From: Taxawa tesnikishii (nom. ined.)
Taxonomy: Eukaryota > Ascomycota > Dothideomycetes > Dothideales
Direction: 5' to 3'
Length of the DNA stretch: 64,000 nt
NCBI GenBank assembly: GCA_030247885.1
Contig: JAPDRO010000009.1
Coordinates: forward strand, 558,001-622,000
The notes beneath the pieces are model-generated. The model ran no database searches, was not told the origin of the DNA, and saw only the letters and a program-made list of their open reading frames with translations. Positions 1 through 64,000 of the stretch are shown here, piece by piece. Each line of letters begins with the position of its first letter. Positions within the stretch are counted from its first letter, which is position 1. The position numbers were made by a program, and so were the translations under genes.

Positions 1-794
1 AGCCTGGAAATGGGCAAGCCTAATCATCGTAGTGGTCGGAGTCGGTGTTGTTGGCTTGGCTGGTGTTGTTGAGCAGAAGAAGCCCAGAGTCCCGGGCGAA
101 GATGCTGGTAGCACTTACCTGGTCATGCAACTGGGGAAGCGCTTGGTTGAAGATGTCAAGATTGCGGCCCAGGAACATTCGGCTGCGCAGACTGTGGTGG
201 GAGTCTTGCTCATCGCTGGTGCGCAGATTTTCACAGCGACCCAGTTCGTGCTGGAAGAGAGCATTATGGAACGATATGCCCTGGATCCTCTGAAGGTCGT
301 GGGGTGGGAAGGGTTGTTCGGTTTCATCGTCACTCTGATTGGAATGGGTATACTCCATGCAGCCGTTGGTCGGACGGAGGCTGGAAGAGGCGGCTATTTC
401 GATGCCAGGGAAGGCTTCGGCGAAGTCTTTCACCACCGGGCCATTGCCGTCAGTAGTGTGTTGATCATGATCTCAATCGGGTAAGGCTCTCAATCGGGAT
501 GTTGCCAGACGTGCAAGCTAACTCGCTTCCAGGGGCTTCAACTTCTTCGGACTCTCTGTAACTCGCTCGATTTCGGCAACGGCTCGCAGCACAATCGACA
601 CCTGCCGCACGCTTTTTATCTGGCTCGTCAGTCTAGGTCTGGGCTGGGAGAACTTCAAGTGGCTTCAAGTTCTTGGCTTTGCACTGTTGGTCTATGGAAC
701 CGGAGTATTCAACGAGATCATTAGACCTCCTACGATGGGCTTCTTGCGAAGCAAGATCCGGAGAGAAGAAACACAGCATGAAGCGAGCGATTGA
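1..794 (+). CDS. SLC35F6-like solute carrier (5' end cut off by window)
   Basis: Partial membrane protein of the drug/metabolite transporter superfamily. The frame is open from base 2. Exon 1 ends at 480 and an intron with GTAAGG donor spans 481-532; exon 2 runs 533-794 and keeps the frame (87 codons with stop). Visible are at least four hydrophobic segments: one at the very start, others in IAGAQIFTATQF, LFGFIVTLIGMG and LGFALLVYGTGVF. The block GFNFFGLSVTRSISATARST followed by IDTCRTLFIW is typical of the SLC35F6/ANT2-interacting group of nucleotide-sugar-transporter-like proteins. Substrate in fungi is not established; the animal relative lies in lysosome or mitochondrial membranes. The N-terminal half lies outside the window. 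Family call is from recognised motifs, substrate unknown. Confidence 0.75.
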
Positions 795-1287
795 GCGTGT
801 TGATTTTTCTTTGTCCGGCGTAAGATAGGATAGGATTGGATTTGCACCGCACGATTGGGCTCTTTACGTTGTATCTTTTTCGTCTTGGCATATGCTCTGA
901 TTGTATGATTCCCGGTACTTGTAGTTCTCAATCGCTGTGCTGCCTCTGTATGTGAATGTGAATGTGAATGTGAATATGAATATGAATAGGAACAGGAATA
1001 GGCTCAACGGTTAGTATGCGTTCGTTATGCATATCTTACACGTAGTCCGTCGACGAAACGGCGGATGAAGCCGCTGGCAGTCTGGGGAAGCAACGACCTC
1101 GGAGACGCGACTCGACGCCGGATCGACAACTCGCGACCTGCCCGCCCTTCCTTTCTGATCTTCGTTCCATTGATAACCCGACAGACAGCGACACCACACA
1201 ACAGTCACGTACCAGTCCAGCTGGCCTGGCTCGAGAGAGCAGTATATACAGAACCGATCCCTACCGTAAGGAGCTCGAATCTACATC
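795..1287. other. intergenic region with hexamer repeat
   Basis: Between the transporter stop and the Whi5-like start. It holds the TGTGAA repeat listed separately. A TATA-like AGTATATACA lies at 1241-1250, about 40 bases upstream of the next start codon. No credible gene seen. Confidence 0.5.
951..1002. repeat. TGTGAA hexamer tandem repeat
   Basis: Six head-to-tail copies of TGTGAA/TATGAA (951-986) followed by decayed units (AATAGG, AACAGG). It sits about 155 bases past the transporter stop codon, so it is probably 3' UTR or intergenic. A simple repeat; no function implied. Confidence 0.85.
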
Positions 1288-2516
1288 ATGGCTTCGGCGA
1301 GGACGCAGTCACCAGGCGCAGAGAACATGCCCACTGGTAAACCCATCATGCGAGCAATGAGTGAGGGCGTTCAGCGGCGCGCTCTGAGCGAACTCAACAC
1401 CAATGCAAAAGTTGCACCTACCCCCGACTCTCGCGGCGCGAAAAGTACCACCACTAGTCCGCTCAAGCGAAGGATAGGAAACGTCCTGGATGATGACAAG
1501 GGGCTGAAGTACCTGAAGAGGCGGAGAACCTCGCATACGCCTGTGATGGGGACAGTGCACCTGCACACGGCCGCGACACGTAAGCGCGACAATGTAGAGA
1601 AGGCCCAGGCCAACAAGGAGACGGCGCGGTTTCGACCACTTCCTCAGTCTACACGGAGTCGCGACAACAGGGTAGGTGGCAGAAGGCTCAGTGCAACTTG
1701 TTGGAGTTTGGCATCTGACAGAGATGCCAGTCCGCGGTACACGACCGCGAATCCACGGAGCCCGAAACCCAATCCGAGAGCGAAGAAAGTGGCAGCGGAT
1801 CGCAGAAATCCACTGCGACCAAAGCTTCCTTCTCGTCGTTAATCAACTACGATCCGTCCTCACAGCAAGCACTCGGGGGCATGCCACCTCCTCATCGGAC
1901 ACCAGCACGCGTGTCCACTCAAACACAAGCTCCGCAACCAGAATCCGACCTGTACATGGCCGTATCCTCAAAGGCCGAGATGCTACGCCTACGCCTTAAA
2001 GTCGCCATGTACAAGGTACGGACAAACCAGATCAACGTCCCCTTTGCACGATTACGCATCGAGCGCCCAGAACAAGCGACCACTGAATCTATATCCCTCG
2101 ATCCCGCAATCACGCGCGGACCTGCTTCCCGCGCACCGAATCCCCCTCCCGTTTCACCACCTCGTATTCAACCCACTCCTGCCAAAAAGAATCAGACCCC
2201 CTACTCGACCTTGATGCAAACTCCCTACTCCGCTTTCATTCAGACCCCTCAGACCATCGCGACGAAAGCATTTCCTCCTTCGGCTCTACAGCCCACCCCA
2301 GCACCCAGCCGACAGTCACACCCGGCCCACCCACTTTCGAGCTCTCCAATCCAGACGCCGCAGTCCAGGAGCATGCAGCAGGTAGCTCCGGAATCTGGCG
2401 GTCGGACATCCACGCCCGAGGCCAATAGAGTTGCTGCTCGTGCACTGGGTTCAGACCCCGCAACTATTGGCGGAAGTTCGCCGGCTAGTTCACCTACGGA
2501 AGTAGGATCGCCTTGA
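1288..2516 (+). CDS. Whi5/Nrm1-family G1/S transcription repressor
   Basis: Probable repressor of G1/S genes that binds the SBF/MBF transcription factor through a GTB motif. Exon 1 is 1288-1671 (128 codons); intron 1672-1721 (GTAGGT donor; acceptor at 1730 also keeps frame); exon 2 runs to 2516, giving about 392 residues. The signature lies near residues 214-240: LRLRLKVAMYKV followed by RTNQINVPFARL, the usual GTB pattern. The rest is disordered: basic KRR patches near residues 60-80 (possible nuclear localisation), many SP/TP sites (MQTPYS, IQTPQ) that would suit CDK control as in Whi5, and Pro-rich stretches. Start ATG has a good context and is the first in frame. Which of Whi5 or Nrm1 it equals cannot be told from sequence alone. 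Confidence 0.72.
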
Positions 2517-3119
2517 CACGGGCGCCTTGATACCGATCACAACAATCCTCAATAATTTGCTTGCCGGGCCACGTCTTGACTTGGATTTTCTTCCGAAAGG
2601 ATGTTTTGTTGTTTGCCGAGATAAAGGGAGAAAGCCTCACACATTGTCATTTATACCTTTTTGCTGGAAGTTTGTCACCACGTCTGCGGCGGATTGTTAC
2701 CCTCTGTCCCAAGGGGTGCGTATTCGGCCTCCATCATGTTGATCGAAGAGGGCTAGGAAATACTGTTTTATCATAGGATCATCGTATGTAGCTCGCATCT
2801 ATCTCTTGTAGAGAAGAACATCTAGATAGTCCCGAAATCACCGGTATTGAAGAAGAAGTCTCGATTTCCATCTAAGAATTGCCTACCCTTATCTCACAGA
2901 ACCAATTGCTCGACAACTGTTTGGCTTCTGCCTTCTTCCACTTGAATTGGCCTGCAACAACTGACCCATTGCCGTTGATGCGCCTAGTTGTCAATGAATC
3001 GGGGTGTGAGAAACTTATACACGATCACACACTGGCATGCTCGTCACTATGGCACACAGTAAACATATCCAGACCATACAATTACCCTTTCCCCTCTGAA
3101 AGACCAAAACTCATCCTTA
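2517..3119. other. intergenic, convergent 3' ends
   Basis: Lies between two convergent genes. Only short overlapping frames are present, none with a convincing product. Nothing else seen. Confidence 0.5.
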
Positions 3120-4878
3120 TCACCTCGACCTCAGATCCTCCTTATGCGCATCCCAAAAATTCCGACACGCTACGTGCATACTCGGTCCCTCGGCCCACCA
3201 CTCCCCGAAACTATCCTCAACATCCACGTCCACCTTGACGATGCGCTCTTCGCGTTTCAATCCGCACAGTCCACACGCATGCACCGACGCAATTCCCCTT
3301 CCCCGCCTTCGCGACTCTCACCGGCATCGTCTCCGCAATCTCCGGCACCTGCGGGAGCTGCGCTGCCCCAGCTCCTCCAGCCGAAGAAGTGAAAGTGGTG
3401 GCATTGGCACCCGCGACGGCATTCCTCAACCTCCCCACCTGCCCTTGCCACCCCCTCAGCACGTCCACGACCTCCCTGTCCTCGTGCCCGGCTTCGCTCC
3501 TATCGAGGCCCGCGAGCTTCATCCCCCGAGCGGCCAGAGACGGACGGGCCGATACGCATGCTCTGTGCCAAGAACCGGTCGCGCTTCCAGCGCTGTTTTC
3601 TGCCCGCGATTATGCGCGCGAGCACGCTTGAGAGGGCGATGTAGTTGCGCAGGAAGGTGTGTGTTTGCGGGGAGGAGAGGAGGGCGGTTTTTCGGGACGC
3701 GGTGAGGGCTAGTAGGGGCTGCAGGAAGTGCGTGTTGGCGAGGGTGAGGAGGGGTGTGAAGAGCGTCAGGAGGAGGGAGGGGGTGGGATGTTCGGGGGTG
3801 GAAGGGTGGTGGATCCGTCCGTCTCTGCGATAGGGGAGAGGATTTGAGAGGGAAGGGTGATGCTGTTGGCGAGTGTGGAGTCGGGTTCGGAGATGGATGC
3901 GGGGGCTTGGGTCGTGACTTGAGTTACCAGGGGTGCTGCACTGGGCTCGAAGTCGTCCCAAGCGGAGAAGTCTTCTTCTGGCGCTGGTGCTGGAGCTGTT
4001 GTTTTGGAAGGTGTTCTTCTGTGTGTAGCGGGAGCTTGTGAGAGGCGTACACTATTCGATATGGAGTTGGTCCGTCGAGCGTGACTCTTTACGGACGGCA
4101 GTTTTGGGCGTGGCGGAGTCTGAGCGACGGCGGCTGTGGGCACACTTGGTTTGGGTTCCCAATCGAGTGGGTCCATGGAAGAAGGCTGTGGTCTGGCCTG
4201 GTGTGACAGAGGTGTCGATTGAGGCACACGCTGTTGCGTCTTTTGGACTGTTGCAGGCTCGATTGGTACATCCCAGTCAAGCAAGTCCATCGACAACGGC
4301 TGGGGTTTAGCTTGACTTTGCAAAGGTGCTGAGTGAGTGGTGTTTTGCTGCATTCTGGGTGCTGTCGCTGTCGCTGTCACGGGCTCAGGTTGGGCATCTT
4401 CGAAGTCCCCGAAGTCATCATCAGGCTCGGAAGGGTCTTCCGCGTCGAACAAGATATCCGGATTCCGGGCGAATGGGTGATTGCTTGACAGCTTCTTGCG
4501 GCCGCTTTCAGTGAACGTCTGTGCACCCGAAGTCCTCGAGGCCCCTCCATCGTGCAAGTCCAGGTTGTTGAGCGCCGCGGGAAGATGTTGGCCTCGATCT
4601 GGAGCGGCAGATATGTTCGTCTGTTGCTCTTGAACGTCGTTTCCCGCGACCTCGAAGTCGCCCCAATCTTCAGTATCGTCAATCTGTGTCTCGTTTGCAG
4701 GAGGCTCAGTGGTAGCGAACCCGCTCCAGTCTCCTCTTGCAAAGCTGCTGTTGGTCTGGTGTGTGGATAAGGAATGTGAAGAAACTGAAGTCGCCACTTC
4801 AGGGGAAGGTTGAAGAGAAGCAGAGCTACTTGCGTTCGTCCCAAAATCCCCAAATTCGGCGAAAAGATCCCTTGACAT
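3120..4878 (-). CDS. protein with clathrin-adaptor ear-binding motifs (Laa2/aftiphilin-like)
   Basis: Uncharacterised protein of about 587 residues, probably a clathrin/AP-1 accessory factor. The N-terminus MSRDLFAEFGDFG and the later EDWGDFEVAG and DDFGDFEDA are acidic [FW]GDF motifs of the kind that bind gamma-ear/GAE domains. The middle is Pro/Ser-rich with repeated PLSMDLLDWD and PSSMDPLDWE. The C-terminal part is helical (LLLTLFTPLLTLANTHFL) and ends with HACGLCGLKREERI and ACRNFWDAHKEDL, a conserved-looking CxxC block. The start is the first ATG; upstream in-frame sequence has none. No introns needed, but the frame changes three times: at a G5 run (3779-3783), at a C5 run (3523-3527) and near 3305. 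Restoring 1, 2 and 2 bases gives a length divisible by three. Probably base-calling loss; pseudogene not excluded. Confidence 0.5.
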
Positions 4879-5265
4879 CTTAAAGTCGTGTCCAAAATTG
4901 ATATGATGGCACTTGTGTCTCGAATCCTTAATGGTTTTCTGTTTGTCGAATGATTCCAATGACTAAAGGTAAACGATACTATGGCTTTCCAGATATTTCC
5001 AATGTTTGGAATCAGCCCTGGTCGTTTCCCTAGTGCTTCGTCCGCTCGGATGTGTTGGTGGAGGGTGGTACGAGTAGATGAAGGGGTTGGACAACTGTAG
5101 ATGCTGCACGATTGGAGAAGATCCTGCCCGAAGCGGCAATTCGCGGGGCCCTCCCACTAGCTCGCCGCCAAAACCACCCTAGTGTCTTCTTCCGACTCCA
5201 AGCTCTGCATGTCACACAGAGCACTCCATGCCCACATCTCATAACACAGAGTATGACAGTAGACC
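4879..5265. other. divergent promoter region
   Basis: Region between two divergent genes (adaptor-motif protein to the left, TBC protein to the right), so it should carry both promoters. No clear TATA box or operator recognised. Confidence 0.45.
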
Positions 5266-7761
5266 ATGCGAACACTTGCCGAGTCTCAACGTAGCTGGGC
5301 GTTGCTTGAGTCTTTCGACACCCTCTCAGAACTGCGTGCAGAGGTACAGAAATCTAACGATTCCGTTGGCACATCGCCGGGATCACGGTCAGTATGTTGG
5401 AAGGTAAGCGGGCCAAGAATCAAGCGCATGTTACATACGTTGAACCATTTGATGGCAGGTCTTTCTTCTTTTTGATACGCTAGACCGTCCAACATGGTCG
5501 CGTCGTATTAAGGACAGTCGCTCGGCTTACGATTCCCTACGTACGCACTTTCTTCGCAACTTGGAGCACCCGGAAGAGATCACTTCCGGACTGGATCCGC
5601 TGAGTGAAGACGTTGAGGTAAGCATACTGACCTCCATCCGCTCCAACAGGCGCTCTGACAGCCCACTAAGCTATGAAAGTCTCCATGGGTTACCTTGCGC
5701 CAAGACGAGACTCTACGAGCCGAAATACACCAGGATGTCGAGCGATGTATGCCCGAGAACGATTACTTTCGCGAACCGGCCACCCAGATGACGCTTCTGG
5801 ACATCCTCTTCATCTTCTGCAAGCTCAATCCGGATGTCGGGTACAGGCAGGGTATGCACGAGCTCCTCGCCCCGATCCTATGGGTCGTAGAGCAAGACGC
5901 TCTCGCGCCGGAATCGTTGAGGGAACGTCCTTCTGGAAGTGATTTGCTGTGTCAAATTTGTGACGCGAAATACACTGAACATGACGCCTTTACACTCTTC
6001 AGCATAATTATGCAGAATGCGAAGTCGTTCTATGAGCAGGCTGCTCATGGTACACCTTCGGCGTTAATCAAGAAGACGGAAGGTGCTGCAGCACCGTTAG
6101 AGAACCCAATGGTCACACGGGTGCGGCGGATCTTTGAAGACTATCTGCCTCAGGTGGACCCAAACCTGGCGACACACCTCAAAGAGATTGACCTAATACC
6201 ACAGGTCTTCCTCATGTGAGTGGCCCAGTTCCGTTTGGTGATTTTGAGAGTACTGATATGATGCAGGCGTTGGATCAGACTGCTGTTCGGTCGAGAGTTC
6301 GAATTCGAGGATGTACTTAGTATATGGGACATCATCTTCGCCGAAGATCCGAGCTTAGAGATTGTTGATGTGATATGCGTAACAATGCTCTTGCGTCTTC
6401 ATTGGGACCGTAAGCAAAAGAGACGATGTTACACGCCGCGGGCTGGAGCTAAGACCACATACAGTGCTGGACGCAGACTACAACACCGCTCTTACTCTCT
6501 TACTCCGTTATCCCGCGTTCTCCAGCCCTCAGCAGCCGCAGATGCTAGCTGTAGATGCCCTCTATCTCCGTGCCAACTTCAACACAGAGGGTGCGAGCTA
6601 CCTCATCAAAAGGTACACCGGCAAATCTCCCGTCTTGGATAAAAGTCCCCTTCGGACGCATCGTTGGTACCCCAAACCCGATCTTTGCCCCAAAGCTTCG
6701 TCGACCGCCTGCAAGCTCCGCCACGCCTTGCTAGGCAGTCGAGTAACATCGAGGGGATCCTGCAGGATGCCGCTCGCGGTATGTACAGTCGCGGCGAGAA
6801 ATGGGGCATCAACAAAGCGGTGCGTGACGCGATGCAAGAAGTCCGCAAGGGAGTGCGGGAAATTCAATCTGTGCAAACCCCACAGGCGCCTCGGCGGCAC
6901 CTTCGTGTCGGTTCACGCAACAGCGTTACCTCCAGTGACTCAAAGGGTATGGAGATGGCGGCGAAGTTGGCTGGCTTGGAACAACGTAATGCGGCGCTGG
7001 CGAAAATGCTTGAGGGCGCGGTGTCTGAGCTATGGGAACACCAAAACCGAGTCGCAAAGGACAAGGATCCTGAGGATGAGGGACTTAAGGCGTTGAACGT
7101 GGCGATCGCTAAAGTTCAGTTCGCGCAGGTGTATCTTGCGGATCCAACTATTCCATTGCCAGCGGAGGAGAGGACAGGCAACACTGAGGCCGAGGTAGAA
7201 AGCTCACAAGAAAAGACTAGCGATGGCAGTCAGCAGAACGAAGTTCTGTTCGAGCAGCACGAAGAACAGACTCCCGACGCCCGCGACGCTGCAACAGCGG
7301 CTCAGGAGGCGGCAGAGCTACCTGCGCCATCAGCTCCGCCAAAAGCCACCAATACCAAGAAACCCAATACTCATACAGAGCACCAACCCGTCATACCCAC
7401 CAAAACACCCGAAACCCAGTCCGCCACACCCAAGCCCAACGAAGACAAGCCAAGCATCTCCGCGCCTCGTCCCTCGCTCGCACAATCCTCATTCTCCTGG
7501 ATGCTCGGCCAAGACCAGCGTCCCGTCTCATTCATCCGAGCCGGTCCACCACCGGCCGAGAAGCGGCGGAATAAAGGCTTTCTATTCGGAGACGAGGACG
7601 AAGATCCCTCGCAAGCTAAAAGCAGCACAGCGCCTGGGCGGAAGCGAGGGGACAGTAAGGCGAAGGGGAAGGGCAAGATGAAGCGGGCGGTGGAGGCGTT
7701 GGAGGATCCGGAGAGCTTTGACCTGAGCACGCTCGAGACGGAAGAAGAAGGGAAGGTGTAG
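5266..7761 (+). CDS. TBC-domain Rab GTPase-activating protein (TBC1D5-like)
   Basis: Rab-GAP of about 757 residues, likely acting in endosome-Golgi traffic. Exons: 5266-5403, 5459-5617, 5680-6215, 6267-6409, 6465-7761; all introns are GT-AG and 51-62 nt. The TBC domain spans roughly residues 40-290. The catalytic arginine finger is Arg121 in IHQDVER and the glutamine finger is Gln156 in YRQGM. WIRLLFGREFEFEDVLSIWD follows, the usual late TBC block. The tail has GMYSRGEKWGINKAVRD, a coiled segment, a disordered Pro/Glu region and a basic stretch GRKRGDSKAKGKGKMKR. The frame moves by one base near the C4 run at 6647-6650; one added base makes the total divisible by three. A 124-nt intron starting at 6612 is the other possible reading. 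TBC1D5 kinship is inferred from domain order. Confidence 0.8.
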
Positions 7762-8032
7762 TGAGGTGAAGGGTTTGTGCGATAGGAGCTGGGTGGGAAA
7801 GTACGGGACTAGAGGATGGCTAACGCTCATATAAATGAGCCTGTCGGCGTGATTATGTAGACAAGCAAACAGAATCCATTCACTCCGACAGGCTTTGTAC
7901 AACTGCCCTCGTTGCCGAGCTGCTGGCTTGTGTACACGCAATCGGATAGCGGAAAGTCTTGTTACGCGAATGATGGCCCTGGCAGTAGGTTGCTCAATTT
8001 CCATGAGCGTCTCGATCATTGCAACCTCAAGA

Positions 8033-9087
8033 TCAGCCGCCTTTCCAAAACTGGTACTCTCTCAAGTCCTCAACTTTAATGCTGCGAAGAGAGGCCGTTG
8101 GAAATCTCGGATCGAATCCAGCACCGCCAGTCCCTCGTTCGAATAAGACAAGGTGCTCAATCCCTGCCTTCTCCACGCTTTCCAGCACACGGGCGTAGTT
8201 TAATCCAACCTGCTTGATGTCGTGGCTGTCATCTGCCAAAGTAAACCGGCCTTGCATTTTCAGGAACGCCTACCTTGATCATTCAGCCATCTTGTCACAT
8301 CACCGGCGTCGCTCTCTCAACCCGAAAAATCCACGCGCGCACGAGGCACAAAAGCGCGAGAATGGAACAAGGAAAGGAGCGAAGCGGCTGACCTTGCAAA
8401 TCTCCTCCTTAGGATAAGGCTCGCTCATCCCCTTCCTCAGAGCACTGGAGTTTAGCTCCAGGATCCCCCATAACTGGCCACGAACTCCAGATTCCGCAAG
8501 ATGCGCGTCCACGCTTCATCCACGGTCTCGAAACTCCGCTCCGGATCATCGCTCTTCAATCTGATGAGATCGAAATGCCCGACCACGGGCGGCTTCAGCG
8601 CCTTCAACATCGCGTACTGCGCGTCGAAGTAATCGCGGTACAGCGCCTCGTCCGAGCCACCCGAGATGTCTCTGGCTTTGTAGTACATCTCGTGGTCGAA
8701 ATCGATCGGCACGCCGTGAACGTGATGTACGCTGCCGACGAAAAAGTCAAACTCATACCGTCCCATCAAATCCCCCATAACCCCTGCGAAAGAAGGTCGT
8801 ATCCATTCGCCCTCGAATCCGATTAGGATTTGGATCTGGGGTCGATACCTTTCCCGCAACCTCTTGGCCTCGGTGACGAATGCATCGAAGAGCTGAAAGA
8901 GGCCGGGACCTGTCTGACCTGCTGAGATCTCTTCAGGGTAGAGATCTGAAGACTCGGAGCGTGGCATGTGCTCGGTTAGTGCGAAGGATGCCATTCTGAG
9001 AGAGATGGCGCGCTGGACCATTTCCTCAAGGGTATTGGATGCATGTCCGCAGAACTGGCCGGAGTGGCTGTGGTGTGAGAAGGGCAT
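8033..9087 (-). CDS. HIS2: histidinol-phosphatase (PHP family)
   Basis: Histidinol phosphate to histidinol, the penultimate step type of histidine biosynthesis, cytosolic. The N-terminus MPFSHHSHSGQFCGHA carries the PHP metal-binding HxH. Further conserved blocks are ALTEHMPRSESSDLYPEE, LIGFEGEWIRP, FFVGSVHHVHGVPIDFD, VVGHFDLIR and the C-terminal GRFTLADDSHDIKQVGLNYA. Exon 1 is 8393-9087, intron 8270-8392 (123 nt), exon 2 8033-8269; about 310 residues, normal for the family. Between VASYGG and ILELNSSALRKG the frame slips one base at a run of five C (8465-8469, G on the coding strand). With one base restored the length is a multiple of three. The gene therefore looks intact in the organism and damaged only in this sequence. 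Confidence 0.88.
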
Positions 9088-9873
9088 GTTTAGCGTTTTG
9101 AGTCGGACAAAGGTTGCAGTTGAGAGTCAGATGCATGAGTAGCTCTTGTCTTGTTTGGAGAGGACTGGCAGGTCTCCGGCCTCTCCGCACCGCCCAGCAA
9201 AACTTTGTTGCTGCTGTTTCCGTCAGAGCTGTCTACTGCATACGGAAGGAACAAAACGTTCAGCAAGGAGGATTCCCATATGGTCACCCACTATAGTACT
9301 AACTCGTCGGTCAACTGCTTATATATGGGAGAGCGGACGGGATCCCTAGCTTTCAGCTGCCTATGGCCGAACGTGACAAGTAATTTCGAATTGAATAATA
9401 TAATGCACAAATTTGAAAAAATCTGCGGCATACGAGTGCTTCGCTCTTCTCGATTTGGTCTCATATGAGGCGGAACCGAAGTCATCGCATCGAACCCGAG
9501 GAGAAGAGATTCGCAACGAACACTGAAGCTAGGTTTGAGTCCACCTTGTTGTTGGAGGATCGGGTCGAGTACAGCTTTGTCTGAAACTGCCTCGAGTAGT
9601 TGTAGCGTATAAGGGATTACCTGAATTCTGGCAAAAGGACAAGTGGAGCCGTATTAAAAACGCAGCCGCAAGACAAATGGATTAGCATGTGGCTGCTCAC
9701 CAGCCTTCACGAACAAACAGGCCAGATATAGCGTTGGCCCATAGGGATTGACTTTTGTGCAACATCATTCGGTCATATATTCACATCAACATCCTTTCAG
9801 ATATCACACGTTCCTTTCCACCAGAACGCCCCAAGATGACCAAAACAAAAGGAAAATCGTTCAACACGGTCAA
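9088..9873. other. intergenic region
   Basis: Upstream of HIS2 and downstream of ICL1, both on the minus strand. The part near 9290-9460 is A/T-richer than its surroundings. No gene, RNA or repeat recognised. Confidence 0.5.
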
Positions 9874-11785
9874 CTAATGCTTATCCTCACTCTCAAGCTT
9901 CGAGTCATGATCACCAGTACCAATCTTGAACTGATCCTCAGTGACACCCTTGCCCATGGCACTGGTACTCGACACGCCACCAGACACCATTTTGAGCAGC
10001 TCGTCAACATAGTTAGCACCGCTCCACTTCTGGTGAGTGACGACGTCGATGCCCTGCTCCATTTCGGGCTCCTGGATCAGCTCGCCGTACGCGCGCATAC
10101 CGCGCTTGGCGTACTCCCTGGAGAACTGCGCAGAGATAAGGGCGTTGCTGTGCAGACCTGCCAGCGTGATGAACTGCCAGCAGTAGCCCAGTGCTCCGAG
10201 GCGCTTGATGTAGGTTTCTTGTTCCTTGGGCTGCATTGCGGCCTTCCAGTTGAAGGAAGGCGAGAGGTTGTAGGCGAGCCTAGTGCATGTACGTTAGTAA
10301 AGGTTTCTTTGGTTGTCGGGACGACGGGAAGAGGAGGGGTGGATTAGGGAATAACTCACTTCTGCTCAGGCCACACGGCGTGCACACCCTCAGCAAACTC
10401 CTTCGCCTGCTCGTAATCTGGCAGCTTGCTCTCCATCCAGATGAGATCGCAGTACGGAGCGTACGCAATAGCGCGGTTGATCGCGCACTGGCAGCCGCCG
10501 CGGTAGCGGTAGTATCCCTCACGCGTACGCGCAGCGTCCCAGTCGAAGTGTACATCGACGCCCGTCAGACCCTTTGCGATCGCCCGCGCCTCCGCATTGC
10601 TCTTGCCCTTGGACTGTGCCATGAAATCTTCAATCAACCCCGCCTTGTCGACGTGCACGCCTGCATTGATGGTATCGATGACGGCTTCGTGGTAGAGCTT
10701 CAGGCCAGCTTGCGCATTCCAGGCGTCTTCGACTGCTTGCAGCTCTGCACCGTTCTTACCGGCTTGCTCGGCGGCGATCATGAGGTCGTTGAGTGGCTGC
10801 AAGGCTGTGTTGGTGACTCCAAGGATGAAGGCGTGGTCCCGAGGGTCGATGGTAGAGGTGATGAGTGTTGCGGCTTCAGAGTCGGTACGTGCAATTGCAA
10901 GGAGATCAGTGCCTGAATTTCATGTCAGCAAACGCAGTGACTTGCTAGCAATGCAACAAGATAGAAATACCCATGATATCTGCCTGCGCGCGGATGGCAA
11001 CCAGACGGTTGATGTGCTCGCTAATAGGGACGAGAACCTTTCCGGCCATGTGACCACACTTCTTCGTACCAGGGGCCTGATCTTCAATGTGGATTCCGGC
11101 AGCGCCTCTCTCGATGAACAGCTTGGTCAACTTCATGACGGCTGTCAAACCACCGTGACCAGTGTCTGCGTCAGCCACAATGGGACGCAGGTAATCCACG
11201 TTAGCAAGCTTTGAGCGCTCAGACGGTGCAACCGAAAGACGCTCGTGGCGTTGCTTGCGGTCGTGGAAAAGCTGGGCCATGAACAGATGCTGGACCTTGT
11301 CGGGTACGGATGTCTTGGATTTTATCAGCGCGTTGTTTTGGGGTGTTCATGATCTTTGCTCACGTATGGGTAGTCTGCAAGATCTGGGCCTGGCTCGTCT
11401 GTCGAGGATGCAGTTGACGATGTTTGCCAGCCAGAAACATATACAGTGTCGAGGTGCTTGGCCATCTGTGTGATCATCACAGGGTCGAGACAACCAAAGG
11501 TGAAGCTTGCCTCCTTGTTCTGAGGCATTGGTCAGTCCCCTGCAACTTCTGCTGTATGTGTTCGGTTGGGAAAACACTGACCTGAAACCGTTGCTCGACA
11601 GTCTTCCAAAGCTTCTTGGCCAAGACATTGGACGGGTGCTCAATCTTCAGGTTTCCTCTCTTTGTAGCAATCTGCTCAGCGGTGAAGGGCCGCTTCGTGT
11701 ACCTCCATCTCGAGTCTGACCACCACTGCTGTATCTGCTTGACCTCGTCTTGGAACTGCTGCTCTTCAGTGTCTGCGGACGACAT
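9874..11785 (-). CDS. ICL1: isocitrate lyase
   Basis: Splits isocitrate to glyoxylate and succinate; first enzyme of the glyoxylate cycle, needed on acetate, fatty acids and other C2 sources, usually peroxisomal in filamentous fungi. Exons on the minus strand: 11582-11785, 11364-11519, 10971-11313, 10360-10912, 9874-10279, joined in phase to 553 residues. The active-site signature KKCGHM is at residues 204-209, within [17 protein letters not shown]. Other family blocks are [31 protein letters not shown] and [12 protein letters not shown]. The first in-frame ATG ([10 protein letters not shown]) is used; no ATG lies upstream in that frame. The C-terminus ends in EDKH, so there is no standard PTS1. 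The gene is intact through five exons. Confidence 0.95.
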
Positions 11786-12850
11786 GGTGGGGAGGGTTGG
11801 AAGGGCGGCGAGGACGGGAGCTAGGAGAGTTCTCACGCGATCTGCCAGCTTGACTACTGCACAGGAAGAGTAGAGTGAAGCAGAGGAGAGCGCGAGTCCG
11901 ATGGAATAAGTGTTCGAACGTAGAGAAGCCAATTCAATGCCTTACACAAGCAAGTCACGTCAATTCAACTACGAAAACAGCGGGGACCTGGGGGAGTATA
12001 TATTCTCTAGCAGGCCACTAGACGCATCAGCCAAGGGCCGTTACCTGCTGACTCCTACCTGATGGGTCGGAGGGCCTCGGGAGACCGTACGATAGAAGCT
12101 TGTGACTGATGATGGCCGAGGACGACTGGAAGCTGGAGGCCCAGAATTACGTTAGGAGCTTGCTTGGGTGACGTTTGAAGACCTCGGATGAAAGGGGGAA
12201 GCAGAGAAGCTCGATCGGGCGGTTCGGTAAGTCGGCCTCCTCGCTTGTTGCCGGTGAGGCTAACGAGCCGTTCTGCGGGGAGATCTGCACGTGTCGTGGA
12301 GAGAGGACCCGGGCGGACTCGCATGTTTTTGACTCTCTGCCGAGCAGAGAAAGCCAGGAAGGTGAGAAGACGATGAGATCTGACAGATGATGGACCTCCC
12401 TTCTGGTCCACATCGTCCTCGGTCTCTGCGCATCGTAGGTGTCCTACTTCCTGTCCTCACAGACTCACAAGCGGTCGTGATACGAGAACACGCACAGTGC
12501 CTGCTTCCTCTGGACTGCCGAGGCTTCGCGCGTCAGACACATGCGCTGATCCGAGCCACGAAGACAACCCGGCCGGACGATCCCCGAGCCAATATTACAG
12601 ACATCACAGTCTCAGGTAGATTCAAATATCTACTTTTAAGGTGAGGGCATTTAGCCAGGCCATGGTACAATCGACTCGAGAACTTACGGAGCGTTTCTGG
12701 TATTGTCTGCACGGGTCGAGCAACCATCCAGTATGCTTTGTTTTCATGGCATGATGTCTGTACGACTGTGGCAGTGCAGCAGCTGTCTGCATCACTCATG
12801 CGATATGCTCGCCTTCGAGACGCTGCTGTCTGTACAAGTAACGAATCTCA
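11786..12850. other. divergent intergenic region (ICL1 / HET gene)
   Basis: 1.07 kb between ICL1 (left, minus) and the HET gene (right, plus), so the ICL1 promoter lies at its left end. A TATA-like GAGTATATATTC is at about 11994-12005, roughly 210 bases upstream of the ICL1 start. Several minus- and plus-strand frames overlap but none resembles a protein. Confidence 0.45.
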
Positions 12851-15134
12851 ATGTTTTCGGCCTACAAGACAATCTTTCAGGAGGCATATCAGGCCTACCA
12901 TTATGCCCCATTGGAAACCCCGAGAGACATTCGTCTTCTCCAGCTACACAGGGATTTCGATGGCGGAATCAACTTCAACTTCTTGCACGTCCCCGTTGAC
13001 AACCCATCACGGTACACGGCAATATCGTATGCGTGGGGAGATCCGACTGTAGTGTCTACGCTGAGACACAGTAGCGGTCAGAAATTCGGTATTACCTACA
13101 GCGCTGCTACACTTGTTCGGCGATTCTGCTACCGCCAATATATCTGGATCGATGCTGCCCTTGTTCAGCGTTTCTGCGGCGACGTGGACCACCAGTACAT
13201 TTGGATCGATGCAATCTGCATAAACCAGGCAGACCTGGAGGAGAAGGGCCGATAAATTCGTCTAATGCGCCAGATATATTCGAACGCTTCACAGGTTGCT
13301 GTGTGGTTGGGCGAGGAATCCGAGGACAGCCATCTTGCCATGAACATGCCCTCGACCATGAGTGTCGTACTTACGCGTCCAGCGAACCGCATGTACATTG
13401 AGAGTGGCGATCTCCAAGCAATCCTTGACCAATTGGAATGCACTTTCATCACATCTCCCCATCCCAAAGAGGTCCACCTCAAACTCCTTGCTGTAGGTCA
13501 GTTGTTCCACCGGCCCTGGTTCGAACGTATGTGGGTGATTCAAGTGAGTAACCTTGCAATCGTCGCGCAGAAATCTTTCTTTTCCTGCTACTCGTAGAGG
13601 CTGGACTGGGCATCAAGGCACAACACTATGTTCTCGTCCTTTGAGCTACCGCATGGTTTCCAAACCCACTTCCCAATCACCATGTGGTGCACCTTGTCGG
13701 CCCTGATGGGCATTTCAAGAAGAAAACGCAATGTTCGCCGGAGCGATTGTTATACGCGCTGTTGATGACCTCCGGCGTATCTCCAGAGGTTCGTTTGGAA
13801 CCTGCCTATACTGACATTATCCAGGAGGCTGTTCTGAGCACCAGCGCCGTTTTCTACTGCGGTGGCACGTCGATATCGTGGGACGTGTTCTATGCTGCTA
13901 TTTACGGCATTCAGCTTTATGATGGCTTGGTGACTTACTTCGCGCACAACCCGGATCACAGCGGCCTATCAATGCAGGCCATCAATGCGATTGAGTTTGT
14001 CATCAAAATTGGCAACTATAGGGCATATCGAATTCAAGGCCAAACTGTGCCAATCCAGGCCGCACTCAGTCAGTTCAGCCGCTTCCAGACCTCCTTGCTA
14101 CACGACAAAATTTATAGCATTACCGGGCTCGTCGACGGAGGGGCTGATGCTGTCTTCGCACCGGATTACGAGCAGCCGATTCAGGATCTCTACACCGGAG
14201 TAGCATGCCATGTGTTGATTTCAACGGAGTCGGAGACCACTGACATTCGGTCGATGGTCACTGTAGGTCGGCGTCCCTACAACAGGACGCATATCCTACA
14301 CCAAGCCGGTATCCCCATCTCAGAACGGCTTCCTTCTCTGCCTTCTTGGGTACCTGATTGGACTTCAGAATTGCCTCGTTATGACTTCAGTTACTTTGCT
14401 CTGAAGGCTGGCTTCAAGGCGTCAGGAAACTCAACACGTTCCATCCGTACTTTTGCCGATGGCAGCTCCTTGATCTTGTCCTGTGTTGTCATCGGTGCCA
14501 TCAGATCCGTCAGTATCGAGTATCCCAACTCGGCTTTACAGAAAGAATTTCCGGCCGGAGTGCCCTTGCATGCGACAGGTTCGCGTCTGTACCCCTGGCT
14601 ACTTGCTACGATGGCCTGGGCGTCCTCTTCTCTGCCCCAGTATGGCTCCCTGCACTGGAAAGAGGCTTACTGGCGCACTCTCGTCATGAAACGAACACGC
14701 TTTTTCGATGATCCTGCGTCACCTGATTACGGAACTGCCCTCGACGCTTGTCTGCGAGTGCTTTCTTTTTGTTCGATTGGTGGCCTCTCCGCATGCAGCT
14801 GCCGAATGAAGTCGAAGCCAACGGTGAGCTGGATTGGCCGAGTGACTATGAGCTGCTCCGATCCAACAGATTTGCGATCGACATGGGACGCTGCATGCCC
14901 GGCCGAAGCCTGTGCGTCACCGAGCACGGGTATCTGGGCGCTTGCAGGGCAGGTACAAGAGAGAAGGACCTCGTTTGCTTGATACTGGGAGCCAACACGC
15001 CTTTCATACTTCGTCGAAATCCGAAAGGAACAGACGAAACGCTTAACACGTATACGCTTGTCGGAGATTGTTACGTACATGGACTCATGCACGGCGAAGG
15101 CTTGCAGATGGGGAGGTGCAAGAACTCACGATAG
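12851..15134 (+). pseudogene. decayed HET-domain (heterokaryon incompatibility) gene
   Basis: A host allorecognition-type gene. Its intact relatives trigger cell death when incompatible hyphae fuse. The HET domain begins with YAPLETPRDIRLLQL and continues through YTAISYAWGDPT, IWIDAICINQADLEEKG, IYSNASQVAVWLGEESED and WFERMWVIQ. An intron with a GTGAGT donor follows at 13544. Downstream are blocks usual for these proteins: LPSWVPDWTSE, and LGANTPFIL with LVGDCYVHGLMHGE near the end. The gene is interrupted about three times (in-frame stops and at least one frame change), so it is probably non-functional. The YIWIDA segment is duplicated in tandem at about 13112-13215. The first interruption looks like a C-to-T change at a glutamine codon, as repeat-induced point mutation would leave. 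Confidence 0.8.
13112..13215 (+). repeat. diverged internal tandem duplication in the HET domain
   Basis: Two adjacent copies of a segment of about 50-57 bases encode LVRRFCYRQYIWIDAA and LVQRFCGDVDHQYIWIDAIC. Normal HET domains have this segment once. The copies differ at many positions, so this is not a recent slip or assembly duplication. Confidence 0.7.
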
Positions 15135-15302
15135 TTTGATGCATAATCTTTTGCTGACTATACAGGTAGCGATTACACGAAGGCGTACCGTGGAACAAAG
15201 TCCTTGTGTGTGTTCGCTCATAAAAATCTGACGACAACGCTTTCTATAATACACCTAATGTTACATCCCACGAATGCAGGAAGGGGGTAATATACTGTAC
15301 GT

Positions 15303-17300
15303 CTATTTCGACAAAAAGCCCTGGAATGCCTTCTGATCAATCACCACGTTTCCCACCGCTCTCAATTTCTTCCTTCCCTCCTTCTGCCTCTCTAGCAACT
15401 TCCTGCGTCTGCTCACATCACTCGCATGCAACTTCGCCAGCACGTCCTTACGGAACGGCTTAATCGTTTCCCTTGCGACGACCTTCTTCCCCGCTACTGC
15501 CTGGATGACAACCTCGAACATCTGCCTGTCGACGTGCTCCTTGAACTTCGTGACCCATGCCTTGCCCACACGCTCCGTCTGACTGTAGTGCACGACGCGC
15601 GCGACGGCATCGACGGGCACCTTGTTGACGTGCAGTTGCAGCTTAACAATGTTGGACTTTCGCCACCCAGCGTCCTCGTAATCGAGCGAGGCGTAGCCTT
15701 TCGTGGTGCCCTTCAGTTTTCCGAAGAAGTCGTCGACGAGCTGGGCAAGCGGGAGCTCGTACTTCAAGATGACCTGCGTGGCGGTGAAGAAGGTGAGTTC
15801 CTTCTGCTCGCCACGGTTCGCCTCGCACAGTTCGATAACGCTGCCAAGGTATTCTTCCGGCATCGTGACGGTGGCGAGGACGTAGGGTTCTTGCAGCTCG
15901 GCGACATGCTGATGCAGCGCCTCCGTCTCTGGGAAGTCATTGGGGTTGGTGACGACGGTTTCATTGCCCTTGCGGTCGACCACCTTGAACGGGACGGAGG
16001 GCGGCGTGATGATGATGCTCGCGCCGTGCTCTTGCCGTAGCCGATCTTCGAAGACGGAACAGTGCAGAGTGCCCAAGAATCCGAGCCTCCAGCCTGCGCC
16101 TAGCGCTTCGGAGGACTCTTTCTGTACCATGACGCTGCGGTCGTTGAGTGTGACTTGATTGATGCTGTCTTCAAGGTGCTCGTAGTCGCTCTGGTCGGTT
16201 GGGAATGCTGCGACGAAGACCATAGACTGCGGCTCCTCGAAGCCAGGAAGGGGTTCGACCGCCTTCTCCGAGCCAACAGTGGTGTACGTGTCTCCAACCT
16301 TGGCCTCCTTGGATCGCTTCATGCCGGGGTTGAAGTAAATGTAACCGACTTGACCAGCGCGTAACACTGCCTGGGGCGTCTGTCCTGGATACATGATGCC
16401 AGCCTCGCCAACGTAGTATTTCAGTCCAGTCGCGAAAGAAGTGACATGGTCACCAGCCTTGACCTGACCTTGAAATACGCGGACCAGCAGAATGACTCCT
16501 TTGTAGTTATCGTACCACGAGTCCACCAGCAAAAGTCTTAGCGGTTTAGTCGAGTCTCCCATAGGCGCCGGAATTTGCTCGACGACGGCGGGCAGAAGAG
16601 CCTCGACGTTGAGTCCAGACTTGGCAGAAACGAGCACAGCCTTGTCGGGATCCAACTCGAACGTATCCCTCATCTGCTCCAAAGCGCGCGGAGGGTCCGC
16701 AGACGGCAGGTCGATCTTGTTGATAACGGGAACCAGCTGCAAGCCCTGCGCAAAAGCGAGGTAGAAGTTCGCAACGGTCTGTGCCTGGATTCCTTGACTG
16801 GCATCGACGAGTAGCAGGGCGCCGCCGCAACTGGCATAACTCCTCGAGACCTCGGCTCTGAAGTCGACATGTCCAGGCGTGTCGACCAGATGCAGCAGGT
16901 AATCCTCGCCCTTGTAGTTGTATATCATGGTACACGTCTGCGCCTTGACTGTGATGCCTCTTTCCCGCTCAACGTCCAGTTTGTCCAAAATCTGCTTGTT
17001 TCCTCCCTTTTCGATGGTTCCCGTCAGCTCCAGCAGCCGGTCGCTGAGCGTACTCTTGCCATGGTCAACGTGGGCGACGATGCAGAAGTTCCGGAACCGA
17101 TCGATGGGGATTGCTGCGATGCGCTGCTCGAGTTGTGACTGCACCTTTATGGCCTGGGCACTGCGAGGAGCGGTCGAAGCGAAGGTCCTCGCCGGTTGCT
17201 GGAGCCGGCCATTGCGGAAGGCGTGCCGTGGAAGAAAGTCGTTTGTACAGAAACTGGGACCGGGAAAGAGTCTACGTATCGTCCGGAAGCATGGTTGCAT
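15303..17300 (-). CDS. GUF1: mitochondrial translation factor GUF1 (EF4/LepA GTPase)
   Basis: Mitochondrial elongation factor 4, a ribosome-bound GTPase that back-translocates or frees stalled ribosomes under stress. One exon, 665 residues. The G1 motif AHVDHGKST is at residues 76-84; GITVKAQTC (switch I), DTPGHVDF (G3) and NKIDLP (G4) follow. The LepA-type C-terminal domain is present near residues 560-660 ([23 protein letters not shown]). The N-terminus [14 protein letters not shown] is Arg-rich without acidic residues, fitting a mitochondrial presequence. The start chosen is the first ATG; the frame is open for 26 more codons upstream without one. It is convergent with the decayed HET gene, 168 bases away. 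Intact. Confidence 0.95.
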
Positions 17301-17822
17301 CGGTGTTGCGCGCGAATGTTGAAGGACTCGCGTGGTGCTTGCCGGTAACAACTCGACTTGGACTTTCTCTCGATGCAAGCCGTTCCCGGTAAGTTTTCTT
17401 GGCGTTCACTTCGTGTGCACTTCGCACTTCGTTGCAGTGCCAAGACACTGAACTCGACTATACAGAAGAACAGATTACATTCATGATCTAGGCTCGACGC
17501 ACCAAGATCTTCCAGAATGAATGGAGGAGTGACGATGGAGGCCCTCAATACTTACACCGCTCTAGGTATTGATCAAGACAACAGAATTCACAGCGATTCG
17601 AAGGGTGAAGTGGAGAGGGAAGGGAAAGGTTAGCTGCAAAAGACGAACTGGAAGAGCAAGGCGCGGCTCACGTCTGTGTCCGCACGTGCACAATCACATG
17701 TCTGCACGTTCGCCGTCTTCCAACGAGCAGCACTAGAGTATGTAGATGTAGAGAGGATCGCGATCTAATCATGCGTTCAAAAAGGCAGTCACATGTACCT
17801 TCTGCCCAACTTCTCTTCCTCT
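17301..17822. other. intergenic region
   Basis: Upstream of GUF1 and downstream of the Nudix gene, both on the minus strand. It should hold the GUF1 promoter and the Nudix 3' UTR. No other feature recognised. Confidence 0.45.
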
Positions 17823-19036
17823 TCAGCTCAACTTTGCCTTCCTGCTTCCAGTCAGTAAAACACGCCTCTCCAAAGAACACGGGACATCACGATGAACGTA
17901 CTGCATAACCTCCCTGGTAAGCTTCTCCCCTCCTTCTTGACCGGACTCAGTCTCCCGATCCTCCTCAACTTCTCAATCATCTCCTCGTCCCCAAAACTGC
18001 TGTTGTGTTCAAAATCCGGATCCTCGCCGTAAGCAACCCTCGCAGCGTCCACCAAGATCCTCGCCGTCATGCCAAACACCCTGTACCTACGCTGTCTGAG
18101 CGCTTCCGCCGTCTGCTTCTCGCCCTCCGACTGCGGCAGCTCCGCGTCCTCGTTCGCCGCCGTCGGATCTTCCCGGACGGATTTGGGTGCGTTCTTGGCG
18201 AGGAAGACGGACGAGGGGGTCACCGGGACGTGGAATTGGTGCATCCGCCAGTTCTCCTCGTGCCAGGAGATCCAGCTGCCTTTGTACCACTCTCCCGGCG
18301 GCGCTTCCTTTCCTCGCTCTTCGTCCCTGCTCCTCAGGAAATTGTGGAACGGCGCCGTGAATACGGCGGCGACTTCTTTGGCGTCCAGTTTGGGCAGCAG
18401 ATCCCGGGCCGGATCCACGTTCCTCGAGGCGCTGCCGTCGTTGCGGGTGGGGGCTTTGAGCCAGGCGACGCAGGGTCGCACGCCCAACTCCGTGACGGCG
18501 AGGTTGGCGGGGAGCTCGGTGAGGTGCTCGACCGTGTAACCGGCTGGGAGTTTATCGTCCGAAAGCGGGAGGCCAATCTCCTCAAACGCTTCACGGCGCG
18601 CTGTCATGAAAGGCGTTTCCTTTTCGAAGTCGGCTTTGCCACCAGGAAGCGCTGCATGTCCGGAATCTACTCGTAACCATCCAGAGTGTATTAGCGAATG
18701 CACGCCTGCCTGACTAAAAACCCAGCACAGCTTATGTGTCCTCCTTCTCTTATCATGGCTCCTGGTTCCACCCGCGCTACAACGTACAATTCTTCAACTT
18801 TGCGGACCTGATGGTAAGCACAACCCTCAAGTCGCCCTTCCGGTCTGCAAACAACAGGATCAGAACGGCCGCTCTCCGCGCGAGCGGGAGGCTGTGGTAT
18901 TGCGTGGGTGGGGAGACGAAGGAGCGCAGTCGGGCTATGGCGGCCTAGAGATGAATCGGAGTCAGCCGTTGTTTTGCAGACTGCTCCGGTATGGCTGATC
19001 ATTACTTACCGCTGATGTTGGTGAAAGAGCCGCCAT
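17823..19036 (-). CDS. Nudix hydrolase of the CoA diphosphatase type (PCD1/NUDT7-like)
   Basis: Probably cleaves CoA or acyl-CoA to 4'-phosphopantetheine and 3',5'-ADP. Exons: 19010-19036, 18788-18944, 18666-17902, 17823-17841; about 322 residues. Exon 1 codes only MAALSPTSA; exon 2 gives the strand AAVLILLFADRKGDLRVVLT; the intron 18667-18787 then joins to YSGHAALPGG. The Nudix box GGKADFEKETPF followed by TARREAFEEIGL matches Gx5Ex7REUxEExGU. The upstream ALPGGK and later GMTARILVDAARVAYG fit the CoA subgroup. Near the end the frame slips one base at a C4 run (17937-17940), giving GEKLTREVMQ. The proposed last intron (17842-17901) is optional since it is 60 nt and keeps frame. The ending KAKLS is close to, but not, a PTS1. 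Confidence 0.82.
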
Positions 19037-19376
19037 GAGGAGTCCATTGGTCAAGTCTACGGCGCACTGCTGAGTCGAGTTGGAGATGGGGATGGATGAT
19101 GGCGTCTTGACGTCTCAAGAGCCGAGGTCGAGCTTGATCAGAGTGTGGGGAAGGGTTCAGAAACAATCGCGCGGGCAAGGTGAATGGGGGAACATTGTTG
19201 AAGTTGTTTACATGAACAGCAATGGAATATACAGACAGCAGTCGGTTGCAAGAAGCATTAAGTCACACACATCATGCTTTTTCTGCACAATCTTTTCCTA
19301 CATACGGGACGCCGTCGCCAATTTGAGTCCTTCAAATCCCGCCCAAACTCCCATGTGCATTGTGCAATGTTCCAAT
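19037..19376. other. intergenic region
   Basis: Upstream of the Nudix gene and downstream of MMSDH. Nothing beyond presumed promoter and 3' UTR sequence seen. Confidence 0.45.
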
Positions 19377-21230
19377 CTATCTTTGGGTCGGCATAGCGAC
19401 GTCCGCCTTCGTCGCGACCGCGTCTTCGCTGCGCCAAAGGCTGGTGACGGTCTTCTGCTGCGTGTAGAACATGATACCTGGCTTTCCGTAGAACGTGTTT
19501 GCACCACCACCCGCGATCGACTTCTTGTTACCGGTGAAGGAGAACACTATTTCAACCCATCAGGATTCCTAACTTTCAAACCGGACAAGGGAGGCTCATG
19601 ACTTACTGGGAAGAGGGACGGGAATTGGGACGTTGATGCCGACCTGACCGGCCTCAATGTCGCGACGGAAGCGCTCGGCGGTTGGGCCGGAGTTTGTGAA
19701 GATGGCGACACCGTTACCGTACTCGTTTGCGTTGATGAGGTCGACGGCCTCCTCGAGCGTGTCCACGTTCAGGCAGACCAGGACAGGACCGAAAATTTCT
19801 TCCTTGTAGCAGGTCATGTCCTTGGTCACATTAGCGATGAGGGTTGGTCCAACCTATACAGGACGCCGTTAGCAAGGTGCTCTTGGAATGGGCAGCAGTT
19901 GGTTCTGCAGTGGTGCATGACTTACGAAGTTGCCGTTGGGGTACTTCTCCGGTCTGTAACCCCTTCCGTCAAGAAGGATCTCGGCACCCTCCTTCTCCGC
20001 GCTGGTGATCAAGTCCTCGATGCGCTGCCTGGCCTGAGGAGAGATGACCGGACCCAGATCCGTACCTTCCTCGAAACCACCGTTCACGTTCAGAGCCTTG
20101 GCACGCTCTGCGATCTCTGGCAGCCAGTTCTTCGTGTCGCCCACCATAACAAGGGTGCTGAGAGCCATACACCTCTGACCAGCGGCACCGAAAGCGGCGC
20201 CAGCAATGGCATTGAGTGCGTGGTTCTTGTTCGCATCCGGCATGACGGCGGCGTGGTTCTTCGCGCCCAGGTTCGCCTGAACACGCTTGCCGTTGGCAGA
20301 GCAGCGCTGGTAGATGTATTCACCGGCCTTGTTGCTGCCGACGAAGCTGACCGCCTTGATGCGCGGCTCGTCGATGATGAAGTCGACGGTCTTGGCCGCA
20401 CCGTGCACGACGTTGATGACTCCCGGTGGGAAACCAGCCTTCTCGGCGAGCTCCGCGAGGATCATCATTGCGCCAGGGTCACGCTCGGATGGCTTGACGA
20501 CAATGGTGTTTCCGGTCACGGTCGCGATTGGGATACACCAAAGCGGAATCATGGCCGGGAAGTTGAAGGGGCAGATGGCAGCCACAACACCGAGAGGCTC
20601 GTGGTAGGAACGGGTCTCCATATCCTTGGCCACCTCCAAGACGTTGCCGGGCAGCTGAGTGGTGATGCCGCAGGCCGTCTCAGCAACCTGGAGACCACGG
20701 AGGACGTCACCCTTGGCATCAGCAAAGGTCTTGCCCTGCTCGAGGGTGATGGATGCGGCCAAGCGATCCCAGTGCTGGCGGATGAGTGCCACGAACTTGA
20801 ACATGATCTCCTGCCTTCGCAACAAGCTGGTCGCCTTCCATGCCGGGAACGCCTTCTCCGCCGAATCAACAGCAGCCTTCAGCTCTTCCTCGGTAGATTG
20901 CGGCACACGAGTGACAAGGTTGTTTGTCGCCGGGTCGTACAGATCAATCCATTGGGTGGCTTTCGAGTCGACAAATTTGTTGTCCACGAAGCCCTGAGTG
21001 TCCAGCGGTTTCTGGATCTGCTCGTGTGTGGTAGGGTAATCTTGAGGGGAGGCCGCGGCGGTTGTCGTAGCCGGACGGAGCTGAGATGCGGTGGCATGCA
21101 GGCGCCTTGTGGCTATCTTGCTTGAGTTGGCGGATTGCGGCATCCTGCTTGCGACAAAGGCGGACCTGGGAGCGGCGGCGCGAGGACTCAGACTCTGCAG
21201 CGTCCTTAACATGACTCTGCGGGTGGCCAT
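19377..21230 (-). CDS. methylmalonate-semialdehyde dehydrogenase (acylating), mitochondrial
   Basis: ALDH6 family enzyme. It converts methylmalonate semialdehyde to propionyl-CoA and malonate semialdehyde to acetyl-CoA in valine, pyrimidine and beta-alanine catabolism. Exons: 19926-21230, 19607-19853, 19377-19546; introns of 72 and 60 nt; 573 residues. The catalytic cysteine is Cys354 in [12 protein letters not shown]. Other family blocks are [44 protein letters not shown] and [19 protein letters not shown]. The N-terminal 60 residues are rich in Ala, Arg and Ser without acidic residues, fitting a mitochondrial presequence. The start is the first ATG in the open frame. The gene is intact. Propionyl-CoA produced here feeds pathways that also draw on peroxisomal CoA metabolism. 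Confidence 0.93.
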
Positions 21231-22048
21231 TGTATGTCCCCAAACACGAAATTGAGGTGTTTGACGTGTGGTATAACGTTGTGCTCTTTTCTCTGCAACT
21301 CCACTCCGCGCTACAGGGTCACGGTTGTTGTATTCCCTCTCTCTGCCTCGGCTATATCTTCCGGTGGGGGCTTTGATGCTGCTGCTGCGGCACACAACGG
21401 CTTCGATTAGCCGTGCTGTCCACGATGATGGGAAGTGGGAGCAGAAACGAAAAGAAAAGAAGAATAGAGGGAGAAGAAGAGAAAAAAAGGAATCGGGGAG
21501 GGCTCGCAGTCACTCAATGCTCCCTTGTGTCATCCGCCATCTGCCATCTGCCGGGGAGGAAGAGCTGAAGAGCTGCCCCGCGAACGGATAACCTCGCCGA
21601 ATGCTCTCTCCACATCGAACCCGCTTGTTGCATGTACGGACCGCAATGCGGGACGTGCTATCATACATGGGCTCGTCGCTCCCACATTCCCCGAACGGCA
21701 CTTGTCTCTGGATGGAGAGGAACGAGAAAACGGGATGAGTTGAGTGGCAAACTTGACGACTCATCTCTTTCATGCAACTTCGGCGACGTACCACACCTCC
21801 AGCCGGTTCGTCGTGGTTAACGTGGAAGGAAAGGCGAAGCGGTCGGATAAATCTCCAAGGAAAGACTGATAGATAGCTTTTCTACAAACACTGCAGGAAG
21901 ACAGACTCCAAGCTCCAAAACGCGAAGAACAGTCATGCGCCTCGTCATATCATAGCGGCTGACTTTTGTCTACTTTCGCCCTTGCCAATGAAAACTACCT
22001 ATACCCATCCCTTCTTCCTTCAAGCGCATACCCTCCCAAAAGACAGGA
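21231..22048. other. intergenic region with purine tract
   Basis: Upstream of MMSDH. It contains a purine-rich tract on the plus strand (about 21441-21500, AAAAGAAAAGAAGAATAG type), i.e. a pyrimidine tract on the MMSDH strand some 215-270 bases before its start, as is common in fungal promoters. No gene seen. Confidence 0.5.
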
Positions 22049-24000
22049 CTACTGAGAAGACTTGCCGCTCCTTGTGTTGACCTCAGTCTTGGCCACATCT
22101 GCGCTGGAGGTAACGCTCTCCGCAGCCTGGTTCTTGGCGTCAACCACAGCCTCCTTGGCCTTCTGTGCCTTGTCCTTGACCTGCTCCTTGCTTGGGGCCT
22201 TTGCGGCTCCCCCACTGACAGCACCGATAAGGATAGCCAAAACTCCGAAGGCCAGGGCACCGAGGGTGATGGCGACCTCTGGAACGAACTTGGCGGCCTG
22301 GATGGGGTCACGCTGGGCGAGGGTCATGAAGAGGTCGAACTTCTCGCGCATGTAGTGCACTGGGTCGTCGGCGAACTTCAGGTCCATTGGCGACTTGGGC
22401 TTCTCCTTCTCTGGCTCAGGCTTGGTAGCGTCCTCCTCGGATTTCTCGGACTTGCTCTTGACCTGGAAAGTCTCCTTGGCGAAAGCCTCGGCCTCCTCGA
22501 CCGAGTGACCAATGTAGATGTTGTCGAAAAGAATGTCGTTCTGCATGGTCCAAAGCTCGAAGCCGATCTGTCATAGTGTCAGTGCTGCTGGTGTATGTGA
22601 GAAAAGGCATCTGCTTACAGCGCCCATAGGCTCGAAGTTAGAAGGAGTCTTGTCCTCGAAGTAGGCGGGGTTGGGGATCTTGCGAGGCTTCCAAATGCCC
22701 TTGTAGGCGGGGTTGTCAATCAAAGGAGCGGTCCACTTGCCCTTGTAGGCGGGGTTCTTCTTCATGGGAGGAGTCCAGGGGCCACATCCGGAGACTTCGT
22801 TGCACTTGGGGTTAGGAACAGTAGGAGGAATCCAGTCACCATCCTCCTCGTCATCCCAGTCCTCGGGCTTCTCGGCCTCGGGATCAGGAATACTGGTGGG
22901 CTCGTCCTCAAGCCAGTCCTCGGGCATAGTAGCCTCCTCATCAACAACCTCGAATGGCGCCTCCTCGTCCCAGTCCTCTGGCTTGGTCGCATCTGGGTCG
23001 GTAATCTTGGCCTCGTCGATCCAGTCAGCAGGCTTCTTGTCATCCGGATCCTCAATCTCGGTTGCTGGGTTGACAGCTGGGCTGAAGTCCTCCAGAAGGC
23101 TACCGTTGCGCGAAGACTCTCCATCAATCTTGATCTCGTAGGTCTGGTCTGGCTTGACGATGAGGGTGTAGAGGGAGGTGGTCTTGCCAATGCGAGCCAT
23201 CGGGGTGTTCTTCAGGTGCTTCTCCTCGTATTCGCCGGTGACTGGGTTCTTGTGGTTGAAGATGAAGTGCACCTAGTTGCCTTGTCAGCAGATGGTCTTC
23301 GCGGGTTTGGCGGGGAAATGTACCTTGTTGGTAGCACCGCACTTGTCGGGACCGAACATGATGACATAGGGGATGCGTTGGAGAATTCCTCAGCGTGAAG
23401 AGCTGCGTTCTCCCGGAGAAGCTTCATGTAAGCACCTCCGCACTCCAGGCCAGCTGTGTACTGTTAGCGTTGTGTCATACAACCCTAGACCAAGAGGATC
23501 CATACACTGCATCTTGACCTCATACTGAACGACCAGGGTGTTGTCTTTGTTGTCGATGGCCTCGGGAAACTTGGCAGAAATGGCGTGGTGAGCAGCCTTG
23601 TCCTTGAGGACGAGACCCTTGTCGCCCTCGATACCACGGAGGACGGTGGGCTCCTCGACGGACCACTTGCCGACGAATGCCCAGTCCTCCTCAGTGCCCT
23701 CCTTCTTCGCGTGAGAGACCTTCCACCTGGAGTCCCAGTCGTCCGTGAACTGCTCAAGGAAGGGGGCCTTGAGTGTGGTTGGCTGCGGGAGCGTTGTTAG
23801 CACGAGCCGAGCAGCAGATGTCACGACTGCGATGGACCCACGGTGAAGGTTGGCTTGGAGACGGCGGAGGAGGTCACCGACTCAACAGCGGAGGCAGCGG
23901 AGGAAGAGACCGCAGTTGCGGTATCCTCGAGATCGTCCAGAACATCTGCCCTGGAGACGGCAGCAACGGCGCCGAGAGCGAGAAGGTTGGTGACACGCAT
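22049..24000 (-). CDS. calnexin, ER lectin chaperone
   Basis: Membrane-bound ER chaperone that holds monoglucosylated glycoproteins. Exons: 23842-24000, 23506-23782, 23324-23453, 22619-23272, 22049-22567; about 579 residues. The signal peptide is [18 protein letters not shown]. Lectin-domain blocks include [20 protein letters not shown] and [19 protein letters not shown]. The P domain (about residues 265-400) shows the alternating repeats [27 protein letters not shown] and then [23 protein letters not shown] single membrane segment ([20 protein letters not shown]) and a charged cytosolic tail follow. In exon 3 the invariant NASPYVIMFG is broken by one missing base in a G4 run (23369-23372, C on the coding strand). 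Adding it makes exon phases agree, so the break is almost certainly a sequence error. Confidence 0.95.
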
Positions 24001-24689
24001 GCTGGGTAAGATAGGTGTCTGGTGTTCGACTCGTCGTATGCTTGCCTAACAAATGAAGCGGCAATTGGAGAGAAGATACAGAGGAAAGACAAAGGCGCTC
24101 GGTGGAATTTATCAGGCACGGTCTCTACCGAGAGGACACATGGCAGCTTGAGCTTCATGTAACCGACGCCTACGCCTAAGCCTAAACAGGCAAGCGGCTT
24201 TAGCGGAGGGCACCAGGACCCAGGACCCCGCATCTTGTTTGTTTTAGGCGCGTCTTCCAGTCCCTTCTACTTCACCTTCACCACCAAATCATCAGCGTGT
24301 CTCACGCTGCAGGAACACAGACAACACGTGTCAAGACGTTGCCTTGCAGTCCGCAATTACCTCTCCGCCGCCTGCATCATCTTGTGCGGCATTGAGATGG
24401 CACGGGCAAATCCGGTTCAACGCCCGCACCGTTTGCATAAGGCATGCTGCCGGAAGCGCAAACCCTGCGTCTAGTCCAGTCCTCTACAAGCCGGATATTC
24501 TCGTACGTCGTCGTAGGGCAGCCAATGCCAAATGCAAAACTGCACCACCATGTTCATCGTTCCAGTCACAAACCCCATTTCTGACACGGCAAGGAACTTT
24601 CATTATATACCATATCTGCCCAACAAAAACAACCCTAAAGATTTACTAGGAATAGAAACCCGGGCAAATACCAACCCACACCCTCGCAT
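24001..24689. other. intergenic region
   Basis: Upstream of calnexin and downstream of the Crh-like gene. TAAGCCTAAACAGGC lies near 24178. ER-stress elements could be expected here but none was recognised with confidence. No gene seen. Confidence 0.4.
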
Positions 24690-27600
24690 CTACCGTCTTT
24701 CATATAGTTTCTGCCAGATCTCCTTCCAGTCCGGCACGGTCAGATTCCATCCTCCTCTTCCATCCGATTCGAGGTGCTGCGCCATCCAATCCCACAGTCG
24801 GGGCAGCGCATTCGTACTCGATGCAGCAGGGGCGTCTGGACACGGAATCGACACTTGGGAACCTCCTGGGGCCGCAGACGACGCGGCGGACGAGGTCTGT
24901 GAGCCGGCGGAGGTGGCGTACGAGGAGAGGCTGTTCGCGATGGATGATGACGTCGAGCTCGCGGAGGAGGCGGCCTTCGAAGTGCTGGCGGAGCCAGTCG
25001 CAGCTTCCGCATCAGTCGACGATTTTCCATCACCCTTCACCAACAACGCCGAATCGACCTTGGAGTCGTTCGACGCAGCCGTGATCGTTTTCTTGAGGTA
25101 GCATGTGCCATTGCTGTTTCCGCTCACGAACGCGAATCCCAGACATCCAGGCGTCATGTCACAGATCGGGAAACAGCCAGCAAACTCTGTGGTCACGTTG
25201 GCTGTTAGGTCGCCGCCCCAGTGGTCGGTACCGCACTGGAGGGTGTACGTTTTGTTCAAGAGATCCACGTGCGTCTTGCCGATCTTAGCCATGACGTCGC
25301 AAAGAGGCGGGTTGGGCGTGGTGGACGCCGCGTTCAGAGGACCGTTGGTCGTGCTGGTGCTCGTGCAGGTCGTCGTCTTGGTTCGAGTGATCGTTGAGGT
25401 TATGGTGGAGGTTGTCCTGCTGTTCGTCGTTCCATCGCTCGACGGATATCTCGTCTGTGGTGCTATTGGAGGACCGCTGGTGGGGCCGGTCGCAGTCGAG
25501 CTGCCAGCTTGCTGAGACGGAGCGGAAGACGAAGCGACGTCAGCAGGTGACATGGCACCAGAAGGCGAAGTTGAGATGACAGGCAGGTCGTCTTGGTCAG
25601 GGTACACGGACAATCCGTAACCGTTAACGTGGTCTCTTCGCTGACCGTGTAGGTTTTGCTGTTGACGGTCAGAGTTGTCGGCTCTGAACAGTAGGTGGTC
25701 AGTGTGGAGACAATGTGGGTTGTGGTGTAAGTGGACATGGTGGAAGGAACGTCGGTGGGTGAGACCGTAGCGGAGAGTGAAGCCGAGCCGGCAGGAGCGT
25801 TTGACGGGGCGGTGCTGACAGGCATCATAGTTGAAGTGGTCTTCGTCAGAGTACAGGGGCAATCCGTAATCGTGAGCGTGCTCTCAGTGGTGACGGTGTA
25901 AGTCTGGCTGTTGACGGTGAGTGTGGTTGGCTCTGAGCAATAAGTAGTCAGCGTGGAGACGATGTGTGTTGTGGTGTAGGTGGACATGGTGCTGGAAACG
26001 CTTGACGATGATGGAACAGCCTTTGTCGCGCTGTACGTGTTGAGCGAAGGCGTGGCTGCGAGAGAAGATGCAGACGACAATGCAGATTTGGATGGACCAG
26101 ATGAAGAGACCTTGCTTGACAAAGGGGATGCGCTGGCAACGGGCACCATAGTCGAGGTGGTTTTCGTCAAGGTGCAAGGACAGTCTGTTATCGTAAGCGT
26201 ACTCTCAGAGGTGACCGTGTAGGTCTTGCTGTTAATGGTCAACTTGGTTGCGGACGGACAGTAGGTCGTGAGTGTGGAGACGACGTGAATCGTGGTATAA
26301 GTAGAAGCGATACTTGACAAAGCAGCTTTCTTTGACGAAGACGCAGCTTTGCTAGAAGCCGAAGGAGCCGAAGAAGCTTTGCTGGATACCGAAGACGAGG
26401 AGGAAGATCCAGGAGCGCGCACTTCAATGCGTTTAGCCGTCCAGACGTAGCTCGTGACGTTCAGGCTTGTAAGATGCGATTTTAGATAGCAAGCCATAGA
26501 TGGCGCGACGTAAGACACATCCACGCATCCCTTTGTGGCATCGCAAAGTTCGATGCAAGATCCGAAGTTTGGTGTTACTGCCGAAGACATGTCGCCGCCG
26601 CGGTAATCGATGCCACAAAGGATCTCGTAAACGCCGTGGTGTTCGGCAGTGTAGGTCGTTCCGTTCATCTTCTTGTCTTCGCAGGTCAGTCGAGTCGTGT
26701 TGGTGTTGCTGTATGACGGCAAGTCTGATGACAGGGAGGTAGCGGCGGTCGCTGGCTTGCTTGAGGCGATCCTTTCGGTCGTGGCTTTGTTTGTGGATGC
26801 GGCAGTGACTTTGATGGACGAGACAGCACTTGAGGATCCAGATGAAGACGCTGCTCCCGGCGAGCCGGATGATGCGTGCGAAAAAGTGGCACTTGATGAA
26901 GAAGAGGCCTTGCCGGAAGACGAAGGTGCAACACTGCTCGAGGTGGTATGAGTCAGAGTCACCGGGCCTGAGATTGTCAATGTGGTGGCCGAGCTGACAG
27001 GGTAAGTTCTGTTGTTTATAGTAAGCGTGGTGGCGGAGGGACAGTACGTGGTCACGGTGGAGACGATGTGGGTAGTGGTGTAGACCGAGGCAGCACTGGA
27101 CGACTTGACGGACGATGAAGACGTTTTCGTGCTCGAAGCCTCTTGCGTCGACGAGGTGGCGACAAAGGAACCCTTGCTCGAGGAGGTCGCGCTTCCCGAC
27201 TTCGACCCGGATAATGTGATCGTAGTCGCACAGCCAGGTCCGGTACACGCCGCCTTGCTGGTTCCGGAGAATATGTATGACTGCGAGAGACTGTTGGTGC
27301 CTGATGCCTTACTCGACGAACTCGACGTTTTGCTTGCGCTCGACGTTTTGCTTGTTGAAGACGTGAGAATAGAACCGATGCTGGTAACCTGACTCGTAAT
27401 CGACTGTATGACCGATTTTGCTGTGACTGAAGGATTTCCAGTGGTTCCGGCGAATTGCGATCCAAGCGAGGCCAAAGAAGACTTGACTTGGGAGACGATG
27501 GAGCTGCTGGCACTGGGCGCCAACGATGGCAAGGAAGTGACCGTTGCTGTGGTACTGATGGAAACAGGCTCCTTCAAAAGCTGAATACTCTGCCATCTGC

Positions 27601-28420
27601 CGGTACGGTCTGTGTAGTTGTACGCATACGCCGGGTTCGCATTGACAATGTTAACGCTCTTAACATACATCGTGAATGGAGCAAGCGAGAGGTTCGTGTG
27701 GCCTCCCGCCCAGTTCCAGGTACCGTAGTCCGCACTTGGGTCACCGCCATCCCACAAGCCAAGCTGGAGCTTCGAGGGCGTCTGAGGGTACTGATGAGTG
27801 TTGTTGTCGCAGCTAGACGCAAGGAGCGTGCGGATGATGACACCGTCAACTGACCAGGTGATTGACTCCGGAGTCCAGTCGATCGTGTAGGTGTGGTAGG
27901 TAGTCTGGGGCGATTTGACATTGAAGTACTGACCGCGGTCGTAGTTGCCCGTGATACCCTTGCCGAAGTAGTTGTTTTGACCTTTGCCCGCGGAGCTTGT
28001 GTCTCCGAAGTTGTTGCCGCTGAATTCCCAGTCAATCTCGTCGAAGTCATCGGACATGAGCACAGAACTGCTAATGATGCCCACGCCAGGAGCTACCTGC
28101 ATAACAACGTCGATTTTGCCGAAGAGCATGTAGAAGTCGGTCCAGATCTGCGGAGCATCATAGCGTTTGGCGAAGCTAAACTCGGCACCCTTAGGACCGA
28201 AGGTAACATTTTCGTAGTTTGCCAGGATCCAGTGATCGGGCCATCCGGTGATCTTGGTGAAGTCGATGAAGTATGTTGTATCAGTGAGCCCACGATTGGG
28301 GGTGCAAGCACCGGTAGCATTTTTGACAGGGTTACACGGCCAGTACTGCCCGTCGTAGCGCTGGGCGGAGGAAATTCCAAGGGTTGCAAGCCCGATAAAT
28401 AGAGCAGCAAGGGGAAACAT
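24690..28420 (-). CDS. secreted Crh-like GH16 cell-wall transglycosylase with repeats and apple-like modules
   Basis: About 1243 residues, no intron. The signal peptide is MFPLAALFIGLATLGISSAQ. The GH16 domain (about residues 20-290) has the catalytic DEIDWE at 127-132, with HTYTIDWTPESITWSVDG and WNWAGG; Crh enzymes link chitin to beta-glucan in the wall. Then come Ser/Thr-rich linkers, four copies of a YTTTHIVSTLTTYC unit (about 442-494, 704-756, 810-862, 893-947), and two Cys-rich apple/PAN-like modules (about 575-653 and 1037-1117; CGIDYRGGDMSSAV and CGTDHWGGDLTANV). The C-terminus is hydrophilic, so there is no GPI signal. The frame moves one base near 25585, just after the fourth repeat; one base restores a length divisible by three. 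The start is the first ATG; the frame is open five codons further without one. Confidence 0.82.
25580..27093 (-). repeat. four copies of a coding repeat in the Crh-like gene
   Basis: Copies at about 26938-27093, 26152-26309, 25833-25989 and 25580-25741 encode a unit of roughly 52 residues: YTTxHxVSTxTTYC, then LTxNxxTYTV, then TLTITDCPCTLTKTTS. Copies 3 and 4 are nearly identical, copy 2 is close, and copy 1 is diverged and lacks the CPC. Order of decay suggests growth from the C-terminal side. Confidence 0.85.
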
Positions 28421-28982
28421 GTTGGAACGCAACAAAATGACGCCTGATGTTAGTATCGGAAGGTCGATAAGCTAGGAACGAGCAGCATCTCAGCATCTTG
28501 TGCTTTTCTCTGGTCAACAGTACAAAGAACGCGTACTTCCGAATGCGGCTGTTCTGCTGCAGCAACGACGAACAAAGACCGGCAGAGCCATATCTGTCAA
28601 GAAATTGATTCTGGGATCATGGGAAACAAAGAAAGGCATCAATGCCAAGGAAAACAATCCGAATGCATTCAAAAACTCGTGGATTCAAATTTAAAACATA
28701 CAAAGGCAGAAAGTTTTCGCTCAAGCACATCAGCCTAGCGGCGATGCAGAGTAGAGTAAGGCATCGGCCGCTAACTGAGACCCGGTATTGCTTCCGTTGT
28801 CATACCGGATAATCCACGCAGCCTTCCGTGTGCCTCTCTTGCAACGTAGTGTTGCCATGATCCTGTGTGCTTGTCAAATTCCTATGACTGTTCCTCCTTT
28901 GTGTAACATATGAATCCATCAATGTTTTCGCGATCTCGTCTGAGATCCTAATCAACATTCTCATGAGAGCTGTATTAGATGA
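28421..28982. other. intergenic region
   Basis: Upstream of the Crh-like gene and downstream of the next minus-strand gene. No gene or clear regulatory site seen. Confidence 0.45.
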
Positions 28983-29749
28983 TCAGTAATTCGGCTTGGA
29001 AGAGACCCAGTCCATATCGTTGCGCACCGTTTGCTCGTGTCTTCGCGCATCCAATCGAAGCGCCTCTTCCAAGAAGATAACCATGGTGCTTAACATAGCA
29101 TCTTCCGAGTCCACGCGTGAACCTCTGCGTGGTACACGTCCTCAAGCTCCTTCAGCTCTACAACCATGTCAACGTCCAGCAAGACCCTTCCAGCCTGGTC
29201 TCGAAATGGCTTGACACGAGTATCGCGCTTCCTGTTGAACTTGTTCTTTGATGCCATGACCTCCTGAACCGGGAATGCCAAGGCGAGCATCTCGTCAGTA
29301 AGGTGATGGGCTCTTATGACCGTTGTGATACTCTCTTGGTATGCCGCTTCGATGCGCTTGGTCTGCTGTTCAAGGAAAATGTCCAGGGTTTTGAGCTCGT
29401 CGGTCTTGTCATCCACAGATTCCATCCAGTTCTGAACTAAGGCGCGGTTCCACATACTGCAAAGTTCTTTTTCCTCGTCCTCGGAGTTTGCGTTCTCTGA
29501 GATAGCGCCAGGGCCATAGCTGATATAGGCGTCGGCAGCGATGATGCCTGGTTTTGCAATCATTGGACTGAAATCTTGCCTATAGGAAGGTGGAATGGCG
29601 TCCGAACCAACGTCTGAAGCTGTATCGCAAGTGAATGGGCCCCAAGTGAACCCAGGAAGAGTCGATGGTGGAGTCTGCATGATGACGGTGTCGTGCTTCG
29701 AGCCCGAAGGTGGAAATGGAGGCATCGCGGTTTTGCGGGCAGTATCCAT
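28983..29749 (-). CDS. uncharacterised protein with helical C-terminal half
   Basis: About 255 residues; family not recognised. The N-terminal 90 residues look disordered (PPFPPSGSKHD, PPSTLPGFTWGPF). From about residue 100 the protein is charged and probably helical: KTLDIFLEQQTKRIEAAY, AHHLTDEMLALAFPVQEVM, VVELKELEDVYHAEVHAW. The reading frame stops at 29090, but the adjoining frame continues as AMLSTMVIFLEEALRLDARR and ends at 28983 in WVSSKPNY. The two are linked by one missing base near 29107, not in a homopolymer. The sum is then divisible by three. The start is the first true ATG; the frame extends nine codons upstream without one. Function unknown. Confidence 0.55.
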
Positions 29750-30743
29750 CTCCCGAGTATGCTGTGTTGTATGCAACAGGAAAGGCTAATGCGATGCGAT
29801 ACTGGGCTGCGGGTTCGTTTCGGTAACCAAAGGAAGTTGAATGCTTTGGAAGAAGTGTCGGCCAGCAACTGAAAAGAGTTTCGAGAAGATGTTCGTAAAA
29901 AAAGCCAGGCTGAAGAAGGACTGTAGAAATGCAAGAGGATCAGTCGGTTTCTACGTGATCCAGAATGTGCAAGTCTTCCAAAGAGTCACTCACAGTAAAG
30001 GAGTGAAGGTGTCCGTTCTGAGACAGCATCAAAGTGTGCGACCGCAGCGTCTCTGCATGAGTGGAAGGAAAGACCTGTCTTTCAATCTATGAACGCGATT
30101 TCCAGACTACTCAGACGTGGCTTCCGGAAGTCAGATCGCTTGCCTGCTGGTTTGTTGAAAATACACCAGATAGTCCGCAATCCTGGTTTGTAGTGACACC
30201 ACGTCGAAATGGTTATATAGATGCGGTGGAGAGCTTTGACCACCGGTTACACTTTTCTGTTTTTCTGACTTTCTGCCACCAGTCGCCTCACCCACTCTTC
30301 ACTTTCTTGACCTGTACATCTGCTCATAAATGAAATCGATGCTTGGCTGAAGCAGAGTCTCGTACCTATACATGATGTAGGCGAGCTGGGTGCAATGTGT
30401 CTTTCACCTGTGTTTGGGGATAGCTTGAATTGCCCGTTTGGGATAGCACCAATAAGGATGCGCTCGTCCACCTGTCAAAGTATACAAGGTACACAATCCG
30501 ACAGCAGCTTCCTATAGCATTCTTCATTAGCCACGTTAGCGCCCACACAGGAGCTAAATGTCAGGCTGGTTATATCAGTCACCCAATCAAGCGTTCCTCA
30601 TAAAGTCCTCTACCCTTCCACATCAAGCAACCTCCGACGTGACAGCCAACCCCCTCTCATCTGAGCAAAAACCCATCGGACCAAGAGTGGGTCAACGGGT
30701 CCCCATCTCTGCTTGCTTTGGTAACGAGAAGTCGCATAGAACA
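29750..30743. other. intergenic region
   Basis: About 1 kb between divergent genes (uncharacterised minus-strand gene and the KGKG-tailed gene). Only short chance frames are present; none shows a family motif. Confidence 0.45.
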
Positions 30744-31494
30744 ATGGGCAGCCCAAAAGAGTGCTTTGCTCGCGTGAGTCCCAAGCCTCAGCGCGACGGC
30801 AACCGCGGGTCAAGTCCTTCGTGGCTCATGAAATGCAAAAGTCTCCCCGGCGGACCTAGCGGTCCTTAATCCCCACAGTTCGCTGGTGGAGCTTCACCGG
30901 CGACCTTCCTGTCAACAAGGGCTTCGGACGAGGCTGACTTCCTGCATCTGCCGCCAGCTGTCATGGAAATGGAGCCCCTCATCAGGCCATCTCTCATCAC
31001 ACAGAAGTCCTACACGGAGACGGATATCGCCAAAGACCTGGGCCGTAGCGCCACGCAATATGAGCGCGATCTCGCTGAGGTCCAGAGAGTGGGCAGCCAG
31101 GGTGTTGTACCTAGACAAGCAGACCGATGAGGAATTGTCGTAGGCCAGAAACGCATTCCATGACGGCAAGCTCGAAACCTGTCGCGGAATCTGCGTCGCC
31201 CTGATCCGCCGCCAGGACATCGACCGTGTGGTACGCATCAAAACCTTGCACGTCCTCGCCTCTATCTTTCCTCCGGACACCGCCCAAAGGTACATTGGAG
31301 AGGCTGAGAAGCACTGCGGTGAAGTTGATCAGGACGGTGACATCATCAAGAAGCTCAAGGGCCAGACGGAGGAGTTGAATGCCATCCTCAAAGCCAAGCT
31401 CGCCAAGGGCAGCAAGTCACCACTGATCATGGCGATGCGGAAGGGCAAGGGTAAGGGCAAGGGTAAGGGCAAGGGCAAGGGCAACGGTATGTAA
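30744..31494 (+). CDS. uncharacterised protein with Lys-Gly repeat tail
   Basis: 193 residues from three exons: 30744-30773, 30879-31079, 31144-31494, with introns of 105 nt (GTGAGT donor) and 64 nt (GTCCAG, weaker). All junctions are in phase 0. The model is supported because it removes a stop and joins ATQYERDLAE to ARNAFHDGKLETC, which reads as one helix. The body (residues 60-165) is likely all-helical, perhaps TPR-like (CVALIRRQDIDRVVRIKTL, YIGEAEKHCGEVDQDGD). The tail is a run of KG pairs from an AAGGGC/AAGGGT repeat (31438-31487) and ends NGM. No family recognised; it may be lineage-specific. Confidence 0.6.
31438..31487 (+). repeat. AAGGGY hexamer repeat inside a coding tail
   Basis: About eight tandem AAGGGC/AAGGGT units encode the Lys-Gly tail of the preceding gene. 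Copy number is likely to vary between strains. Confidence 0.85.
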
Positions 31495-32827
31495 ACCGCT
31501 CGTCAGTCTGAAGGGGAACAAGGTGAGCGCTGACATGTTCGTGGGCAGAGAGGGCCGACTCAGTGAACTCTGGATGGACGCAGCCTGAGAGCGAAAGATG
31601 ATGCGCTGCCGCGTCGTCTGCCCAGCCACGCGATGGGCCTCTAAACCAAATTTGGCAGAAACGGGATTGGCCCAGCCACATTTGCTCGATCGGTCGATAC
31701 TCTGACGCGGCTAAACAAGCAGAGAGCGATTATCAGCGTCTGTTGCTTCTGGCATGTCTCCCTCTCTACCGAACTGCGGCAGGCGAGCGCAAGCAGTCGC
31801 TTGAATCGCATTAGAAGGAAGACTAAGGTCAAGGACTTAGCGCGGTATTGGGAAAAGGTACGTTGATACAAACAAGGACAGGCGGGACAAAACGAGGGCC
31901 AGAATGCGGGTGAGAACATGGATGAGCTGATCCTTGCTGCGAGCGGGCGGAGCGTGTGGCTTTGTTGAACAATACGATAATACGGAAGCCACGACGTACT
32001 GTGGTGGCAATCAACAATCAGTCAGTCAGTCAGTCAGTCAGTCAGTCAGTCAGTCAATCAATCAAGCACGTGCAGTCGGTCGTCGCCCACTGTTGCAGCA
32101 ACGGTGCAAATCACAACAAATCACAGCGTAGCAACAGTGCAGATGGATCGCAGGAACAGGCAAGAACGCAGCAGATTGACGGTCCCAGTCCTAAGGCAGC
32201 GTGGAAAGCGTGGAGTGAATGATGTGATGTGGTGTGGCACGCTTGCTCGTGCTGGCCGGGTCTCTGTGTGGCTGCCGTCGGCTCCTTCTGCGTTGTTTTA
32301 AACGTGCACCGGAGCCTTCCATGGCCGTCATGCCGCATCAACGATTGATCGCCAGAACCGTCCGCATGGAATCCTGCCTCTCAACATTTCTATTCTCACA
32401 ACTGCATGGTACCCGATACGCGAGCCATCGTCATTGGCATACATCTCCCGTAGGCCCGTTTTAGAGTTCTGAGCCATCCCACTTCCGTCACTGGCGCCGC
32501 GTAATACACTACACGCAATCCCTGCTCTTCCGGACTTCTCTATCAAGCGCACAACCGCACTGCAAACGCGCACCAGCTGCTCTTCCCGTTGCTGCCACCT
32601 GCCATCTGCCATCTGCCATCGCGAGAGCCGTCTTCTGGAAGCTCTATCGTTAACTCTTCTTCCAACTCACAGTGTTTGCATCAGAACGTCTCAGTGCCGC
32701 TCGTTTGCTGAGATCGCGCAATCGTTATCACACAGCCCGCTCCTACCAGCCCTAACATTTCACCGAGCTCCGAAGCGTTGTCCACCCTCCACCTGCACCT
32801 GTAGCACTTCCGTAGCTCCAACACAGC
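31495..32827. other. intergenic region, promoter of the DUF2406 gene
   Basis: 1.3 kb without a convincing gene; includes the CAGT repeat listed separately. The last 250 bases are C/T-rich on the plus strand, as often seen just upstream of fungal starts. Confidence 0.5.
32015..32064. repeat. CAGT/CAAT tetranucleotide microsatellite
   Basis: About nine TCAG units followed by two or three TCAA units, about 760 bases upstream of the DUF2406 start codon. A related (TTGA)n tract occurs in the promoter of the 46.1-kb gene. Confidence 0.9.
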
Positions 32828-34199
32828 ATGGACCAGTCTCAATCTCCAGGAGAGCGGCCAAGGGCTCGCTCGCGCGGAATCAGCTTTCGCAGCGATAAGA
32901 GCAGCGGCTCCAAGCCGAAGGTGGACATTAGTGAGACTGCTGCGGAGAAGGCGCGGCGCGACAGTATCTGGAAGGGCGGATCGAAGGCCAACCCGAACGC
33001 TGCCATGAGTGAAGCTCAGCCCGGTGGTGCGTCCTCGTTTTCACTTGTACCAAATTCTGTGTTTTTGTTGTTACAACCATGGCTGTTGCTGCTCAAGTCG
33101 ACGAGAAAGCGCCTGTCGCTGACACACCCAAAGCTGCTGCTGTCTTCGAGAAGTCTACCCTTGCGTCCCTGCGTTCAATTGAGCACAAAGATGCCGATGG
33201 CAACCCTATCAGTAAGTCACACACTTAATCCGAACATTTCGGTCGCAGTATAGCTGACCAAAAGGGCAGCGGACCCTGATCTCTCCAATCCCACTCGGCC
33301 ACGTTGGGAGAGACCGCTGGACACGATTAGGTCTTTCGAGAGAGCCATTGATGGCGACTACAAGCGCAAATCAATGAGCAGGGCCGGTAACAACATGACA
33401 TCCTGCGTTACGCCTCTCCAATTTCACTTCTGACTCGTATTATAGCATCCTACGACCCTAGAGAACACTTCGCCGGCGGCGGCGGCGGTGGCCATTCGAG
33501 AAGGAGCAGCTACTATGGTGGTGGGTATAACCATAGTACATATCAATCCACAACTGAGGTTCTTCGTGCCCCAGGCTACGACTCTGGCTCTCAGGTTGGA
33601 GGCTACTACGCCAACCGCCGTCCAGACAGTTACTACGACAACTCAAGCCCCATTCCGTCTGCACCACCAACCAGAAACCGGTATGGGCAACGTGTGACGA
33701 GTGACACTCTCCCTCGTTCGGCGAGTCAAATGGGCTCCAGAAACGGCTTCTACCCGCAACACGGCTACCAGCAATCACACGACACCGTCTACACCAACGG
33801 CAGTGACAGCACCGGTCCGTGGGCCAATTCTACCGATCCTACTAGCAGCGAGAACAGCTCAATCGATAAGATGCATGCCAACGGCAAGCGGGTGTCGCCC
33901 CAACCGGTAGACAACTACGGATACGACGGATACAACGGCAACACTATCAGGGAAGAGTATGGACAGGACAACGAAGCTGGAGTGTATGGAGGACCAAGCG
34001 GGTACAACGGAGTGTCGGCAGTTCCTTCCCATGCCGCCCCTGCGCCAGCGGCGCGCGCTCCTATCAAGCTCGGTGGAGGGGTGGCACCCCTAGCTACGCT
34101 TCCCAAGGCGGTAGTCTTCCAACAATGACTCGTGGAACCCCAGGCAAGGAGGAGAAAAAGAAGGGTTGGCTCAGCAGACGATTCTCTAAGAAGGAATAA
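32828..34199 (+). CDS. DUF2406 family protein
   Basis: About 393 residues; function unknown, family widespread in ascomycetes. Exons: 32828-33023, 33098-33211, 33270-33386, 33446-34199; introns 58-74 nt, all GT-AG and in phase. The DUF2406 core is split over the first exons: LASLRSIEHKDADGNPITDP then PTRPRWERPLDTIRSFERAI and DGDYKRKSM. The C-terminal half is disordered, Tyr/Gly/Asn-rich (SSYYGGGYNHSTYQ, NYGYDGYNGN), and ends with the basic KKKGWLSRRFSKKE, a likely membrane- or nucleic-acid-binding tail. The frame slips one base in a C4 run (34087-34090) between GGVAP and SYASQGG; one restored base makes the length divisible by three. The start is the first ATG after a C/T-rich leader. Confidence 0.78.
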
Positions 34200-34815
34200 G
34201 GCGTTCTCTGCTCCGGACGAACAATGCACGGCGGCTGTTCTCGTGCGCTTCATGGTACATAATGACTAATGGGCATATCTCGGATTGGACTGAGTGTATG
34301 CGCTTTTTGCATCTCAGTGGCGTTTTGGGAACGGGGTGCCGTACATGGGTTGATGGGGAAACCACTTCGTTTCAGCCAGCGCGGAATGGGCGCGCTGAAG
34401 AGAGACGGAAAGAAAATGGTGGGAGACGAAGAACCTTTGTGCCCAGTATCAGTTGGCAGATATTGTGCGTTAGTGATGGGTCGCTGATCGGACGAAGACG
34501 GTGTTCGGGCGCGGCAGCTTTTTGCACGCTCGCCAACCCTACTCGTTCGGATTCCGTTGTGCAAACGCGACTTTCTACTGCTCATACGGTGGAAGAGCAG
34601 CAATCTGGGCAGCGTGCTTGTCTATTCCATCAGCTGCTCCTTCTGTCCATAAGACCCGGTTCACTTCTCACAATGTGAATCATGTTGCCCTCTACAAGAC
34701 AGACGCCTTGTGGGTACGAATCCTAGTGACGAAGTCAAAAACCGAAACGTTTCTTCCTACTGCTGCATGCTCGCATTCAAGGGGTATCATTCTCTCGACT
34801 TAACGCAAGCTGTAA
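34200..34815. other. intergenic, convergent 3' ends
   Basis: Between the DUF2406 gene (+) and VMA21 (-). Overlapping short frames on both strands are without family features. Confidence 0.45.
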
Positions 34816-35265
34816 CTACCGTGACTTCTTCTCCTTCTCCTCCAGCTCTGCACGCTCCGACTGATCATCCTTGAATGCTACGATCACATAACCTATCAAC
34901 ACAATATTCGCCACAATGGCAGCTGTCGCGCCCGCGTACGTCGAATTTCCTATCACAAAGCGTGTCAATAATGATGCAGCTTGAGGCACGTGATGTGTGG
35001 CGGCGGCGAACCTGAGAAGAGAGAGTTCAGCGTCAAGAAATAGGACCCAATGGGCATTATGATCATGGCGAAGGTGAAACCGAGGAGCTTGACGATGACA
35101 TTGCTGGCGGATAACGGGTTAGCGGGGTGATGATGATGATGTGAGTTTGAAGATGTGGGAGTCGTACGTAGGTACCGCGGGTGCGATGTTGGATTTGCCT
35201 TCGTCTTTTGTCTCGTCTTGGTCAATATGCGTCTTCTCTTGCGTCGTGATTCTTCTGGTCGCCAT
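34816..35265 (-). CDS. VMA21: V-ATPase assembly factor VMA21
   Basis: Small ER membrane chaperone that assembles the Vo sector of the vacuolar H+-ATPase. Exons: 35168-35265, 35012-35103, 34816-34949; introns of 64 and 62 nt; 107 residues, normal for the family. The first residues MATRRITTQEKTHIDQ and KSNIAPAVPT are characteristic. Two membrane segments are IVKLLGFTFAMIIMPIGSYF and ATAAIVANIVLIGYVIVAF, separated by the short luminal loop FSGNSTYAG. The C-terminus is LEEKEKKSR; yeast uses a dilysine ER-retrieval signal, and here KK lies at -4/-3 from the end, matching KKxx. The gene is intact and each exon boundary falls where fungal relatives usually have them. Confidence 0.95.
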
Positions 35266-36407
35266 TGTGGGTTCTTGGGCCGGCTGTTGGATGAAATTGG
35301 CGATACGAGTACTCCGCGAGTAGATGATGGCTTCCTCTTTCACCAGGGTCGGTGAAATGTTTATCCGTGTCCGGCATAGCTGCTCCTCGGTCATTCAATC
35401 GATGTTTATTCTACCTCGCACAACAACATCCATGTCATGCTTCCAGTCCCTTCCTTACGGGCACGGTATCCACGTTCTACCGTTGCTACCTAATATTGCA
35501 TTCCTTGAGGCTTTGAACCGTTCTATCGGAATCGCCGGGTTTACACAGACGAGTGATGAGCTCGAGGGGTGCGCAGACAGCAGCAGTCATCAACCCTCCT
35601 ACCTCAACACATCTTACTGAGGCTATGCACTCACTCCAGTATTGGTCGAGTGCCGTCTTTGTGTTTGTTGTTGTAAAAGAAGGATGTCGTCTCATACTCC
35701 GTGTAGGCGCCGCTCGATCAATGTCTCACTACGGCGCTAGGCTCGCATAACGCTCGGCATACTTCTCTGGTCCAGTCGCCTTGAGGATGTCAGGTGATCA
35801 CGCGCTGGACAAACCACTCTGAGACCTTAGCCACTCGCCTATACGTACGCTATGGCCAAGCTAAGAAGAAGGGAAGAACCACTGCCGGATGTCCGGCTGC
35901 ACCCCATGAACAGTCCAAGAGCTTAGTTGCCGGCTCCGTCTACCAACCACAACAGGGACGTACGGAACTGCCCAGCGTGGAAGACCCGGAAGAAACCACA
36001 ATTTGGGGTTCTGAACCCCTTCTGGACTAGTGACCCTGCCGAGAATGGATCTGATCCCCTTTTGCTCACTTGGAATAACGAATACTATGTCGGAGTACTC
36101 CACGACCCGCAAGTGCACAGGAGCCGATCTGGCCCTTGCCATTACCGAATGTTGTCCTATACTGACACGGCGGGCATATCCAGGTACCCTTGGCTGCGTA
36201 TGACTAGCTAGTGTGGATGCGTTCTTGATCTTGGTAGCACTTTTGCTACAGTTGTTCGACTGATATAACACCTCAGATCTCCCTGCATTTACAGACCTAA
36301 AAACTCTGATCAGAAACAAACTACTGCACATCTTCGGATCCACGCTTCCTCAAACCAAGCTCTCTTCATACTACGCTTCTTTGTATGCTCGCTTGACTCC
36401 AATCAGG
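35266..36407. other. divergent promoter region VMA21 / epimerase
   Basis: 1.14 kb between divergent starts. No GAL4-type CGG-N11-CCG site was confidently recognised; filamentous fungi regulate this gene differently from yeast. No gene or RNA seen. Confidence 0.45.
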
Positions 36408-37649
36408 ATGGCTCACTCACTCAGATCTCAGTCCTCTTCCTCTACGCTTTCTCTTGACTCGATAACGCCACAATCATCTCCTGATCGCTCTACAGATGAG
36501 GAGTTCACATCATACTTTGAGTCGGTTCTAGATGCTCTATCCGCCGACGACGGCAAGGAATATGTCATGGTCATTGGAGGGCTGGGCTACATCGGCTCAC
36601 ATACTACTCTCGAACTGCTTAAGGAAGGTTTCAATGTGATCGTAGTTGATGATCTCAGCAATTCCTACGAGAAGGTGTTGGCCCGCATCGAGCTCCTTAC
36701 TTTGGATTACTGTCGATCTCACGGACTGATGATGCCAACACTGCGCTTCCACAAAGTTGACTACAGGAGCCCAATGATGCACCAGCTCTTCTCCAGATAT
36801 ACCGCATGCAGATCACGCATCTCCGGAGTCATACATTTCGCTGCTTTCAAAAGTGTCTCGGAATCCATTGCCCACCCTCTTGCATATTACCAGAACAACA
36901 TTAGCGGACTCATCGAATTTCTTATCGCACTACAAGATCATGGCATCAAAAACTTCGTGTTTTCGTCTTCGGCGACTGTCTACGGAGCCAAAGCCAACGA
37001 AGGAAAACCTCTTCAAGAGGAAGACCTTATTCACTTTGGAGACGAGAACGGGGCCACGGGCATCACCTCGCCATACGGACGGACCAAATTCATGGCCGAA
37101 GCTGTCCTTGCCGACGCGGCTAGAGCTGATCCATCTATGCGAGTTACCGCCCTCCGCTACTTCAACCCAGTAGGCTGTCATCCTTCAGGCATTCTCCGCG
37201 AAGATCCTCGACAAAAACCGACTAACTTATTCCCCGTCATCGCCTCAGTCATGACCGGCTCGAAATCTACACTCGAGATCTTCGGTTCGGATTGGGAAAC
37301 TCGCGACGGGACCGCTGTTCGTGATTTCATCCACGTCGTCGATCTGGCCCAGGGTCACGTCGCTGCATTGGTAGCCGCCAAGTCCAACTTTAAGAGGGAT
37401 GCCTTCAGAGCCTACAACCTGGGCACCGGCAACGGCATGACGGTTGCAGAGGTGATCGCCAGTTTCGAGAAGGCCGCGGGCCAAACGGTGCCGGCAATCA
37501 GGGCACCTAGGAGAGCGGGCGACGTTGGATCCTGCGTTGCAGCGACGCAACGCGCGGAGCTTGAGCTCGGCTGGACAACGCGGAAAACGGTCGACGAGTG
37601 TGCATGGGATACTTGGAATGCGATCACGCTTTCGGCAAAAGACGCGTGA
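36408..37649 (+). CDS. UDP-glucose 4-epimerase
   Basis: Interconverts UDP-glucose and UDP-galactose in the Leloir pathway and for galactose-containing wall and glycoprotein sugars. Single exon, 413 residues. The NAD-binding GGLGYIGSH is at residues 57-65; the DDLSNS motif follows. The catalytic Ser-Tyr-Lys set is seen in FSSSATVYG and SPYGRTK (about residue 223). Other family blocks are ALRYFNPVGCHPSG, RDGTAVRDFIHVVDLAQGH and YNLGTGNGMTV. A Ser-rich N-terminal extension of about 50 residues precedes the Rossmann fold. There is no aldose-1-epimerase domain, unlike yeast Gal10. The ATG at 36408 is used; an upstream ATG in another frame (36385) could act as a short uORF. Intact. Confidence 0.92.
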   Translation: MAHSLRSQSSSSTLSLDSITPQSSPDRSTDEEFTSYFESVLDALSADDGKEYVMVIGGLGYIGSHTTLELLKEGFNVIVVDDLSNSYEKVLARIELLTLDYCRSHGLMMPTLRFHKVDYRSPMMHQLFSRYTACRSRISGVIHFAAFKSVSESIAHPLAYYQNNISGLIEFLIALQDHGIKNFVFSSSATVYGAKANEGKPLQEEDLIHFGDENGATGITSPYGRTKFMAEAVLADAARADPSMRVTALRYFNPVGCHPSGILREDPRQKPTNLFPVIASVMTGSKSTLEIFGSDWETRDGTAVRDFIHVVDLAQGHVAALVAAKSNFKRDAFRAYNLGTGNGMTVAEVIASFEKAAGQTVPAIRAPRRAGDVGSCVAATQRAELELGWTTRKTVDECAWDTWNAITLSAKDA

Positions 37650-38455
37650 TGTTGCTTGCGAATCCGGAGGATCTGCTCATTTCGGGCGAATTCCCTTGGC
37701 AATATTTCTTCGGCGGGCTAAGCGATGGCTTTGTTGCATTTGCGCTTCTCTACAGGACGGGTATGGGGCACAGTACACGCACGAATGCAGAAGGAGTTTA
37801 GACTCGACAGACTGAATGTAATGAACATGTCTCAGACCAAAGCTCCAAGAGCCTTTATATTCCGCGGTACCAAACGTCGCAGCCAATGTCTCGTGGATCC
37901 GTTTGTCGTTGGGTTAGCCTCAACGGCGCCGCGACTCAGTGTCGTGCAGCCACGCCGCACTCTGGCCCTCGTCACGCAAACGACGTGGAGAACCATGTTC
38001 TATCTCTAGCGCGGAAATGCAGATCATTCTCGAACCTCAGACGCTCGTGCCAAGTCGTTCGGCCACGTTTGTGACATGCTAGTCATCGCCTATACGTGCG
38101 TTGTTCTCGCAAGACCAGCCTGTTGTGCACAGATCTACTACTCTACCTCCTCTGAGTTCCGTGTTTGCGTGTTGATGCACGTCAAACTTGGAAACCTAGC
38201 CACCAAGTCCCAATGACAAGCTGACCTGAGACATGTAAGCACGCAATACTGCAGGAAATAAGGGCAAAGCAGACGCTGTGGCTGGAGACAAGTCCTGTCA
38301 CGCTGCGAGGATTTCACAGTCCCTCCCACAAGCCACCCTATGACGCTATGCTGGTTCCGGCGTAGCACATTTAGATCTAGGTCCAACGGCGCGACAGCAC
38401 CAACGCCTAACATTATTCTAGCAGATGAAGAAGGCCGTGGGGCAAGGGACAGATT
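37650..38455. other. intergenic, convergent 3' ends
   Basis: Downstream of the epimerase. No gene seen other than the spherulin relic immediately after it. Confidence 0.45.
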
Positions 38456-38544
38456 CCATTCCGCCACCATGGCATCGATGAATTCCATCCAGCTCGCCCA
38501 AAACCTCTCGTAGTACCGCTCGCTGAGCTCCGTCACGAACACTT
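38456..38544 (-). pseudogene. relic of a second spherulin-4-like gene (last-exon fragment)
   Basis: A minus-strand stretch encodes VFVTELSERYYERFW then ASWMEFIDAMV. It matches the last exon of the neighbouring spherulin-4-like gene (FLFVTDLSQDYYSSFG, then DWQAFVDVV) at most conserved positions. No other part of a gene surrounds it. It is best read as the remains of a tandem duplicate; an alternative last exon of the neighbour is less likely because 150 bases and a stop codon separate them. Confidence 0.65.
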
Positions 38545-38693
38545 ACCCAGCAAGCTCACGCAATCGGCACGGCCGAGAATGATCGACACATGGCAATACG
38601 GTCACATGAGACTGGATTGACACGGAAGCCTGTTTTACAGATTGTGTTATGAATGTGTTCTGTCTTGGAACGCTGGCTATAACAATGGACATG

Positions 38694-39709
38694 TTATGTC
38701 GGCACAACATCGACAAATGCCTGCCAATCCGGACCAAAACTCGAATAGTAGTCCTGACTCAGATCCGTCACGAACAAGAATTCTGCGGTCTTGCTCATCT
38801 TGTTCACGAAATCCCGCAGGTCGCTCTTGCTCATGCTCGTCGGCGCTGAATGCACCACATAGCTGTACCGCGATCGGCCCCCTGAAAGCGATACGAGCGC
38901 AGACTGCTTCGTCTGATACGCTTCGTAGGCGTTTTCAAAGACGATCGTGATGTCGGTGCTGTTTGTTTCAAGCCCAGAATCGGGTATTGTACCCGGGTTG
39001 TGAATAATCTGGCTCATGAGATCAGTCTTCGTCTCTCGCAACGAGACAATCATGGGTTTTCGCTTACCGTTCTGTCCGGCAGTAGTCCAGAGGCATTCTT
39101 TACCGCTTCGTTGATCGTGACCAGATACTCGGCAGCTTCTGCTGAATATTGATAAGGTGCTTCGTCGAAGAAAATCCCGTGTACAGCCAGGCCGGTCGAG
39201 TTGCCATCTACGCCCGTGTAGTTGGCCCAGCCGGAATAGGTTGACACGTCTTGAAGAACATCGGTGACGTTTCTCGTCGCGTATGTAGTCCGGACATATC
39301 CTACCGTCCGTACATTGGAGTAGGAGTTCAGCTTCTGAATCGCGGAGACATAATCGTCGCTGGGATATTGTGAGGACCCAGGGCCGCTGTCCGGATTTAT
39401 GACCAGAGTAAAGTTTAGACTAGGATGTGTAGTTATTCTGTCTCGAGCGATTAGTTTTGTCTTGTAACAGAAACTTCTTTGATACAAAGAGTACAACGGG
39501 ACTTACGCATGGTACAGTGGATCCCAGGCACCTGAACCTGGATAGACGTATAGGGGCACTAAGACTGACGCTTTGGACCCCTTAGAGTGGTTTTTACCGG
39601 GAAGTATAACCGCGCATGGGATAACGACGACAAGAATGATGATAACAGCAACAACACAAGAAACTGAAATGCACAATTTGGACCGCTTGTCTCTTCCGCG
39701 AAAAACCAT
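38694..39709 (-). CDS. membrane-anchored spherulin-4-like protein
   Basis: 295 residues from three exons: 39507-39709, 39068-39437, 38694-39008 (introns 69 and 59 nt). The N-terminus is cytosolic and basic (MVFRGRDKRSK), followed by one membrane segment (VVAVIIILVVVIPCAVILPG), so the rest is likely extracellular or luminal. The spherulin-4/TIM-barrel-like domain begins VLVPLYVYPGSGAWDPLY and continues with VINPDSGPG, VRTVGYVRTTYATR, VHGIFFDEAPYQ, LLPDRTIIHNPGTIPD and VVHSAPTSMSKSDLRDFV. The family, first seen in Physarum spherulation, is common in fungi; some members resemble glycoside hydrolases, but no activity is assumed here. FDEAP carries the acidic pair expected of a catalytic site. Intact; a partial paralog lies 150 bases downstream. 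Confidence 0.82.
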
Positions 39710-40630
39710 GGCTGATTTGGAAGGTAACGACAGAGAAGCTACAAAGAACGAAATGATGGTTTAAAAGAATGAAATGGCGAGAGAACGTACAAAGTAAGTT
39801 ATTTTTAGGCGGCCAAGGGCCAAGCCGGTTCGTCGTATTCAACGAACACGCCGCACACGCTTCCACGTTCGTGCACGGTGGCTGATGTCTTTTGACCGAG
39901 TCTGGGCACTCCTGATCTTCTTTCCACTTTCAATTTGCCCTCCCAACTGCTATTAACTCGAGCATGTTGTGGCAACTCCATATAACCAGATTTCCGTCGT
40001 CGTTGCCTCTGTCCATATTGCAGAACTGGACGTTGTGAGAAGAATGTATGGCAATGGGGACCTAGACAGGAAAGGGTTGGCGAGAGAAAACAAAGGCATC
40101 TTCACAGAAAGACAAAGCTCCATTGGCTCTTCCTACGTTTCTTTCCCGACAAGACAATGCCCACACGTTCCACTCATCCCATAGACCTCACACTCAGTAC
40201 ACAATTCAGATTCATATTTGTCAATTACACAACGCCATAATCCAGCGTCTTTCATTAGAAGTGCTCGCAGTCGCAGAAGCAGTTTGTGCGGCCTTGTTAG
40301 AAGCGTAGCGTGACAGATTATGACTACCAGTGGAGTGGGAGAAGAGTAGACGGTCACAAGTACACTCATTAATAGCTATGTGGCGTGTTCGTACGCAGAG
40401 AGGTATCTATAAAGACATGATTGACCAGAAGAGACTCATTCGCCAAAGAACACCGCATCCAAATGGATGCCGAAGCAGTCATTGTATGGATTTTGCGTGG
40501 GGTATGGAATGGAAAGCACAGAGTCGTAAGGTCGTAAGATTTAATCCCCTGTTCCCTTTACACCTGTCATTGCAATTTCGCCGCCGTGGAGTTGTCATGA
40601 CTCGTGGCGGCGGCCGTCCACTGCCATCAT
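39710..40630. other. intergenic region
   Basis: Upstream of the spherulin-like gene and downstream of the large disordered protein gene (both minus strand). Nothing recognised. Confidence 0.45.
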
Positions 40631-43600
40631 CTAGAAAGTCTCACTTTCGAGGCTTGATACCGAACCTGCAACATAGCGATGTCAGCTTGCGCTGGCCTGT
40701 ATCGTAGATGGGAACCTTTGCTCACCTCGACTGCTCGCAATTGGCTTCCTCCTGACGGTTCCCGAAGTCTCAGCCGCCTTGGGCGAGCTGCCGTTCATTG
40801 GCCTTGGGCCGGTGATCTTACGGGCCACCGTCTGGCGTGGCTGGGTAGCCAGAGTCTGAGGAGGCTCAGGAGTGCGCTAGCAAAGATCAGCAACAACGAC
40901 CAGTCCGAGTTAACGTGGAACACCTACATCTCTAGGATCTGTTTCCATACTGTACCTCACACTTTCCACTTCTTCGATCGGCTCCAGCAGATGACCAGAG
41001 CCCAGCGGCGAGGAATAGTACATTCTGCCATAGCTGTGTCCAGGACGGCCGTACTGCTGCGGTTCCGGCTCTAGCGCCGGCTTTTGTGGCACTAAGGGAC
41101 CGTCGTCACGATCTTTGCGGGCAGAGTAGTCGTCGATGGGGCTCAGCGGCTGACCCTTGCCGGTGTTGCCTCCAAGCTTATTTGTCCTGGCAAGGGACAA
41201 TGAAGGGTTGGAACCCCACTGTAGAGGATCAAAGTCGCTGTTGTCGGTACGCTGACTGAGATCACTGTCAGTGCCCGTTGGGCCACGCTCCTTGTCGCCA
41301 CTGAAGCTCTGAGCCTGAGACTCCAGGTAAGTCTGGTGACGGTGCGTGGGTCCGGGCCTGGGTTGCGGGTGCTGCAGAAGCAGGGAATTGCGGTGGGCTT
41401 GGTACTTCGGATCGTCAAACTCATCCTCGTCCAGGTTTCCGCGCAAGCTCTGCTGCGTTAGCAGCCCAGGAGAGGCGCCGCGGTTGTCCTGTGGTATCGA
41501 ACGGGCCTGAGACACACCGGACGCAGCATCCGGGATCAGTGGAGATGGCGTGCGCGTGAGTTGGCTGACTCCACTTCGAACACTGCGGGCGTCCATATGA
41601 GCAGCCTCATCCTCGCGTGCGAACGACTGGATAGACCGCAAACGATCGTCAGACTGCAACACATAGTTCTGACCATAGTATCCACGATCGCCAAGGCTGT
41701 CCACGCTGCTCCGTGAAGCGTCTGAGTACGCTCGGTCCTTGGAACCAGTTTCGATGAAATCATCGCGGGTGTCCGGCGCTGAAGATGCGGTGGTCTTTGA
41801 CCAGCGCGATATCTTCGGTATTCCAAGGATAGAAGAGCTGTTGGACTTATGCTTCCGTTGCTTGTCTGTCATCTTCGGAGTGGTTTCAAGGCTCAATGGG
41901 CCCCTCAGAGCACCGTTCTGTTGCGGCGGCGTGCCGACGGCACCTGCTGCTCCCCTACGCAATTCCTGGGTGGGGGTCAGGAGTTGTTCGTTGTTCTCGA
42001 ACTGGTTGTCCAGTATGTCAGACTCATGCGGCTCGAGTTCATCTTCGTCGCCTTCCATCACAGTGCTGACACGGTTGAAGGAGCCCCGACGGCCATCATA
42101 ACCAGAGTGAAAGTTGCGCTCTTCCCTTGTCGGCGTGACGGAGAAATGCTGTGACTGGTTTGGGGTAGACGAGGTTCCTGCCTTTCCTGAAGGCTCGTAT
42201 CCCGAATCAGGAGCCGCGCGGAGCTTTTCGTACGAATCGAGGCTTTCGCCGGTGTACGACCCGCGGGGACGGCTGGCGCCTTGCGATTCTTTCAGTTCTT
42301 CCACGTCGCCTAAAAGTTGGTTGAGCATGTCTTCAATCTTGGTAAGATCCTTGTCACCTCGCATGCTGAGACCTTTGAGGGCACGTTTGAAGACATTTTT
42401 GCGTTTCGTAGCGATCTCCTGCTCTTCATAGTTGGCGCGAGGAGTGCGCAGTGCGGACGGCGGCTGCGGACGAGGACCACCAAGGACCTTTTGAACTGTT
42501 ATCTCCGCGTCCCGATCGGTGTTTTGCATGATCATCTTGTCCTCTTCGGCAATAAACCTCTTCAACGCCTCGAACTCTTGACGCATCTCCGCTGCACTCC
42601 GCACCAGTGTCACGAGGATCTCGGTGTCACGAGCGTTGCGTTGAGCGTCACGAACCGTAAGGTGATCCATCAAGGCAACAACATCCTTGGATTGAATGCT
42701 GTCAATGCCTTTGCCGGTGGCGCTGTCGTATACTGGGGAAGCCATGCCATGAGAGTTGCCGCTCAGGTGACGCTGGTGCTTTCTGCTAATGAATGGATCG
42801 TCCGCCTCAGCACCCAATGTAGCCTCATACTCTGCCATATCCTCATTCCTGTTGGGTCTGTGGGTCGAGTAGCCGGCTTTGGGGGTCGCTGCGCCGTTCG
42901 AGCGGGCGTATGCGGCAGAGGCATAACCCTCATCGCCATATTGGGCTGGGCTGGTGGGCGTCACGCTCTGACTCTTGCTCATGTATACAGCTTGAGCTTG
43001 GCGAACGTCTGGCGTCAAGCGGTCGTATTCATCTACCATACTTGTCCGATGGGACAAATCATATTGCGATGGTGTCTTTTCCCTATCTTGAGCCACATAT
43101 TCGGCCGCCAAAGCGCCGGCAGCAGCTCCTGTAGCAAGAAGAGCCCCTTCTCGACGCGATGGCTGTGTTCCGAGTATTGATCGTGCTGTTCCTCAACTCT
43201 ACCACGACTAGGTGGGGGCGTGCTGTCGTAAGACCACCGTTTGTTGCGATCCTCAGGGCCCTGAATCTCGGAAGGATTTGTGTTGAGATCCGATTCATCG
43301 TCGAGCCCGTGACCAATCTCCGGCATAGGATCCCCAGCAATGGGGATACCACTCGCTCCCATTTGGATTGGCGTTGGCCCTCTGAACGATTGTTCCTCGC
43401 GCAAGCTCTTGGTCTCGCTGTGTCTGGGCGAAATAGTAGCCATAGCGCGTTCCTTTGACGTCTGGGCTGATAGAGATTGAGCCTGGCTGCGAAGGGCGCT
43501 CCAACGGCTACCAACAGAACTCCCTTCCGCTTTGTTCGCCGTGTCAGTCTCATGCGGTGCTGGAGAGCTTTGTCTAATCTCATGCAGACTCTCAGCCATA

Positions 43601-46154
43601 CGGTCACGGTACTTCGCATTTGACAACTTGCTCTCGGTGTCTTGTGACGAACGCACGCTGCTGATCATCGATGGCTCGACCAGCGATGCGACTGCTGATT
43701 CAACCGCGACAGGAGTGTGCACGTAATCCGGATTTGCACCAATACCGGCGCGGACGTCTTGCTCCGCGTTGATGCGATCGTTCTGGGAGGAGCCGTAGCT
43801 GTCTTCAGTGTACTGAGTAAGGCGTCGCTCATCGAAGGATTCTTGAGCAGAGGACTCAGCCATAGAGTGGCGGTAGCGCTCGTTCTCTTCGTGCTGTCTT
43901 TGGAACCATTCCTCCATCTCTTCTCTAGGAGTCTCGTCGTCATAGCTTAGCTCTGACTCTGGACGCATGTCTCTACCTTCAGATTTAGCAGCGAAGCTTT
44001 CAAACCAAGAGGGCTTTTGCGGGACCTGGAAAACTTCGCACTAGGGGATGAGGAAGCCGAATGAAGAGAAATGTCAGATTGCCTTTTCCGGGCCTCGGAT
44101 CCGTTGGAGGTGAGGGACATGTTGCTGCGGGTGCGCAAGCCTTCTGGAATCAGAGGATCGCGGTGATCATCCCTCAAGCTTACAACGCTGTGCACCGGAC
44201 TCAGGGCTCTTTGGGTGGGAGAGCTTTGATGATTAACCACGTTGTCCACCATCCGCTCCTCGGCAAACTTCCCCAGACCAGCCGCCGTAAGTCCCGCGAA
44301 TCTCGCTTTAGATGCAATGCTTCTCGGACTTTGTGCATCGACCTCATGGGACGAATGCATGCTGTGGCTGCTTCCCAAGCTCCGCTTAAGAGCGACAGGT
44401 GTCCGTGTAGGAGTTCTTGACACTGGCGACATAGCTTCACCGAGTGAACCTCGGGAGACTTCCCTGATTGGTGTCTCTGTACCTCTGGATGATTCAGGTC
44501 TTGTGGTCGAGGCGGATAGGATTGAATCTCTGGTGAGCTCCGAATCGTTGATGCCACTGGCCATCGGCATTGGTGGAATCTCTTCCCCATGGTAGACGTC
44601 TTCAATTGTCTCAGCAATGCTTGTTGATCTGCTCCGGCTACTGCGACTCTTGCCGCGCTTCTTCCTCTTCTCCCTGCTCACGTCGCCTTGCGAATCATGA
44701 TGCCGAAGAGCAGCGGCGGTGAGGACGCCACCCGCAATACCTGCTGCTGCTGCATCTCGCAAGCGGTGGCTGTCCTTGCTGCTCCTCCTATGGATGCTCT
44801 GCTCTTCGACACTCTCCGCTCTCGAAGAGGGCCTATGTCTGTAGCTCTTTTCCGAGACCGGTACAGATTCTCTGCTCGACTTTCTGACTCTGCGTTCAGA
44901 ATCACCACGAGAAAGCACCTCACCCGGATCATCGTCGTACCGGTTGAGTACGACCTTTGGCTTACTCGCGAAATTGGGTGAGCTCGAAGACTTGGAAACC
45001 CGTCGCGTAATCTCCTCGCCATACGAACTTCTGTCTGTCTGGGATGATCGTCGACTAGTCGGTTCGAATTCACGGAGGTTTCTGTCCGCCTTTTGCTCGT
45101 GCTTCAGTTGGTTGATCTCTGGCAAAATCAGCCTCTTGACGGTATCCTCCACCATCTCCAGAAGTTTTGGGTTGTTCAGCGAGACCTTGGAAGTACCAGA
45201 ACGGTAAGAGGTCTGACTAGGCGTGACGTTGGATGACAGCAAGCTCGAATCGACACCGCTGACAGATTCATCATACGTCTTCGAAGACCGTCGTCGCCGT
45301 TCTTTGGAAGGTTTCGTGTCCGGCTCATACTCGATGCTCTGTCCTCGGTCGTGCTTGCGCCTCGTTTCACGAGAGTTGCTGGCTAGCTTCTCCATAACCT
45401 TTTGTGTGATACGCTCTCGACTCAAACTCCGACTTCTCCTGCGCGTGGGTGCTGCCAGATGTTCCGTTATGACGGCGTCTTCCTCTTCTCTGTCAAGGCT
45501 TCTGCTACGACGACGTTGCAAGTCCGACTCTGTATGACCTTCGAGCATACTATCAGGCGGCATGGATGAGATTTGGGATACGTTGGTTAGATAGCCAAGA
45601 TCCCGCGAGTGTCTTGACTGAGACAGATCGCTGCCGTTGTTCAACACCTCGATCTCCACCGGTGGTCGACCTGAGAGGTTGGATTCAGAGGACTGCGATA
45701 ATTCTGTTCCTTCCACAGCCAATGGGGCTTCGGTGTTCTTGTTGCCGAGCGATATGCGCCTGGTGTAAGAAGGCTTGCGATCCTTGCCAATGCCGGTAAT
45801 CTGGACTGAATCGCTCACCGCGCTTTTGTTCTTGCGCGCAGCAGAGGGTGTAACCTTGACACGGACGCTAGGCCGCGATCGCGATTTGTCTCCATTCTTG
45901 CTTGCTTCGAAATACTCTATCAACAGTGACGTCTGGGATTTCTGCCTTCCGTGGTGTAGCAGGCCAGAACCAGGGCTCAACTTCTGCGTCGAGATGGTAA
46001 TAGGGCTGCCGTCTTCGGGTATGGAGAAGGATGTTTTGTCCGTCACTCGCGAAACGTTCGTCCCCAGATCTGTTCCAACCATGCTCCTGTCGTCCATGGA
46101 GCTTGGATCTTCGGTAGGCGCGGGAAGCGGAGGCCGTTTGGTGTCAACACCCAT
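40631..46154 (-). CDS. very large disordered protein, uncharacterised
   Basis: About 1804 residues from one 5.2-kb exon (40928-46154) and two small 3' exons (40726-40876, 40631-40665). The N-terminal 100 residues look most conserved: TSLLIEYFEASKNGDKSRSR then PSVRVKVTP and VQITGIGKDRKPSYTRRISL. The rest is rich in Ser, Arg, Glu and SP sites, with short Ala/Gly hydrophobic patches set in it (DAAAAGIAGGVLTAAAL, GALLATGAAAGALAAEYVA). Helical stretches occur (LLEMVEDTVKRLILPEINQL; IEDMLNQLLGDVEELKES). The frame slips at a T4 run (44015-44018) and a C4 run (43144-43147). With both bases restored the large exon is exactly 1743 codons and the last splice phases fit. It resembles Leashin/involucrin-repeat-type tethers in composition, but I do not assign it. 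Confidence 0.6.
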
Positions 46155-46449
46155 GGCAGATTGCGGGTGCTAACGCTGGTTTTGCAACAGAACGTTCATC
46201 GAGGAAGGTCGCGGTGCGTGTCTGAACGATATTAGGCGAGAGGCGAAGCGGTGCGTTTGCACGACGGTGCGGTGAGCGCAGCAGGTGGCAGCTGGTCAAC
46301 TGTAGCCCTGGGTTTGGCGTATGACGTCTAGCAAGTGAATAATTGTATGAATACAAGAGTCGCGACGGTTGTTTTCTGTGGTAGATGCAGGGACAAGACG
46401 GTTGACAGGGCTCAACGTCTGCAAACGATGCAGTGCGCAGAGTGTCGCG

Positions 46450-46475
46450 AAAGAGAGAGAGAGAGGGAGGGAGGT
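46450..46475. repeat. GA/GGGA purine tract
   Basis: AAGAGAGAGAGAGAGGGAGG-type tract about 300 bases upstream of the large gene, a CT tract on its coding strand. Such tracts are usual in fungal promoters. Confidence 0.7.
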
Positions 46476-46502
46476 GGCTGGCAGGCAGGGCAGTGCATGC
46501 AA

Positions 46503-46531
46503 GTTGATTGATTGACTGATTGATTGATTGA
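46503..46531. repeat. TTGA tetranucleotide repeat
   Basis: Seven TTGA/CTGA units about 350 bases upstream of the large disordered-protein gene. Read on the other strand it is TCAA/TCAG, the same motif as the microsatellite at 32015-32064. Confidence 0.85.
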
Positions 46532-49056
46532 CCGTCAACGGCGGCGGCCTCGTGGTTGTGGCAGCGGCCGGGGATGGATTCGGCAACGCGCGCGCGCTAA
46601 CTCAACGCTGCTCGATTGAAGCTCGACGGCAAACGGAGAAGCACTTCAACACACGGTAGGATAGTAAAACAGTAAAGGTAGTACAGACCAGGTAGTTGGA
46701 CGATAGACGCTCGCGCTCCCAACAATGAGGATATACGCCAGCCTCCCACCGGGGAATACGTGCAGCAGGCAAGGAGGAGCAGCAGACACTGCAGACACCG
46801 GAAAGAAAACAGGGCACAGTGTCCGTCACAGGCTTGCGTTGGCTCGCGGGCACTATGCACTCTACGGAAGAGCTAGCAAGCCTCCCGGCACAAGGGTTAA
46901 GGAAACCACAGCAACAGCGAGCATTGGCCACGCCGCAAAGATCGATAGATGGATGCTAAGATGCTAAGAGAGGAGGAGAAGATCACTTCGTCACCCCAAA
47001 ATGAAACCCACACGCACACGACTCGCTTCTGTGTTTGTGCTTCCTTCACTTGCCCGGCGCGTTACTCTGTTGGCTCGTGATTCCCAGAGCGGTGTGACAG
47101 AAAGCGCCTCAGGCCACAGCAAAGACCCAAACAACCTACCAGACCTGAAGCAGACGCGTCTCGCCACGGCCGTGGTGGAGTAGCACTGGCTGCACTGCGG
47201 GCATTTCTCTCTCGTCTTTTCCGTAGCCCTGCATGCCCCATCCACTCCTCCTCCTCCACCACAAAGTCTTCTCACTCGTGCCACGGCAGCAGCAACCAGG
47301 GGTGTCCGTCGGTTAGGCACAATACTCTGCACTCCACTGCGCAATTGGAGGGAATTTCAGCCGGTGGCTGGAGAAGTACTGTCGGCTGTTCAGAGTACTG
47401 CAGCGTCTGCGGCTCTGATCCCTTTCGTCAAACCCTTCCGTCGGTCTGTCGGATCTCTCTTCTGCAGCGCTGCAATATGCATCCCATCATCATGACTGGC
47501 TTTTGATGTGCAGAGGGTCGTGCTGGGATATCGTGTATTGGTTCTCTCCTGCCTTGGCACCTTATATATACATGATTCATAGCCCGCATACTGCCCCGGA
47601 CATCCGTTCATGGCAAGAGAGCTGAGAACTTCAGGCTGTCAAGAAGAATACACGGGTACACATAGCAATGCAATGCGCGCTCAGAGTCAACGATCTTTAC
47701 AGTTCCCCTTTCGTGTGTGTATTCTGTCCAACTGCAGCGACTATGCCTTTGTTAGCCATGTCACTTTTAACTCTTCTTTCTTGCCTTTTATCAAATCCAC
47801 CAAACCTTCCATCTGCGCCATTCGCTGAACACCTTGTCGAGCTCTGCAGAAGCATCGAATGTCTGGCCCTATTCGGTCAGGCTACGCATCTCCTCTACGC
47901 TTTTCATTTACATGCTCCATCAAGCATTGAATGGCACAAAGCCGAGTCTTCCTCTGGCATCCAATCGATCAGCGCAATCCGAGTGCTACATGTACGCGAC
48001 CGGTTGCCGCGAAGTTGAGGACGCGGTGCTAAGAAGGGCATGCGGTAAGACGCTCCTTGCTCGAATTCTGCCAACAGAGCAGTCAGCAGGGAGAGTGATC
48101 TGATCACCTATCCTTCTTCCCCGTTAGCAGGAAATGCAGTCATGTACGAGTGATCCTGTTGTTAGACGTCTGAGGCCCAAGCATAACGGCAAGAGTATGA
48201 CGAGATACGAGGTAGGTCAACTGGAACAACTGTGCAGGTGATCAAGTGCAGTCCATTCCTGGTAAGCAAGCTTTCCGTCGACGCTTGATCGCACGACGCC
48301 TCATCAACGCATACCGGCTCAACGGCCGTACACAAACACGGCGAACGTCGTGGCCGAGCTAGTCGCTCTCTAGCTCCATGGAGCGTGGCACAATCCAACC
48401 GCTCCAATTCCCTCGCGAAACTCTTCGAAACCGTGGGATTGCTGTTGTGCACCGTTGAGACAGATCACGACACGTGCCAGTAATATCTGGCCATCTGCAG
48501 AATCATCTCCGCAGAAAACCTGATGTTGTAATCCTAACCACCGCAGTATCTACTTGACAACCAAAGAGACGCAGCTCATGAAAGCTCGATGATGAGAACG
48601 GTGAGCATGCCGAGTGTCGTTTGAGACGCCCTGCAAGGACACCAGCATTGTGTACAGCCCACTTTCGCACCGACACTTCACACCAATGCCGCATCTGACA
48701 ATCACCAAATAAACGTTCTCCATCTTTGATTTTGGCTACCGGTTTCCCGCACACCAGGGAAACAAGCATTGCAGATCGACAGCCTCCAAGCTCGCCTTTC
48801 GGGCAAGCCAACGGCGGGGATTCCTGCGGAATCGAGCCGCCTTATCTTGTCCAACTCGGCACACGGCACCGCTACTTCGTACTTTGCGTCCTGTCGCAAC
48901 GCGCCTCGGGAAGAAGAGCAGACACGGTGATCACTCGAAGTGGGGAAAGGCGACGATGGCCCATCTTCGTCCTTGTGTCCGCCGCTCGTACACAATTCCA
49001 GTTCTCCTTGCACGAATCACTCCTGGCGAGCTGAACCGGCAGTATCTCACGAGACC

Positions 49057-50929
49057 ATGGGCGAGAAAGAATTGGAGGAGGGTCCCTCATCCCTCCCAAG
49101 CCCCTCCGCTTCCCCTCATCGCGCTCCTCAACCCCACCCTTGACCAAAGAATCAGCGCTGGAACCAGACATCACCGCCGTGGGAGCGCCCCCTCAAACAC
49201 AGAACAAGTTCTCGAATTGGCAAAGAGCCATTCTTCGCACAGTTCAAGCGCACCTGCCGAGTCACGCGCACACCCTGCTCCGTCAATAGCGAGCCAAGCG
49301 CGCGAACCGATCATAGTCCCGAGGGATCAGAGGAGGGGTTTACTGGCGAGGTTTGCGGTGTTATCAGAGGTCGAAGAGCCAAAGGACTATCCGCGAAAGA
49401 CAAAATGGACAATCACATTCATCGTTGCCCTAGCCGGCGCCGCGGCTCCAATGGGTAGTGGGATCCTGCTACGTACGTTCTCTCTTTCGAACTCTTCCAT
49501 ACACGAATGCAGTTAACGGATGACCTGCCAGCTGCCCTGGAGGATATCACACGCGCGTTCAACAGTACCCCAACCGTGGTCAACCTCTCCGTCGCAATGT
49601 ACATGCTGAGCATGTCCATTTTCCCGCTCTGGTGGTCCTCTTTCTCCGAAACCCTGGGTAGACGCACCATCTACATCAGCTCCTTCGCGCTCTTCACCGT
49701 CTTCAACGTGCTCTCAGCCGTCAGCACTGATACCGCCATGTTCATAGTTATGCGGATCCTGTCTGGTGGAGCGTCTGCAAGCGTACAAGCAGTGGGGGCA
49801 GGGACGATCGCCGATATCTGGGAGGTGAAAGAGCGCGGAAGGGCCATGGGCATATTCTACTTGGGACCGCTGTGTGGACCGCTACTGTCGCCGATTGTTG
49901 GAGGTGCATTGGCTCAGGGCCTGGGCTGGCGCGCGGATATGTGGTTCCTGGTGGTATACGGCGTGTTGCTTTGGATTGGACTTTTGTTTGGACTGCCCGA
50001 GACGCTGAAAGCCCGCAAGTCGGTTGCGGCGGAAGCAGAGATGGAAGTTGTGGCTGGTGTTGCTGGTGCGAATGGGGAAAAAGGACCCGAAAGGCCGACA
50101 TTGCAGCGCATGACCACGAAACAGAGCGTGCAGGTCAAGACAAAGAAGTACGCCTCGATACTCCGCCGATGTTTGCTGGATCCACTTGCCATCATTTTGC
50201 ACCTGCGCTCGCCGGCTGTAGCGATAACGGTGTACTACGCAAGCATCACGTTCGGATCGCTATATGTGCTCAACATCAGCGTGCAGCAGACATTCTCTGC
50301 CCCGCCGTATGGCTTCTCAACCATCATAGTCGGTTTGCTGTACATCCCTAACAGCACGGGTTACTTCCTCGCGAGCGTCTTCGGCGGTCGTTGGATTGAT
50401 TCGATTATGCATAGAGAGGCCAGGAAAGCGGGACGCTTTGACGAGAATGGGAAGCCGCAATTCAGGCCCGAAGACCGCATGAAGGAGAATGCATGGCTCG
50501 GCGCAATTATGTTTCCTGCTGGTCTCCTATGGTATGGATGGTGTGCGGACAAGGGGGTCTTCTGGCTTGCTCCGGTACGTAACATGAGAGGTTTGAGAAG
50601 TAACAGCGAGTGCTGACCTCTGCTAGATGATTGCCAACTTCTTCTTCGGCGTGGGCAGTATGCTCATTTTCGCCATGGCGACGACCATGCTGACAGAATT
50701 CATGCCAAAGCAAGCGTCCCACGGGATTGCCGTGAATAACTTCGTCCGAAACATCTTCTCCTGTGTGGGCAGTGTTGTAGCCGAACCCCTGATTGTGGCG
50801 ATCGGCAATGGATGGTTGTTTACCATCCTCAGCCTTTGGTGTTTCTTCAGCGGGATTATAGTGATATTGGCCATGAAGAAATTCGGTGCTCGATGGCGCG
50901 ATGCCATGGACAGAAGGCTGAATGGATGA
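49057..50929 (+). CDS. MFS transporter, DHA1 drug/polyamine H+ antiporter type
   Basis: Plasma-membrane proton antiporter of about 594 residues, Qdr/Tpo-like. Exons: 49057-49472, about 49513-50574, 50627-50929. The cytosolic N-terminus (MGEKELEEGPSS) leads to REPIIVPRDQRRGLLARF and the first membrane helix (TITFIVALAGAAAPMGSGIL). Then FSETLGRRTIY (motif A), ADIWEVKERGRAMGIF and GPLLSPIVGGALAQGLGWR (motif C) follow. The large middle loop contains KSVQ/KTKKYAS-type basic sequence. The last exon gives the final helices (FLRN-to-FFSGIIVILAM). The frame slips twice near the start, at C4 (49132-49135) and C5 (49188-49192). The first intron is only 40 nt and leaves the phase one base off, so the exact join near 49473-49512 is unresolved. 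Substrate unknown. Confidence 0.82.
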
Positions 50930-51232
50930 TCGGGATGATCTCCTGGGATGTTTTGTTCTTACATGCGTGGGCTGGCATAGCGTGGCGTTTGGATCAACAT
51001 TTCTGGATCATGGTCGCGGTAGGGATGTTTTCAGTTGAGGACTTTTTGATAGCCTCGGGCAAGAACTGATTGACGAACCGCTCCCATAGTTCAGTTGAAT
51101 AGGTTGTTGTGGCCTTGTGGTCAAGCCCAGTGACGTTCCTGAAAAGGCGGCCATCCAAACGATATGGAAAGCAAGCGACATCCCGGTCTGATGCCATGTG
51201 ATCTATCTTGGATGAAGTTGCCGTGCTGGTAG
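50930..51232. other. intergenic, convergent 3' ends
   Basis: 300 bases between the MFS stop and the TEN1 stop; presumed 3' UTRs only. Confidence 0.5.
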
Positions 51233-51711
51233 TCAATTTGGGATCGCCTGTTGAAACTGTTTCACGGATGCTTCGTACTCATCCAGCTTGACGCTGCCAG
51301 CGGACCACAGCATGATGGCCTGGACGTAGGCATGTCTCGGGACAGAGCGAGAGTGCTTCGAGTCTGAAGCTTTCCTGGGGACTTTCACAAGATATCCGAC
51401 GACGTTGATCCAAGCACCGACCTCCAGCTCAGTATGCTTCACTGTCTCAAGCACTGCTGTGATGTCGACGTAGACTACAGTATTCTTGCCGGGTGTTGTG
51501 GCGGAATGCACGAGTTCCAAAGTAGCAGTGGAAGCGTTATAGTTTTGAACACTAAGGCGTCGTTGATACCTCTTCTCTGCTGCAGACGCGTGATGTCTTA
51601 CCATCCTAGGAAACGGACTTTCTGGCCGGATTCCGTATACGGTTGCATGTGCAGGAGCTGTGAGAGTAAAACAAGCCGGCTGGCATTAGGCTGTTGGTTT
51701 CGATGCCCCAT
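51233..51711 (-). CDS. TEN1: CST complex subunit Ten1 (telomere capping)
   Basis: Small OB-fold protein that works with Stn1 (and Cdc13/CTC1) at telomere ends and in priming fill-in synthesis by polymerase alpha. Exons 51602-51711 and 51233-51551, intron 51552-51601 (50 nt, GTAAGA donor), 142 residues, normal for Ten1. Residues 1-37: MGHRNQQPNASRLVLLSQLL and then GQKVRFLGC, the first OB strand. The second exon gives VQNYNASTATLELVHS, VYVDITAVLETVKHTELEVG, AWINVVGYL and VQAIMLWSAGSVKLDEYEAS, which follow the fungal Ten1 pattern closely. An earlier acceptor would make a 32-nt intron and lose the match. The ATG at 51711 is the only one giving the SRLVLLSQL start. Intact. Confidence 0.85.
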
Positions 51712-52171
51712 GGTATCTCACGTCGAGTGTTGCACTCTTCAATGGAGCAGTTATCTCATCTCGTGTAACAAGCAGCCGGGTAGAGATACACGTGAGATGG
51801 ACGCAAATAGAAGGCGGCGACTTGGCAACGACGGAAGATGCCGAACCAGCGTCATTGCCTGTCTTGCTCAGCAACCGATTCAACTGCGAGACCTCTGATC
51901 ACACGCCAAGGCAACAGTACACTGCGACCAACACCTCTCCGACCCTTTATCCTCTACTCCAGGCACCCGTATACCACCCAGCGCTTCATCTACCGGCCGG
52001 TCGAACAAGGAGCTCACTCTTCGCGAGCCGGTCATCTCTACTAGAACCCCGCCAACACTATCTAGCCGCTCACACGAGCCTGACATATCACACGACCCTT
52101 GCCTGGATCTCCTCGCTGATCTGAGTGTAAAGTACACAGGGCTCTTCGGGTTTACGTGTACAGCAGCGAGA
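51712..52171. other. divergent promoter region TEN1 / SNF7
   Basis: 460 bases between two divergent starts, so it carries both promoters. No clear TATA box or repeat seen. Confidence 0.45.
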
Positions 52172-53127
52172 ATGTCGGGCTGGGGCCTAGGCGGATGGTT
52201 TGGAGGTGGAGCAGCGAAAAGAAGGATGCGCCAAAGAACGCCATATTGCAGTTGAGGGGTACGCTGGACATGTTGACCAAGCGGGAGAAGCATTTGCAGA
52301 ACCAAATGGACGAGGAGGATGCGAAGGCGAGGAAGTTTATTAGCACGAATAAAGCCGGTATGTTCTCCGTGTACCCGCGTCACGGACGCGCCTTACTCAG
52401 CTCGAGCGATGCTGCCTTCATGCACAATCTGCTGAGAGAGGAGAGTGTTTTTGTGACTGAGTTCATGTGTTGATATCTGCGTGTACAGCCGCCAAAGCTG
52501 CTCTTCGGCGAAAGAAGCAGTTCGAGCACTCGCTCGAGCAGACCTCTGCTCAGATCATTACCATCGAGCGGGAAATTAGCAGCATAGAGACAGCAAATAT
52601 CAATAAGGAGACATTGGACGCCATGAAGAACGCTTCCAACGCCATGAAGACCATTCACGGTGGTCTCACGATAGACAAGGTGGATGCGACAATGTACGTT
52701 CAGCAACAGTCACCTCAAGCAAATGCAGTTACAACGTTCCGAACTATTGCTGATATCATGGGACAGGGAGGATCTCCGCGACCAACACGCCATTGGCGAG
52801 GAGATTGCCGAAGCGCTTACGCAAGGCGCTATGGCCTCCGGGGTGGACGACGACGAACTGGAGGCGGAAATGGCAGACCTGCAACAAGAAGAGCTGGACA
52901 ACAAGATGCTCAAGACGGGCACTGTACCCGTATCAGATCAGCTCAACAGGCTACCGAATGCCGCACAGGGAGAACGTGAGTACAATCTACCACTTAAACG
53001 AAGAGACCGTCCTACAAAGGAGCTGTGCTGACAAGCATTCGCAGTCAAGGGCAAGACACCTGTGAGGGCGGAGGAGGACGACGAGGAAGAAGAGTTGCGA
53101 AGGCTACAGGCCGAGATGGCCATGTAG
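52172..53127 (+). CDS. SNF7: ESCRT-III subunit Snf7/Vps32
   Basis: Main filament-forming subunit of ESCRT-III, acting at endosomes in multivesicular-body sorting and in Rim101/PacC pH signalling. Exons: 52172-52357, 52489-52693, 52767-52975, 53045-53127; about 227 residues. The N-terminus MSGWGLGGWFGGGAAKK is the membrane-inserting ANCHR-like start. Helix 1-2 includes ILQLRGTLDMLTKREKHLQN and then AKAALRRKKQFEHSLEQTSA. The MIM-type C-terminus is EEEELRRLQAEMAM. The frame slips one base at an A4 run (52217-52220); AAK and KDAPKNAIL then join, and all splice phases agree. An ATG in the other frame does not give the known N-terminus. The family call is certain; the base loss is probably a sequence error. 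Confidence 0.93.
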
Positions 53128-54722
53128 TCATCACGGGCATGCAGCAGATTTCGTGCGCTCGTTTCATGCTACTCTCTAACAACTTATATCAAGACTCAAT
53201 CAGTCGGCATACCCTGGTTCCAGAAGGCGTTTATGGAGGGGGAGAGTGGTGTCTTTAGTCCTGTTTCTGGCAAGTTGAGCGAAGATGAATCTTTCTCTGT
53301 CCTTTTCTTTTCAAATCCCGTACATGGCAACGAGATGGCCCAAAGATTGTCGGGCAGTTATACAATTACAACCATTCGTCTCTATGTTCTGATTTTATGG
53401 GGTCACATCTGTTGTACGATGGCTGGGTTCACTAAAGGACGTCGAGAGGTGCAGAGAGGTAGACAATCTGCCTTCCCGGCCTTGTGATATACTATTGCTC
53501 TTTAAACGTGATCTGAGTCGGAAGCAAGGCTGGAGTCCCCTCGAAGACCAGCTAGCGGTTGATGCATACAGGCTGGGTAAGCCGGGCAACAAGCTCGCTT
53601 CTCAGCCCTTTGTCGAAGCCAAGCGGTGATATTGTGGAGGGAGCAACCCAAGGGCGAAGAAGCCCGCGATATCCTTTCCAGATACGCACTAACAAAAGCG
53701 GTGAGGGGTAGCGTGACGAGGTATCTCGGTCATGCTCTAATGCGAGTGCGCATTAGTCTCGTGTCACAGACGCTCATTTGCGCAACCGGGGTTTCGATTG
53801 TCACGCACTTTAGCCAAGCAAGGAAGGGAGATCGTTTTCTGCCTAGCATAGGCGATACTTCAGATGCAGCTGGAGCCCAGAGTTTGTGGCAGGTTGGCAG
53901 CTGTGGCGCAAAACGCTATTTTCTGCCAGTATCCGTTCGTCGTCACTGCATCGGGCAGCTTTGCATCCTGAACGCTGCACAGGGAATGCCGTTTCTTTCA
54001 TTGGTGGTGATGCCTAATCCACCACTCAAACTCTCGCCCGCATAGGACATGCGCTTAATATCACAGGATCGTGTAGAACACTCTCGAGGATTACTGGTAA
54101 GAGAGGGTATTGCCGTCACTGCCGACTTACGTGGCTTACATGTGATTTCTCTTTCCATTCACCTATGAGGACACCTGATCGGTCCTCTCCGTTTTGACTG
54201 GTTGGGTGCAAATGTTGAGTAGTGGCAAAAGGCAAGAGGCAAGTGGCAAGTGGTCATATGCGAATCTGACGTTCGATTACGAGCTGAAGATTTAATCTTT
54301 CGATTCTTCGTACACAAGGAAGTTATGTCCATACATATACCAAACATGGCACAGAACTACGCATACTGCGAAGAAACGGAAAAGGGGCGAAGGTGTCGAA
54401 GGGAACTCTGCCGTTACACTCTTGACCAAATGGCGTTACATGACGGGGTATCTCAAGTGTTGGGGTGTGTTCGCTCAGATGCCAGATGCGAAAAGAAAAG
54501 TAAAGAAGATGAATCGGGTGCAGGAACGGTATCTGGGTGAAGGCGAATGGGAAAGGAGGCCTCCCAAGATAAAAACAGGGGATGTTGTTAAGAGGCTTTT
54601 TTGGCCGGACAAGAGCAAAGAGGAGTCATAATCATGTCAAGACAGGAGGGAGCGAAAGGACAAAAACGGGTGGGCCAGAAAGAAGAAAGGAAGCAGCCCA
54701 GGGGCACCACATCTACAAGCCC
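53128..54722. other. intergenic, convergent 3' ends
   Basis: 1.6 kb between SNF7 (+) and the next minus-strand gene. The longest frame (53626-54045, plus) begins with GTG, not ATG, and has no family feature. GGCAAGAGGCAAGTGGCAAG, a short direct repeat, lies near 54230. Nothing further supported. Confidence 0.45.
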
Positions 54723-55825
54723 CTAAGATCTGACGCCGGCGGACAGCTTGAGACGGTAAGTGGTGCGAGAGACCATCTCTGTCAGAAAGGTGGTGATCCG
54801 CTCGATCGTTTGGAGAATCTCTTTGAGTATGGAACCAAGCGCTTTAACGATATTAGACACACGCTGGCCCGCATCCCTTCCGGCGTTTGTATGCTTCTGA
54901 TCCAGTTCGGAGAGCCGGTCGGTCGCCCCAGTCTCGATAGAAGGTCCTTCCTCGAAGGGCTTCTGGTAGAGGGAGGGGTCCACACTAGCGTTGAAGTTGG
55001 TGCTGGCGTCTACTGAATCGTCGATGCTATCGGCCAAGCCCTCCATGGCGGTGGTTCTGCCTGTGGTATAGGGGACAGATCCGCCTGTTGAGCATCAGCA
55101 TTGTCCTTGGCAGGGGAAAGAACTGACACACCAAGGCTGGTCGAGGTTTCAAGGCGTTGATGGCGGGCCGGCTCACCATGGCGATCCGAGATGCCATCAA
55201 CGGAGATAATCCGCTCCTCCAATACGTCGATGGGGTGAAGCATCTCGATGGTGGCCACAACCTGATGATCAGTGGTGTTCTCGACAGTCAAGGGGATGCT
55301 GGTCCGCTCAAGGGCCGTCAAACGGGCAGCAAGCTCCCCTGGAGGCTCTTCAAAAGAGCGCCATGGTTGGTAAGTGTCGCTGCTGGGTCGACTACGGAGA
55401 ACGACTCCGTCGAGGTTTTGAAGGATATCGACGTCCCCATCGTCATCTTCGCCGTCATAGTTACCATGCCCGGCATGAGTAAAGGCGCCGATCTCCCTCT
55501 GCGAGATGCTTCCATCACCGCTGGGAGGAACGACGTCTCCATCGTTATCAAACTGCATCCAGCGGTCCAGAGTATGGACGCGGCCTCCCTCAGGGACATC
55601 CGATGTGGCTTGTGTCTGGCTTATTCTGCCCACGCTCTCCCTCTCCTCGGACGAGCTGGGTTGCGAAGGAATCGTCAGCGGCGCTGATTCCGGCGACTGA
55701 GCACCAGAAGGAGGATGAGGAATGGAGGGAGTGCTCTGAGAGTTGCCGGCAATGGCATGCTCTGCAGCCCGATCGGCAGAGGTGCTCTCAGCACTGGAGC
55801 TCTGGTAAGATACCAGCTGCTCCAT
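54723..55825 (-). CDS. uncharacterised acidic, mostly disordered protein
   Basis: About 367 residues, family not recognised. The start MEQLVSYQSSSAESTSAD is the first ATG. Residues 1-85 are Ser/Pro-rich; then come WMQFDNDGDVVPP, an acidic stretch (GEDDDGDVDILQNLDG), and a helix ELAARLTALERTSIPL. The C-terminal 100 residues are in another frame: MEGLADSIDDSVDASTNF, then SNIVKALGSILKEILQTIER and TTFLTEMVSRTTYRL, an amphipathic region that could bind membranes or partners. The two frames join with one base restored near 55045 (not in a homopolymer), making the length divisible by three. Alternatively they are two genes or an intron was missed. Confidence 0.45.
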
Positions 55826-58098
55826 GACTGTTCATACGATAGCTGAGCTGCTAAGAAGGAAATGGATACCAGAGTAGCTGAAAGCGTGTCAGCCTAAGAG
55901 TGAGTTTGAATTTGCAACGGATGTACCTACCGACAAAGGAGGACAGGCGTGGTATGGTAATCACGCCGGATTGGTTGCAGTCACCGCCTTTTTGTGAGTG
56001 CTTCCAGAATGATGCAAGCATGTGCGGAGAAGAGCGAATTGAATGCGGTGATGGCCAACTGCGTCTAATTCACTCTCACTGCGGCATGTTGAAGGCCGAG
56101 GAGAGTGTGTAACCAAGAGCTGTAGGAGCAGAGTTTTCACGCTCTGTAGACCTGAGGCTCTTCTGGGTCACATGTATCGTCCAGGTACGTCAGGAACAGG
56201 AGTGGGATTGGCGGGCACTTGGAGGAATCGGGGTCAGCCAGCCGGACAGGCTGACGGCACTCATGCGAGGGTCGCCGTCTTTCCGAGAATCGAACTCCCT
56301 CATGCCCGATCCTTCGTCAGCCATGGGCTGCGCATGAGGCTCTGAAAGTCGTCCTGAGGCCTCAAGAGAGAGTGTTTCTTCTGTCGACTCCGGTGGCAGC
56401 AAGCTGCGGTCGTCGGAGAGGGCCGCGGATCCAAACACAGCCTACCGAAGAGGCTGGCATGAACGGCACCTTCAGGGTGTCACTTCTCCACTTGCCTGCA
56501 GCCTTTAACTTGTTCCTGGAAGGCGAGTGCGGGTCGCAGGAAATGTCCCACCGCACTACCACTTGCCGACAGTAGACGGTCCTTTATTTTGACATCCTAC
56601 TCGCTCCAAGGATATAAAATGTGTTCATTTCAATGGGCTCAGAAGACGCGCAGCATGAGTCCCACTGATTGAAGTGCCGGCCAGGCCGAATCCGCTATCT
56701 CCTGTGCGTTTACGGCACAGCAGGGCGGGGAAAGAAGCAATGCATCATGTGGCAGTCCATGCAATGGCATGCTCGTCCTCCAATGACAGCAATTAATGGG
56801 AACGGAAAAGAAGCACAAGACTTACTCTTGGATGTGAGAGGATGCAGGCGGATTTATAGCAGGCTGAATGTCCAGGTGATCGGGGAGGAGAGTAACCAGG
56901 CTCATCTGCCGAACAGTCTATCCTTGTACCGCACCATATTCAGAACCAGGGCAGTGATTGACCCAAAACAGGCAAAAGTCTACCCAGGGTTAGAGAGCGA
57001 AGTTCGAATTAAACATGGCTTCTCCGTTGGTCTGGTCCACCACAACGTCGCACGTACTCCGGATGCGATGTGGATATCCGTCTGCAAGGGAAGCTTATCA
57101 GTGCTTGGGTGCGAGAGCCTGCTGTAAGCACAACACCACCCCGACTAGTGATCTGTATCCTTTTCTGTCGCAGTTCGACGGTTACGAGAATATCTGATAA
57201 GGACAGCCAAGTCATGCTTCGCATTTCAAACCCTCGATCTCGGACAAGTCCTCGATCCCCTCAGACGATATGGCCCGTCTGATGTCCCAAGGAGTCTTGC
57301 CTGAAAACACCATCGTGGCATCTTGTAGCACGTCCCGGCTGTTGAAGAGAATGGTTCTCGAGAACTCCGCTCCACTCGCGGTCCGCAGCAAGATTTGCTG
57401 CCGCTCCACCCGGGATCCTCCCTTGCGTGAGAAGCACCATGTGGTTCTGAGAGATGAAGGATGGAACCCATGAAGCCCACAGATTCCAACGCATTCCATG
57501 GAGACAACGGGATGTAACCATTCATCGCCGCTTGTTGGCGTTTGGGCCACTCAAGTCCGTAACACAGGCAAAGGTACATGTCCGAGAACCGACAAGGGAC
57601 AATCGCTCGAAACTGCAACGCAGCCACTTGGGGAAAGCCCAAATCAGTGTAAGCGAACCTTAGGAACCAGTATCAGGAATGAGAAATTAAAGAAGGTTTA
57701 ACAAGAGGAGGATGTGGCCAGTGTATGAATGTCTCCGCCCGGACGACCCGGTATGTGACATACATCAGTGGACGTCTCTTTGCAGAGCAGCCACAGCAGA
57801 ACAAGTGCAGTCACACAGTCATCCAGGTAAGGTTCTGACTAGCGGTCAAACGGATTCGGAAGGATCAATGTCTGAGACTAGTCGAAGTCTGGTCCGTCCC
57901 GAGAGCTTGAGCCACCACGGGGTCGCTATTCATTTATACAGAGCTAAAAAGCGTGTTATACTATGTCACATATATAAGCTTCTGTGCACGTTGAAGAAAC
58001 AGGTTGTAGTACACATACTCCATCAATATTCCTGCTCCATTACTGCCCTCGAACGTCTTCTCGAGAACACACCTCGAGACTAGTCAATCTTACATACT
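55826..58098. other. long intergenic region (2.3 kb)
   Basis: Between minus-strand genes. A minus-strand frame at 56190-56438 (SRKDGDPRMSAVSLSGW) and one at 57212-57550 ending SGKTPWDIRRAISSEGIEDL look protein-like but start with GTG and cannot be extended. The second could be a remnant of an ankyrin-type gene. No supported gene. Confidence 0.4.
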
Positions 58099-58616
58099 TC
58101 ATCCCCCATATAACCAGGATGCTACCGAAATCCCGCCGTGCTTTGAGTACGGCACGCTACAGAAACCGCGACACGATTTGCATGTTCCACAGTGCCACGC
58201 CTTCTTGGTATACCCACACTTACCACATACCCAGCAACACGCCCAGCCATGCTCTACCCAGCCCCCGCATAACGAGTAGTCGACGTTCCACGCTTCGTGG
58301 CTGAGCGCGTACCGAAACAATACTTGCCTGTGCTTCGCAAGGGTTTCCTCGTCCTCGGAATCGCGTGCTTCGTACTCCTTGTACCACTGACGGAGATTGT
58401 ATGAACCGTCCCGAGCGGTGCTGGATGTGGCATCGCACAATCATCATATCCACGGTATTGAACAATATCGACGAAGTCAAGTATCGCCTTGCCTTTCGCC
58501 AGCAGAATTTCCTCGAGCTTCTCAAGATCGACATGTTTTCGAGATACTGTATGAAGCCGAGCAGAACAGCATAGTTCTCTAGAGATAGTGAAGTGCAAAT
58601 GGAGCCAGGAGTTCAT
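58099..58616 (-). CDS. uncharacterised small cysteine-rich protein
   Basis: About 172 residues, family not recognised. The first part is HVDLEKLEEILLAKGKAILD then FVDIVQYRGYDDC, a helix of the F-box/HET-associated kind. The second half is SYNLRQWYKEYEARDSEDEE, then YALSHEAWNVDYSLCGGW, and a Cys-rich end with CCWVCGKCGYTKKAWHCGTC and KSCRGFC, which has the CxxC pairs of a zinc-ribbon. The two halves lie in frames that join with one base restored near 58440. The start is the first true ATG. This could be a small nucleic-acid-binding protein or a lineage-specific gene. Low certainty. Confidence 0.4.
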
Positions 58617-59321
58617 GTACAAGACATTTCCAATTTGATTTCGTGATACGCACAGCTAAAGGAGCAATAACAGGAGGATTGACAGTAAGAAATTCATTTC
58701 GTGTGTAGCGTTTCTACACATACAGCTGTACCAACGCCAGTTAGATCGAACAAGTCTTGTTTCCCATAGGGTAGCTCGTGGGACTTTGGGTTGTAGTTTT
58801 GTTGTGATCCCTGGTAAGCAAGACACGTCGCCTGCGGCTGCACGTGCCATCATTGCTATAGGCACGAGTATCAGTCAGATTCAAATGCCAACATTCCGGC
58901 AGCCGCTCTAGGGTGTCCATCGGGTTTGTTGGTTACGGGTCAGATACGTGCCATGACTTCTCGATAGAGATTACACCTGCGATAAACTTAGCGGTAGGCG
59001 AAGCCGCATTCGCCGTTGCGTAAAGGATGAAAGGTCAAATGCCCATCAACTTGGCTATCATTGCATTGCGCTGCCTTGTGATGTAGTGGTACTATTGTGA
59101 ACAGAAAAGGAAGAACGCACATATCACATTCACCAAGGGTGATTGGTCATTCTTGTTTCAAGCGCGTGAAACGCTGCGCGTCAACCCCGGAAAATGTACG
59201 CTGCGGGAGCTTTATCGAAACCAACAACAACCGCAACTCGACATGACATGAACTTTCACTAGCGACCCGTCCTCTTTGCTGCAAGCCTGGGTATCAATTC
59301 AACACCCAAATCACCGGCACG
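58617..59321. other. divergent promoter region
   Basis: 700 bases upstream of ARP1 (+) and of the Cys-rich gene (-). No repeat, RNA or clear promoter element seen. Confidence 0.45.
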
Positions 59322-60705
59322 ATGGCCGACCTTCACAATGCGCCCATAGTGCTCGATAACGGTAGCGGTACGATTCGAGCAGGATTCGCAGGCGACGATA
59401 TTCCCAAATGCCATTTCCCCTCGTATGTCGGTCGGCCGAAACACCTGCGCGTCTTGGCTGGAGGATTGGAAGGTGACACCTTCATCGGTCAAAAAGCACA
59501 AGAACTACGTGGTCTTCTCAAGATCCGGTACCCCCTGGAGCATGGCATAGTCACAGATTGGGACGACATGGAGAGGATATGGCACCACGTTTATACGGAA
59601 GAGCTGAAGACATTGAGCGAAGATGTAGGTACGGCCATTTGCTCCACGAGCGCAGCGGACTGGACGCTTCCAGAGCGAGGCTCCAGGCTAGCTGCCATAC
59701 TTGAAAATTCCACGAAGTGCTGATAGACCTCGTCGACGATAGCATCCCGTACTCCTCACTGAACCTCCGCTTAACCCTCGCACAAACCGCGACACAGCAG
59801 CTCAAATCTTGTTCGAAACATTTAATGTGCCCGCTCTCTTTACATCGATACAGGCCGTACTCTCCCTCTACGCATCAGGCAGGACGACAGGAATTGTGCT
59901 CGATGCGGGTGATGGTGTTTCGCATGCAGTGCCTGTCTACGAGGGGTTCGCCATACCGAACAGCATACGCAGAATAGATGTGGCAGGCAGAGACGTGACA
60001 GAGCATCTACAAACACTTCTGAGGAAGAGCGGTTACGTCTTCCACACAAGCGCAGAGAAAGAGGTGGTCAGGATGATCAAGGAAAAGACGAGCTACGTTG
60101 CGCTCGATCCGCGGAAGGAGGAGAAGGAGTGGATGACTGGAGGCGCAAGACAGGACAACAAGCTGGTGGAGTATATTCTGCCAGATGGCCAGAAGCTCAA
60201 GGTATCTCCATGACGGCTACATGCGTGTTCTTGCGAGAAGCCGGTGCTAACGCGTCGTCTCAGATTGGAGCCGAGCGCTTCAGGGCTCCAGAGATTCTCT
60301 TCGACCCGGAAATCATCGGCTTAGAATACCCCGGCATCCACCAAATAGTGGTCGACGCTATTGGCCGGACAGACATGGATTTGCGGAAATCACTTTTTGG
60401 AAACATTGTTCTATCCGGGGGCTCGACCCTCACCAAGGGTTTCGGTGACCGCCTGCTGCACGAGGTGCAACGGCTCGCTATTAAGGACATGCGGATCAAG
60501 ATCTTCGCACCGCCGGAGAGGAAGTACAGTACATGGATAGGGGTAGCATTCTGGCAGGGCTAAGCACATTTCGCAAGGTGGGTTTTACCTAATGCCAACG
60601 GGGGTCACGCATGACCTTTACACGTCGCTGATGAGTATGCAGATGTGGGTGAGCATCGACGACTGGCACGAGAATCCGGACATTATCCACACCAAGTTCG
60701 CTTGA
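59322..60705 (+). CDS. ARP1: actin-related protein 1 (centractin), dynactin filament subunit
   Basis: Forms the short filament of dynactin, the dynein activator for nuclear migration and organelle transport along microtubules (ro-4 in Neurospora). Exons: 59322-59624, 59743-60201, 60264-60577, 60643-60705; about 379 residues, normal for Arp1. Nucleotide-binding blocks are [18 protein letters not shown] (residues 9-26), [20 protein letters not shown] and [31 protein letters not shown] and [10 protein letters not shown] distinguish it from distant Arps. The end is [20 protein letters not shown]. Just before exon 3 ends, [17 protein letters not shown] is broken by one missing base in a G4 run (60540-60543). 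Restoring it makes 380 codons and all phases agree. Confidence 0.95.
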
Positions 60706-60750
60706 TGGACAGCCGCCACGTTCTCCGCACCAGGCTAGACACGGCCTACG

Positions 60751-60777
60751 TACTGGTACTGGTACTGGTACTGGTAC
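60751..60777. repeat. TACTGG hexamer tandem repeat
   Basis: Four and a half perfect copies of TACTGG, about 45 bases after the ARP1 stop codon, thus in its presumed 3' UTR. Confidence 0.9.
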
Positions 60778-62176
60778 ACCTGTCTGATGAGGGGGCTGCT
60801 AGGGGAAATCTGGGGGCGGGTGGCCCCATGTAACGCGATGCTCCAACTAACGAGCAATGTCGGAAGAGGCTTCGACACGACCAATAGAACGATGCTGAAG
60901 GTTTGGAGATGGGGGTCGTACCTGTTAATCACTGGGACACCCCGCATGCAATTCTTTGCTCTAGCGTTCCATCGCATAGAAATCGGCAACGCTACGAGGG
61001 AGAGGGCCAAGGCCAAAGCGATTTTCTGGGGTAATGAGAACATGGGGAAGCTAGCCAAAACGGGAAGGTTCCAGTCGGTGTGCTGTCCAGCCAATGGACT
61101 AAACGGCTCTGGTTCGGCGGTGGCCGACGCTCGACGTTGCCGACCTGTCTGAAAATGAAAATTGCGGTCAGCTGGTGTGTGTTCACTGCTCTTTATTGTC
61201 GTTGCCGTTGCTGTTGTCCCACCTGACCGCTCTCCTCGAGCCGTCTAGACGCTGGCCAGCACGCTGTAGGGGCACGGGATAACGGATTTGTACCATGTTT
61301 GCTGCCCCCTTGCCCGATGCATTGCACCATGGTGAGCAGTAATTGCGAGAGGTTGACAGGACGCGGAACGTGATGATGCCGACAAGCGCGACTGGACCTC
61401 GTCGACGCGTTGTCAGGTTATGCAGAGCGTCAGCCACGCTTGGCTCGAGTCATTCTCATTACCCCTTGGTTCACGGTGGTTGCTTGGAAGCAGTTACTAT
61501 TACCCCCAGGAAACTAGAGTCGGCACGCTATGATGCAAACAAGGTTGCGGAGCCGCTCAGACTTTTACGAGATCGAAAATCTTTTGCGGACGCTTGGCGA
61601 ACAGGTACGCTGTGACTTTGCTGGATCCCTGATCTCGGAGAACGCTGCTCATCTGTTTGCAGTTGTTTAGCACAATGAGTGAGTTGTAACGTATGGCAGA
61701 GCATGGAAAGCTGAAGAAACGGTGTTGCTCAGCGCGGCAGTGGCAACATAGCAACTGGAATCCGCGCAATTTTCTCTGCATACGCAAACAACGTCGCACG
61801 GTGCTTGGTCCGAGCAAGAATAGTACAGCTCGGCCCAAGCCCTGCGATCGATTGCTGCGTGACTTCTACGGTTGCAGCAGGCGTTGCACCCGCCGAATTC
61901 CATTACTTCATGCCGCGCGGGCGCTAACGCCTAACTGGAAAGCGCGTCCACCTGCCAATCCGTACCTTACTCCTAGATGGAAAGCGCTGAAAACCGAGCG
62001 TCAAATTGTGATCACGCTGCCACATGGGTCTGCTGCTGTGAGAATTTTGCGTAGTCATGGCGTGCTGAGGGGCCCGAGGCCTATATAGGACCTCCCTCAG
62101 CTGCCCATGCCGCTAGGAGAACAAGTCAAAAGCGACATCACACAAGTACACCCATTCCTTTGTACTCCATCACAGC

Positions 62177-62183
62177 TATATAA
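62177..62183 (+). promoter_or_regulatory. possible TATA box of the Par32-like gene
   Basis: TATATAA sits about 125 bases upstream of the start codon. A second TATA-like palindrome CCTATATAGG lies near 62080. Between the first and the ATG is an AGCTCA/AGCCCA hexamer tract (62188-62220) that would be in the 5' UTR. Confidence 0.35.
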
Positions 62184-62187
62184 CCCA

Positions 62188-62220
62188 GCTCAAGCTCAAG
62201 CCCAAGCCGAAGCTCAAGCC
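62188..62220 (+). repeat. AGCTCA/AGCCCA short tandem repeat
   Basis: About five imperfect AGCTCA-type hexamers directly downstream of the TATA-like site, probably in the 5' leader of the Par32-like gene. Confidence 0.6.
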
Positions 62221-62303
62221 ACACTACCACTACACCAGCTCAGCTATTTCACCACAACCACACACTTTTACCTCACCACTCTACCACGTCACACATCTTT
62301 CAA

Positions 62304-62798
62304 ATGGAGCGCCGGTCATCTTACCAAGTCACCGAGCCACACCCCTCCGTCCCTCGCTCCAGCTACATCCACGCTGGTCGGGGCGGAGCTGGCAACTACA
62401 AGCGCTACAACTCTTCCGAACTCACCAAGGGTCCTGAGGCAACTGGACCTGCATCCTTGGCTATCCTGAGTCCACCTCCAACCGGCTCCAGGACCATGTT
62501 CACTTCCGGCCGCGGCGGAGCCGGCAACACCTTCAAGCGTAGCGAGAGCCAGCGTGCCATCTTCAGCTTCGACGAGGAGCTCGAGCGCGAGCAGCGTATG
62601 CGCGAGAATCAGTCCAAGGCCCCGGTCTACCACATCGGTCGTGGTGGTGCTGGCAATCTCGTCGACGAGATGAAACCCCGTGGTGGCAGAGTCCCATCCA
62701 CTAGCTCGGCGTCCAGCAATGCGAGCACCTCCAGCGAGGCATCGAGGAAGCTCAGCAATGCCTTCAGCCGGTTGAGCAGGACCTTCTCCAGGCAGTAA
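62304..62798 (+). CDS. Par32-like protein with GRGGAGN repeats (DUF3602)
   Basis: 164 residues, single exon, disordered. Three spaced copies of the family motif are visible: AGRGGAGNYKR (about residue 24), SGRGGAGNTFKR (about 69) and IGRGGAGNLVDE (about 111). Yeast Par32 is phosphorylated after TORC1 inhibition and restrains the ammonium permeases Mep1/Mep3; a nitrogen-signalling role here is inferred from the shared repeats only. A charged segment FDEELEREQRMREN lies between the second and third repeats. The Ser-rich end SRKLSNAFSRLSRTFSRQ is basic and amphipathic and may bind membranes. The start codon is the first ATG of the frame and follows a long C/A-rich leader. Intact. Confidence 0.82.
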   Translation: MERRSSYQVTEPHPSVPRSSYIHAGRGGAGNYKRYNSSELTKGPEATGPASLAILSPPPTGSRTMFTSGRGGAGNTFKRSESQRAIFSFDEELEREQRMRENQSKAPVYHIGRGGAGNLVDEMKPRGGRVPSTSSASSNASTSSEASRKLSNAFSRLSRTFSRQ

Positions 62799-64000
62799 AC
62801 ACTTTTGTTTACCTATCTGCCTCTTGTTCGACCTTTATTTTTTTCTTATACGGCTTTTACCATCGGCGTCTCGATTTCGGATCTCCGTCTCACGATCATC
62901 ACAACCCGTCAACGCACGCGGGCTGGTTCTTGATTCCCGCACAAAGCATGGCGTTGGGTTCTTCGGTTTATCGGCGGAAAAGGGCTTGAGGATATGCACT
63001 CGCCCACAACAAAAGTTCTTGGTTTATCTGTTTTCAGGGAAGGAGTTTTCATGGACCACAACCAGCGAGGAGTTCTGCTCCTTCGTGACGAGGGCGCCTT
63101 CCGGGCATTTGCTTTTTGGGATTGCTTTTACAGACAACCAGCGGTGGATTACGGATTTTATACCCAGTCCCCGGTGAGGGCACCAGAGAAACTCTGGTAT
63201 TGTGTTTGCTGTTTTGGCATCGGAATCATCGATTGTAATCTATAATGCAACAAAGCATTCATTCACCTGCCATATTTTTCTCCACCATCCGAGGTTGTTG
63301 GTGCAATGTGATGTTCTTCTTGTGATAGTCGAGAAGTGGACTTGACATTTCTTTCGAACCTTGTGTGACGCGGATGTAGTATAGCTTAGCCCTCACTCGC
63401 AGGACAACTATACCGGAAGGTTTGATGGATCTTTGAAGGTTCTATTCATGATTCCGTATAACGGTTTTCCTTCTCGTGACATTGTATAGCGAAAAAGTGT
63501 TGCTGACCTGAGTGCCTATGATGTTAGCGGCATGATAGTAACATGGTAAGATGATACGAATCACCATTTACTCAATTACTCAATCTGGAACCAGGAGCTG
63601 CCGACGCGGTTCTGGCTGTTGGATCTTTCATAAAGAACACGGCTAGTGTTTGGTGGCTCACTGTGCAACGATTTCCATTTCTCTGTAGCTCAGAGATAAG
63701 ATATCCGAGTGGAGGGATAGCAGCGGGATTGTGTAGATAGCCAATTTCAGGATGTGTTCTCCACGCAGCAAGGGTTGGTTGTCCTCATCTACACTTCTTC
63801 CTTGTTAAAACATCCCAACACAATACAAACCCTCATAGAAGCCATAACATAGTGGCATGTGTATGGTCAAGGATGGTCCAGGGGTAGCACGGCATAAATC
63901 ACACACAGTCGATGTTTGTTAGGCATTGTACCTGCTTCGGAAGCCATCGCCGAACCCTATGCCCACATTTCCCCTCTCCACTCCCCGCCTGCTCATCAGA
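62799..64000. other. 3' flank, no gene recognised
   Basis: 1.2 kb to the window end. Includes a T-rich stretch just after the stop (about 62826-62845). Short frames only; nothing supported. Confidence 0.45.

What the first reader, a model, noticed from the sequence alone, without database searches (positions are those of the whole stretch)
3120..60705. Recurrent one-base frame losses inside short homopolymer runs of conserved genes
Twelve sites show the same defect: the protein continues in another frame exactly as if one base were missing from a run of 4-5 identical bases. Sites: 3779-3783, 6647-6650, 8465-8469, 17937-17940, 23369-23372, 34087-34090, 43144-43147, 44015-44018, 49132-49135, 49188-49192, 52217-52220 and 60540-60543. 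They hit invariant blocks of calnexin, ARP1, SNF7 and HIS2. In nearly every gene one added base per site makes the total coding length divisible by three and the intron phases fit. Real decay would not spare everything except homopolymers, so base under-calling is the likely cause. Any automatic annotation of this assembly will split or truncate these genes.
Basis: partly seen in the sequence, partly recalled or inferred. Interest (0 to 1): 0.75.

Follow-up and report, generated by a model that had tools for sequence, protein, structure and literature searches.

The report
Sequencing errors mimicking broken fungal genes
Many genes in this fungal genome look broken by one missing letter, but the pattern is what a long-read sequencer produces when it shortens runs of the same letter, so the breaks are very probably errors in the data and not biology.

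Summary
Eleven of the 12 listed places are runs of 4-5 identical bases; 17937-17940 reads TTGA, with a run ten bases away. Homology supports the frame switch in calnexin and ARP1, and less strongly in HIS2; coding statistics support five more. Site 52217 is plausible; 34087, 44015 and 49188 are unproven. In 244 kb of this contig a gene-model HMM finds 36 missing-base against 7 extra-base switches; 23 of the 36 lie within 12 b of a run of 4 or more, where 18% is expected. The best evidence is not genic: run counts fall by a factor of 0.18-0.27 per added base up to length 5, then drop at 6 (A/T 215 to 18, G/C 157 to 8), in coding and noncoding DNA; whole-genome counts agree. Nanopore callers tested in PMC5889714, all but one, capped homopolymers at 5 bases (passages). 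Two CCT-family genes on other contigs show the defect too. This is a known type of assembly artefact. 13 of the 36 breaks are not near a run, so 'only homopolymers' overstates it.

The parts
3779..3783 (-). run of 5 at a frame switch in the gene 3120-4878 (weak LAA2-like match)
   Evidence: HMM switch at 3787; statistic 10.8 missing vs 0.0 extra, but neighbouring runs at 3794 and 3833 score 9.9 and 7.3; Pfam YBL010C_LAA2 E 0.012, below its cut-off
6647..6650 (+). run of 4 in the gene of a RabGAP-TBC protein, 5749-7761
   Evidence: statistic 5.4 vs 1.8; the run at 6641 scores 6.7; alternative is an 83-b intron GTACAC...AAAG; Pfam RabGAP-TBC
8465..8469 (-). run of 5 at the frame switch in a HIS2-like histidinol-phosphatase gene
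   Evidence: upstream frame PHP domain; both frames within one alignment to 3dcp_A, downstream stretch weak on its own; stop-bounded interval 61 b with this run only; coding statistic 0.0
17927..17930 (-). run of 4 near the end of a NUDIX gene (Pcd1-like by recall); the finding gave 17937-17940, which is TTGA
   Evidence: statistic 9.0 missing, 5.9 extra; HMM put the switch at 17967; Pfam NUDIX
23369..23372 (-). run of 4 at the frame switch in calnexin
   Evidence: Pfam Calreticulin positions 1-115 in one frame, 116-369 in the next; statistic 10.9 vs 2.0
34087..34090 (+). run of 4 near the 3' end of a DUF2406 gene; unproven
   Evidence: statistic 2.8; a run at 34078-34081 scores 4.4; Pfam DUF2406
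43144..43147 (-). run of 4 in a large low-complexity protein gene, 40682-46154
   Evidence: statistic 5.9 vs 0.0; alternative intron GTGGCT...CAAG
44015..44018 (-). run of 4 in the same gene; unproven
   Evidence: statistic 2.8 vs 0.0; alternative 83-b intron GTGCGA...CCAG
49132..49135 (+). run of 4 in the N-terminal region of a transporter-like gene; ambiguous
   Evidence: statistic 5.5 missing, 4.1 extra; one frame is open throughout
49188..49192 (+). run of 5 in the same gene; unproven
   Evidence: statistic 1.4
52217..52220 (+). run of 4 at the start of SNF7; plausible
   Evidence: downstream frame matches yeast Snf7; upstream frame gives an N-terminus recognised from memory; statistic 0.7
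60540..60543 (+). run of 4 at the frame switch in ARP1
   Evidence: solved ARP1 chains read straight across the junction; stop-bounded interval 76 b with this run only; coding statistic 2.1
   Evidence: HMM event at 25630; the upstream frame keeps the repeat pattern to about 25585; DNA

Best explanation
The genes are intact in the organism; the assembly is wrong. The consensus was probably made from long nanopore-type reads whose base caller resolved runs longer than about five bases poorly, and it was not fully corrected with accurate reads. Runs of six were often written as five and some runs of five as four. In an exon each such loss moves the reading frame. Shown here: frame switches in the missing-base direction, their link to runs, the drop in run counts from length 5 to 6 in coding and noncoding DNA, and the same drop in whole-genome counts. 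Inferred: the platform and caller type, and that each individual site is an error.
For: 36 missing vs 7 extra switches in 244 kb (133,465 coding bases), 23 of 36 within 12 b of a run of 4 or more vs 18.3% expected (p values). With stop read-through allowed at the same cost as a shift: 35 missing, 6 extra, 3 stops. At 1099 runs the missing-base statistic reaches 6 nats in 48 and the extra-base one in 11; at 836 control positions 8 and 2. Run counts from length 5 to 6: coding A/T 68 to 1, G/C 78 to 2; noncoding A/T 147 to 17, G/C 79 to 6. Whole genome: A/T length 6 3839, G/C length 6 747; estimated 6/5 ratios 0.16 and 0.054. E. coli K-12 control, 50 kb: 0.26 and 0.16 (the second rests on 31 and 5 runs). 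Conserved genes, usually essential (recalled), are hit: RPP0, calnexin, ARP1, CCT-family genes. PMC5889714 (passages): all callers tested there except Scrappie capped homopolymers at 5 bp; PMC5770995 (passages) explains why k-mer callers do so; PMC7500977 (passages) reports such gene breaks in nanopore-only fungal assemblies.
Against: No reads were available. There is no clear pile-up at length 5 (n5/n4 0.238 A/T, 0.18 G/C), as a hard cap would give. Some runs of 6 or more survive, and noncoding A/T runs of 7 (14) are not below the Markov expectation of about 10. 13 of 36 missing-base calls are not near a run. The E. coli control is not a fungus, and no fungal control assembly was at hand. The HMM was trained on the same sequence.
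Confidence: 0.96

Rival explanations
1. Real gene decay: the strain has truly lost bases in many genes, for instance through replication slippage in a repair-deficient lineage.
For: Slippage in runs is a real mutation type; a few breaks (RecQ-like gene near the contig end on L002) lie outside runs and could be genuine.
Against: It would break RPP0, ARP1, calnexin and CCT-family genes at once, with downstream frames still conserved. Stops are rare, 3 vs 35. The shortage of long runs in noncoding DNA needs a separate cause.
Confidence: 0.02
2. Programmed ribosomal frameshifting at homopolymers, so that the genes are functional as written.
For: Frames continue close beyond the breaks, and the runs could serve as slippery sites.
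Against: Sense-strand runs are of C, G, A or T at different sites, without a common context that I could see (by inspection only). It does not explain the drop in run lengths in noncoding DNA.
Confidence: 0.01
3. Not exclusive of the main reading: some listed sites are not shifts at all but short introns or a different start codon (6647, 43144, 44015, 49132, 49188, 52217).
For: A shift-free HMM path exists at each; 52217 has a downstream ATG.
Against: The intron alternatives at 6647 and 43144 end in AAG; among 184 predicted introns A stands at that position in 6% (from a model that itself assumed 4%). The statistic favours a shift by over 5 nats at 6647, 43144 and 49132.
Confidence: 0.3

Closest known systems
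Homopolymer truncation by k-mer/event-based nanopore base callers (PMC5889714 and PMC5770995, passages seen)
   Same: run counts drop above five bases, for A/T and G/C, in coding and noncoding DNA; losses dominate
   Different: here the cap leaks (runs of 6-7 and a few of 10-18 survive), no pile-up at 5, and runs of 4 are also implicated, so that runs of five seem to lose a base as well; the platform is not recorded in the data given
Gene-breaking indels in nanopore-only fungal assemblies (Drechmeria coniospora, PMC7500977, passages)
   Same: conserved single-copy genes broken by single-base errors, mostly in homopolymers
   Different: that study saw more over-prediction of run length after polishing; here losses dominate

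Membership tests
long-read homopolymer under-calling artefact | losses outnumber gains | tested here: met
   36 vs 7
long-read homopolymer under-calling artefact | losses concentrate at homopolymers | tested here: met
   23 of 36 within 12 b vs 18.3% expected; 48 of 1099 runs vs 8 of 836 controls at 6 nats; 13 of 36 are not near a run
long-read homopolymer under-calling artefact | run-length spectrum truncated, noncoding DNA included | tested here: met
   (noncoding A/T runs of 7 excepted); whole genome
long-read homopolymer under-calling artefact | pile-up at the cap length (expected of a strict cap, not of every under-calling platform) | tested here: not met
   n5/n4 not raised (0.238 A/T, 0.18 G/C); so a leaky shortening, not a hard cap
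long-read homopolymer under-calling artefact | present on other contigs | tested here: met
   breaks at GGGG in 2 of 9 CCT/HSP60-family loci, on C1 and C6 (read by eye)
long-read homopolymer under-calling artefact | accurate reads show the longer run | not testable with these tools
   no reads available
pseudogene decay | nonsense changes accompany frame losses | tested here: not met
   3 stops vs 35 missing-base events
programmed ribosomal frameshifting | common slippery sequence at the sites | tested here: inconclusive
   runs of different bases with varied flanks by inspection; no motif model was run

The most novel reading that the evidence does not exclude
A lineage in which runs above five bases are really rare in all DNA and many conserved genes are read across one-base gaps by frameshifting.
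Probability: 0.01. Interest if true: 0.9.

Novelty: not a real feature. Interest (0 to 1): 0.1.

Why it matters
Automatic annotation of this assembly is likely to split, truncate or invent introns in many genes; my own HMM did so at several sites. Rough extrapolation from this one contig: a net 29 events in 133 kb of coding DNA, about one per 4.6 kb, so perhaps a few thousand frame breaks genome-wide. The run-length drop is a quick, annotation-free check that flags such assemblies.

Tried and rejected
In one search the printed 'coding' figure wrongly includes intergenic states; only its event counts are used. The gap in L023 between CCT-family matches looked too narrow for an intron, but the HMM gives a 52-b intron there. 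A C-terminal HMM event in L025 looks like a false positive (a CCT end recalled from memory). HMM events in L023 (3760) and L024 (3743) lie in neighbouring genes and were not followed. In one search the interval search printed no row for 23369, and several rows for some other sites. Three paper searches were made; one search was seen only as a listing, and three papers as passages. I did not try to identify the species. says that the genome has no relatives here; I saw no tool that holds reads, and I did not look for a second assembly.

Full report
Setting. The window is bases 558001-622000 of contig C34 (1,232,081 b) of a 29.4-Mb, 34-contig genome, with spliceosomal introns (median 59 b, 184 predicted) and fungal-type genes; I take it for a filamentous ascomycete by inference. 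For comparison 18 further stretches of 10 kb from the same contig were read, 244 kb in all.

What the sites are. One search shows that 11 of 12 listed places are runs of 4-5 identical bases. The place given as 17937-17940 reads TTGA; the run meant is probably 17927-17930. By homology the frame switch is firm in calnexin (profile positions 115 and 116 meet in two frames) and ARP1 (the solved ARP1 sequence runs on without a gap). HIS2 is supported less strongly: the downstream frame matches weakly on its own, but one alignment to 3dcp_A spans both frames and the stop-bounded interval is 61 b with a single run. By coding statistics a missing base is supported at 3779, 6647, 17927, 23369, 43144 and 49132; at 3779 and 6647 neighbouring runs score similarly or higher, and 49132 is ambiguous. 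SNF7 (52217) is plausible; for 34087, 44015 and 49188 I could not show a shift.

How often. A three-phase coding HMM with introns and costed frame shifts gives 36 missing-base and 7 extra-base switches in 133,465 coding bases; 7 of the 36 are in the window. Of the 36, 23 lie within 12 b of a run of 4 or more (18.3% of coding DNA); of the 7 extra, 2 do. When in-frame stops may be read through at the same cost, there are 35 missing, 6 extra and 3 stops. Tested run by run, 48 of 1099 runs reach 6 nats for a missing base and 11 for an extra one, against 8 and 2 of 836 control positions; neighbouring runs are not independent. The HMM gives both false negatives (it hides shifts in false introns) and false positives.

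Cases outside the window. RPP0 (L016: relatives match from residue 2 in a frame other than that of the ATG), a TauD-type dioxygenase (L018: chain residues 198 and 196 meet at the break) and an SDR (L006: chain 128 and 132) show the same; pyridoxal kinase (L006) fits, but its downstream match is only 2-3 bits. These four were chosen because solved relatives were likely; they are 4 of the 17 missing-base events of at least 2 nats outside the window. On other contigs, nine CCT/HSP60-family loci were run through the HMM. Reading the frames by eye, two have breaks at GGGG: one on C1 (L024, which the HMM had explained by an intron) and one on C6 (L022). Their subunit identity and the conserved blocks are recalled, not tested.

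The run-length spectrum. This test needs no gene model. Counts fall by a factor of 0.18-0.27 per added base to length 5 and then drop: A/T 902, 215, 18; G/C 874, 157, 8 for lengths 4, 5, 6. If the 4-to-5 ratio continued, 14.4, 12.9, 37.4 and 15.6 runs of 6 would be expected in coding A/T, coding G/C, noncoding A/T and noncoding G/C; 1, 2, 17 and 6 are seen (Poisson p from 9e-6 to 5e-3). Whole-genome counts agree: A/T 6, 7 and 8 or more are 3839, 1229 and 515; G/C 6 and 7 or more are 747 and 442. With length-5 totals estimated from flanked patterns the 6/5 ratios are 0.16 and 0.054, while the next steps are 0.32 (A/T 7/6) and 0.59 (G/C 7 or more/6). E. coli K-12, 50 kb, shows 0.26 and 0.16. Against the simplest picture: noncoding A/T runs of 7 number 14, no fewer than a Markov model gives (about 10). 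Selection on coding DNA would not by itself make such a drop in noncoding DNA.

Mechanism. Passages of PMC5889714 say that the base callers tested, except Scrappie, capped homopolymers at 5 bp, the k-mer length; passages of PMC5770995 explain it by merged events. Passages of PMC7500977 describe fungal nanopore-only assemblies with conserved genes broken in homopolymers, and long false runs put in by polishing. The absence of runs of 8 and 9 beside runs of 10, 10, 12, 12 and 18 in the sample may be of that kind. Against a strict cap: no pile-up at 5, and survivors at 6 and 7.

Verdict. Corrections: one coordinate is off, four sites are weaker than stated (one of them, SNF7, plausible), a fifth (49132) is ambiguous, and not all breaks are at homopolymers.

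Noticed in passing
window 25575-25600 (-): A frame break in a gene with Ser/Thr-rich repeats (24690-28420) with no run of 4 or more at the break; the repeat units in the gene suggest where the frame is lost.
   Followed up: partly
L002 1700-5549 (start of contig C34): A RecQ-like helicase gene (by eye) near the contig end has a one-base frame break outside any run of 4 or more; it may be a subtelomeric gene in real decay.
   Followed up: no
L011 about 4939: A forkhead-like gene (by eye) has a missing-base frame break with no run of 4 or more right at the break.
   Followed up: no
L002 924, L007 3559 and 4119, L014 9919, L018 9908: Runs of 10, 10, 12, 12 and 18 bases occur although none of 8 or 9 is present in 244 kb; possible polishing artefacts.
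   Followed up: no
L002 1296-1420: A tandem array of about 24-base units, most with a run of six T.
   Followed up: no
window 50994-51648 (-): A small gene that may encode an OB-fold protein of the Ten1 kind (impression from memory, not tested).
   Followed up: no
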